Positions 1-64,000 of a stretch of 64,000 bases of DNA are shown in pieces. The stretch comes from Crossaster papposus. Lineage: Eukaryota; Echinodermata; Asteroidea; Velatida; Solasteridae. The translations under genes and the position numbers were made by a program. How positions within the stretch are numbered: the stretch's first letter is position 1; each line of letters begins with the position of its first letter. The notes below the pieces were generated by a model. The model saw nothing but the letters and a program-made list of their open reading frames with translations. It did no database searches and was not told where the DNA came from. The stretch spans positions 2,604,001-2,668,000 of the forward strand of contig JBAIAA010000262.1 of assembly GCA_037893245.1 (NCBI GenBank), written 5' to 3'.

Positions 1-59
1 AAGAAAGTGTCTAATTCGTCACTCTGAGTCGAGTACCTCAAGTCATACCAAAAACGTGT

Positions 60-131
60 TAGCAGAGCAAGGTTTCGATCTTCGGACCTCTGGGTTAAGG
101 GCCCAGCACGCTTCCACTGCGCAACTCTACT
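60..131 (-). pseudogene. tRNA-iMet-derived copy with a CTT anticodon
   Basis: The plus strand reads gggttaagggcccag, which gives the anticodon loop CCCTTAA and anticodon CTT (lysine). The T stem has one A-C mismatch and a G-U pair, and the acceptor has one G-U pair. T5 stop downstream. The same anticodon change is shared by several copies in the left and right sub-blocks (for example near 1250, 5000, 6220, 7180, 9130 and 24580), so it spread with the repeat unit. Confidence 0.5.
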
Positions 132-447
132 TCATATCAAGTTAGAAACAGCAAACAAAATGAAAGCAGACATTCTAAAAACATTCTAAAATATTTATTA
201 CATTTGAATAACAGTGAAGCAAAAATACCTCTTTAGCAGAGCGAGGTTTTGGTCTTCGGACCTCTGGGTTATGGGCCCAGCACGCTCTCACTGCAACACT
301 CTGTTTAACGAAAATGAAATCACTATCAAGGAAATAATTATCCTGAGCAGACCGAGGTTGTGGTCATCCGAACTCTCGGTTACTGACCAAGAAAGTGTAT
401 AATTCGTCACTGTGAGTCGAGTACCTCAAGTCATACCAAAAACCTGT

Positions 448-519
448 TAGCAGAGCGAGGTTTCGATTCTCGGACCTCTGGGTTATGGGCCCAGCACGCT
501 TCCACTGCGCCACTCTGCT
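448..519 (-). tRNA. tRNA-iMet (CAT) with the normal T loop and one T-stem mismatch
   Basis: 72 nt on the minus strand, with intact acceptor, D and anticodon arms and the unaltered initiator T loop ATCGAAA. The T stem is CGAGA/CCTCG, an A-C mismatch at the pair closing the loop. The B-box core TCGAAAC is normal, but the second G of the GG before it is A. The T5 stop follows after a 5-nt gap, as in other class A copies. Of the copies with a normal T loop this is the best preserved that I found. Confidence 0.5.
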
Positions 520-1816
520 TCATGTGAATTTAGAAACAGCAAACAAATTAAAGCAGACATTCTAAAAACATTCTAAAATAGTTATTATATTTGAATAACA
601 GTGAAGCAAACATACCTCTTTAGCAGAGCGAAGATTTGGTCTTCGGACCTCTGGGTTATGGGCCCAGCACGCTACCACTGCACCACTCTGCGTAACTATT
701 TTTAATGAAAATGAAATCACTATCAAGGAAATAATTATCCTGAGCAGACCGAGGTTGTGGTCATCCGAACTCTCAGTTACTGACCAAGAAAGTGTCTACT
801 TCGTCACTCTGAGTCGAGTACCTCAAGTCATACCAAAAACATGTTAGCAGAGCGAGGTTTCGATCTTCGGACCTCTGGGTTATGTGCCCAGCACGCTCCC
901 ACTGCTCCACTTTACTTCATGTAAATTTAGAAACAGCAAACAAAATGAAAGCAGACATTCTAAAAACATTCGAAAAATATTTATTAAATTTGAATAACAG
1001 TGAAGCAAAAATACCTCTTTAGCAGAGCGAGGTTTTGGTCTTCGGACCTCTGGGTTATGGGCCCAGCACGCACCCACTGCAACACTCTGCGTAACTATTT
1101 TTAATGAAAATGAAATCAATATCAAGGAAATAATTATCCTGAGCAGACCGAGATTGTGGTCATCCAAACTCTCGGTTACTGACCAAGAAAGTGTCTAATT
1201 CGTCACTCTGAGTCGAGTACCTCAAGTCATACCAAAAACGTGTTAGCAGAGCAAGGTTTCGATCTTCAGACCTCTGGGTTAAGGGCCCAGCACGCTTCCA
1301 CTGCGCCACTCTACTTCATGTAAAGTTAGAAACAGCAAACAAAATGAAAGCAGACATTCTAAAAACATTCTAAAATATTTATTACATTTGAATAACAGTG
1401 AAGCAAAAATACCTCCTTAGCAGAGCGAGGTTTTGGTCCTCGGACCTCTGGGTTATGTGCCCAGCACGCTCCCACTGATCCAATCTACTTCATGTAAATT
1501 TAGAAACAGCAAACAAAATAAAAGCATACATTCTAAAAACATTCTAAAATATTTATTAAATTTGAATAACAGTGAAGCAAAAATACCTCTTTAGCAGAGC
1601 GAGGTTTTGGTCTTCGGACCTCTGGGTTATGGGCCCAGCACGCTCTCACTGCAACACTCTGCATAACTATTTTTAACGAAAATGAAAATCTCTATCAAGG
1701 AAATAATTATCCTGAGCAGACCGAGGTTGTGGTCATCCGAACTCTCGGTTACTGACCAAGAAAATGTCTACTTCGTCACTCTGAGTCGAGTACCTCAAGT
1801 CATACCAAAAACTTGT

Positions 1817-1888
1817 TAGCAGAGCGATGTTTCGATCCTCGGACCTCTGGGTTATGGGCCCAGCACGCTTCCACTGCGCCACTCTGCT
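1817..1888 (-). pseudogene. tRNA-iMet-like copy, T-stem mismatch (969-bp unit, copy 1)
   Basis: Acceptor, D and anticodon arms are intact, with CAT anticodon and normal T loop ATCGAAA. The 3' side of the T stem is CATCG, which leaves a G-A mismatch against CGAGG and alters the last base of the B box. T5 stop 5 nt downstream. A tRNA with one T-stem mismatch could still be made; I list it as a pseudogene for caution. Confidence 0.5.
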
Positions 1889-2110
1889 TCATGTGAATTT
1901 AGAAACAGCAAACAAATTAAAGCAGACATTCTAAAAACATTCTAAAATAGTTATTATATTTGAATAACAGTGAAGCAAACATACCTCTTTAGCAGAGCGA
2001 GGATTTGGTCTTCAGACCTCTGGGTTATGGGCCCAGCACGCTCCCACTGCACCACTCTGCGTAACTATTGTTAATGAAAATGAAATCACTATCAAGGAAA
2101 TAATTATCCT

Positions 2111-2182
2111 GAGCAGACCGAGGTTGTGGTCATCCGAACTCTCGGTTACTGACCAAGAAAATGTCTACTTCGTCACTCTGAG
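2111..2182 (-). pseudogene. Representative class C cassette: old tRNA-iMet fossil
   Basis: A 72-nt segment that aligns to class A end to end with no gap. Counting the consensus by hand gives 50 identical positions of 72, including the acceptor remnants CAGAG and TCTGCT and the T-stem half CCTCG. The anticodon stem still pairs (CTTGG/CCGAG, one wobble), with loop TCAGTAA, anticodon AGT. A and B boxes are lost and no run of four T follows the 3' end. One copy sits in almost every A-B-C unit, always between a B and an A cassette. Confidence 0.6.
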
Positions 2183-2785
2183 TCGAGTACCTCAAGTCAT
2201 ACCAAAAACTTGTTAGCAGAGCGATGTTTCGATCCTCGGACCTCTGGGTTATGGGCCCCGCACGGTTCCACTGCTCCACTTTACTTCATGTAAATTTAGA
2301 AACAGCAAACAAAATGAAAGCAGACATTCTAAAACATTCTAAAATATTTATTACATTTGAATAACAGTGAAGCAAAAATACCTCCTTAGCAGAGCGAGGT
2401 TTTGGTCCTCGGACCTCTGGGTTATGTGCCCAGCACGCTCCCACTGATCCAATCTACTTCATGTAAATTTAGAAACAGCAAACAAAATAAAAGCATACAT
2501 TCTAAAAACATTCTAAAATATTTATTAAATTTGAATAACAGTGAAGCAAAAATACCTCTTTAGCAGAGCGAGGTTTTGGTCTTCGGACCTCTGGGTTATG
2601 GGCCCAGCACGCTCTCACTGCAACACTCTGCATAACTATTTTTAACGAAAATGAAAATCTCTATCAAGGAAATAATTATCCTGAGCAGACCGAGGTTGTG
2701 GTCATCCGAACTCTCGGTTACTGACCAAGAAAATGTCTACTTCGTCACTCTGAGTCGAGTACCTCAAGTCATACCAAAAACTTGT

Positions 2786-2857
2786 TAGCAGAGCGATGTT
2801 TCGATCCTCGGACCTCTGGGTTATGGGCCCAGCACGCTTCCACTGCGCCACTCTGCT
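2786..2857 (-). pseudogene. tRNA-iMet-like copy, T-stem mismatch (969-bp unit, copy 2)
   Basis: Same sequence type as 1817-1888, exactly 969 bp further on, with the same G-A mismatch in the T stem and the same downstream T5. Confidence 0.5.
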
Positions 2858-3529
2858 TCATGTGAATTTAGAAACAGCAAACAAATTAAAGCAGACATTC
2901 TAAAAACATTCTAAAATAGTTATTATATTTGAATAACAGTGAAGCAAACATACCTCTTTAGCAGAGCGAGGATTTGGTCTTCAGACCTCTGGGTTATGGG
3001 CCCAGCACGCTCCCACTGCACCACTCTGCGTAACTATTGTTAATGAAAATGAAATCACTATCAAGGAAATAATTATCCTGAGCAGACCGAGGTTGTGGTC
3101 ATCCGAACTCTCGGTTACTGACCAAGAAAATGTCTACTTCGTCACTCTGAGTCGAGTACCTCAAGTCATACCAAAAACTTGTTAGCAGAGCGATGTTTCG
3201 ATCCTCGGACCTCTGGGTTATGGGCCCCGCACGGTTCCACTGCTCCACTTTACTTCATGTAAATTTAGAAACAGCAAACAAAATGAAAGCAGACATTCTA
3301 AAACATTCTAAAATATTTATTACATTTGAATAACAGTGAAGCAAAAATACCTCCTTAGCAGAGCGAGGTTTTGGTCCTCGGACCTCTGGGTTATGTGCCC
3401 AGCACGCTCCCACTGATCCAATCTACTTCATGTAAATTTAGAAACAGCAAACAAAATAAAAGCATACATTCTAAAAACATTCTAAAATATTTATTAAATT
3501 TGAATAACAGTGAAGCAAAAATACCTCTT

Positions 3530-3601
3530 TAGCAGAGCGAGGTTTTGGTCTTCGGACCTCTGGGTTATGGGCCCAGCACGCTCTCACTGCAACACTCTGC
3601 A
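3530..3601 (-). pseudogene. Representative class B tRNA-iMet-derived cassette
   Basis: 72 nt, about 90% identical to class A. The anticodon arm and CAT anticodon are intact, but the first base no longer pairs, the D stem 5' side has become TTGC, and the T loop has lost the TCGA core (ACCAAAA), which removes the B box. A TTTTT run (plus strand 3517-3521) lies 8 nt downstream. Class B copies occur throughout the left array and are very probably not transcribed from their own promoters. Confidence 0.6.
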
Positions 3602-3753
3602 TAACTATTTTTAACGAAAATGAAATCTCTATCAAGGAAATAATTATCCTGAGCAGACCGAGGTTGTGGTCATCCGAACTCTCGGTTACTGACCAAGAAA
3701 ATGTTTACTTCGTCACTCTGAGTCGAGTACCTCAAGTCATACCAAAAACCTGT

Positions 3754-3825
3754 TAGCAGAGCGATGTTTCGATCCTCGGACCTCTGGGTTATGGGCCCAG
3801 CACGCTTCCACTGCGCCACTCTGCT
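3754..3825 (-). pseudogene. tRNA-iMet-like copy, T-stem mismatch (969-bp unit, copy 3)
   Basis: Third member of the 969-bp series; it lies 968 bp after the second because one A was lost from the spacer. Same T-stem mismatch. The base pattern between T5 and the tRNA is cctgt rather than cttgt on the plus strand. Confidence 0.5.
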
Positions 3826-5991
3826 TCATGTGAATTTAGAAACAGCAAACAAATTAAAGCAGACATTCTAAAAACATTCTAAAATAGTTATTATATTTGA
3901 ATAACAGTGAAGCAAACATACCTCTTTAGCAGAGCGAGGATTTGGTCTTCAGACCTCTGGGTTATGGGCCCAGCACGCTCCCACTGCACCACTCTGCGTA
4001 ACTATTGTTAATGAAAATGAAATCACTATCAAGGAAATAATTATCCTGAGCAGACCGAGGTTGTGGTCATCCGAACTCTCGGTTACTGACCAAGAAAATG
4101 TCTACTTCGTCACTCTGAGTCGAGTACCTCAAGTCATACCAAAAACTTGTTAGCAGAGCGATGTTTCGATCCTCGGACCTCTGGGTTATGGGCCCCGCAC
4201 GGTTCCACTGCTCCACTTTACTTCATGTAAATTTAGAAACAGCAAACAAAATGAAAGCAGACATTCTAAAACATTCTAAAATATTTATTAAATTTGAATA
4301 ACAGTGAAGCAAAAATACCTCTTTAGCAGAGCGAGGTTTTGGTCTTCGGACCTCTGGGTTATGGGCCCAGCACGCTTCCACTGCAACACTCTGCATAACT
4401 ATTTTTAATGAAAATGAAATCACTATCAAGGAAATAATTATCCTGAGCAGACCAAGGTTGTGGTCATCCGAACTCTCGGTTACTGACCAAGAAAGTGTCT
4501 ACTTCGTCACTTTGAGTCGAGTACCTCAAGTCATACCAAAAACCTGTTAACAGAGCGAGGTTTCTATTCTCGGACCTCTGGGTTATGGGCCCAGCACGCT
4601 TCCACTGCGCCACTCTGCTTCATGTGAATTTAGAAACAGCAAACAAATTAAAGCAGACATTCTAAAAACATTCTAAAATATTTATTATATTTGAATAACA
4701 GTGAAGCACACATACCTCTTTAGCATTAGCAGAGCGAAGATTTGGTCTTCGGACCTCTGGGTTATGGGCCCAGCACGCTCCCACTGCACCACTCTGCGTA
4801 AATATTTTTAATGAAAATGAAATCACTATCAAGGAAATAATTATCCTAAGCAGACCGAGGTTGTGGTCATCCGAACTCTCGGTTACTGACCAAGAAAGTG
4901 TCTACTTCGTCACTCTGAGTCGAGTACCTCAAGTCATACCTAAAACATGTTAGCAGAGCAAGGTTTCGATCTTCGGACCTCTGGGTTAAGGACCCAACAC
5001 GCTTCCACTGCGCCACTCTGCTTCATATAAATTTAGAAACAGCAAACGAATGGAAAGCAGACATTCGAAAAACATTTTAAAATATTTATTACATTTGAAT
5101 AACAGTGAAGCAAAAATACCTCTTTAGCAGAGCGAGGTTTTGGTCCTCGGACCTCTGGGTTATGTGCCCAGCACGCTTCCACTGCGCCACTCTGCTTCAT
5201 ATAAATTTAGAAACAGCGAACAAAATGAAAGCAGACATTCTAAAAACATTCTAAAATATTTATTAAATTTGAATAACAGTGAAGCCAAAATACCTCTTTA
5301 GCAGTGCGAGGTTTTGGTCTTCGGACCTCTGGGTTATGGGCCCAGCACGCTCTCACTGCAACACTCTGCATAACTATTTTTAATGAAAATGAAATCACTA
5401 TCAAGGAAATAATTATCCTGAGCAGACCGAGGTTGTGGTCATCCGAACTCTCGGTTACTGACCAAGAAAATGTCTACTTCGTCACTCTGAGTCGAGTACC
5501 TCAAGTCATACCAAAAACTTGTTAGCAGAGCGATGTTTCGATCCTCGGACCTCTGGGTTATGGGCCCCGCACGGTTCCACTGCGCCACTCTGCTTCATAT
5601 GAATTTAGAAACAGCAAACAAAATGAAAGCAGACATTCTATAAACATTTTAACATATTTATTACATTTGAATAACAGTGAAGCAAAAATACCTCTTTAGT
5701 AGAGCGAGGTTTTGGTCTTCGGACCTCTGGGTTATGTGCCCAGCACGCTCCCACTGATCCAATCTACTTCATGTAAATTTAGAAACAGCAAACAAAATAA
5801 AAGCATACATTCTAAAAACATTCTAAAATATTTATTAAATTTGAATAACAGTGAAGCAAAAATACCTCTTTAGCAGAGCGAGGTTTTGGTCTTCGGACCT
5901 CTGGGTTATGGGCCCAGCACGCTCTCACTGCAACACTCTGCGTAACTATTTTTAATGAAAATGAAATCACTATCAATGAAATAATTATCCT

Positions 5992-6063
5992 GAGCAGACC
6001 GAGGTTGTGGTCATCCGAACTCTCAGTTACTGACCAAGAAAGTGTCTACTTCGTCACTCTGAG
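5992..6063 (-). pseudogene. Class C cassette, first of a tandem pair
   Basis: Normal class C cassette, but followed on the plus strand by gagtcattatatcaatg, so the A and B cassettes that should come next are missing and a second C begins 99 bp later. Confidence 0.55.
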
Positions 6064-6090
6064 TCATTATATCAATGAAATAATTATCCT

Positions 6091-6162
6091 GAGCAGACCG
6101 AGGTTGTGGTCATCCGAACTCTCAGTTACTGACCAAGAAAGTGTCTACTTCGTCACTCTGAG
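6091..6162 (-). pseudogene. Class C cassette, second of a tandem pair
   Basis: Same sequence as the C cassette at 5992-6063, at a distance of 99 bp. The linker tatcaatgaaataattatcc is repeated too, so this is a local 99-bp tandem duplication or an unequal exchange. Confidence 0.55.
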
Positions 6163-6193
6163 TCGAGTACCTCAAGTCATACCAAAAACATGT

Positions 6194-6265
6194 TAGCAGA
6201 GCGAGGTTTCGATCTTCGGACCTCTGGGTTAAGGACCCAACACGCTTCCACTGCTCCACTTTACT
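6194..6265 (-). pseudogene. tRNA-iMet-derived copy with a CTT anticodon, further decayed
   Basis: The anticodon loop reads TCCTTAA from plus-strand ttaagga. The D-arm side and the 5' acceptor half (ctttact on the plus strand) are also changed, so the acceptor no longer pairs fully. It keeps the T5 stop. Confidence 0.5.
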
Positions 6266-7736
6266 TCATGTAAATTTAGAAACAGCAAACAAAATGAAAG
6301 CAGACATTCGAAAAACATTCTAAAATATTTATTACATTTGAATAACAGTGAAGCAAAAATACCTCTTTAGCAGAGCGAGGTTTTGGTCTTCGGACCTCTG
6401 GGTTATGGGCCCAGCACGCTCCCACTGCAACACTCTGCGTAACTATTTTTAATGAAAATGAAATCACTATCAAGGAAATAATTATCCTGAGCAGACCGAG
6501 GTTGTGGTCATCTGAACTCTCGGTTACTGACCAAGAAAGTGTCTACTTCGTCACTCTGAGTCGAGTACCTCAAGTCATACCTAAAACATGTTAGCAGAGC
6601 GAGGTTTCGATCTTCGTACCTTTGGGTTAAGGACCCAACACGCTTCCACTGCGCCACTCTGCTTCATATAAATTTAGAAACAGCAAACGAATGGAAAGCA
6701 GACATTCTAAAAACATTTTAAAATATTTATTACATTTGAATAACAGTGAAGCAAAAATACCTCTTTAGCAGAGCGAGGTTTTGGTCCTCGGACCTCTGGG
6801 TTATGTGCCCAGCACGCTCCCACTGCTCCACTTTACTTCATGTAAATTTAGAAACAGCAAACAAAATGAAAGCAGACATTCTAAAAACATTCGAAAAATA
6901 TTTATTAAATTTGAATAACAGTGAAGCAAAAATACCTCTTTAGCAGAGCGAGGTTTTGGTCTTCGGACCTCTGGGTTATGGGCCCAGCACGCTCCCACTG
7001 CAACACTCTGCGTAACTATTTTTAATGAAAATGAAATCAACATCAAGGAAATAATTATCCTGAGCAGACCGAGATTGTGGTCATCCGAACTCTCGGTTAC
7101 TGACCAAGAAAGTGTCTAATTCGTCACTCTGAGTCGAGTACCTCAAGTCATACCAAAAACGTGTTAGCAGAGCAAGGTTTCGATCTTCAGACCTCTGGGT
7201 TAAGGGCCCAGCACGCTTCCACTGCGCCAATCTACTTCATGTAAAGTTAGAAACAGCAAACAAAATGAAAGCAGACATTCTAAAAACATTCTAAAATATT
7301 TATTACATTTGAATAACAGTGAAGCAAAAATACCTCCTTAGCAGAGCGAGGTTTTGGTCCTCGGACCTCTGGGTTATGTGCCCAGCACGCTCCCACTGAT
7401 CCAATCTACTTCATGTAAATTTAGAAACAGCAAACAAAATAAAAGCATACATTCTAAAAACATTCTAAAATATTTATTAAATTTGAATAACAGTGAAGCA
7501 AAAATACCTCTTTAGCAGAGCGAGGTTTTGGTCTTCGGACCTCTGGGTTATGGGCCCAGCACGCTCTCACTGCAACACTCTGCATAACTATTTTTAACGA
7601 AAATGAAATCTCTATCAAGGAAATAATTATCCTGAGCAGACCGAGGTTGTGGTCATCCGAACTCTCGGTTACTGACCAAGAAAATGTCTACTTCGTCACT
7701 CTGAGTCGAGTACCTCAAGTCATACCAAAAACTTGT

Positions 7737-7808
7737 TAGCAGAGCGATGTTTCGATCCTCGGACCTCTGGGTTATGGGCCCAGCACGCTTCCACTGCGCC
7801 ACTCTGCT
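7737..7808 (-). pseudogene. tRNA-iMet-like copy, T-stem mismatch
   Basis: Same type as 1817-1888: CAT anticodon, ATCGAAA T loop, a single G-A mismatch in the T stem and a T5 stop. It is repeated at 9675-9746, offset 1938. Confidence 0.5.
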
Positions 7809-9674
7809 TCATGTGAATTTAGAAACAGCAAACAAATTAAAGCAGACATTCTAAAAACATTCTAAAATAGTTATTATATTTGAATAACAGTGAAGCAAAC
7901 ATACCTCTTTAGCAGAGCGAGGATTTGGTCTTCAGACCTCTGGCTAATGGGCCCAGCACGCTCCCACTGCACCACTCTGCGTAACTATTGTTAATGAAAA
8001 TGAAATCACTATCAAGGAAATAATTATCCTGAGCAGACCGAGGTTGTGGTCATCCGAACTCTCGGTTACTGACCAAGAAAATGTCTACTTCGTCACTCTG
8101 AGTCGAGTACCTCAAGTCATACCAAAAACTTGTTAGCAGAGCGATGTTTCGATCCTCGGACCTCTGGGTTATGGGCCCCGCACGGTTCCACTGCTCCACT
8201 TTACTTCATGTAAATTTAGAAACAGCAAACAAAATGAAAGCAGACATTCTAAAACATTCTAAAATATTTATTAAATTTGAATAACAGTGAAGCAAAAATA
8301 CCTCTTTAGCAGAGCGAGGTTTTGGTCTTCGGACCTCTGGGTTATGGGCCCAGCACGCTCCCACTGCAACACTCTGCATAACTATTTTTAATGAAAATGA
8401 AATCACTATCAAGGAAATAATTATCCTGAGCAGACCAAGGTTGTGGTCATCCGAACTCTCGGTTACTGACCAAGAAAGTGTCTACTTCGTCACTTTGAGT
8501 CGAGTACCTCAAGTCATACCAAAAACCTGTTAACAGAGCGAGGTTTCTATTCTCGGACCTCTGGGTTATGGGCCCAGCACGCTTCCACTGCGCCACTCTG
8601 CTTCATGTGAATTTAGAAACAGCAAACAAATTAAAGCAGACATTCTAAAAACATTCTAAAATAATTATTATATTTGAATAACAGTGAAGCAAAAATACCT
8701 CTTTAGCAGAGCGAGGTTTTGGTCCTCGGACCTCTGGGTTATGTGCCCAGCACGCTCCCACTGCTCCACTTTACTTCATGTAAATTTAGAAACAGCAAAC
8801 AAAATGAAAGCAGACATTCTAAAAACATTCGAAAAATATTTATTAAAATTGAATAACAGTGAAGCAAAAATACCTCTTTAGCAGAGCGAGGTTTTGGTCT
8901 TCGGACCTCTGGGTTATGGGCCCAGCACGCACCCACTGCAACACTCTGCGTAACTATTTTTAATGAAAATGAAATCAACATCAAGGAAATAATTATCCTG
9001 AGCAGACCGAGATTGTGGTCATCCGAACTCTCGGTTACTGACCAAGAAAGTGTCTAATTCGTCACTCTGAGTCGAGTACCTCAAGTCATACCAAAAACGT
9101 GTTAGCAGAGCAAGGTTTCGATCTTCAGACCTCTGGGTTAAGGGCCCAGCACGCTTCCACTGCGCCAATCTACTTCATGTAAAGTTAGAAACAGCAAACA
9201 AAATGAAAGCAGACATTCTAAAAACATTCTAAAATATTTATTACATTTGAATAACAGTGAAGCAAAAATACCTCCTTAGCAGAGCGAGGTTTTGGTCCTC
9301 GGACCTCTGGGTTATGTGCCCAGCACGCTCCCACTGATCCAATCTACTTCATGTAAATTTAGAAACAGCAAACAAAATAAAAGCATACATTCTAAAAACA
9401 TTCTAAAATATTTATTAAATTTGAATAACAGTGAAGCAAAAATACCTCTTTAGCAGAGCGAGGTTTTGGTCTTCGGACCTCTGGGTTATGGGCCCAGCAC
9501 GCTCTCACTGCAACACTCTGCATAACTATTTTTAACGAAAATGAAATCTCTATCAAGGAAATAATTATCCTGAGCAGACCGAGGTTGTGGTCATCCGAAC
9601 TCTCGGTTACTGACCAAGAAAATGTCTACTTCGTCACTCTGAGTCGAGTACCTCAAGTCATACCAAAAACTTGT

Positions 9675-9746
9675 TAGCAGAGCGATGTTTCGATCCTCGG
9701 ACCTCTGGGTTATGGGCCCAGCACGCTTCCACTGCGCCACTCTGCT
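9675..9746 (-). pseudogene. tRNA-iMet-like copy, T-stem mismatch
   Basis: Counterpart of 7737-7808 at the 1938-bp offset, with the same sequence features. Confidence 0.5.
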
Positions 9747-12135
9747 TCATGTGAATTTAGAAACAGCAAACAAATTAAAGCAGACATTCTAAAAACATTC
9801 TAAAATAGTTATTATATTTGAATAACAGTGAAGCAAACATACCTCTTTAGCAGAGCGAGGTTTTGGTCCTCGGACCTCTGGGTTATGTGCCCAGCACGCT
9901 CCCACTGCTCCACTCTACTTCATGTAAATTTAGAAACAGCAAACAAAATGAAAGCAGACATTCTAAAACATTCTAAAATATTTATTAAAATTGAATAACA
10001 GTGAAGCAAAAATACCTCCTTAGCAGAGCGAGGTTTTGGTCCTCGGACCTCTGGGTTATGGGCCCAGCACGCTCCCACTGCAACACTCTGCGTAACTATT
10101 TAAATGAAAATGAAATCACTATCAAGGAAATAATTATCCTGAGCAGACCGAGATTGTGGTCATCCGAACTATTGGTTACTGACCAAGAAAGTGTCTAATT
10201 CGTCACTCTGGTCATACCAAAAACTTGTTAGCAGAGCGATGTTTCGATCCTCGGACCTCTGGGTTATGTGCCCAGCATGATTCCACTGCGCCACTCTGCT
10301 TCATTTGAATTTAGAAACTGCAAACAAAATTAAAGCACACATTCTAAAAACATTTTAAAATATTTATTACATTTGAATAACAGTGAAGCAAAAATACCTC
10401 TTTAGCAGAGCGAGGCTTTGGTCTTCGGACCTCTGGGTTATGGGCCCAGCACGCTCCCACTGCAACACTCTGCATAACTATTTTTAAGGAAAATGAAATC
10501 ACTATCAAGGAAATAATTTTCCTGAGCAGACCAAGGTTGTGGTCATCCGAACTCTCGGTTACTGACCTAGAAAGTGTCTACTTCGTCACTCTGAGTGGAG
10601 TACCTCAAGTCATACCAAAAACCTGTTAGCAGAGCGAGGTTTCGATTCTCAGACCTCTGGGTTATGGGCCCAACACGCTTCCACTGCGCCACTCTGCTTC
10701 ATGTGAATTTAGAAACAGCAAACAAATTAAAGCAGACATTCTAAAAACATTCTAAAATAGTTATTATATTTGAATAACAGTGAAGCAAACATACCTCTTT
10801 AACAGAGCGAAGATTTGGTCTTCGGACCTCTGGGTTATGGGCCCAGCACGCTCTCACTGCAATACTCTGCATAACTATTTTTAATGAAAATGAAATCACT
10901 ATCAAGGAAATAATTATCCTGAGCAGACCGAGGTTGTGGTCATCCGAACTCTCGGTTACTGACCAAGAAAGTGTCTACTTCGTCACTCTGAGTCGAGTAC
11001 CTCAAGTCATTCCAAAAACCTGTTAGCAGAGCGAGGTACCGATCCTCGGACCTCTGGGTTATGGGCCCAGCACGATTCCACTGCACCACTCTGCTGCATT
11101 TGAATTTAGAAACAGCAAACAAAATTAAAGCACACATTCTAAAAACATTCTAAAATAGTTATTACATTTGAATTACAGTGAAGCAAAAATACCTCTTTAG
11201 CAGAGCGAGGTTTTGGTCCTCGGACCTCTGGGTTATGTGCCCAGCACGCTCCCACTGCTCCACTCTACTTCATGTAAATTTAGAAACAGCAAACAAAATG
11301 AAAGCAGACATTCTAAAACATTATAAAATATTTATTAAATTTGAATCACAGTGAAGCAAAAATTCCTCTTTAGCAGAGCGAGGTTTTGGTCTTCGGACCT
11401 CTGGGTTATGGGCCCAGTACGCTCCCACTGCAACACTCTGCTTCATGTGAATTTAGAAATAGCAAACAAAATTAAAGCACACATTCTAAAAACATTCTAA
11501 AATAGTTATTACATTTGAATAACAGTGAAGCAAAAATACCTCTTTAGCAGAGCGAGGTTTTGGTCCTCGGAATTCTTGGTTATGGGCCCAGCACGCTCCC
11601 ACTGCACCACTTTGCGTAACTATTTTTAATGAAAATGAAATCACTATCAAGGAAATAATTATCCTGATCAGACCGAGGTTGTGGTCTTCCGAACTCTCGG
11701 TTACTGACCAAGAAAGTGTCTACTTCGTCACTCTGAGTCGAGTACCTCAAGTCATACCAAAAACATGTTAGCAGAGCGAGGTTTCGATCTTCGGACCTCT
11801 GGGTTAAGGACGCAACACGCTTCCACTGCGCCACTCTACTTCATGTAAATTTAGAAACAGCAAACAAAATAGTTATTATATTTGAATAACAGTGAAGCAA
11901 AAATAAATCTTTAGCAGAGCGAGGTTTTGGTCTTCGGACCTGTGGGTTATGGGCCCAGCGCGCTCCCACTGCACCAGTCTGCGTAACTATTTAAAATGAA
12001 AATGAAATCACTATCAAGGAAATAATTATCCTGAGCAGACCGAGGTTGTGGTCATCCGAACTCTCGGTTACTGACCAAGAAAGTGTCTACTTCGTCACTC
12101 TGAGTCGAGTACCTCAAGTCATACCAAAAACTTGT

Positions 12136-12207
12136 TAGCAGAGCGAGGTTTCGATCCTCGGACCTCTGGGTTATTGGCCCAGCACGAGTCCACTGCGCCA
12201 CTCTGCT
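12136..12207 (-). pseudogene. tRNA-iMet-derived copy with an AAT anticodon
   Basis: Perfect T arm and acceptor, but the plus strand reads gggttattggcccag, so the anticodon loop is CCAATAA and the anticodon AAT (isoleucine) rather than CAT. The D arm carries the cgagtcc change. T5 stop 5 nt downstream. This is probably a neutral change in a non-functional copy. Confidence 0.5.
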
Positions 12208-12309
12208 TCATGTGAATTTAGAAACAGCAACAAAAATAAAAGCAGACATTATAAAAACATTCTAAAATATTTATTACATTTGAATAACAGTGAATCAAAA
12301 ATACCTCTT

Positions 12310-12381
12310 TAGCAGAGCGAGGTTTCGATCCTCGGACCTCTGGGTTATGGGCCCAGCACGATTCCACTGCGCCACTCTGCT
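12310..12381 (-). pseudogene. tRNA-iMet-like copy with normal T arm and one D-stem mismatch
   Basis: The T arm is perfect (CGAGG, ATCGAAA, CCTCG) and so is the B box GGATCGAAACC. The acceptor and anticodon arms are intact with CAT. The 3' side of the D stem is TCGT instead of GCGT, one mismatch. It sits in the class B position, with the 8-nt linker before a downstream TTTTT, and so looks like a class A sequence in a B setting, perhaps through gene conversion. Confidence 0.5.
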
Positions 12382-13501
12382 TCATGTGAATTTAGAAACT
12401 GCAAACAAAATTAAAGCACACATTCTAAAAACATTCAAAAATATTTATTACATTTGAATAACAGTGAAGCAAAAATACCTCTTTAGCAGAGCGAGGTTTT
12501 GGTCTTCGGACCTCTTGGTTATAGGCCCAGCACGCTCCCACTGCTCCACTATGCGTAACTATTTTTAATGAAAATGAAATCACTATCAAGGAAATAATTA
12601 TCCTGAGCAGACCGAGGTTGTGGTCATCCGAACTCTCGGTTACTGACCAAGAGAGTGTCTACTTCGTCACTCTGAGTCGAGTACCTCAAGTCATACCAAC
12701 AACTTGTTAGCAGAGCGAGGTTTTGATCCTCGGACCTCTGGGTTATGGGCCTAGCAAGCTCCCACTGCGCCACTCTGCTTCATGTAAATTTAGAAACAGC
12801 AAACAAAATTAAAGCAGACATTCTAAAAATATTCTAAAATAGTTATTATATTTGAATAACAGTGAAGCAAAAATAAATCTTTAGCAGAGCGAGGTTTTGG
12901 TCTTCGGACCTCTGGGTTATGGGCCCAGCGCGCTCCCACTGCACCAGTCTGCGTAACTATTTAAAGGAAAATGAAATCACTATCAATGAAATAATTATCC
13001 TGAGCAGACCGAGGTTGAGGTCATCCGAACTCTCGGTTACTGACCAAGACAGTGTCTACTTCGTCACTCTGAGTCGAGTACCTCAAGTCATACCAACAAC
13101 TTGTTAGCAGAGCGAGGTTTTGATCCTCGGACCTCTGGGTTATGGGCCCAGCACGCTTCCACTACGCCACTCTGCTTCATGTGAATTTAGAAACAGCAAA
13201 CAAAATTAAAGCAGACATTCTAAAAACATTCTAAAATAGTTATTATATTTGAATAACAGTGAAGCAAAAATAAATCTTTAGCAGAGCGAGGTTTTGGTCT
13301 TCGGACCTCTGGGTTATGGGCCCAGCGCGCTCCCACTGCACCAGTCTGCGTAACTATTTAAATGAAAATGAAATCACTATCAATGAAATAATTATCCTGA
13401 GCAGACCGAGGTTGTGGTTATCCGAACTCTCGGTTACTGACCAAGAAAGTGTCTACTTCGTCACTCTGAGTCGAGTACCTCAAGTCATACCAAAAACTTG
13501 T

Positions 13502-13573
13502 TAGCAGAGCGAGGTTTCGATCCTCGGACCTCTGGGTTATGGGCCCAGCACGAGTCCACTGCGCCACTCTGCT
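13502..13573 (-). pseudogene. tRNA-iMet-like copy with normal T arm and D-arm change
   Basis: Perfect T arm and B box, CAT anticodon and intact acceptor. The plus strand reads cacgagtccactgcgcc, so the D arm has two changes including a mismatch in the D stem. T5 stop 5 nt downstream. The same variant recurs at 22657-22728 and 23626-23697. Confidence 0.5.
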
Positions 13574-14421
13574 TCATGTGAATTTAGAAACAGCAAAAAA
13601 AATAAAAGCAGACATTATAAAAACATTCTAAAATATTTATTACATTTGAATAACAGTGAATCAAAAATGCCTCTTTAGCAGAGCGGGGTTTTGGTCTTCG
13701 GACCTCTTGGTTATGGGCCCAGCACGCTCCCACTGCGCCACTGCGCCACTCTGCTTCATGTGAATTTAGAAACAGCAAACAAAATTAAAGCAGACATTCT
13801 AAAAATATTCTAAAATAGTTATTATATTTGAATAACAGTGAAGCAAAAATAAATCTTTAGCAGAGCGAGGTTTTGGTCTTCGGACCTCTGGGTTATGTGC
13901 CCAGCACGCTCCCACTGCTCCACTATACTTCATGTAAATTTAGAAACAGCAAACAAAATGAAAGCAGACATTCTAAAAACATTCTAAAATATTTATTAAA
14001 TTTGAATAACAGTGAAGCAAAAATACCTCTTTAGAAAAGCGAGGTTTTGGTCTTCGGACCTCTGGGTTATGGGCCCAGCACGCTCCCATTGCGCCACTCT
14101 GCTTCATGTAAATTTAGAAACAGCAAACAAAATGAAAGCAGACATTCTAAAAACATTCTAAAATATTTATTACATTTGAATAACAGTGAAGCAAAAATAC
14201 CTCTTTAGCAGAGCGAGGTTTTGGTCTTCGGACCTCTGGGTTATGGGCCCAGCACGCTCCCACTGCAACACTCTGCGTATAATGAAAATGAAATCACTAT
14301 TAAGGAAATAATTATCCTGAGCAGACCGAGGTTGTGGTCATCCGAACTGTCGGTTACTGACCAAGAAAGTGTCTACTTCGTCACTCTGAGTCGAGTACCT
14401 CAAGTCATACCAAAAACTTGT

Positions 14422-14493
14422 TAGCAGAGCGAGGTTCCGATCCTCGGACCTCTGAGTTATGGGCCCAGCACGCTTCCACTGCGCCACTCTGCT
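14422..14493 (-). tRNA. tRNA-iMet (CAT), class A, one extra G-U pair in the anticodon stem
   Basis: 72 nt. The anticodon stem is CTGGG/CTCAG, so one G-C pair becomes G-U; the other stems pair. CAT anticodon, T loop ATCGGAA, T5 stop 5 nt downstream. The following copy, 390 bp to the right (14812-14883), has an additional T-loop change. Confidence 0.5.
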
Positions 14494-14595
14494 TCATATG
14501 AATTTAGAAATAGAAAACAAAATGAAAGCAGACATTCTAAAAACATTCTAAAATATTTATTACATTTGAATAACAGTGAAGCAAAAATACCTCTT

Positions 14596-14667
14596 TAGCA
14601 GAGCGAGGTTTTGGTCTTCGGACCTCTGGGTTATGGGCCCAGCACGCTCCCACTGCAACACTCTGCG
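14596..14667 (-). pseudogene. Class B cassette of the central sub-block
   Basis: Typical class B copy: CAT anticodon arm intact, D stem and T loop damaged as in 3530-3601, TTTTT stop about 8 nt downstream. On its right it is followed directly by gtataatgaaaatg, a shortened linker (the taactattttt part is missing) that marks the 390/564-bp units. Confidence 0.55.
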
Positions 14668-15375
14668 TATAATGAAAATGAAATCACTATTAAGGAAATA
14701 ATTATCCTGAGCAGACCGAGGTTGTGGTCATCCGAACTCTCGGTTACTGACCAAGAAAGTGTCTACTTCGTCACTCTGAGTCGAGTACCTCAAGTCATAC
14801 CAAAAACTTGTTAGCAGAGCGAGGTTCCAATCCTCGGACCTCTGAGTTATGGGCCCAGCACGCTTCCACTGCGCCACTCTGCTTCATATGAATTTAGAAA
14901 TAGAAAACAAAATGAAAGCAGACATTCTAAAAACATTCTAAAATATTTATTATATTTTAATAACAGTGAAGCAAACATTCCTCTTTAGCAGAGGGAGGTT
15001 TTGGTCCTCGGACCTCTTGGTTATGTGCCCAGCACGCTCCCACTGCTCCACTCTACTTCATGTAAATTTATAAACAGCAAACAAAATGAAAGCAGACATT
15101 GTAAAAACATTCTAAAATATTTTTTAAATTTGAATAACAGTGAAGCAAAAATACCTCTTTAGCAGAGCGAGGTTTTGGTCTTCGGACCTCTGGGTTATGG
15201 GCCCAGCACGCTCCCACTGCAACACTCTGCGTATAATGAAAATGAAATCACTATTAAGGAAATAATTATCCTGAGCAGACCGAGGTTGTGGTCAACCGAA
15301 CTCTCGGTTACTGACCAAGAAAGTGTCTACTTCGTCACTCTGAGTCGAGTACCTCAAGTCATACCAAAAACTTGT

Positions 15376-15447
15376 TAGCAGAGCGAGGTTCCGATCCTCG
15401 GACCTCTGAGTTATGGGCCCAGCACGCTTCCACTGCGCCACTCTGCT
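15376..15447 (-). tRNA. tRNA-iMet (CAT), class A, one extra G-U pair in the anticodon stem
   Basis: Same sequence type as 14422-14493: stems pair with one G-U in the anticodon stem, CAT anticodon, T loop ATCGGAA and a T5 stop 5 nt downstream. It belongs to a 564-bp unit. Its counterpart at offset 4773 is 20149-20220. Confidence 0.5.
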
Positions 15448-17826
15448 TCATATGAATTTAGAAATAGAAAACAAAATGAAAGCAGACATTCTAAAAACAT
15501 TCTAAAATAATTATTATATTTTAATAACAGTGAAGCAAACATTCCTCTTTAGCAGAGGGAGGTTTTGGTCCTCGGACCTCTGGGTTATGTGCCCAGCACG
15601 CTCCCACTGCTCCACTCTACTTCATGTAAATTTATAAACAGCAAACAAAATGAAAGCAGACATTGTAAAAACATTCTAAAATATTTATTAAATTTGAATA
15701 ACAGTGAAGCAAAAATACCTCTTTAGCAGAGCGAGGTTTTGGTCTTCGGACCTCTGGGTCATAGGCCCAGCACGCTCCCATTGCTCCACTCTGCTTCATG
15801 TAAATTTAGAAACAGCAAACAAAATGAAAGCAGACATTCTAAAAACATTCTAAAATATTTATTACATTTGAATAACAGTGAAGCAACAATACCTTTTTAG
15901 CAGAGCGAGGTTTTGGTCTTCGGACCTCTGGGTTATGGGTCCAGCACGCTCCCACTACAACCCTCTGCGTAACTATTGTTAATGAAAATGAAATCACTAT
16001 CAAGGAAATAATTATCCTGAGCAGACCGAGGTTGTGGTCATCCGAACTCTCGGTTACTGACCAAGAAAGTGTCTACTTCGTCACTCTGAGTCGAGTACCT
16101 CAAGTCATACCAAAAACTTGTTAGAAGAGCGAGGTTCCGATCCTCGGACCTCTGGGTTATGGGCCCAGCACGAGTCCACTGCGCCACTCTGCTTCATGTG
16201 AATTGAGAAACAGCAAACAAAATAGAAGCAGACATTATAAAAACATTCTAAAATATTTATTACATTTGAATAACAGTGAATCAAAAATACCTCTTTAGCA
16301 GAGCGAGGTTTTGGTCTTCGGATCTCTTGGTTATGGGCCCAGCACGCTCCCACTGCGCCACTCTGCTTCATGTGAATTTAGAAACAGCAAACAAAATTAA
16401 AGCAGACATTCTAAAAATATTCTAAAATAGTTATTATATTTGAATAACAGTGAAGCAAAAATAAATCTTTAGCAGAGCGAGGTTTTGGTCTTCGGACCTC
16501 TGGGTTATGGGCCCAGCACGCTCCCACTGCAACACTCTGCGTAACTATTTTTAATAAAAATGAAATCACTATCAAGGAAATAATTATCCTGAGCAGACCG
16601 AGGTTGTGGTCATCCGAACTCTCGGTTACTGACCAAGACAGTGTCTACTTCGTCACTCCGAGTCGAGTACCTCAAGTCATACCAACAACTTGTTAGCAGA
16701 GCGAGGTTTTGATCCTCGGACCTCTGGGTTATGGGCCCAGCACGCTTCCACTACGCCACTCTGCTTCATGTGAATTTACAAACAGCAAACAAAATTAAAG
16801 CAGACATTCTAAAAACATTCTAAAATAGTTATTATATTTGAATAACAGTGAAGCAAAAATAAATCTTTAGCAGAGCGAGGTTTTGGTCTTCGGACCTCTG
16901 GGTTATGGGCCCAGCGCGCTCCCACTGCACCAGTCTGCGTAACTATTTAAATGAAAATGAAATCACTATCAATGAAATAATTATCCTGAGCAGACCGAGG
17001 TTGTGGTTATCCGAACTCTCGGTTACTGACCAAGAAAGTGTCTACTTCGTCACTCTGAGTCGAGTACCTCAAGTCATACCAAAAACTTGTTAGCAGAGCG
17101 AAGTTCCGATCCTCGGACCTCTGGGTTATGGGCCCAGCACGCTTCCACTGCGCCACTCTGCTTCATATGAATTTAGAAATAGAAAACAAAATAAAAGCAG
17201 ACATTCTAAAAACATTCTAAAATATTTATTACATTTGAATAACAGTGAATCAAACATTCCTCTTTAGCAGAGGGAGGTTTTGGTCTTCGGATCTCTGGGT
17301 TATGTGCCCAGCACGCTCCCACTGCTCCACTCTACTTCATGTAAATTTATAAACAGCAAACAAAATGAAAGCAGACATTGTAAAAACATTCTAAAATATT
17401 TATTAAATTTGAATAACAGTGAAGCAAAAATACCTCTTTAGCAGAGCGAGGTTTTGGTCTTCGGACCTCTGGGTCATAGGCCCAGCACGCTCCCATTGCG
17501 CCACTCTGCTTCATGTAAATTTAGAAACAGCAAACAAAATGAAAGCAGACATTCTAAAAACATTCTAAAATATTTATTACATTTGAATAACAGTGAAGCA
17601 AAAATACCTTTTTAGCAGAGCGAGGTTTTGGTCTTCGGACCTCTGGGTTATGGGTCCAGCACGCTCCCACTACAACACTCTGCGTAACTATTGTTAATGA
17701 AAATGAAATCACTATCAAGGAAATAATTATCCTGAGCAGACCGAGGTTGTGGTCATCCGAACTCTCGGTTACTGACCAAGAAAGTGTCTACTTCGTCACT
17801 CTGAGTCGAGTACCTCAAGTCATACC

Positions 17827-17831
17827 AAAAA
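17827..17831 (-). terminator. Polymerase III T5 terminator of the 17837-17908 tRNA
   Basis: Five A on the plus strand, TTTTT on the minus strand, 5 nt after the discriminator base. Most class A cassettes have the same stop at the same distance; class B cassettes have one about 8 nt downstream. Confidence 0.6.
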
Positions 17832-17836
17832 CTTGT

Positions 17837-17908
17837 TAGCAGAGCGAGGTTCCGATCCTCGGACCTCTGGGTTATGGGCCCAGCACGCTTCCACTGCGCC
17901 ACTCTGCT
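17837..17908 (-). tRNA. tRNA-iMet (CAT), complete cloverleaf, class A
   Basis: Read on the minus strand this is a 72-nt initiator tRNA. Every stem pairs: acceptor AGCAGAG/CTCTGCT, D stem GCGC/GCGT (one G-U), anticodon stem CTGGG/CCCAG and T stem CGAGG/CCTCG, with discriminator A. The anticodon loop CCCATAA gives CAT and has the C33 typical of animal initiators. The A box TGGCGCAGTGG matches the polymerase III consensus. The T loop is ATCGGAA, one change from the normal initiator ATCGAAA, and this also alters the B box. A TTTTT stop lies 5 nt past the 3' end (plus strand 17827-17831). No CCA is encoded, as expected in eukaryotes. If transcribed it would be a candidate initiator tRNA; being one unit of a satellite makes function uncertain. 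Confidence 0.62.
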
Positions 17909-18623
17909 TCATATGAATTTAGAAATAGAAAACAAAATGAAAGCAGACATTCTAAAAACATTCTAAAATATTTATTACATTTGAATAACAGTGAAGCAAA
18001 CATTCCTCTTTAGCAGAGCGAGGTTTTGGTCCTCGGACCTCTGGGTTATGGGCCCAGCGCGCTCCCACTGCACCAGTCTGCGTAACTATTTAAATGAAAA
18101 TGAAATCACTATCAAGGAAATAATTATCCTGAGCAGACCGAGGTTGTGGTTATCCGAACTCTCGGTTACTGACCAAGAAAGTGTCTACTTCGTCACTCTG
18201 AGTCGAGTACCTCAAGTCATACCAAAAACTTGTTAGCAGAGCGAGGTTTCGATCCTCGGTCCTCTGGGTTATGGGCCCAGCACGAGTCCACTGCGCCACT
18301 CTGCTTCATGTGAATTGAGAAACAGCAAACAAAATAAAAGCAGACATTATAAAAATATTCTAAAATATTTATTACATTTGAATAACAGTGAAGCAAAAAT
18401 ACCTCTTTAGCAGAGCGAGGTTTTGGTCTTCGGACCTCTGGGTTATGGGTCCAGCACGCTCCCACTGCAACACTCTGCGTATAATGAAAATGAAATCACT
18501 ATTAAGGAAATAATTATCCTGAGCAAATCGAGGTTGTGGTCATCCGAACTCTCGGTTACTGACCAAGAAAGTGTCTACTTCGTCACTCTGAGTCGAGTAC
18601 CTCAAGTCATACCAAAAACTTGT

Positions 18624-18695
18624 TAGCAGAGCGAGGTTCCGATCCTCGGACCTCTGGGTTATGGGCCCAGCACGCTTCCACTGCGCCACTCTGCT
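18624..18695 (-). tRNA. tRNA-iMet (CAT), complete cloverleaf, class A
   Basis: Identical in structure to the copy at 17837-17908: all stems pair, CAT anticodon, intact A box, and the same single T-loop change (ATCGGAA). TTTTT stop at plus-strand 18614-18618. The two copies are 787 bp apart, the sum of a 390- and a 397-bp unit. Confidence 0.62.
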
Positions 18696-20148
18696 TCATA
18701 TGAATTTAGAAATAGAAAACAAAATGAAATCAGACATTCTAAAAACATTCTAAAATATTTATTACATTTGAATAACAGTGAAGCAAACATTCCTCTTTAG
18801 CAGAGCGAGGTTTTGGTCCTCGGACCTCTGGGTTATGGGCCCAGCGCGCTCCCACTGCACCAGTCTGCGTAACTATTTAAATGAAAATGAAATCACTATC
18901 AATGAAATAATTATCCTGAGCAGACCGAGGTTGTGGTTATCCGAACTCTCGGTTACTGACCAAGAAAGTGTCTACTTCGTCACTCTGAGTCGAGTACCTC
19001 AAGTCATACCAAAAACTTGTTAGCAGAGCGAGGTTTTGGTCTTCGGACCTCTGGGTTATGTGCCCAGCACGCTCCCACTGCTCCACTATACTTCATGTAA
19101 ATTTAGAAACAGCAAACAAAATGAAAGCAGACATTCTAAAAACATTCTAAAATATTTATTAAATTTGAATAACAGTGAAGCAAAAATACCTCTTTAGAAA
19201 AGCGAGGTTTTGGTCTTCGGACCTCTGGGTTATGGGCCCAGCACGCTCCCATTGCGCCACTCTGCTTCATGTAAATTTAGAAACAGCAAACAAAATGAAA
19301 GCAGACATTCTAAAAACATTATAAAATATTTATTACATTTGAATAACAGTGAAGCAAAAATACCTCTTTAGCAGAGCGAGGTTTTGGTCTTCGGACCTCT
19401 GGGTTATGGGCCCAGCACGCTCCCACTGCAACACTCTGCGTATAATGAAAATGAAATCACTATTAAGGAAATAATTATCCTGAGCAGACCGAGGTTGTGG
19501 TCATCCGAACTCTCGGTTACTGACCAAGAAAGTGTCTACTTCGTCACTCTGAGTCGAGTACCTCAAGTCATACCAAAAACTTGTTAGCAGAGCGAGGTTC
19601 CGATCCTCGGACCTCTAAGTTATGGGCCCAGCACGCTTCCACTGCGCCACTCTGCTTCATATGAATTTAGAAATAGAAAACAAAATGAAAGCAGACATTC
19701 TAAAAACATTCTAAAATATTTATTATATTTTAATAACAGTGAAGCAAACATTCCTCTTTAGCAGAGGGAGGTTTTGGTCCTCGGACCTCTGGGTTATGTG
19801 CCCAGCACGCTCCCACTGCTCCACTCTACTTCATGTAAATTTATAAACAGCAAACAAAATGAAAGCAGACATTGTAAAAACATTCTAAAATATTTATTAA
19901 ATTTGAATAACAGTGAAGCAAAAATACCTCTTTAGCAGAGCGAGGTTTTGGTCTTCGGACCTCTGGGTTATGGGCCCAGCACGCTCCCACTGCAACACTC
20001 TGCGTATAATGAAAATGAAATCACTATTAAGGAAATAATTATCCTGAGCAGACTGAGGTTGTGGTCATCCGAACTCTCGGTTACTGACCAAGAAAGTGTC
20101 TACTTCGTCACTCTGAGTCGAGTACCTCAAGTCATACCAAAAACTTGT

Positions 20149-20220
20149 TAGCAGAGCGAGGTTCCGATCCTCGGACCTCTGAGTTATGGGCCCAGCACGC
20201 TTCCACTGCGCCACTCTGCT
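20149..20220 (-). tRNA. tRNA-iMet (CAT), class A, one extra G-U pair in the anticodon stem
   Basis: Counterpart of 15376-15447 at the 4773-bp offset, with the same G-U pair in the anticodon stem, the ATCGGAA T loop and the T5 stop. The next copy to the left, 19585-19656, has two G-U pairs in that stem. Confidence 0.5.
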
Positions 20221-22259
20221 TCATATGAATTTAGAAATAGAAAACAAAATGAAAGCAGACATTCTAAAAACATTCTAAAATATTTATTATATTTTAATAA
20301 CAGTGAAGCAAACATTCCTCTTTAGCAGAGGGAGGTTTTGGTCCTCGGACCTCTGGGTTATGTGCCCAGCACGCTCCCACTGCTCCACTCTACTTCATGT
20401 AAATTTATAAACAGCAAACAAAATGAAAGCAGACATTGTAAAAACATTCTAAAATATTTATTAAATTTGAATAACAGTGAAGCAAAAATACCTCTTTAGC
20501 AGAGCGAGGTTTTGGTCTTCGGACCTCTGGGTCATAGGCCCAGCACGCTCCCATTGCTCCACTCTGCTTCATGTAAATTTAGAAACAGCAAACAAAATGA
20601 AAGCAGACATTCTAAAAACATTCTAAAATATTTATTACATTTGAATAACAGTGAAGCAACAATACCTTTTTAGCAGAGCGAGGTTTTGGTCTTCGGACCT
20701 CTGGGTTATGGGTCCAGCACGCTCCCACTACAACCCTCTGCGTAACTATTTTTAATGAAAATGAAATCACTATCAAGGAAATAATTATCCTGAGCAGACC
20801 GAGGTTGTGGTCATCCGAACTCTCGGTTACTGACCAAGAAAGTGTCTACTTCGTCACTCTGAGTCGAGTACCTCAAGTCATACCAAAAACTTGTTAGAAG
20901 AGCGAGGTTCCGATCCTCGGACCTCTGGGTTATGGGCCCAGCATGCTTCCACTGCGCCACTCTGCTTCATATGAATTTAGAAATAGAAAACAAAATGAAA
21001 GCAGACATTCTAAAAACATTCTAAAATATTTATTACATTTGAATAACAGTGAAGCAAACATTCCTCTTTAGCAGAGCGAGGTTTTGGTCCTCGGACCTCT
21101 GGGTTATGGGCCCAGCGCGCTCCCACTGCACCAGTCTGCGTAACTATTTAAATGAAAATGAAATCACTATCAAGGAAATAATTATCCTGAGCAGACCGAG
21201 GTTGTGGTTATCCGAACTCTCGGTTACTGACCAAGAAAGTGTCTACTTCGTCACTCTGAGTCGAGTACCTCAAGTCATACCAACAACTTGTTAGCAGAGC
21301 GAGGTTTTGATCCTCGGACCTCTGGGTTATGGGCCCAGCACGCTTCCACTACGCCACTCTGCTTCATGTGAATTTACAAACAGCAAACAAAATTAAAGCA
21401 GACATTCTAAAAACATTCTAAAATAGTTATTATATTTGAATAACAGTGAAGCAAAAATAAATCTTTAGCAGAGCGAGGTTTTGGTCTTCGGACCTCTGGG
21501 TTATGGGCCCAGCGCGCTCCCACTGCACCAGTCTGCGTAACTATTTAAATGAAAATGAAATCACTGTCAATGAAATAATTATCCTGAGCAGACCGAGGTT
21601 GTGGTTATCCGAACTCTCGGTTACTGACCAAGAAAGTGTCTACTTCGTCACTCTGAGTCGAGTACCTCAAGTCATACCAAAAACTTGTTAGCAGAGCGAG
21701 GTTTTGGTCTTCGGACCTCTGGGTTATGTGCCCAGTACGCTCCCACTGCTCCACTATACTTCATGTAAATTTAGAAACAGCAAACAAAATGAAAGCAGAC
21801 ATTCTAAAAACATTCTAAAATATTTATTAAATTTGAATAACAGTGAAGCAAAAATACCTCTTTAGAAAAGCGAGGTTTTGGTCTTCGGACCTCTGGGTTA
21901 TGGGCCCAGCACGCTCCCATTGCGCCACTCTGCTTCATGTAAATTTAGAAACAGCAAACAAAATGAAAGCAGACATTCTAAAAACATTATAAAATATTTA
22001 TTACATTTGAATAACAGTGAAGCAAAAATACCTCTTTAGCAGAGCGAGGTTTTGGTCTTCGGACCTCTGGGTTATGGGCCCAGCGCGCTCCCACTGCACC
22101 AGTCTGCGTAACTATTTAAATGAAAATGAAATCACTATCAATGAAATAATTATCCTGAGCAGACCGAGGTTGTGGTTATCCGAACTCTCGGTTACTGACC
22201 AAGAAAGTGTCTACTTCGTCACTCTGAGTCGAGTACCTCAAGTCATACCAAAAACTTGT

Positions 22260-22331
22260 TAGCAGAGCGAGGTTCCGATCCTCGGACCTCTGGGTTATGG
22301 GCCCAGCACGCTTCCACTGCGCCACTCTGCT
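22260..22331 (-). tRNA. tRNA-iMet (CAT), complete cloverleaf, class A
   Basis: Third copy with all stems paired, CAT anticodon, intact A box and the ATCGGAA T loop. TTTTT stop at plus-strand 22250-22254. Its upstream spacer differs slightly from the copies at 17837 and 18624 (gaatttcgaaatag). Confidence 0.62.
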
Positions 22332-22656
22332 TCATATGAATTTCGAAATAGAAAACAAAATGAAAGCAGACATTCTAAAAACATTCTAAAATATTTATTA
22401 CATTTGAATAACAGTGAAGCAAACATTCCTCTTTAGCAGAGCGAGGTTTTGGTCCTCGGACCTCTTGGTTATGGGCCCAGCGCGCTCCCACTGCACCAGT
22501 CTGCGTAACTATTTAAATGAAAATGAAATCACTATCAAGGAAATAATTATCCTGAGCAGACCGAGGTTGTGGTTATCCGAACTCTCGGTTACTGACCAAG
22601 AAAGTGTCTACTTCGTCACTCTGAGTCGAGTACCTCAAGTCATACCAAAAACTTGT

Positions 22657-22728
22657 TAGCAGAGCGAGGTTTCGATCCTCGGACCTCTGGGTTATGGGCC
22701 CAGCACGAGTCCACTGCGCCACTCTGCT
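22657..22728 (-). pseudogene. tRNA-iMet-like copy with normal T arm and D-arm change
   Basis: Same variant as 13502-13573: perfect T arm with ATCGAAA loop, CAT anticodon, D stem mismatched by the cgagtcc change. Confidence 0.5.
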
Positions 22729-23625
22729 TCATGTGAATTGAGAAACAGCAAACAAAATAGAAGCAGACATTATAAAAACATTCTAAAATATTTATTACAT
22801 TTGAATAACAGTGAATCAAAAATACCTCTTTAGCAGAGCGAGGTTTTGGTCTTCGGATCTCTTGGTTATGGGCCCAGCACGCTCCCACTGCGCCACTCTG
22901 CTTCATTTGAATTTAGAAACAGCAAACAAAATTAAAGCAGACATTCTAAAAATATTCTAAAATAGTTATTATATTTGAATAACAGTGAAGCAAAAATAAA
23001 TCTTTAGCAGAGCGAGGTTTTGGTCTTCGGACCTCTGGGTTATGGGCCCAGCACGCTCCCACTGCAACACTCTGCGTAACTATTTTTAATAAAAATGAAA
23101 TCACTATCAAGGAAATAATTATCCTGAGCAGACCGAGGTTGTGGTCATCCGAACTCTCGGTTACTGACCAAGACAGTGTCTACTTCGTCACTCTGAGTCG
23201 AGTACCTCAAGTCATACCAACAACTTGTTAGCAGAGCGAGGTTTTGATCCTCGGACCTCTGGGTTATGGGCCCAGCACGCTTCCACTACGCCACTCTGCT
23301 TCATGTGAATTTACAAACAGCAAACAAAATTAAAGCAGACATTCTAAAAACATTCTAAAATAGTTATTATATTTGAATAACAGTGAAGCAAAAATAAATC
23401 TTTAGCAGAGCGAGGTTTTGGTCTTCGGACCTCTGGGTTATGGGCCCAGCGCGCTCCCACTGCACCAGTCTGCGTAACTATTTAAATGAAAATGAAATCA
23501 CTATCAATGAAATAATTATCCTGAGCAGACCGAGGTTGTGGTTATCCGAACTCTCGGTTACTGACCAAGAAAGTGTCTACTTCGTCACTCTGAGTCGAGT
23601 ACCTCAAGTCATACCAAAAACTTGT

Positions 23626-23697
23626 TAGCAGAGCGAGGTTTCGATCCTCGGACCTCTGGGTTATGGGCCCAGCACGAGTCCACTGCGCCACTCTGCT
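23626..23697 (-). pseudogene. tRNA-iMet-like copy with normal T arm and D-arm change
   Basis: Same variant as 13502-13573. The spacer that follows on the plus strand has a run of nine A (aaacagggaaaaaaaaa), which is unusual among the spacers. Confidence 0.5.
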
Positions 23698-24499
23698 TCA
23701 TGTGAATTTAGAAACAGGGAAAAAAAAAATAAAAGCAGACATTATAAAAACATTCTAAAATATTTATTACATTTGAATAACAGTGAATCAAAAATACCTC
23801 TTTAGCAGAGCGAGGTTTTGGTCTTCGGATCTCTGAGTTATGGGCCCAGCACGCTTCCACTGCGCCACTCTGCTTCATATGAATTAAGAAATAGAAAACA
23901 AAATGAAAGCAGACATTCTAAAAACATTCTAAAATATTTATTACATTTGAATAACAGTGAAGCAAACATTCCTCTTTAGCAGAGGGAGGTTTTGGTCCTC
24001 GGACCTCTGGGTTATGTGCCCAGCACGCTCCCACTGCTCCACTCTACTTCATGTAAATTTATAAACAGCAAACAAAATGAAAGCAGACATTGTAAAAACA
24101 TTCTAAAATATTTATTAAATTTGAATAACAGTGAAGCAAAAATACCTCTTTAGCAGAGCGAGGTTTTGGTCTTCGGACCTCTGGGTCATAGGCCCAGCAC
24201 GCTCCCATTGCGCCACTCTGCTTCATGTAAATTTAGAAACAGCAAACAAAATGAAAGCAGACATTCTAAAAACATTCTAAAATATTTTTTACATTTGAAT
24301 AACAGTGAAGCAAAAATACCTTTTTAGCAGAGCGAGGTTTTGGTCTTCGGACCTCTGGGTTATGGGTCCAGCACGCTCCCACTACAACACTCTGCGTAAC
24401 TATTTTTAATGAAAATGAAATCACTATCAAGGAAATAATTATCCTGAGCAGACCGAGGTTGTGGTCATCCGAACTCTCGGTTACTGACCAAGAAAGTGT

Positions 24500-26417
24500 C
24501 TACTTCGTCACTCTGAGTCGAGTACCTCAAGTCATACCTAAAACATGTTAGCAGAGCGAGGTTTCGATCTTCGTACCTCTGGGTTAAGGACCCAACACGC
24601 TTCCACTGCGCCACTCTGCTTCATATAAATTTAGAAACAGCAAACGAATGGAAAGCAGACATTCTAAAAACATTCTAAAATATTTATTAAATTTGAATAA
24701 CAGTGAAGCAAAAATACCTCTTTAGCAGAGCGAGGTTTTGGTCTTCGGACCTCTGGGTTATGGGCCCAGCACGCTCCCACTGCAACACTCTGCGTAACTA
24801 TTTTTAATGAAAATGAAATCACTATCAAGGAAATAATTATCCTGAGCAGACCGAGATTGTGGTCATCCGAACTCTCGGTTACTGACCAAGAAAGTATATA
24901 ATTCGTCACTCTGAGTCGAGTACCTCAAGTCATACCAAAAACGTGTTAGCAGAGCAAGGTTTCGATCTTCGGACCACTTGGTTAATGGCCCAGCACGCTT
25001 CCACTGCGCCACTCTACTTCATGTAAAGTTAGAAACAGCAAACAAAATGAAAGCAGACATTCTAAAAACATTCTAAAATATGTATTACATTTGAATAACA
25101 GTGAAGCAAAAATACCTCCTTAGCAGAGCGATGTTTCGATCCTCGGACCTCTGGGTTATGTGCCCAGCACGCTCCCAATGCTCCACTCTACTTCATGTAA
25201 ATTTAGAAACAGCAAACAAAATGAAAGCAGACATTCTAAAACATTCTAAAATATTTATTAAATTTGAATAACAGTGAAGCAAAAATACCTCTTTAGCAGA
25301 GCGAGGTTTTGGTCTTCGGACCTCTGGGTTATGGGCCCAGCACGCTCCCACTGCAACACTCTGCATAACTATTTTTAATGAAAATGAAATCACTATCAAG
25401 GAAATAATTATCCTGAGCAGACCGAGGTTGTTGTCATCCGAACTCTCGTTTACTGACCAAGAAAGTGTCTACTTCGTCACTCTGAGTCGAGTACCTCAAG
25501 TCATACCAAAAACATGTTAGCAGAGCGAGGTTTCGATCTTCGGACCTCTGGGTTAAGGACCCAACACGCTTCCACTGCGCCACTCTGCTTCCTATCAATT
25601 TAGAAACAGCAAACGAATGGAAAGCATACATTCTAAAAACATTTTAAAATATTTATTACATTTGAATAACAGTGAAGCAAAAATACCTCTTTAGCAGAGC
25701 GATGTTTTGGTCCTCGGACCTCTGGGTTATGTGCCCAGCACGCTCCCACTGCTCCACTTTACTTCATGTAAATTTAGAAACAGCAAACAAAATGAAAGCA
25801 GACATTCTAAAAACATTCTAAAATATTTATTAAATTTGAATAACAGTGAAGCAAAAATACCTCTTTAGCAGAGCGAGGTTTTGGTCTTCGGACCTCTGGG
25901 TTATGGGCCGAGCACGCTCCCACTGCAACACTCTGCGTAACTATTTTTAATGAAAATGAAATCACTATCAAGGAAATAATTATCCTGAGCAGACCGAGAT
26001 TGTGGTCATCCGAACTCTCGGTTACTGACCAAGAAAGTGTATAATTCGTCACTCTGAGTCGAGTACCTCAAGTCATACCAAAAACGTGTTAGCAGAGCAA
26101 GGTTTCGATCTTCGGACCTCTTGGTTAAGGGCCCAGCACGCTTCCACTGCGCCACTCTACTTCATTTAAAGTTAGAAACAGCAAACAAAATGAAAGCAGA
26201 CATTCTAAAAACATTCTAAAATATGTATTACATTTGAATAACAGTGAAGCAAAAATACCTCCTTAGCAGAGCGATGCTTCGATCCTCGGACCTCTGGGTT
26301 ATGTGCCCAGCACGCTCCCACTGCTCCACTTTACTTCATGTAAATTGAGAAACAGCAAACAAAATGAAAGCAGACATTCTAAAAACATTCTAAAATATTT
26401 ATTACATTTGAATAACA
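24500..26417 (-). repeat. Right sub-block of the tRNA-iMet satellite, same family as the left one
   Basis: After about 24530 the sequence returns to the left-hand family: the linker reads ctaaaacatgttagcagagc, the anticodon loop ttaagga, and the spacer gcaaacgaatggaaagc. The same combination occurs near 6580-6700. The last spacer ends with gaataaca at 26417, where the 67-bp satellite starts. Confidence 0.7.
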
Positions 26418-26425
26418 ACACCTGA
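26411..26425. other. Abrupt junction between the two satellites
   Basis: The tRNA-iMet spacer is read up to gaataaca (26417), where gtgaagc would normally follow. Instead the sequence continues with acacctgatatcgg, which enters the 67-bp monomer at an internal position. I see no target-site duplication, transposon end or shared bases at the break. The first 67-bp monomers carry variants such as gatatcgg and ggtgtcgg but are already well formed. Confidence 0.85.
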
Positions 26426-29400
26426 TATCGGAACAAGCCCTCGAGTTAAATATGTAAAGGCAAAGAAGTGTGCATAAGAAATAGACACCTGGTGTCGGAA
26501 CAAGCCCTCGAGTTAAATATGTAAATGGAAAGAAGTGTGCATAAGAAATAGACACCTGATGTCGGTACAAGCCCTCGAGTTAAATATGTAAAGGGAAAGA
26601 AGTGTGCATAAGAAATAGACACCTAATGTTGGAACAAGCCCTCGAGTTAAATATGTAAAGGGGAAGAAGTGTGCATAAGAAATAGACACCTGATGTCGGA
26701 ACAAGCCCTCAAGTTAAATATGTAAAGGGAAAGAAGTGTGCATAAGAAATAGACACCTGATGTCGGAACAAGCCCTCGAGTTAAATATGTAAAGGGAAAG
26801 AAGTGTGCATAAGAAATAGACACCTGATGTCGGAACAAGCCCTCGAGTTAAATATGTAAAGGGAAAGAAGTGTGCATAAGAACTAGACACCTGATGTCGG
26901 AACAAGCCCTAGAGTTATATATGTAAAGGGAAAGAAGTGTGCATAAGAAGTAGACACCTGATGTCGGAACAAGCCCTCGAGTTAAATATGTAAAGGGAAA
27001 GAAGTGTGCATAAGAACTAGACACCTGATGTCGGAACAAGCCCTCGAGTTAAATATGTAAAGGGAAAGAAGTGTGCATAAGAAATAGACACCTAATGTCG
27101 GAACAAGCCCTCGAGTTAAATATGTAAAGGGGAAGAAGTGTGCATAAGAAATAGACACCTGATGTCGGAACAAGCCCTCAAGTTAAATATGTAAAGGGAA
27201 AGAAGTGTGCATAAGAAATAGACACCTGATGTCGGAACAAGCCCTCGAGTTAAATATGTAAAGGGAAAGAAGTGTGCATAAGAAATAGACACCTGATGTC
27301 GGAACAAGCCCTCGAGTTAAATATGTAAAGGGATTGAAGTGTGCATAAAAAATAGACACCTGATGTCGGAACAAGCCCTCGAGTTAAATATGTAAAGGGA
27401 AAGAAGTGTGCATAAGAACTAGACACCTGATGTCGGAACAAGCCCTCGAGTTATATATGTAAAGGGAAAGAAGTGTGCATAAGAAGTAGACACCTGATGT
27501 CGGAACAAGCCCTCGAGTTAAATATGTAAAGGGAAAGAAGTGTGCATAAGAAATAGACACCTGATGTCGAAACAAGCCCTCGAGTTAAATATGTAAAGGG
27601 ATTGAAGTGTGCATAAGAAATAGACACCTGATGTCGGACCAAGCCCTCGAGTTAAATATGTAAAGGGAAAGAAGTGTGCATAAGAACTAGACACCTGATG
27701 TCGGAACAAGCCCTCGAGTTAAATATGTAAAGGCAAAGAAGTGTGCATAAGAAATAGACACCTGGTGTCGGAACAAGCCCTCGAGTTAAATATGTAAAGG
27801 GAAAGAAGTGTGCATAAGAAATAGACACCTGATGTCGGAACAAGCCCTCGAGTTAAATATGTAAATGGAAAGAAGTGTGCATAAGAAATAGACACCTGAT
27901 GTCGGTACAAGCCCTCGAGTTAAATATGTAAAGGGAAAGAAGTGTGCATAAGAAATAGACACCTGATGTCGGAACAAGCCCTCGAGTTAAATACGTAAAG
28001 GGAAAGAAGTGTGCATAAGAAATAGACACCTGATGTCGGAACAAGCCCTCGAGTTAAATATGTAAAAGGGAAGAAGTGTGCATAAGAAATAGACACCTGA
28101 TGTCGGAACAAGCCCTCGAGTTAAATACGTAAAGGGAAAGAAGTGTGCATAAGAAATAGACACCTGATGTCGGAACAAGCCCTCGAGTTAAATATGTAAA
28201 GGGGAAGAAGTGTGCATAAGAAATAGACACCTGATGTCGGAACAAGCCCTCAAGTTAAATATGTAAAGGGAAAGAAGTGTGCATAAGAAATAGACACCTG
28301 ATGTCGGAACAAGCCCTCGAGTTATATATGTAAAGGGAAAGAAGTGTGCATAAGAAATAGACACCTGATGTCGGAACAAGCCCTCGAGTTAAATATGTAA
28401 AGGGAAAGAAGTGTGCATAAGAAATAGACACCTGATGTCGGAACAAGCCCTCGAGTTAAATATGTAAAGGCAAAGAAGTGTGCATAAGAAATAGACACCT
28501 GGTGTCGGAACAAGCCCTCGAGTTAAATATGTAAAGGGAAAGAAGTGTGCATAAGAACTAGACACCTGATGTCGGAACAAGCCCTCGAGTTAAATATGTA
28601 AAGGCAAAGAAGTGTGCATAAGAAATAGACACCTGGTGTCGGTACAAGCCCTCGAGTTAAATATGTAAAGGGAAAGAAGTGTGCATAAGAAATAGACACC
28701 TGATGTCGGAACAAGCCCTCGAGTTCAATACGTAAAGGGAAAGAAGTGTGCATAAGAAATAGACACCTGATGTCGGAACAAGCCCTCGAGTTAAATATGT
28801 AAAAGGGAAGAAGTGTGCATAAGAAATAGACACCTGATGTCGGAACAAGCCCTCGAGTTAAATACGTAAAGGGAAAGAAGTGTGCATAAGAAATAGACAC
28901 CTGATGTCGGAACAAGCCCTCGAGTTAAATATGTAAAGGGGAAGAAGTGTGCATAAGAAATAGACACCTGATGTCGGAACAAGCCCTCAAGTTAAATATG
29001 TAAAGGGAAAGAAGTGTGCATAAGAAATAGACACCTGATGTCGGAACAAGCCCTCGAGTTATATATGTAAAGGGAACGAAGTGTGCATAAGAAATAGACA
29101 CCTGATGTCGGAACAAGCCCTCGAGTTAAATATGTAAAGGGAAAGAAGTGTGCATAAGAAATAGACACCTGATGTCGGAACAAGCCCTCGAGTTAAATAT
29201 GTAAAAGGGAAGAAGTGTGCATAAGAAATAGACACCTGATGTCGGAACAAGCCCTCGAGTTAAATACGTAAAGGGAAAGAAGTGTGCATAAGAAATAGAC
29301 ACCTGATGTCGGAACAAGCCCTCGAGTTAAATATGTAAATGGGAAGAAGTGTGCATAAGAAATAGACACCTGATGTCGGAACAAGCCCTCAAGTTAAATA

Positions 29401-31799
29401 TGTAAAGGGAAAGAAGTGTGCATAAGAAATAGACACCTGATGTCGGAACAAGCCCTCGAGTTATATATGTAAAGGGAAAGAAGTGTGCATAAGAAATAGA
29501 CACCTGATGTCGGAACAAGCCCTCGAGTTAAATATGTAAAGGGAAAGAAGTGTGCATAAGAAATAGACACCTGATGTCGGAACAAGCCCTCGAGTTAAAT
29601 ATGTAAAGGGAAAGAAGTGTGCATAAGAAATAGACACCTGATGTCGAAACAAGCCCGCGAGTTAAATATGTAAAGGGATTGAAGTGTGCATAAGAAATAG
29701 ACACCTGATATCGGAACAAGCCCTCGAGTTAAATATGTAAAGGGAAAGAAGTGTGCATAAGAAATAGACACCTGATGTCGGAACAAGCCCTCGAGTTAAA
29801 TGTGTAAAGGGAAAGAAGTGTTCATAAGAAATAGACACCTAATGTTGGAACAAGCCCCCGAGTTAAATATGTAAAGGGAAAGAAGTGTGCATAAGAAATA
29901 GACACCTGATGTCGGAACAAGCCCTCGAGTTAAATATGTAAAGGGAAAGAAGTGTGCATAAGAAATAGACACCTGATGTCGGAACAAGCCCTCGAGTTAA
30001 ATATGTAAAGGAAAAGAAGTGTGCATAAGAAATATACACCTGATGTCGGAACAAGCCCTCGAGTTAAATATGTAAAGGGAAAGAAGTGTGCATAAGAATT
30101 AGACACCTGATGTCGGAACAAGCCCTCGAGTTAAATATGTAAACGGAAAGAAGTGTGCATAAGAAATAGACACCTGATATCGGAACAAGCCCTCGAGTTA
30201 AATATGTAAAGGCAAAGAAGTGTGCATAAGAAATAGACACCTGGTGTCGGAACAAGCCCTCGAGTTAAATATGTAAAAGGGAAGAAGTGTGCATAAGAAA
30301 TAGACACCTGATGTCGGAACAAGCCCTCGAGTTAAATACGTAAAGGGAAAGAAGTGTGCATAAGAAATAGACACCTGATGTCGGAACAAGCCCTCGAGTT
30401 AAATATGTAAAGGGGAAGAAGTGTGCATAAGAAATAGACACCTGATGTCGGAACAAGCCCTCAAGTTAAATATGTAAAGGGAAAGAAGTGTGCATAAGAA
30501 ATAGACACCTGATGTCGGAACAAGCCCTCGAGTTATATATGTAAAGGGAACGAAGTGTGCATAAGAAATAGACACCTGATGTCGGAACAAGCCCTCGAGT
30601 TAAATATGTAAAGGGAAAGAAGTGTGCATAAGAAATAGACACCTGATGTCGGAACAAGCCCTCGAGTTAAATATGTAAAGGGATTGAAGTGTGCATAAGA
30701 AATAGACACCTGATGTCGGAACAAGCCCTCGAGTTAAATATGTAAAGGGAAAGAAGTTTGCATAAGAACTAGACACCTGATGTCGGAACAAGCCCTCGAG
30801 TTATATATGTAAAGGGAAAGAAGTGTGCATAAGAAGTAGACACCTGATGTCGGAACAAGCCCTCGAGTTAAATATGTAAAGGGAAAGAAGTGTGCATAAG
30901 AAATAGACACCTGATGTCGAAACAAGCCCTCGAGTTAAATATGTAAAGGGAAAGAAGTGTGCATAAGAAATAGACACCTGATGTCGGAACAAGCCCTCGA
31001 GTTAAATATGTAAAGGGAAAGAAGTGTGCATAAGAAATAGACACCTGATGTCGGAACAAGCCCTCGAGTTAAATATGTAAAGGGATTGAAGTGTGCATAA
31101 GAAATAGACACCTGATGTCGGAACAAGCCCTCGAGTTAAATATGTAAAGGGAAAGAAGTGTGCATAAGAACTAGACACCTGATGTCGGAACAAGCCCTCG
31201 AGTTAAATATGTAAAGGGGAAGAAGTGTGCATAAGAAGTAGACACCTGATGTCGGAACAAGCCCTCGAGTTAAATATGTAAAGGGATTGAAGTGTGCATA
31301 AGAAATAGACACCTGATGTCGGACCAAGCCCTCGAGTTAAATATGTAAAGGGAAAGAAGTGTGCATAAGAACTAGACACCTGATGTCGGAACAAGCCCTC
31401 GAGTTAAGTATGTAAAGGGATTGAAGTGTGCATAAGAAATAGACACCTGATGTCGGAACAAGCCCTCGAGTTAAATACGTAAAGGGAAAGAAGTGTGCAT
31501 AAGAAATAGACACCTGATGTCGGAACAAGCCCTCGAGTTAAATATGTAAAGGGAAAGAAGTGTGCATAAGAAATAGACACCTGATGTCGGAACAAGCCCT
31601 CGAGTTAAATATGTAAAGGGAAAGAAGTGTGCATAAGAAATATACACCTGATGTCGGAACAAGCCCTCGAGTTAAATATGTAATGGGAAAGAAGTGTGCA
31701 TAAGAAATAGACACCTGATGTCGGAACAAGCCCTCGAGTTAAATATGTAAAGGGAAAGAAGTGTGCATAAGAAATAGACACCTGATATCGGAACAAGCC

Positions 31800-34700
31800 C
31801 TCGAGTTATATATGTAAAGGGAAAGAAGTGTGCATAAGAAATAGACACCTGATGTCGGAACAAGCCCTCGAGTTAAATATGTAAAGGGAAAGAAGTGTGC
31901 ATAAGAAATAGACACCTGATGTCGAAACAAGCCCTCGAGTTAAATATGTAAAGGGATTGAAGTGTGCATAAGAAATAGACACCTGATGTCGGAACAAGCC
32001 CTCGAGTTAAATATGTAAAGGGAAAGAAGTGTGCATAAGAACTAGACACCTGATGTCGGAACAAGCCCTCGAGTTAAATATGTAAAGGGAAAGAAGTGTG
32101 CATAAGAAAAAGACACCTGATGTCGGAACAAGCCCTCGAGTTAAATATGTAAAGGCAAAGAAGTGTGCATAAGAAATAGACACCTGATGTCGGAACAAGC
32201 CCTCGAGTTAAATATGTAAAGGGAAAGAAGTGTGCATAAGAAATAGACACCTGATGTCGGAACAAGCCCTCGAGTTAAATATGTAAAGGGAAATAAGTGT
32301 GCATAAGAAATATACACCTGATGTCGGAAAAAGCCCTCGAGTTAAATATGTAAAGGGAAAGAAGTGTGCATAAGAAATAGACACCTGATGTCGGAACAAG
32401 CCCTCGAGTTAAGTATGTAAAGGGATTGAAGTTTGCATAAGAAATAGACACCTGATATCGGAACAAGCCCTCGAGTTAAATATGTAAGGGGAAAGAAGTG
32501 TGCATAAGAAATAGACACATGATGTCGGAACAAGCCCTCGAGTTAAATATGTAAATGGAAAGAAGTGTGCATAAGAAATAGACACCTGATGTCGGAACAA
32601 GCCCTCGAGTTAAATACGTAAAGGGAAAGAAGTGTGCATAAGAAATAGACACCTGATGTCGGAACAAGCCCTCGAGTTAAATATGTAAAGGGGAAGAAGT
32701 GTGCATAAGAAATAGACACCTGATGTCGGAACAAGCCCTCGAGTTAAATATGTAAAGGGAAAGAAGTGTGCATAAGAAATAGACACCTGATGTCGAAACA
32801 AGCCCTCGAGTTAAATATGTAAAGGGATTGAAGTGTGCATAAGAAATAGACACCTGATGTCGGAACAAGCCCTCGAGTTAAATATGTAAAGGGAAAGAAG
32901 TGTGCATAAGAAATAGACACCTGATGTCGGAACAAGCCCTCGAGTTAAATATGTAAAGGGAAAGAAGTGTGCATAAGAAATAGACACCTGATGTCGGAAC
33001 AAGCCCTCGAGTTATATATGTAAAGGGAAAGAAGTGTGCATAAGAAATAGACACCTGATGTCGGAACAAGCCCTCGAGTTAAGTATGTAAAGGGATTGAA
33101 GTTTGCATAAGAAATAGACACCTGATATCGGAACAAGCCCTCGAGTTAAATATGTAAAGGCAAAGAAGTGTGCATAAGAAATAGACACCTGGTGTCGGAA
33201 CAAGCCCTCGAGTTAAATATGTAAAGGGAAAGAAGTGTGCATAAGAAATAGACACATGATGTCGGAACAAGCCCTCGAGTTAAATATGTAAATGGAAAGA
33301 AGTGTGCATAAGAAATAGACACCTGATGTCGGAACAAGCCCTCGAGTTAAATACGTAAAGGGAAAGAAGTGTGCATAAGAAATAGACACCTGATGTCGGA
33401 ACAAGCCCTCGAGTTAAATATGTAAAGGGGAAGAAGTGTGCATAAGAAATAGACACCTGATGTCGGAACAAGCCCTCGAGTTAAATATGTAAAGGGAAAG
33501 AAGTGTGCATAAGAAATAGACACCTGATGTCGAAACAAGCCCTCGAGTTAAATATGTAAAGGGATTGAAGTGTGCATAAGAAATAGACACCTGATGTCGG
33601 AACAAGCCCTCGAGTTAAATATGTAAAGGGAAAGAAGTGTGCATAAGAAATAGACACCTGATGTCGGAACAAGCCCTCGAGTTAAATATGTAAAGGGAAA
33701 GAAGTGTGCATAAGAAATAGACACCTGATGTCGGAACAAGCCCTCGAGTTATATATGTAAAGGGAAAGAAGTGTGCATAAGAAATAGACACCTGATGTCG
33801 GAACAAGCCCTCGAGTTAAATATGTAAAGGGAAAGAAGTGTGCATAAGAAATTGACACCTGATGTCGAAACAAGCCCTCGAGTTAAATATGTAAAGGGAT
33901 TGAAGTGTGCATAAGAAATAGACACCTGATGTCGGAACAAGCCCTCGAGTTAAATATGTAAAGGGAAAGAAGTGTGCATAAGAACTAGACACCTGATGTC
34001 GGAACAAGCCCTCGAGTTAAATATGTAAAGGGAAAGAAGTGTGCATAAGAAAAAGACACCTGATGTCGGAACAAGCCCTCGAGTTAAATATGTAAAGGCA
34101 AAGAAGTGTGCATAAGAAATAGACACCTGATGTCGGAACAAGCCCTCGAGTTAAATATGTAAAGGGAAAGAAGTGTGCATAAGAAATAGACACCTGATGT
34201 CGGAACAAGCCCTCGAGTTAAATATGTAAAGGGAAATAAGTGTGCATAAGAAATATACACCTGATGTCGGAAAAAGCCCTCGAGTTAAATATGTAAAGGG
34301 AAAGAAGTGTGCATAAGAAATAGACACCTGATGTCGGAACAAGCCCTCGAGTTAAATGTGTAAAGGGAAAGAAGTGTGCATAAGAAATATACACCTGATG
34401 TCGGAACAAGCCCTCGAGTTAAATATGTAAAGGGAAATAAGTGTGCATAAGAAATAGACACCTGATGTCGGAACAAGCCCTCGAGTTAAATATGTAAAGG
34501 GAAAGAAGTGTGCATAAGAAATAGACACCTGATGTCGGAACAAGCCCTCGAGTTAAATATGTAAAAGGAAAGAAGTGTGCATAAGAAATAGACACCTGAT
34601 GTCGGAACAAGCCCTCGAGTTAAATATGTAAAAGGAAAGAAGTGTGCATCAGAAATAGACACCTGATGTCGGAACAAGCCCTCGAGTTAAGTATGTAAAG

Positions 34701-37640
34701 GGAAAGAAGTGTGCATAAGAAATAGACACCTGATGTCGGAACAAGCCCTCGAGTTAAATATGTAAAGGGAAAGAAGTGTGCATAAGAAATAGACACCTGA
34801 CGTCGGAACAAGCCCTCGAGTTAAATATGTAAAGGGAAAGAAGTGTGCATAAGAAATAGACACCTGATGTCGGAACAAGCCCTCGAGTTAAATATGTAAA
34901 GGCAAATAAGTGTGCATAAGAAATAGACACCTGATGTCGGAACAAGCCCTCGAGTTAAATACGTAAAGCGAAAGAAGTGTGCATAAGAAATAGACACCTG
35001 ATGTCGGAACAAGCCCTCGAGTTAAATACGTAAAGCGAAAGAAGTGTGCATAAGAAATAGACACCTGATGTCGGAACAAGCCCTCGAGTTATGTATGTAA
35101 AGGGAAAGAAGTGTGCATAAGAAATAGACACCTGACGTCGGAACAAGCCCTCGAGTTAAATATGTAAAGGGAAAGAAGTGTGCATAAGAAATAGACACCT
35201 GATGTCGGAACAAGCCCTCGAGTTAAATATGTAAAGGGAAATAAGTGTGCATAAGAAATATACACCTGATGTCGGAAAAAGCCCTCGAGTTAAATATGTA
35301 AAGGGAAAGAAGTGTGCATAAGAAATAGACACCTGATGTCGGAACAAGCCCTCGAGTTAAGTATGTAAAGGGATTGAAGTTTGCATAAGAAATAGACACC
35401 TGATGTCGGAACAAGCCCTCGAGTTAAATGTGTAAAGGGAAAGAAGTGTGCATAAGAAATATACACCTGATGTCGGAACAAGCCCTCGAGTTAAATATGT
35501 AAAGGGAAATAAGTGTGCATAAGAAATAGACACCTGATGTCGGAACAAGCCCTCGAGTTAAATATGTAAAGGGAAAGAAGTGTGCATAAGAAATAGACAC
35601 CTGATGTCGGAACAAGCCCTCGAGTTAAATATGTAAAAGGAAAGAAGTGTGCATAAGAAATAGACACCTGATGTCGGAACAAGCCCTCGAGTTAAATATG
35701 TAAAAGGAAAGAAGTGTGCATAAGAAATAGACACCTGATGTCGGAACAAGCCCTCGAGTTATGTATGTAAAGGGAAAGAAGTGTGCATAAGAAATAGACA
35801 CCTGATGTCGGAACAAGCCCTCGAGTTAAATATGTAAAGGGAAAGAAGTGTGCATAAGAAATAGACACCTGACGTCGGAACAAGCCCTCGAGTTAAATAT
35901 GTAAAGGGAAAGAAGTGTGCATAAGAAATAGACACCTGATGTCGGAACAAGCCCTCGAGTTAAATATGTAAAGGCAAATAAGTGTGCATAAGAAATAGAC
36001 ACCTGATGTCGGAACAAGCCCTCGAGTTAAATATGTAAAGCGAAAGAAGTGTGCATAAGAAATAGACACCTGATGTCGGAACAAGCCCTCGAGTTAAATA
36101 TGTAAAGGCAAATAAGTGTGCATAAGAAATAGACACCTGATGTCGGAACAAGCCCTCGAGTTAAATACGTAAAGCGAAAGAAGTGTGCATAAGAAATAGA
36201 CACCTGATGTCGGAACAAGCCCTCGAGTTAAATACGTAAAGCGAAAGAAGTGTGCATAAGAAATAGACACCTGATGTCGGAACAAGCCCTCGAGTTATGT
36301 ATGTAAAGGGAAAGAAGTGTGCATAAGAAATAGACACCTGATGTCGGAACAAGCCCTCGAGTTAAATATGTAAAGGGAAAGAAGTGTGCATAAGAAATAG
36401 ACACCTGACGTCGGAACAAGCCCTCGAGTTAAATATGTAAAGGGAAAGAAGTGTGCATAAGAAATAGACACCTGATGTCGGAACAAGCCCTCGAGTTAAA
36501 TATGTAAAGGGAAATAAGTGTGCATAAGAAATATACACCTGATGTCGGAAAAAGCCCTCGAGTTAAATATGTAAAGGGAAAGAAGTGTGCATAAGAAATA
36601 GACACCTGATGTCGGAACAAGCCCTCGAGTTAAATATGTAAAGGGAAATAAGTGTGCATAAGAAATAGACACCTGATGTCGGAACAAGCCCTCGAGTTAA
36701 ATATGTAAAGGGAAAGAAGTGTGCATAAGAAATAGACACCTGATGTCGGAACAAGCCCTCGAGTTAAATATGTAAAAGGAAAGAAGTGTGCATAAGAAAT
36801 AGACACCTGATGTCGGAACAAGCCCTCGAGTTAAATATGTAAAAGGAAAGAAGTGTGCATAAGAAATAGACACCTGATGTCGGAACAAGCCCTCGAGTTA
36901 TGTATGTAAAGGGAAAGAAGTGTGCATAAGAAATAGACACCTGATGTCGGAACAAGCCCTCGAGTTAAATATGTAAAGGGAAAGAAGTGTGCATAAGAAA
37001 TAGACACCTGACGTCGGAACAAGCCCTCGAGTTAAATATGTAAAGGGAAAGAAGTGTGCATAAGAAATAGACACCTGATGTCGGAACAAGCCCTCGAGTT
37101 AAATATGTAAAGGCAAATAAGTGTGCATAAGAAATAGACACCTGATGTCGGAACAAGCCCTCGAGTTAAATATGTAAAGCGAAAGAAGTGTGCATAAGAA
37201 ATAGACACCTGATGTCGGAACAAGCCCTCGAGTTAAATACGTAAAGGGAAAGAAGTGTGCATAAGAAATAGACACCTGATGTCGGAACAAGCCCTCGAGT
37301 TATGTATGTAAAGGGAAAGAAGTGTGCATAAGAAATAGACACCTGATGTCGGAACAAGCCCTCGAGTTAAATATGTAAAGGGAAAGAAGTGTGCATAAGA
37401 AATAGACACCTGACGTCGGAACAAGCCCTCGAGTTAAATATGTAAAGGGAAAGAAGTGTGCATAAGAAATAGACACCTGATGTCGGAACAAGCCCTCGAG
37501 TTAAATATGTAAAGGCAAATAAGTGTGCATAAGAAATAGACACCTGATGTCGGAACAAGCCCTCGAGTTAAATATGTAAAGCGAAAGAAGTGTGCATAAG
37601 AAATAGACACCTGATGTCGGAACAAGCCCTCGAGTTAAAT
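31800..37640. repeat. Nested higher-order repeats in the 67-bp array (402, 737, 1072, 1139, 1943 bp)
   Basis: Shared variant strings show duplicated blocks at whole multiples of 67 bp. These are about 31800-32400 against 33750-34340 (29 monomers), 32480-33070 against 33217-33807 (11), around 34218 against 35290 (16), around 35692 against 36831 (17), and 36831 against 37233 (6). The blocks overlap one another, as expected from repeated unequal exchange. Edges are estimated by eye. Confidence 0.7.
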
Positions 37641-40600
37641 ACGTAAAGGGAAAGAAGTGTGCATAAGAAATAGACACCTGATGTCGGAACAAGCCCTCGA
37701 GTTAAATATGTAAAGGGGAAGAAGTGTGCATAAGAAATAGACACCTGATGTCGGAACAAGCCCACGAGTTAAATATGTAAAGGGAAAGAAGTGTGCATAA
37801 GAAATAGACACCTGATGTCGGAACAAGCCCTCGAGTTATATATGTAAAGGGAAAGAAGTGTGCATAAGAAATAGACACCTGATGTCGGAACAAGCCCTCG
37901 AGTTAAATATGTAAAGGGAAAGAAGTGTGCATAAGAAATAGACACCTGATGTCGGAACAAGCCCTCGAGTTAAATATGTAAAAGGAAAGAAGTGTGCATA
38001 AGAAATAGACACCTGATGTCGGAACAAGCCCTCGAGTTAAATATGTAAAAGGAAAGAAGTGTGCATAAGAAATAGACACCTGATGTCGGAACAAGCCCTC
38101 GAGTTAAGTATGTAAAGGGAAAGAAGCGTGCATAAGAAATAGACACCTGATGTCGGAACAAGCCCTCGAGTTAAATATGTAAAGGGAAAGAAGTGTGCAT
38201 AAGAAATAGACACCCGACGTCGGAACAAGCCCTCGAGTTAAATATGTAAAGGGAAAGAAGTGTGCATAAGAAATAGACACCTGATGTCGGAACAAGCCCT
38301 CGAGTTAAATATGTAAAGGCAAAATAAGTGTGCATAAGAAATAGACACCTGATGTCGGAACAAGCCCTCGAGTTAAATACGTAAAGCGAAAGAAGTGTGC
38401 ATAAGAAATAGACACCTGATATCGGAACAAGCCCTCGAGTTAAATACGTAAAGCGAAAGAAGTGTGCATAAGAAATAGACACCTGATGTCGGAACAAGCC
38501 CTCGAGTTATGTATGTAAAGGGAAAGAAGTGTGCATAAGAAATAGACACCTGATGTCGGAACAAGCCCTCGAGTTAAATATGTAAAGGGAAAGAAGTCTG
38601 CATAAGAAATAGACACTTGACGTCGGAACAAGCCCTCGAGTTAAATATGTAAAGGGAAAGAAGTGTGCATAAGAAATAGACACCTGATGTCGGAACAAGC
38701 CCTCGAGTTAAATATGTAAAGGGAAATAAGTGTGCATAAGAAATATACACCTGATGTCGGAAAAAGCCCTCGAGTTAAATATGTAAAGGGAAAGAAGTGT
38801 GCATAAGAAATAGACACCTGATGTCGGAACAAGCCCTCGAGTTAAGTATGTAAAGGGATTGAAGTTTGCATAAGAAATAGACACCTGATGTCGGAACAAG
38901 CCCTCGAGTTAAATGTGTAAAGGGAAAGAAGTGTGCATAAAAAATATACACCTGATGTCGGAACAAGCCCTCGAGTTAAATATGTAAAGGGAAATAAGTG
39001 TGCATAAGAAATAGACACCTGATGTCGGAACAAGCCCTCGAGTTAAATATGTAAAGGGAAAGAAGTGTGAATAAGAAATAGACACCTGATGTCGGAACAA
39101 GCCCTCGAGTTAAATATGTAAAAGGAAAGAAGTGTGCATAAGAAATAGACACCTGATGTCGGAACAAGCCCTCGAGTTAAATATGTAAAAGGAAAGAAGT
39201 GTGCATAAGAAATAGACACCTGATGTCGGAACAAGCCCTCGAGTTATGTATGTAAAGGGAAAGAAGTGTGCATAAGAAATAGACACCTGATGTCGGAACA
39301 AGCCCTCGAGTTAAATATGTAAAGGGAAAGAAGTGTGCATAAGAAATAGACACCTGACGTCGGAACAAGCCCTCGAGTTAAATATGTAAAGGGAAAGAAG
39401 TGTGCATAAGAAATAGACACCTGATGTCGGAACAAGCCCTCGAGTTAAATATGTAAAGGCAAATAAGTGTGCATAAGAAATAGACACCTGATGTCGGAAC
39501 AAGCCCTCGAGTTAAATATGTAAAGCGAAAGAAGTGTGCATAAGAAATAGACACCTGATGTCGGAACAAGCCCTCGAGTTAAATACGTAAAGGGAAAGAA
39601 GTGTGCATAAGAAATAGACACCTGATGTCGGAACAAGCCCTCGAGTTATGTATGTAAAGGGAAAGAAGTGTGCATAAGAAATAGACACCTGATGTCGGAA
39701 CAAGCCCTCGAGTTAAATATGTAAAGGGAAAGAAGTGTGCATAAGAAATAGACACCTGACGTCGGAACAAGCCCTCGAGTTAAATATGTAAAGGGAAAGA
39801 AGTGTGCATAAGAAATAGACACCTGATGTCGGAACAAGCCCTCGAGTTAAATATGTAAAGGCAAATAAGTGTGCATAAGAAATAGACACCTGATGTCGGA
39901 ACAAGCCCTCGAGTTAAATATGTAAAGCGAAAGAAGTGTGCATAAGAAATAGACACCTGATGTCGGAACAAGCCCTCGAGTTAAATACGTAAAGGGAAAG
40001 AAGTGTGCATAAGAAATAGACACCTGATGTCGGAAAAAGCCCTCGAGTTAAATATGTAAATGGAAAGAAGTGTGCATAAGAAATAGACACCTGATGTCGG
40101 AACAAGCCCTCGAGTTAAATATGTAAAGGGAAAGAAGTGTGCATAAGAAATAGACACCTGACGTCGGAACAAGCCCTCGAGTTAAATATGTAAAGGGAAA
40201 GAAGTGTGCATAAGAAATAGACACCTGATGTCGGAACAAGCCCTCGAGTTAAATATGTAAAGGCAAATAAGTGTGCATAAGAAATAGACACCTGATGTCG
40301 GAACAAGCCCTCGAGTTAAATATGTAAAGCGAAAGAAGTGTGCATAAGAAATAGACACCTGATGTCGGAACAAGCCCTCGAGTTAAATACGTAAAGGGAA
40401 AGAAGTGTGCATAAGAAATAGACACCTGATGTCGGAACAAGCCCTCGAGTTAAATATGTAAAGGGGAAGAAGTGTGCATAAGAAATAGACACCTGATGTC
40501 GGAACAAGCCCACGAGTTAAATATGTAAAGGGAAAGAAGTGTGCATAAGAAATAGACACCTGATGTCGGAACAAGCCCTCGAGTTATATATGTAAAGGGA

Positions 40601-43600
40601 AAGAAGTGTGCATAAGAAATAGACACCTGATGTCGGAACAAGCCCTCGAGTTAAATATGTAAAGGGAAAGAAGTGTGCATAAGAAATAGACACCTGATGT
40701 CGGAACAAGCCCTCGAGTTAAATATGTAAAAGGAAAGAAGTGTGCATAAGAAATAGACACCTGATGTCGGAACAAGCCCTCGAGTTAAATATGTAAAAGG
40801 AAAGAAGTGTGCATAAGAAATAGACACCTGATGTCGGAACAAGCCCTCGAGTTATGTATGTAAAGGGAAAGAAGTGTGCATAAGAAATAGACACCTGATG
40901 TCGGAACAAGCCCTCGAGTTAAATATGTAAAGGGAAAGAAGTGTGCATAAGAAATAGACACCTGACGTCGGAACAAGCCCTCGAGTTAAATATGTAAAGG
41001 GAAAGAAGTGTGCATAAGAAATAGACACCTGATGTCGGAACAAGCCCTCGAGTTAAATATGTAAAGGCAAATAAGTGTGCATAAGAAATAGACACCTGAT
41101 GTCGGAACAAGCCCTCGAGTTAAATATGTAAAGCGAAAGAAGTGTGCATAAGAAATAGACACCTGATGTCGGAACAAGCCCTCGAGTTAAATACGTAAAG
41201 GGAAAGAAGTGTGCATAAGAAATAGACACCTGATGTCGGAACAAGCCCTCGAGTTATGTATGTAAAGGGAAAGAAGTGTGCATAAGAAATAGACACCTGA
41301 TGTCGGAACAAGCCCTCGAGTTAAATATGTAAAGGGAAAGAAGTGTGCATAAGAAATAGACACCTGACGTCGGAACAAGCCCTCGAGTTAAATATGTAAA
41401 GGGAAAGAAGTGTGCATAAGAAATAGACACCTGATGTCGGAACAAGCCCTCGAGTTAAATATGTAAAGGCAAATAAGTGTGCATAAGAAATAGACACCTG
41501 ATGTCGGAACAAGCCCTCGAGTTAAATATGTAAAGCGAAAGAAGTGTGCATAAGAAATAGACACCTGATGTCGGAACAAGCCCTCGAGTTAAATACGTAA
41601 AGGGAAAGAAGTGTGCATAAGAAATAGACACCTGATGTCGGAAAAAGCCCTCGAGTTAAATATGTAAATGGAAAGAAGTGTGCATAAGAAATAGACACCT
41701 GATGTCGGAACAAGCCCTCGAGTTAAATATGTAAAGGGAAAGAAGTGTGCATAAGAAATAGACACCTGACGTCGGAACAAGCCCTCGAGTTAAATATGTA
41801 AAGGGAAAGAAGTGTGCATAAGAAATAGACACCTGATGTCGGAACAAGCCCTCGAGTTAAATATGTAAAGGCAAATAAGTGTGCATAAGAAATAGACACC
41901 TGATGTCGGAACAAGCCCTCGAGTTAAATATGTAAAGCGAAAGAAGTGTGCATAAGAAATAGACACCTGATGTCGGAACAAGCCCTCGAGTTAAATACGT
42001 AAAGGGAAAGAAGTGTGCATAAGAAATAGACACCTGATGTCGGAACAAGCCCTCGAGTTAAATATGTAAAGGGGAAGAAGTGTGCATAAGAAATAGACAC
42101 CTGATGTCGGAACAAGCCCACGAGTTAAATATGTAAAGGGAAAGAAGTGTGCATAAGAAATAGACACCTGATGTCGGAACAAGCCCTCGAGTTATATATG
42201 TAAAGGGAAAGAAGTGTGCATAAGAAATAGACACCTGATGTCGGAACAAGCCCTCGAGTTAAATATGTAAAGGGAAAGAAGTGTGCATAAGAAATAGACA
42301 CCTGATGTCGGAACAAGCCCTCGAGTTAAATATGTAAAAGGAAAGAAGTGTGCATAAGAAATAGACACCTGATGTCGGAACAAGCCCTCGAGTTAAATAT
42401 GTAAAAGGAAAGAAGTGTGCATAAGAAATAGACACCTGATGTCGGAACAAGCCCTCGAGTTAAGTATGTAAAGGGAAAGAAGCGTGCATAAGAAATAGAC
42501 ACCTGATGTCGGAACAAGCCCTCGAGTTAAATATGTAAAGGGAAAGAAGTGTGCATAAGAAATAGACACCTGACGTCGGAACAAGCCCTCGAGTTAAATA
42601 TGTAAAGGGAAAGAAGTGTGCATAAGAAATAGACACCTGATGTCGGAACAAGCCCTCGAGTTAAATATGTAAAGGCAAAATAAGTGTGCATAAGAAATAG
42701 ACACCTGATGTCGGAACAAGCCCTCGAGTTAAATACGTAAAGCGAAAGAAGTGTGCATAAGAAATAGACACCTGATATCGGAACAAGCCCTCGAGTTAAA
42801 TACGTAAAGCGAAAGAAGTGTGCATAAGAAATAGACACCTGATGTCGGAACAAGCCCTCGAGTTATGTATGTAAAGGGAAAGAAGTGTGCATAAGAAATA
42901 GACACCTGATGTCGGAACAAGCCCTCGAGTTAAATATGTAAAGGGAAAGAAGTCTGCATAAGAAATAGACACCTGACGTCGGAACAAGCCCTCGAGTTAA
43001 ATATGTAAAGGGAAAGAAGTGTGCATAAGAAATAGACACCTGATGTCGGAACAAGCCCTCGAGTTAAATATGTAAAGGGAAATAAGTGTGCATAAGAAAT
43101 ATACACCTGATGTCGGAAAAAGCCCTCGAGTTAAATATGTAAAGGGAAAGAAGTGTGCATAAGAAATAGACACCTGATGTCGGAACAAGCCCTCGAGTTA
43201 AGTATGTAAAGGGATTGAAGTTTGCATAAGAAATAGACACCTGATGTCGGAACAAGCCCTCGAGTTATATGTGTAAAGGGAAAGAAGTGTGCATAAAAAA
43301 TATACACCTGATGTCGGAACAAGCCCTCGAGTTAAATATGTAAAGGGAAATAAGTGTGCATAAGAAATAGACACCTGATGTCGGAACAAGCCCTCGAGTT
43401 AAATATGTAAAGGGAAAGAAGTGTGAATAAGAAATAGACACCTGATGTCGGAACAAGCCCTCGAGTTAAATATGTAAAAGGAAAGAAGTGTGCATAAGAA
43501 ATAGACACCTGATGTCGGAACAAGCCCTCGAGTTAAATATGTAAAAGAAAAGAAGTGTGCATAAGAAATAGACACCTGATGTCGGAACAAGCCCTCGAGT

Positions 43601-44200
43601 TATGTATGTAAAGGGAAAGAAGTGTGCATAAGAAATAGACACCTGATGTCGGAACAAGCCCTCGAGTTAAATATGTAAAGGGAAAGAAGTGTGCATAAGA
43701 AATAGACACCTGACGTCGGAACAAGCCCTCGAGTTAAATATGTAAAGGGAAAGAAGTGTGCATAAGAAATAGACACCTGATGTCGGAACAAGCCCTCGAG
43801 TTAAATATGTAAAGGCAAATAAGTGTGCATAAGAAATAGACACCTGATGTCGGAACAAGCCCTCGAGTTAAATATGTAAAGCGAAAGAAGTGTGCATAAG
43901 AAATAGACACCTGATGTCGGAACAAGCCCTCGAGTTAAATACGTAAAGGGAAAGAAGTGTGCATAAGAAATAGACACCTGATGTCGGAACAAGCCCTCGA
44001 GTTATGTATGTAAAGGGAAAGAAGTGTGCATAAGAAATAGACACCTGATGTCGGAACAAGCCCTCGAGTTAAATATGTAAAGGGAAAGAAGTGTGCATAA
44101 GAAATAGACACCTGACGTCGGAACAAGCCCTCGAGTTAAATATGTAAAGGGAAAGAAGTGTGCATAAGAAATAGACACCTGATGTCGGAACAAGCCCTCG
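37350..44200. repeat. Long duplication in the 67-bp array with a 4356-bp offset
   Basis: About 2.5 kb (37350-39850) recurs 4356 bp further on (41700-44200). A 68-bp monomer with one extra A (ggcaaaataag, near 38320 and 42676) is present in both copies at exactly this distance, and further rare variants agree. 4356 equals 65 monomers plus the one extra base. Between the copies lies the 1608-bp duplication. Confidence 0.8.
39100..42350. repeat. 1608-bp (24-monomer) tandem duplication
   Basis: Variant order from about 39100 to 40700 is repeated from about 40700 to 42350. Marker monomers with cccacgag occur near 40511 and 42119, 1608 bp apart, and those with gtcggaaaaagcc near 40037 and 41645. 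Confidence 0.75.
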
Positions 44201-47200
44201 AGTTAAATATGTAAAGGCAAATAAGTGTGCATAAGAAATAGACACCTGATGTCGGAACAAGCCCTCGAGTTAAATATGTAAAGCGAAAGAAGTGTGCATA
44301 AGAAATAGACACCTGATGTCGGAACAAGCCCTCGAGTTAAATACGTAAAGGGAAAGAAGTGTGCATAAGAAATAGACACCTGATGTCGGAACAAGCCCTC
44401 GAGTTAAATATGTAAAGGGGAAGAAGTGTGCATAAGAAATAGACACCTGATGTCGGAACAAGCCCTCGAGTTAAATATGTAAAGGGAAAGAAGTGTGCAT
44501 AAGAAATAGAGACCTGATGTCGGAACAAGCCCTCGAGTTATATATGTAAAGGGAAAGAAGTGTGCATAAGAAATAGACACCTGATGTCGGAACAAGCCCT
44601 CGAGTTAAATATGTAAAGGGAAAGAAGTGTGCATAAGAAATAGACACCTGATGTCGGAACAAGCCCTCGAGATAAATATGTAAAGGGATTGAAGTGTGCA
44701 TCAGAAATAGACACCTGATGTCGGAACAAGCCCTCGAGTTAAATATGTAAAGGGAAAGAAGTGTGCATAAGAACTAGACACCTGATGTCGGGACAAGCCC
44801 TCGAGTTATATATGTAAAGGGAAACAGGTGTGCATAAGAAGTAGACACCTGATGTCGGAACAAGCCCTCGAGTTAAATATGTAAAGGGAAAGAAGTGTGC
44901 ATAAGAAATAGACACCTGATGTCGGAACAAGCCCTCGAGTTAAATATGTAAAGGGATTGAAGTGTGCATAAGAAATAGACACCTGATGTCGGAACAAGCC
45001 CTCGAGTTAAATGTGTAAAGGGAAAGAAGTGTGCATAAGAACTAGACACCTGATGTCGGAACAAGCCCTCGAGTTAAATATGTAAAGGGAAAGAAGTGTG
45101 CATAAGAAATAGACACCTGATGTCGGAACAAGCCCTCGAGTTAAATATGTAAAGGCAAAAAAGTGTGCATAAGAAATAGACACCTGATGTCGGAAAAAGC
45201 CCTCGAGTTAAATATGTAAAGGGAAAGAAGTGTGCATAAGAAATAGACACCTGATGTCGGAACAAGCCCTCGAGTTAAGTATGTAAAGGGATTGAAGTGT
45301 GCATAAGAAATAGACACCTGATGTCGGAACAAGCCCTCGAGTTAAATGTGTAAAGGGAAAGAAGTGTGCATAAGAAATATACACCTGATGTCGGAACAAG
45401 CCCTCGAGTTAAATATGTAAAGGGAAAGAAGTGTGCATAAGAAAAAGACACCTGATGTCGGAACAAGCCCTCGAGTTAAATACGTAAAGGGAAAGAAGTG
45501 TGCATAAGAAATAGACACCTGATGTCGGAACAAGCCCTCGAGTTAAATATGTAAAGGGAAAGAAGTGTGCATAAGAAATAGACACCTGATGTCGGAACAA
45601 GCCCTCGAGTTAAATATGTAAAGGGAAAGAAGTGTGCATAAGAAATAGACACCTGATGTCGGAACAAGCCCTCGAGTTATATATGTAAAGGGAAAGAAGT
45701 GTGCATAAGAAATAGACACCTGATGTCGGAACAAGCCCTCGAGTTAAATATGTAAAGGGAAAGAAGTGTGCATAAGAAATAGACACCTGATGTCGGAACA
45801 AGCCCTCGAGATAAATATGTAAAGGGATTGAAGTGTGCATAATAAATAGACACCTGATGTCGGAACAAGCCCTCGAGTTAAATACGTAAAGGGAAAGAAG
45901 TGTGCATAAGAACTAGACACCTGATGTCGGAACAAGCCCTCGAGTTAAATATGTAAAGGGAAAGAAGTGTGCATAAGAAATAGACACCTGATGTCGGAAC
46001 AAGCCCTCGAGTTAAATATGTAAAGGGAAAGAAGTGTGCATAAGAAATAGACACCTGACGTCGGAACAAGCCCTCGAGTTAAATATGTAAAGGGAAAGAA
46101 GTGTGCATAAGAAATAGACACCTGATGTCGGAACAAGCCCTCGAGTTAAATATGTAAAGGCAAATAAGTGTGCATAAGAAATAGACACCTGATGTCGGAA
46201 CAAGCCCTCGAGTTAAATATGTAAAGCGAAAGAAGTGTGCATAAGAAATAGACACCTGATGTCGGAACAAGCCCTCGAGTTAAATACGTAAAGGGAAAGA
46301 AGTGTGCATAAGAAATAGACACCTGATGTCGGAACAAGCCCTCGAGTTAAATATGTAAAGGGGAAGAAGTGTGCATAAGAAATAGACACCTGATGTCGGA
46401 ACAAGCCCTCGAGTTAAATATGTAAAGGGAAAGAAGTGTGCATAAGAAATAGAGACCTGATGTCGGAACAAGCCCTCGAGTTATATATGTAAAGGGAAAG
46501 AAGTGTGCATAAGAAATAGACACCTGATGTCGGAACAAGCCCTCGAGTTAAATATGTAAAGGGAAAGAAGTGTGCATAAGAAATAGACACCTGATGTCGG
46601 AACAAGCCCTCGAGATAAATATGTAAAGGGATTGAAGTGTGCATAAGAAATAGACACCTGATGTCGGAACAAGCCCTCGAGTTAAATATGTAAAGGGAAA
46701 GAAGTGTGCATAAGAACTAGACACCTGATGTCGGGACAAGCCCTCGAGTTATATATGTAAAGGGAAACAGGTGTGCATAAGAAGTAGACACCTGATGTCG
46801 GAACAAGCCCTCGAGTTAAATATGTAAAGGGAAAGAAGTGTGCATAAGAAATAGACACCTGATGTCGGAACAAGCCCTCGAGTTAAATATGTAAAGGGAT
46901 TGAAGTGTGCATAAGAAATAGACACCTGATGTCGGAACAAGCCCTCGAGTTAAATGTGTAAAGGGAAAGAAGTGTGCATAAGAACTAGACACCTGATGTC
47001 GGAACAAGCCCTCGAGTTAAATATGTAAAGGGAAAGAAGTGTGCATAAGAAATAGACACCTGATGTCGGAACAAGCCCTCGAGTTAAATATGTAAAGGCA
47101 AAAAAGTGTGCATAAGAAATAGACACCTGATGTCGGAAAAAGCCCTCGAGTTAAATATGTAAAGGGAAAGAAGTGTGCATAAGAAATAGACACCTGATGT

Positions 47201-47850
47201 CGGAACAAGCCCTCGAGTTAAGTATGTAAAGGGATTGAAGTGTGCATAAGAAATAGACACCTGATGTCGGAACAAGCCCTCGAGTTAAATGTGTAAAGGG
47301 AAAGAAGTGTGCATAAGAAATATACACCTGATGTCGGAACAAGCCCTCGAGTTAAATATGTAAAGGGAAAGAAGTGTGCATAAGAAAAAGACACCTGATG
47401 TCGGAACAAGCCCTCGAGTTAAATACGTAAAGGGAAAGAAGTGTGCATAAGAAATAGACACCTGATGTCGGAACAAGCCCTCGAGTTAAATATGTAAAGG
47501 GAAAGAAGTGTGCATAAGAAATAGACACCTGATGTCGGAACAAGCCCTCGAGTTAAATATGTAAAGGGAAAGAAGTGTGCATAAGAAATAGACACCTGAT
47601 GTCGGAACAAGCCCTCGAGTTATATATGTAAAGGGAAAGAAGTGTGCATAAGAAATAGACACCTGATGTCGGAACAAGCCCTCGAGTTAAATATGTAAAG
47701 GGAAAGAAGTGTGCATAAGAAATAGACACCTGATGTCGGAACAAGCCCTCGAGATAAATATGTAAAGGGATTGAAGTGTGCATAATAAATAGACACCTGA
47801 TGTCGGAACAAGCCCTCGAGTTGAATACGTAAAGGGAAAGAAGTGTGCAT
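44000..47850. repeat. 1943-bp (29-monomer) tandem duplication
   Basis: Variant order from about 44000 to 45900 recurs from about 45950 to 47850. Markers include cgagataaatatg (near 44669 and 46612), ggaaacaggtgtgc (near 44820 and 46763) and gagacctg (near 44510 and 46453). Confidence 0.75.
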
Positions 47851-50800
47851 AAGAACTAGACACCTGATGTCGGGACAAGCCCTCGAGTTATATATGTAAA
47901 GGGAAACAGGTGTGCATAAGAAGTAGACACCTGATGTCGGAACAAGCCCTCGAGTTAAATATGTAAAGGGAAAGAAGTGTGCATAAGAAATAGACACCTG
48001 ATGTCGGAACAAGCCCTCGAGTTAAATATGTAAAGGGATTGAAGTGTGCATAAGAAATAGACACCTGATGTCGGAACAAGCCCTCGAGTTAAATATGTAA
48101 AGGGAAAGAAGTGTGCATAAGAACTAGACACCTGATGTCGGAACAAGCCCTCGAGTTAAATATGTAAAGGGAAAGAAGTGTGCATAAGAAATAGACACCT
48201 GATGTCGGAACAAGCCCTCGAGTTAAATATGTAAAGGCAAAAAAGTGTGCATAAGAAATAGACACCTGATGTCGGAAAAAACCCTCGAGTTAAATATGTA
48301 AAGGGAAAGAAGTGTGCATAAGAAATAGACACCTGATGTCGGAACAAGCCCTCGAGTTAAGTATGTAAAGGGATTGAAGTGTGCATAAGAAATAGACACC
48401 TGATGTCGGAACAAGCCCTCGAGTTAAATGTGTAAAGGGAAAGAAGTGTGCATAAGAAATATACACCTGATGTCGGAACAAGCCCTCGAGTTAAATATGT
48501 AAAGGGAAAGAAGTGTGCATAAGAAATAGACACCTGATGTCGGAACAAGCCCTCGAGTTAAATACGTAAAGGGAAAGAAGTGTGCATAAGACATAGACAC
48601 CTGATGTCGGAACAAGCCCTCGAGTTAAATATGTAAAGGGAAAGAAGTGTGCATAAGAAATAGACACCTGATGTCGGAACAAGCCCTCGAGTTAAATATG
48701 TAAAGGGAAAGAAGTGTGCATAAGAAATAGACACCTGATGTCGGAACAAGCCCTCGAGTTATATATGTAAAGGGAAAGAAGTGTGCATAAGAAATAAACA
48801 CCTGATGTCGGAACAAGCCCTCGAGTTAAATATGTAAATGGAAAGAAGTGTGCATAAGAAATAGACACCTGATGTCGGAACAAGCCCTCGAGTTAAATAT
48901 GTAAAGGCAAAGAAGTGTGCATAAGAAATAGACACCTGATGTCGGAACAAGCCCTCGAGTTAAATATGTAAAGGGAAATAAGTGTGCATAAGAAATAGAC
49001 ACCTGATGTCGGAACAAGCCCTCGAGTTAAATATGTAAAGGCAAATAAGTGTGCATAAGAAATAGACAGCTGATGTCGGAACAAGCCCTCGAGTTAAATA
49101 TGTAAAGCGAAAGAAGTGTGCATAAGAAATAGACACCTGATGTCGGAACAAGCCCTCGAGTTAAATACGTAAAGGGGAAGAAGTGTGCATAAGAAATAGA
49201 CACCTGATGTCGGAACAAGCCCTCGAGTTAAATATGTAAAGGGAAAGAAGTGTGCATAAGAAATATACACCTGATGTCGGAACAAGCCCTCGAGTTAAAT
49301 ATGTAAAGGGATTGAAGTGTGCATAAGAAATAGACACCTGATGTCGGAACAAGCCCTCGAGTTAAATGTGTAAAGGGAAAGAAGTGTGCATAAGAAATAT
49401 ACACCTGATGTCGGAACAAGCCCTCGAGTTAAATATGTAAAGGGATTGAAGTGTGCATAAGAAATAGACACCTGATGTCGGAACAATCCCTCGAGTTAAA
49501 TATGTAAAGGGAAAGAAGTGTGCATAAGAAATATACACCTGATGTCGGAACAAGCCCTCGAGTTAAATATGTAAAGGGAAAGAAGTGTGCATAAGAAAAA
49601 GACACCTGATGTCGGAACAAGCCCTCGAGTTAAATACGTAAAGGGAAAGAAGTGTGCATAAGAAATAGACACCTGATGTCGGAACAAGCCCTCGAGCTAA
49701 ATATGTAAAGGGAAAGAAGTGTGCATAAGAAATAGACACCTGATGTCGGAACAAGCCCTCGAGTTAAATATGTAAAGGGAAAGAAGTGTGCATAAGAAAT
49801 AGACACCTGATGTCGGAACAAGCCCTCGAGTTATATATGTAAAGGGAAAGAAGTGTGCATAAGAAATAGACACCTGATGTCGGAACAAGCCCTCGAGTTA
49901 AATATGTAAAGGGAAAGAAGTGTGCATAAGAAATAGACACCTGATGTTGGAACAAGCCCTCGAGATAAATATGTAAAGGGATTGAAGTGTGCATAAGAAA
50001 TAGACACCTGATGTCGGAACAAGCCCTCGAGTTAAATATGTAAAGGGAAAGAAGTGTGCATAAGAACTAGACACCTGATGTCGGGACAAGCCCTCGAGTT
50101 ATATATGTAAAGGGAAACAGGTGTGCATAAGAAGTAGACACCTGATGTCGGAACAAGCCCTCGAGTTAAATATGTAAAGGGAAAGAAGTGTGCATAAGAA
50201 ATAGACACCTGATGTCGGAACAAGCCCTCGAGTTAAATATGTAAAGGGATTGAAGTGTGCATAAGAAATAGACACCTGATGTCGGAACAAGCCCTCGAGT
50301 TAAATATGTAAAGGGAAAGAAGTGTGCATAAGAACTAGACACCTGATGTCGGAACAAGCCCTCGAGTTAAGTATGTAAAGGGATTGAAGTGTGCATAAGA
50401 AATAGACACCTGATGTCGGAACAAGCCCTCGAGTTAAATGTGTAAAGGGAAAGAAGTGTGCATAAGAAATATACACCTGATGTCGGAACAAGCCCTCGAG
50501 TTAAATATGTAAAAGGAAAGAAGTGTGCATAAGAAATAGACACCTGATGTCGGAACAAGCCCTCGAGTTAAATACGTAAAGGGAAAGAAGTGTGCATAAG
50601 AAATAGACACCTGATGTCGGAACAAGCCCTCGAGTTAAATATGTAAAGGGAAAGAAGTGTGCATAAGAAATAGACACCTAATGTCGGAACAAGCCCTCGA
50701 GTTAAATATGTAAAGGGAAAGAAGTGTGCATAAGAAATAGACACCTGATGTCGGAACAAGCCCTCGAGTTATATATGTAAAGAGAAAGAAGTGTGCATAA

Positions 50801-51371
50801 GAAATAAACACCTGATGTCGGAACAAGCCCTCGAGTTAAATATGTAAAGGGAAAGAAGTGTGCATAAGAAATAGACACCTGATGTCGGAACAAGCCCTCG
50901 AGTTAAATATGTAAAGGGAAAGAAGTGTGCATAAGAACTAGACACCTGATGTCGGAACAAGCCCTCGAGTTAAATATGTAAAGAGAAAGAAGTGTGCATA
51001 AGAAATAGACACCTGATGTCGGAACAAGCCCTCCAGTTAAATATGTAAAGGCAAAGAAGTGTGCATAAGAAATAGACACCTGATGTCGGAAAAAGCCCTC
51101 GAGTTAAATATGTAAAGGGAAAGAAGTGTGCATAAGAAATAGACACCTGATGTCGGAACAAGCCCTCGAGTTAAATACGTAAAGGGAAAGAAGTGTGCAT
51201 AAGAAATATACACCTGATGTCGGAACAAGCCCTCGAGTTAAATATGTAAACGGAAAGAAGTGTGCATAAGAAATAGACACCTGATGTCGGAACAAGCCCT
51301 CGAGTTATATATGTAAAGGGAAAGAAGTGTGCATAAGAAATAGACACCTGATGTCGGAACAAGCCCTCGAG

Positions 51372-52433
51372 TTAAATATGTAAAGGGAAAGAAGTGTGCA
51401 TAAGAAATAGACACCTGATGTCGGAACAAGCCCTCGAGTTAAATATGTAAAGGGATTGAAGTGTGCATAAGAAATAGACACCTGATGTCGAAACAAGCCC
51501 TCGATTTATATATGTAAAGGGAAAGAAGTGTGCATAAGAAATAGACACCTGATGTCGGAACAAGCCCTCGAGTTAAATATGTAAAGGGATTGAAGTGTGC
51601 ATAAGAAATCGACACCTGATGTCGAAACAAGCCCTCGAGTTAAATATGTAAAGGGAAAGAAGTGTGCATAAAAACTAGACACCTGATGTCGGAACAAGCC
51701 CTCGAGTTATATATGTAAAGGGAAACAGGTGTGCATAAGAAGTAGATACCTGATGTCGGAACAAGCCCTCGAGTTAAATACGTAAAGGGGAAGAAGTGTG
51801 CATAAGAAATAGACACCTGATGTCGGAACAAGCCTCGAGTTAAATATGTAAAGGGAAAGAAGTGTGCATAAGAAATAGACACCTGATGTCGGAACAAGCC
51901 CTCGAGTTATATATGTAAAGGGAAAGAAGTGTGCATAAGAAATAGACACCTGATGTCGGAACAAGCCCTCGAGTTAAATATGTAAAGGGAAAGAAGTGTG
52001 CATAAGAAATAGACACCTGATGTCGGAACAAGCCCTCGAGTTAAATATGTAAAGGGATTGAAGTGTGCATAAGAAATAGACACCTGATGTCGAAACAAGC
52101 CCTCGATTTATATATGTAAAGGGAAAGAAGTGTGCATAAGAAATAGACACCTGATGTCGGAACAAGCCCTCGAGTTAAATATGTAAAGGGATTGAAGTGT
52201 GCATAAGAAATAGACACCTGATGTCGAAACAAGCCCTCGAGTTAAATATGTAAAGGGAAAGAAGTGTGCATAAAAACTAGACACCTGATGTCGGAACAAG
52301 CCCTCGAGTTATATATGTAAAGGGAAACAGGTGTGCATAAGAAGTAGACACCTGATGTCGGAACAAGCCCTCGAGTTAAATATGTAAAGGGAAAGAAGTG
52401 TGCATAAGAAATAGACACCTGATGTCGGAACAA
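51372..52433. repeat. 602-bp duplication with a shared-length monomer defect
   Basis: Monomers with ccctcgatttatatatg occur near 51500 and 52110, about 602 bp apart. That is nine monomers minus one base, because one monomer between them (caagcctcgag, near 51830) has lost a C. A second 1-bp loss lies near 52697 (gtcggaaaagcc). Confidence 0.65.
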
Positions 52434-55400
52434 GCCCTCGAGTTAAATATGTAAAGGGATTGAAGTGTGCATAAGAAATAGACACCTGATGTCGGAACAA
52501 GCCCTCGAGTTAAATATGTAAAGGGAAAGAAGTGTGCATAAGAACTAGACACCTGATGTCGGAACAAGCCCTCGAGTTAAATATGTAAAGAGAAAGAAGT
52601 GTGCATAAGAAATAGACACCTGATGTCGGAACAAGCCCTCCAGTTAAATATGTAAAGGCAAAGAAGTGTGCATAAGAAATAGACACCTGATGTCGGAAAA
52701 GCCCTCGAGTTAAATATGTAAAGGGAAAGAAGTGTGCATAAGAAATAGACACCTGATGTCGGAACAAGCCCTCGAGTTAAGTATGTAAAGGGATTGAAGT
52801 GTGCATAAGAAATAGACACCTGATGTCGGAACAAGCCCTCGAGTTAAATACGTAAAGGGAAAGAAGTGTGCATAAGAAATAGACACCTGATGTCGGAACA
52901 AGCCCTCGAGTTAAATATGTAATGGGAAAGAAGTGTGCATAAGAAATAGACACCTGATGTCGGAACAAGCCCTCGAGTTAAATATGTAAAGGGAAAGAAG
53001 TGTGCATAAGAAATAGACACCTGATGTCGGAACAAGCCCTCGAGTTAAGTATGTAAAGGGATTGAAGTGTGCATAAGAAATAGACACCTGATGTCGGAAC
53101 AAGCCCTCGAGTTAAATACGTAAAGGGAAAGAAGTGTGCATAAGAAATAGACACCTGATGTCGGAACAAGCCCTCGAGTTAAATATGTAAAGGGAAAGAA
53201 GTGTGCATAAGAAATAGACACCTGATGTCGGAACAAGCCCTCGAGTTAAATATGTAAAGGGAAAGAAGTGTGCATAAGAAATAGACACCTGATGTCGGAA
53301 CAAGCCCTCGAGTTATATATGTAAAGGGAAAGAAGTGTGCATAAGAAATAAACACCTGATGTCGGAACAAGCCCTCGAGTTAAATATGTAAAGGGAAAGA
53401 AGTGTGCATAAGAAATAGACACCTGATGTCGGAACAAGCCCTCGAGTTAAATATGTAAAGGCAAAGAAGTGTGCATAAGAAATAGACACCTGATGTCGGA
53501 ACAAGCCCTCGAGTTATATATGTAAAGGCAAAGAAGTGTGCATAAGAAATAGACACCTGATGTCGGAACAAGCCCTCGAGTTAAATATGTAAAGGGAAAT
53601 AAGTGTGCATAAGAAATAGACACCTGATGTCGGAACAAGCCCTCGAGTTAAATATGTAAAGGCAAATAAGTGTGCATAAGAAATAGACACCTGATGTCGG
53701 AACAAGCCCTCGAGTTAAATATGTAAAGCGAAAGAAGTGTGCATAAGAAATAGACACCTGATGTCGGAACAAGCCCTCGAGTTAAATACGTAAAGGGGAA
53801 GAAGTGTGCATAAGAAATAGACACCTGATGTCGGAACAAGCCCTCGAGTTAAATATGTAAAGGGAAAGAAGTGTGCATAAGAAATAGACACCTGATGTCG
53901 GAACAAGCCCTCGAGTTAAATATGTAAAGGCAAAGAAGTGTGCATAAGAAATAGACACCTGATGTCGGAACAAGCCCTCGAGTTAAATATGTAAAGGGAA
54001 ATAAGTGTGCATAAGAAATAGACACCTGATGTCGGAACAAGCCCTCGAGTTAAATATGTAAAGGCAAATAAGTGTGCATAAGAAATAGACACCTGATGTC
54101 GGAACAAGCCCTCGAGTTAAATATGTAAAGCGAAAGAAGTGTGCATAAGAAATAGACACCTGATGTCGGAACAAGCCCTCGAGTTAAATACGTAAAGGGG
54201 AAGAAGTGTGCATAAGAAATAGACACCTGATGTCGGAACAAGCCCTCGAGTTAAATATGTAAAGGGAAAGAAGTGTGCATAAGAAATAGACACCTGATGT
54301 CGGAACAAGCCCTCGAGTTATATATGTAAAGGGAAAGAAGTGTGCATAAGAAATAGACACCTGATGTCGGAACAAGCCCTCGAGTTAAATATGTAAAGGG
54401 AAAGAAGTGTGCATAAGAAATAGACACCTGATGTCGGAACAAGCCCTCGAGTTAAATATGTAAAGGGAAAGAAGTGTGCATAAGAACTAGACACCTGATG
54501 TCGGAACAAGCCCTCGAGTTAAATATGTAAAGAGAAAGAAGTGTGCATAAGAAATAGACACCTGATGTCGGAAAAAGCCCTCGAGTTAAATATGTAAAGG
54601 GAAAGAAGTGTGCATAAGAAATAGACACCTGATGTCGGAACAAGCCCTCGAGTTAAGTATGTAAAGGGATTGAAGTGTGCATAAGAAATAGACACCTGAT
54701 GTCGGAACAAGCCCTCGAGTTAAATACGTAAAGGGAAAGAAGTGTGCATAAGAAATAGACACCTGATGTCGGAACAAGCCCTCGAGTTAAATATGTAATG
54801 GGAAAGAAGTGTGCATAAGAAATAGACACCTGATGTCGGAACAAGCCCTCGAGTTAAATATGTAAAGGGAAAGAAGTGTGCATAAGAAATAGACACCTGA
54901 TGTCGGAACAAGCCCTCGAGTTAAGTATGTAAAGGGATTGAAGTGTGCATAAGAAATAGACACCTGATGTTGGAACAAGCCCTCGAGTTAAATACGTAAA
55001 GGGAAAGAAGTGTGCATAAGAAATAGACACCTGATGTCGGAACAAGCCCTCGAGTTAAATATGTAAAGGGAAAGAAGTGTGCATAAGAAATAGACACCTG
55101 ATGTCGGAACAAGCCCTCGAGTTATATATGTAAAGGGAAAGAAGTGTGCATAAGAAATAAACACCTGATGTCGGAACAAGCCCTCGAGTTAAATATGTAA
55201 AGGGAAAGAAGTGTGCATAAGAAATAGACACCTGATGTCGGAACAAGCCCTCGAGTTAAATATGTAAAGGCAAAGAAGTGTGCATAAGAAATAGACACCT
55301 GATGTCGGAACAAGCCCTTGAGTTATATATGTAAAGGCAAAGAAGTGTGCATAAGAAATAGACACCTGATGTCGGAACAAGCCCTCGAGTTAAATATGTA

Positions 55401-58400
55401 AAGGGAAATAAGTGTGCATAAGAAATAGACACCTGATGTCGGAACAAGCCCTCGAGTTAAATATGTAAAGGCAAATAAGTGTGCATAAGAAATAGACACC
55501 TGATGTCGGAACAAGCCCTCGAGTTAAATATGTAAAGCGAAAGAAGTGTGCATAAGAAATAGACACCTGATGTCGGAACAAGCCCTCGAGTTAAATACGT
55601 AAAGGGGAAGAAGTGTGCATAAGAAATAGACACCTTATGTCGGAACAAGCCCTCGAGTTAAATATGTAAAGGGAAAGAAGTGTGCATAAGAAATAGACAC
55701 CTGATGTCGGAACAAGCCCTCGAGTTAAATATGTAAAGGCAAAGAAGTGTGCATAAGAAATAGACACCTGATGTCGGAACAAGCCCTCGAGTTAAATATG
55801 TAAAGGGAAATAAGTGTGCATAAGAAATAGACACCTGATGTCGGAACAAGCCCTCGAGTTAAATATGTAAAGGCAAATAAGTGTGCATAAGAAATAGACA
55901 CCTGATGTCGGAACAAGCCCTCGAGTTAAATATGTAAAGCGAAAGAAGTGTGCATAAGAAATAGACACCTGATGTCGGAACAAGCCCTCGAGTTAAATAC
56001 GTAAAGGGGAAGAAGTGTGCATAAGAAATAGACACCTGATGTCGGAACAAGCCCTCGAGTTAAATATGTAAAGGGAAAGAAGTGTGCATAAGAAATAGAC
56101 ACCTGATGTCGGAACAAGCCCTCGAGTTATATATGTAAAGGGAAAGAAGTGTGCATAAGAAATAGACACCTGATGTCGGAACAAGCCCTCGAGTTAAATA
56201 TGTAAAGGGAAAGAAGTGTGCATAAGAAATAGACACCTGATGTCGGAACAAGCCCTCGAGTTAAATATGTAAAGGGATTGAAGTGTGCATAAGAAATAGA
56301 CACCTGATGTCGAAACAAGCCCTCGAGTTAAATATGTAAAGGGAAAGAAGTGTGCATAAGAAATAGACACCTGATGTCGGAACAAGCCCTCGAGTTAAAT
56401 ATGTAAAGGGATTGAAGTGTGCATAAGAAATAGACACCTGATGTCGAAACAAGCCCTCGAGTTAAATATGTAAAGGGAAAGAAGTGTGCATAAAAACTAG
56501 ACACCTGATGTCGGAACAAGCCCTCGAGTTATATATGTAAAGGGAAACAGGTGTGCATAAGAAGTGGACACCTGATGTCGGAACAAGCCCTCGAGTTAAA
56601 TATGTAAAGGGAAAGAAGTGTGCATAAGAAATAGACACCTGATGTCGGAACAAGCCCTCGAGTTAAATATGTAAAGGGATTGAAGTGTGCATAAGAAATA
56701 GACACCTGATGTCGGAACAAGCCCTCGAGTTAAATATGTAAAGGGAAAGAAGTGTGCATAAGAACTAGACACCTGATGTCGGAACAAGCCCTCGAGTTAA
56801 ATATGTAAAGAGAAAGAAGTGTGCATAAGAAATAGACACCTGATGTCGGAACAAGCCCTCGAGTTAAATATGTAAAGGCAAAGAAGTGTGCATAAGAAAT
56901 AGACACCTGATGTCGGAACAAGCCCTCGAGTTAAATATGTAAAGGGAAATAAGTGTGCATAAGAAATAGACACCTGATGTCGGAACAAGCCCTCGAGTTA
57001 AATATGTAAAGGCAAATAAGTGTGCATAAGAAATAGACACCTGATGTCGGAACAAGCCCTCGAGTTAAATATGTAAAGCGAAAGAAGTGTGCATAAGAAA
57101 TAGACACCTGATGTCGGAACAAGCCCTCGAGTTAAATACGTAAAGGGGAAGAAGTGTGCATAAGAAATAGACACCTGATGTCGGAACAAGCCCTCGAGTT
57201 AAATATGTAAAGGGAAAGAAGTGTGCATAAGAAATAGACACCTGATGTCGGAACAAGCCCTCGAGTTATATATGTAAAGGGAAAGAAGTGTGCATAAGAA
57301 ATAGACACCTGATGTCGGAACAAGCCCTCGAGTTAAATATGTAAAGGGAAAGAAGTGTGCATAAGAAATAGACACCTGATGTCGGAACAAGCCCTCGAGT
57401 TAAATATGTAAAGGGATTGAAGTGTGCATAAGAAATAGACACCTGATGTCGAAACAAGCCCTCGAGTTAAATATGTAAAGGGAAAGAAGTGTGCATAAGA
57501 AATAGACACCTGATGTCGGAACAAGCCCTCGAGTTAAATATGTAAAGGGATTGAAGTGTGCATAAGAAATAGACACCTGATGTCGAAACAAGCCCTCGAG
57601 TTAAATATGTAAAGGGAAAGAAGTGTGCATAAAAACTAGACACCTGATGTCGGAACAAGCCCTCGAGTTATATATGTAAAGGGAAACAGGTGTGCATAAG
57701 AAGTAGACACCTGATGTCGGAACAAGCCCTCGAGTTAAATATGTAAAGGGAAAGAAGTGTGCATAAGAAATAGACACCTGATGTCGGAACAAGCCCTCGA
57801 GTTAAATATGTAAAGGGATTGAAGTGTGCATAAGAAATAGACACCTGATGTCGGAACAAGCCCTCGAGTTAAATATGTAAAGGGAAAGAAGTGTGCATAA
57901 GAACTAGACACCTGATGTCGGAACAAGCCCTCGAGTTAAATATGTAAAGAGAAAGAAGTGTGCATAAGAAATAGACACCTGATGTCGGAACAAGCCCCCC
58001 AGTTAAATATGTAAAGGCAAAGAAGTGTGCATAAGAAATAGACACCTGATGTCGGAAAAAGCCCTCGAGTTAAATATGTAAAGGGAAAGAAGTGTGCATA
58101 AGAAATAGACACCTGATGTCGGAACAAGCCCTCGAGTTAAGTATGTAAAGGGATTGAAGTGTGCATAAGAAATAGACACCTGATGTCGGAACAAGCCCTC
58201 GAGTTAAATGTGTAAAGGGAAAGAAGTGTGCATAAGAAATATACACCTGATGTCGGAACAAGCCCTCGAGTTAAATATGTAAAGGGAAAGAAGTGTGCAT
58301 AAGAAATAGACACCTGATGTCGGAACAAGCCCTCGAGTTAAATATGTAAAGGGAAAGAAGTGTGCATAAGAAATAGACACCTGATGTCGGAACAAGCCCT

Positions 58401-59364
58401 CGAGTTAAATATGTAAAGGGAAAGAAGTGTGCATAAGAAATAGACACCTGATGTCGGAACAAGCCCTCGAGTTATATATGTAAAGGGAAAGAAGTGTGCA
58501 TAAGAAATAAACACCTGATGTCGGAACAAGCCCTCGAGTTAAATATGTAAAGGGAAAGAAGTGTGCATAAGAAATAGACACCTGATGTCGGAACAAGCCC
58601 TCGAGTTAAATATGTAAAGGCAAAGAAGTGTGCATAAGAAATAGACACCTGATGTCGGAACAAGCCCTCGAGTTAAATATGTAAAGGGAAAGAAATGTGC
58701 ATAAGAAAAAGACACCTGATGTCGGAACAAGCCCTCGAGTTAAATATGTAAAGGGAAATAAGTTTGCATAAGAAATAGACACCTGATGTCGGAACAAGCC
58801 CTCGAGTTAAATATGTAAAGGGAAAGAAGTGTGCATAAGAAATAGACACCTGATGTCGGAACAAGCCCTCGAGTTAAGTATGTAAAGGGATTGAAGTGTG
58901 CATACGAAATAGACACCTGATGTCGGAACAAGCCCTCGAGTTAAATGTGTAAAGGGAAAGAAGTGTGCATAAGAAATAGACACCTGATGTCGGAACAAGC
59001 CCTCGAGTTAAATATGTAAAGGGAAAGAAGTGTGCATAAGAAATAGACACCTGATGTCGGAACAAGCCCTCGAGTTAAATATGTAAAGGGATTGAAGTGT
59101 GCATAAGAAATAGACACCTGATGTCGGAACAAGCCCTCGAGTTAAATATGTAAATGGAAAGAAGTGTGCATAAGAAATATACACCTGATGTCGGTACAAG
59201 CCCTCGAGTTAAATACGTAAAGGGAAAGAAGTGTGCATAAGAAATAGACACCTGATGTCGGAACAAGCCCTCGAGTTAAATATGTAAAGGGAAAGAAGTG
59301 TGCATAAGAAATAGACACCTGATGTCGGAACAAGCCATCGAGTTAAATATGTAAAGGGAAAGAA

Positions 59365-59628
59365 GTGTGCATAAGAAATAGACACCTGATGTCGGAACAA
59401 GCCCTCGAGTTATATATATGTAAAGGGAAAGAAGTGTGCATAAGAAATAGACACCTGATGTCGGAACAAGCCCTCGAGTTATATATATGTAAAGGGAAAG
59501 AAGTGTGCGTAAGAAATAAACACCTGATGTCGGAACAGGCCCTCGAGTTATATATATGTAAAGGGAAAGAAGTGTGCATAAGAAATAAACACCTGATGTC
59601 GGAACGAGCCCTCGAGTTAAATATGTAA
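59365..59628 (+). repeat. Three 69-bp monomers giving an 87-codon open frame
   Basis: Three successive monomers have tatatatatg in place of tatatatg, two extra bases, which makes them 69 bp. As 69 is divisible by 3, the plus-strand frame stays open through them and gives a 23-residue repeat (core HLMSEQALELYICKGKE). This is one of only two plus-strand open frames of this size in the 67-bp array. There is no support for translation, and the open frame follows from the length change alone. Confidence 0.75.
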
Positions 59629-62586
59629 AGGGAAAGAAGTGTGCATAAGAAAAAGACACCTGATGTCGGAACAAGCCCTCGAGTTAAATATGTAAAGGGA
59701 AATAAGTTTGCATAAGAAATAGACACCTGATGTCGGAACAAGCCCACGAGTTAAATATGTAAAGGGAAAGAAGTGTGTATAAGAAATAGACACCTGATGT
59801 GGGAACAAGCCCTCGAGTTATATATGTAAAGGGAAACAGGTGTGCATAAGAAGTAGACACCTGATGTCGGAACAAGCCCTCGAGTTAAATATGTATAGGG
59901 AAAGAAGTGTGCATAAGAAATAGACACCTGATGTCGGAACAAGCCCTCGAGTTAAATGTGTAAAGGGAAAGAAGTGTGCATAAGAAATATACACCTGATG
60001 TCGGAACAAGCCCTCGAGTTAAATATGTAAAGGGAAAGAAGTGTGCATAAGAAATAGACACCTGATGTCGGAACAAGCCCTCGAGTTAAATATGTAAAGG
60101 GAAAGAAGTGTGCATAAGAAATAGACACCTAATGTCGGAACAAGCCCTCGAGTTAAATATGTAAAGGGAAAGAAGTGTGCATAAGAAATAGACACCTGAT
60201 GTCGGAACAAGCCCTCGAGTTATATATGTAAAGGGAAAGAAGTGTGCATAAGAAATAGACACCTGATGTCGGAACAAGCCCTCGAGTTAAATATGTAAAG
60301 CGAAAGAAGTGTGCATAAGAAATAGACACCTGATGTCGGAACAAGCCCTCGAGTTAAATACGTAAAGGGGAAGAAGTGTGCATAAGAAATAGACACCTGA
60401 TGTCGGAACAAGCCCTCGAGTTAAATATGTAAAGGGAAAGAAGTGTGCATAAGAAATAGACACCTGATGTCGGAACAAGCCCTCGAGTTATATATGTAAA
60501 GGGAAAGAAGTGTGCATAAGAAATAGACACCTGATGTCGGAACAAGCCCTCGAGTTAAATATGTAAAGGGAAAGAAGTGTGCATAAGAAATAGACACCTG
60601 ATGTCGGAACAAGCCCTCGAGTTAAATATGTAAAGGGATTGAAGTGTGCATAAGAAATAGACACCTGATGTCGAAACAAGCCCTCGAGTTAAATATGTAA
60701 AGGGAAAGAAGTGTGCATAAGAAATAGACACCTGATGTCGGAACAAGCCCTCGAGTTAAATATGTAAAGGGATTGAAGTGTGCATAAGAAATAGACACCT
60801 GATGTCGAAACAAGCCCTCGAGTTAAATATGTAAAGGGAAAGAAGTGTGCATAAAAACTAGACACCTGATGTCGGAACAAGCCCTCGAGTTATATATGTA
60901 AAGGGAAACAGGTGTGCATAAGAAGTAGACACCTGATGTCGGAACAAGCCCTCGAGTTAAATATGTAAAGGGAAAGAAGTGTGCATAAGAAATAGACACC
61001 TGATGTCGGAACAAGCCCTCGAGTTAAATATGTAAAGGGATTGAAGTGTGCATAAGAAATAGACACCTGATGTCGGAACAAGCCCTCGAGTTAAATATGT
61101 AAAGGGAAAGAAGTGTGCATAAGAACTAGACACCTGATGTCGGAACAAGCCCTCGAGTTAAATATGTAAAGAGAAAGAAGTGTGCATAAGAAATAGACAC
61201 CTGATGTCGGAACAAGCCCCCCAGTTAAATATGTAAAGGCAAAGAAGTGTGCATAAGAAATAGACACCTGATGTCGGAAAAAGCCCTCGAGTTAAATATG
61301 TAAAGGGAAAGAAGTGTGCATAAGAAATAGACACCTGATGTCGGAACAAGCCCTCGAGTTAAGTATGTAAAGGGATTGAAGTGTGCATAAGAAATAGACA
61401 CCTGATGTCGGAACAAGCCCTCGAGTTAAATGTGTAAAGGGAAAGAAGTGTGCATAAGAAATATACACCTGATGTCGGAACAAGCCCTCGAGTTAAATAT
61501 GTAAAGGGAAAGAAGTGTGCATAAGAAATAGACACCTGATGTCGGAACAAGCCCTCGAGTTAAATATGTAAAGGGAAAGAAGTGTGCATAAGAAATAGAC
61601 ACCTGATGTCGGAACAAGCCCTCGAGTTAAATATGTAAAGGGAAAGAAGTGTGCATAAGAAATAGACACCTGATGTCGGAACAAGCCCTCGAGTTATATA
61701 TGTAAAGGGAAAGAAGTGTGCATAAGAAATAAACACCTGATGTCGGAACAAGCCCTCGAGTTAAATATGTAAAGGGAAAGAAGTGTGCATAAGAAATAGA
61801 CACCTGATGTCGGAACAAGCCCTCGAGTTAAATATGTAAAGGCAAAGAAGTGTGCATAAGAAATAGACACCTGATGTCGGAACAAGCCCTCGAGTTAAAT
61901 ATGTAAAGGGAAAGAAATGTGCATAAGAAAAAGACACCTGATGTCGGAACAAGCCCTCGAGTTAAATATGTAAAGGGAAATAAGTTTGCATAAGAAATAG
62001 ACACCTGATGTCGGAACAAGCCCTCGAGTTAAATATGTAAAGGGAAAGAAGTGTGCATAAGAAATAGACACCTGATGTCGGAACAAGCCCTCGAGTTAAG
62101 TATGTAAAGGGATTGAAGTGTGCATACGAAATAGACACCTGATGTCGGAACAAGCCCTCGAGTTAAATGTGTAAAGGGAAAGAAGTGTGCATAAGAAATA
62201 GACACCTGATGTCGGAACAAGCCCTCGAGTTAAATATGTAAAGGGAAAGAAGTGTGCATAAGAAATAGACACCTGATGTCGGAACAAGCCCTCGAGTTAA
62301 ATATGTAAAGGGATTGAAGTGTGCATAAGAAATAGACACCTGATGTCGGAACAAGCCCTCGAGTTAAATATGTAAATGGAAAGAAGTGTGCATAAGAAAT
62401 ATACACCTGATGTCGGTACAAGCCCTCGAGTTAAATACGTAAAGGGAAAGAAGTGTGCATAAGAAATAGACACCTGATGTCGGAACAAGCCCTCGAGTTA
62501 AATATGTAAAGGGAAAGAAGTGTGCATAAGAAATAGACACCTGATGTCGGAACAAGCCATCGAGTTAAATATGTAAAGGGAAAGAA

Positions 62587-62850
62587 GTGTGCATAAGAAA
62601 TAGACACCTGATGTCGGAACAAGCCCTCGAGTTATATATATGTAAAGGGAAAGAAGTGTGCATAAGAAATAGACACCTGATGTCGGAACAAGCCCTCGAG
62701 TTATATATATGTAAAGGGAAAGAAGTGTGCGTAAGAAATAAACACCTGATGTCGGAACAGGCCCTCGAGTTATATATATGTAAAGGGAAAGAAGTGTGCA
62801 TAAGAAATAAACACCTGATGTCGGAACGAGCCCTCGAGTTAAATATGTAA
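62587..62850 (+). repeat. Second copy of the 69-bp monomer cluster
   Basis: Identical arrangement to 59365-59628, displaced by 3222 bp, with the same single-base variants (gtgcgtaag, ggaacaggcc, ggaacgagcc). It was copied with the 3222-bp higher-order unit. Confidence 0.75.
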
Positions 62851-64000
62851 AGGGAAAGAAGTGTGCATAAGAAAAAGACACCTGATGTCGGAACAAGCCC
62901 TCGAGTTAAATATGTAAAGGGAAATAAGTTTGCATAAGAAATAGACACCTGATGTCGGAACAAGCCCACGAGTTAAATATGTAAAGGGAAAGAAGTGTGT
63001 ATAAGAAATAGACACCTGATGTGGGAACAAGCCCTCGAGTTATATATGTAAAGGGAAACAGGTGTGCATAAGAAGTAGACACCTGATGTCGGAACAAGCC
63101 CTCGAGTTAAATATGTATAGGGAAAGAAGTGTGCATAAGAAATAGACACCTGATGTCGGAACAAGCCCTCGAGTTAAATGTGTAAAGGGAAAGAAGTGTG
63201 CATAAGAAATATACACCTGATGTCGGAACAAGCCCTCGAGTTAAATATGTAAAGGGAAAGAAGTGTGCATAAGAAATAGACACCTGATGTCGGAACAAGC
63301 CCTCGAGTTAAATATGTAAAGGGAAAGAAGTGTGCATAAGAAATAGACACCTAATGTCGGAACAAGCCCTCGAGTTAAATATGTAAAGGGAAAGAAGTGT
63401 GCATAAGAAATAGACACCTGATGTCGGAACAAGCCCTCGAGTTATATATGTAAAGGGAAAGAAGTGTGCATAAGAAATAAACACCTGATGTCGGAACAAG
63501 CCCTCGAGTTAAATATGTAAAGGGAAAGAAGTGTGCATAAGAAATAGACACCTGATGTCGGAACAAGCCCTCGAGTTAAATATGTAAAGGCAAAGAAGTG
63601 TGCATAAGAAATAGACACCTGATGTCGGAACAAGCCCTCGAGTTAAATATGTAAAGGGAAAGAAATGTGCATAAGAAAAAGACACCTGATGTCGGAACAA
63701 GCCCTCGAGTTAAATATGTAAAGGGAAATAAGTTTGCATAAGAAATAGACACCTGATGTCGGAACAAGCCCTCGAGTTAAATATGTAAAGGGAAAGAAGT
63801 GTGCATAAGAAATAGACACCTGATGTCGGAACAAGCCCTCGAGTTAAGTATGTAAAGGGATTGAAGTGTGCATACGAAATAGACACCTGATGTCGGAACA
63901 AGCCCTCGAGTTAAATGTGTAAAGGGAAAGAAGTGTGCATAAGAAATAGACACCTGATGTCGGAACAAGCCCTCGAGTTAAATATGTAAAGGGAAAGAAG

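Follow-up and report, generated by a model that had tools for sequence, protein, structure and literature searches.

The first 26,417 positions of the window, a 64,000-nucleotide stretch from the sea star Crossaster papposus, form a head-to-tail satellite of segments resembling the initiator methionine tRNA gene (tRNA-iMet), with their sense strand on the minus strand. This is probably a nuclear satellite of the sea star that derives from initiator tRNA genes and is organised into higher-order repeats, with intact genes mostly as passengers. The mitochondrial contig of the genome, 16,330 bp long, shows the gene order of sea stars. The gene of origin can still be recognised at megabase scale, in places even as intact copies, and the route from an RNA gene cluster to a higher-order satellite is thus readable within a single array. 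By extrapolation, scanning this genome for tRNAs would probably give thousands of iMet matches, few of which need be genes.

Identity of the array and of its repeat unit

The window is divided as follows.

1..26417, minus strand: tRNA-iMet-derived satellite, array edge (TRF, ARAGORN, Rfam, segment map, genome search and sampling)
26417..26418, no strand: point where the tRNA satellite gives way to the 67-bp satellite (contig C146 has the junction at the same linker point, with almost identical first-monomer variants)
26418..64000, no strand: 67-bp satellite beside the array, about 561 copies (TRF)

TRF rows with periods of about 174 and 397 bp, overlapping or adjoining, span positions 1–26417, and in the segment map the small gaps between them are also occupied by tRNA segments. 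ARAGORN called 42 tRNAs in the window, all on the minus strand between 60 and 26161 (31 Met(CAT), 9 Lys(CTT), one Ile and one Asn); according to the segment map, the non-Met calls are anticodon changes within iMet-like segments. Rfam gave 86 tRNA matches at or above the gathering score, again all on the minus strand; at this score the window held no family besides tRNA, and the 67-bp satellite (26418–64000) had no match. A tolerant regular-expression map found 189 tRNA-like segments, and profile extraction recovered 188 full 72-nt segments at four unit positions (A, 53; B1, 33; B2, 50; C, 52). ARAGORN has no power to separate initiator from elongator Met tRNAs; the initiator call is based on identity elements in the modal A sequence, which we take to be A1-T72, three G-C pairs below the anticodon loop, and the T-loop ATCGAAA with A54 and A60. 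Only iMet-derived tRNA segments were seen in the array. The original prediction of a satellite built from initiator tRNA genes is upheld.

The unit is illustrated by the following example.

3754..3825, minus strand: A-position segment that differs from the modal iMet by one change (Rfam, 51.0 bits; ARAGORN, Met CAT; segment map)
3744..3748, minus strand: T5 run 6–10 nt past the 3′ end of this A copy, Pol III terminator-like (read from the sequence)
3648..3726, minus strand: C-position segment plus a few bases of flank, from the class with the greatest divergence and a lost cloverleaf (segment map)
3530..3601, minus strand: B2-position segment, B box degenerate (segment map)
3428..3529, minus strand: linker of about 100 bp, belonging to the 174-bp module (TRF, sequence, segment map)
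3356..3427, minus strand: B1-position segment on an extra 174-bp module of tRNA plus linker (TRF, segment map, flank sorting)

When 1316 sampled segments were sorted by their best-matching 5′ and 3′ flanks, each assigned to one of three words by forced choice, 1310 fitted four positions (391 C, 378 B2, 360 A and 181 B1) and six were recombinant; other counts given here use class sizes of 393 A, 151 B1, 378 B2 and 394 C. Amplification of one multi-tRNA unit, as had been proposed, is thus borne out. The order in the unit is A-C-B2, with optional B1 modules. Among flank-sorted segments (n = 1316), the number of changes from the modal iMet was 0–11 in A (mean 3.6), 0–10 in B1 (mean 5.9), 5–12 in B2 (mean 8.3) and 21–28 in C (mean 23.1). 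From these ranges, A and B overlap while C is separate, and the expected iMet similarity is present in both A and B. The C consensus is identical to A at 50 of 72 positions, whereas 20,000 mononucleotide shuffles reached 18 on average and 32 at most; in Rfam, C segments matched nothing at E ≤ 1 within window positions 1–2700, and this class is recognised by sequence only.

The suggestion of three age classes holds only as a matter of distance from iMet. Units differ among themselves to a similar extent in all three classes, which argues that the classes were amplified together. In a FastTree tree of 60 segments per class plus the modal sequence, the node separating A+B from C had a support of 0.149, A, B1 and B2 did not form separate clades, and no supported split was obtained for the order in which A, B and C originated. 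Their proposed origin by successive duplications is thus not borne out by this tree; as an alternative, a set of old paralogues could have been captured at once.

Tandem SINE satellites are known and tRNA-headed repeats are common, which would fit a tandemly amplified tRNA-derived SINE instead of tRNA genes. Against this, T5 runs lie within about 13 nt of the mature tRNA 3′ end in A and B, as in genes, each unit has three tRNA segments, and the unit consensus, inspected by eye, has no A-rich or simple-repeat tail. All 40 linker matches scored, from 1121 candidates, were located on contigs C262 or C146. With T5 directly after the tRNA, no tail, and no dispersed copy in that scored set, we rejected a SINE origin as highly improbable.

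Extent, flanks and higher-order repeats

Spaced sampling places about 2.35 Mb of array on C262, the contig of the window, and about 1.26 Mb on C146. Thus, the predicted extent of 1–26417 is truly array but covers only the outer 26 kb of a megabase array. On C262, each stretch sampled between 280 kb and the window contained the array, although two consisted partly of insert, and the leftward end of the array lies between 265.6 and 280 kb; on C146, it was present in samples from 5.46 to 6.72 Mb, except for one at 6.2 Mb. C146 and C262 could be two haplotypes or two chromosomes: they have the junction in common, but the sampled left flanks differ, with a 217-bp satellite on C146 and other repeats on C262. 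The left-flank probe L050 is the end of a dispersed element. The array lies near two other satellites and contig ends. It also shows a polarity switch between 640.6 and 670 kb of C262, TE inserts, and more diverged variants at the edge. Viral contigs gave 0 matches to the 67-bp-satellite word or the linker word.

Repeat arrays are prone to assembly error, and a chimeric junction or the false expansion of a small cluster would be an artefactual source of such an array. We consider this extremely improbable: the junction and near-identical first-monomer variants occur on two contigs, and an alignment of 3.7 kb between these, most of it 67-bp satellite, shows a difference of about 4% plus one 174-bp tRNA module; moreover, there are 493 distinct 72-mers among the 1316 segments. 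Since both contigs have the same breakpoint into the same 67-bp satellite, we rejected a chimeric join.

Two further repeat features lie inside the window.

438..4383, no strand: higher-order repeat with a period of 968/969 bp (self-comparison and segment spacing)
5971..6164, no strand: local 99-bp duplication in the C region (TRF, 2.0 copies, 100% matches)

Self-comparison of 438–3415 with 1406–4383 gave 97.5% identity over 2982 bp. The left block of the array is the most homogeneous and consists of 801-bp repeats, with 95–99.7% identity, mostly 98% or more, at this period in samples L011–L014; periods of 968/969, 1144 and 3237 bp were found in other parts of the array. A long head-to-tail array and higher-order repeats with local homogenisation, both properties of satellite DNA, are present. 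We saw no sign of CpG decay among units of the mid and edge regions (transitions 0.018 at CpG and 0.016 at other C/G sites).

The unit of about 397 bp, with its optional 174-bp module, would go back to a short cluster in which iMet genes or pseudogenes (A, C and B) each had their own flanks. Its spread may have occurred by unequal exchange or similar tandem amplification, and homogenisation would have built the nested higher-order repeats, whose observed periods are 801, 969, 1144 and 3237 bp, with longer ones as well. The chain from the tRNA satellite to the 67-bp and the 86-bp satellites probably belongs to constitutive heterochromatin, and the array may have a heterochromatic or centromeric placement.

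Comparison with known tandem arrays

Several systems share part of this organization. Entamoeba tRNA gene arrays have units with up to 5 tRNA genes and in this respect resemble the sea-star array, but they comprise almost all tRNA genes and over 10% of the genome, whereas in the sea star many copies are degenerate and the segments seen were all iMet-derived (PMC2652664). The hydroid Hydractinia also has tandem ncRNA arrays (PMC11067881); the sea-star array differs from them in its single tRNA species, the divergent classes inside a 0.4-kb unit, its megabase length and its higher-order repeats. The human 1q23.3 tRNA VNTR is likewise a tandem repeat with tRNA genes and variable copy number; unlike the sea-star array, it has a 7.3-kb GC-rich unit, 9–43 copies per allele, several tRNA species, and CTCF sites (PMC4041453). 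Satellites of the alpha-satellite type share nested higher-order repeats, homogenised blocks, a polarity switch, TE inserts and a diverged edge, but the sea-star monomer is a recognisable, partly intact RNA gene. Alpha satellites and repeats derived from ncRNA are treated in PMC4233971. Among the matches listed in the open-licence PMC literature, none reported an iMet-derived satellite in its title or abstract opening; PMC10335936 mentions ‘tRNA satellite’ once.

Intact copies and sequence constraint

Sixty-nine of the 1316 sampled segments equal the modal iMet exactly, 55 of them with a run of T4 or longer within 25 nt. Every tested feature (both boxes, terminator, 21/21 pairs and the identity set) is kept in 78 of 393 A copies and in 0 of 923 segments of B1, B2 and C. 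The identity set, composed of elements known from the literature (A1-T72, GGG/CCC, CAT, A54, A58 and A60), is carried by 212/393 A, 108/151 B1, 0/378 B2 and 0/394 C segments. T4 or longer follows within 25 nt in 350/393 A copies. A B-box match is absent from 921/923 B and C segments (present in 2/378 B2), and among A copies it occurs in 37/53 in the window and 10/21 in the C146 samples. Most A copies still match the A box, B box and terminator.

Intactness differs between regions. Of 220 A copies in the mid region, 68 are exactly modal and 77 keep every tested feature. In the window, no segment equals the modal iMet and none of the 53 A copies has every tested feature. In the left block, A-box (99/99) and B-box (98/99) matches and T4 runs (97/99) are retained, while 0/99 A copies have all 21 pairs and 0/99 have the iMet identity set.

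The exact and fully featured copies would be in line with functional amplification, that is, a working reservoir of iMet genes used, for example, in oocytes or early embryos. A comparable system exists in Xenopus, where a tandem unit of 3.18 kb contains iMet genes. PMC11500080 describes oocyte-specific tandem tRNA genes of Xenopus that are activated at zygotic genome activation, and there an iMet plasmid served to test how Pol III is activated in embryos; these genes are reported active, whereas most segments of the sea-star array are defective. We regard a functional reservoir as unlikely. The most homogenised block has no intact copy among 99, nearly all B and C segments lack a B box, and tRNA segments are not consistently more conserved than spacers, with their stems unprotected.

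The comparison of diversity uses the 334 of 337 units that could be grouped. Mean pairwise diversity of A was 0.047 in the mid region, 0.068 in the left block, 0.086 at the edge and 0.064 on C146; in the same order, that of the linker was 0.062, 0.055, 0.059 and 0.063, and that of the A-C spacer 0.042, 0.055, 0.030 and 0.039. The diversity of A falls below that of the linker in the mid region and below that of the C-B spacer in the left block (0.068 vs 0.077), but A copies of the mid region exceed C and both spacers in diversity. In the 393 A copies, substitution rates were 0.050 in stems and 0.045 in loops; among 813 altered pairs, 455 were broken, 346 still paired after a one-sided change and 12 were compensatory. 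Thus, these comparisons gave no clear signal of purifying selection on tRNA relative to spacer, A being not consistently less diverse and stems changing about as often as loops.

Another reading is that TFIIIC binding or Pol III transcription matters instead of the tRNA product, for example at chromatin borders or in centromere transcription. The left block, with promoter boxes and terminator kept and no complete cloverleaf, speaks for it. This block was, however, homogenised from about two A variants at the 801-bp period and therefore represents few independent events, and the B box, patchy among A copies of the window and C146, is lost in B and C. We find such a promoter satellite very unlikely. 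It is also quite doubtful that the satellite was kept and spread as a Pol III/TFIIIC platform, giving a centromere-like region on the initiator-tRNA promoter to which intact copies possibly add hundreds of oocyte iMet genes. If the array is transcribed, it would make it possible to test directly whether the evolution of satellites can be driven by the supply of initiator tRNA or by Pol III chromatin.

We therefore favour the passenger reading: A copies evolve in sequence much like the spacers, which suggests that most are kept young by homogenisation and are not selected genes. Passenger status here denotes the apparent absence of a clear constraint signal, which is distinct from an absence of transcription. 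As a counter-point, the exact and fully featured copies of the mid region are also what would be expected of a functional array.

The tRNA-derived repeat unit

The original prediction of a tandem array of initiator-tRNA-like segments at window positions 1-26417 was confirmed by TRF, ARAGORN, Rfam, regex mapping and profile extraction. In TRF the repeat rows, which overlap or adjoin one another, have periods close to 174 and 397 bp. ARAGORN called 31 Met, 9 Lys, 1 Ile and 1 Asn tRNA, 42 in total and all from the minus strand. Rfam at the gathering score gave 86 tRNA matches in the window and no other family. Regex mapping placed 189 segments, running on through the gaps between TRF rows, and profile extraction recovered 188 full-length 72-nt segments in four position classes (A 53, B1 33, B2 50, C 52).

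On the minus strand the unit reads A, spacer, C, spacer, B2 and a linker of ~100 bp, 397-398 bp in total; additional 174-bp modules (B1 plus linker) sit between B2 and the next A. Units of a 390-bp subfamily have a B2-to-C gap of 36 instead of 44 nt (window 14280-14315 and similar). The commonest A sequence, referred to here as modal A or modal iMet, carries initiator (iMet) hallmarks: A1-T72, GGG/CCC under the anticodon loop and the T-loop ATCGAAA. The B1 and B2 consensus sequences depart from it at 5 and 6 positions, respectively, including two B-box positions. The C consensus shows 22 differences, cloverleaf pairing averages 13.4 of 21 pairs in C copies versus 19.8 in A, and no Rfam match to C was found at E<=1 in window 1-2700. 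C is still related to A, because 50 of 72 positions are identical, compared with a maximum of 32 in 20,000 shuffles. The commonest A and B flanks contain T5 runs at nt 6-10 and 9-13, respectively, resembling those found after a Pol III gene; the commonest C flank has no T4, and T4 occurs within 25 nt in 116/394 C copies.

Extent of the array and its neighbours

The assembly comprises 1.02 Gb in 1841 contigs. The sampled stretches, some of them outside the array, measured 10 kb (20 stretches), 1.5 kb (18), 0.6 kb (20) and 9.4 kb (one). By spaced sampling, the tRNA satellite on C262, the contig of the window (C262:2604001-2668000), starts somewhere in the interval 265.6-280 kb and ends at 2,630,417; on a second contig, C146, it starts within 5.44-5.46 Mb and ends near 6,719,682. 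C146 was thinly sampled (~12 kb of its array entered the counts), and its sample at 6.2 Mb is non-satellite. Every match listed in the unit search lies on one of these two contigs, as do all 40 linker matches scored among 1121 candidates.

Profile extraction gave 1400 matches, 1368 of them full length, 1351 with full flanks and 1316 of 72 nt; the remainder were dropped. Four small non-array loci among the count sources (L038, L041-L043) yielded zero segments and lie outside the 205 kb of array. The density of 6.4 segments per kb (1316 in ~205 kb) extrapolates to ~20,000 segments for C262 and C146 together.

The junction with the following 67-bp satellite falls at an identical linker point on both contigs and continues into near-identical variant monomers. 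An assembly error is therefore unlikely, judging by the junction point and monomer variants common to both. The 3.7 kb aligned around the junctions, mostly 67-bp satellite, differ by ~4%, and directly before the junction the window carries an additional 174-bp module compared with C146. The 67-bp satellite occupies window 26418-64000 (~561 copies), reaching beyond 2.91 Mb on C262 and from 6.72 to at least 6.85 Mb on C146. Its identity at one-unit lag is 95%; the 20 best lags run in order through the first 20 multiples of 67, with no higher-order peak among them. In the samples, both contigs share the order of 67-bp satellite, then 86-bp satellite at the contig end; the C262 sample at 3.13 Mb contains neither. 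Since both contigs end in the 86-bp satellite (L043 on C146, L046 on C262; also seen at L054, L055 and L066), both break inside one and the same repeat. At its opposite end, the tRNA array on C146 is flanked by a 217-bp satellite (L030-L032 and L058, 5.0-5.44 Mb), of which none was seen in the C262 left-flank samples.

Array polarity switches within C262:640.6-670 kb, inside a block of 801-bp higher-order repeats. Because the best match across the switch has 99.5% identity, the flip suggests a recent inversion. Inserts occur within the array at C262 1.20 and 1.30 Mb. Inserts were also noted in sampled stretches L016-L018:

L017:3881-5967 and L017:6375-8022, also L016: paired related inserts in opposite orientation, ~97% alike
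L018:5540-10000: insert of 4.5 kb or more, within which lies a diverged short tandem repeat (~60-75 bp by eye)

Each L017 insert has a hairpin-like self-complementary end of ~109 bp, and the pair may perhaps be a DNA transposon. The L018 repeat is rich in GAGGTTGGACCTCG-like palindromes. Beside the left edge of the array, L050 (C262:265001-265600) holds the end of a dispersed element that forms inverted pairs ~7-14 kb apart on several contigs, likely a large terminal-inverted-repeat transposon.

Intact copies and tests of retention as tRNA

Modal iMet was matched exactly by 69/1316 segments (52 in A positions, 15 in B1 and 2 in recombinants), which by extrapolation from the sample would give several hundred to ~1000 exact copies on the two contigs. 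The full test set (identity set, A box, B box, T4 within 25 nt and 21/21 pairs) was passed by 78/1316 segments: 77 of the 220 A copies in the C262 mid region and 1 of 21 in the C146 samples, with none among 53 A copies in the window or 99 in the left block.

Mean pairwise diversity (334/337 units grouped)
Region, A, linker, A-C spacer, C-B spacer
Mid: 0.047, 0.062, 0.042, 0.044
Left: 0.068, 0.055, 0.055, 0.077
Edge (window end of array): 0.086, 0.059, 0.030, 0.040
C146: 0.064, 0.063, 0.039, 0.040

Across these four regions A diversity is not consistently lower than that of the spacers. Among 393 A copies, substitution is 0.050 in stems versus 0.045 in loops, and the 813 altered pairs comprise 455 that are broken, 346 in which a one-sided change leaves pairing intact and 12 with compensatory changes. 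The left block (sampled 0.30-0.81 Mb) is the most homogeneous part of the array; within its four 10-kb samples the 801-bp repeat shows 95-99.7% identity, mostly at least 98%. Broken copies have been propagated there by homogenisation. Whether the array is kept as tRNA is answered mostly in the negative by three tests: A diversity relative to spacers, similar stem and loop rates, and a left block without an intact copy among 99 A copies. Against this, 68/220 A copies in the mid region match exactly, and diversity of A in that region is below that of the linker. Taken as a whole, the array does not show the purifying selection expected of a functional tRNA cluster.

Alternatively, Pol III or TFIIIC binding, rather than tRNA, might be what the satellite retains. 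Left-block A copies keep the A box in 99/99, the B box in 98/99 and a T4 run in 97/99 cases, with a full cloverleaf in 0/99. This hint is weak because about two A variants gave rise to the left block; B box loss is commoner elsewhere (kept in 37/53 A copies in the window and 10/21 in the C146 samples).

Origin of the satellite

Amplification of one multi-tRNA unit, as originally proposed, is borne out, since the flanks place 1310/1316 segments in four contexts. The repeat unit most likely began as an iMet gene cluster with three non-identical members, and would have expanded through unequal exchange or related processes and been homogenised into higher-order repeats; at present it would be one link in a satellite chain, presumably lying in heterochromatin. 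We infer a stepwise origin of the unit members, for which a tree of sampled segments gave no supported order.

Tandem tRNA arrays have been described in Entamoeba (PMC2652664), Hydractinia (PMC11067881), Xenopus (PMC11500080) and at human 1q23.3 (PMC4041453), and according to a 2010 survey large tDNA clusters have emerged repeatedly and independently across eukaryotes (PMC2888827). Titles and abstract openings of the open-licence papers listed showed no iMet satellite with higher-order repeats. The array behaves as a satellite, with tRNA genes as its building material.

The assembly also includes a mitochondrial contig, C1841 (16,330 bp), whose gene order marks the host as very probably a sea star. 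It starts with a tRNA, a region read as 12S (without an Rfam match) and two more tRNAs, followed by an LSU rRNA match and frames read as ND2-like and ND1-like, all three on the minus strand. A 518-aa plus-strand frame, read as COX1-like, is open under the echinoderm code.
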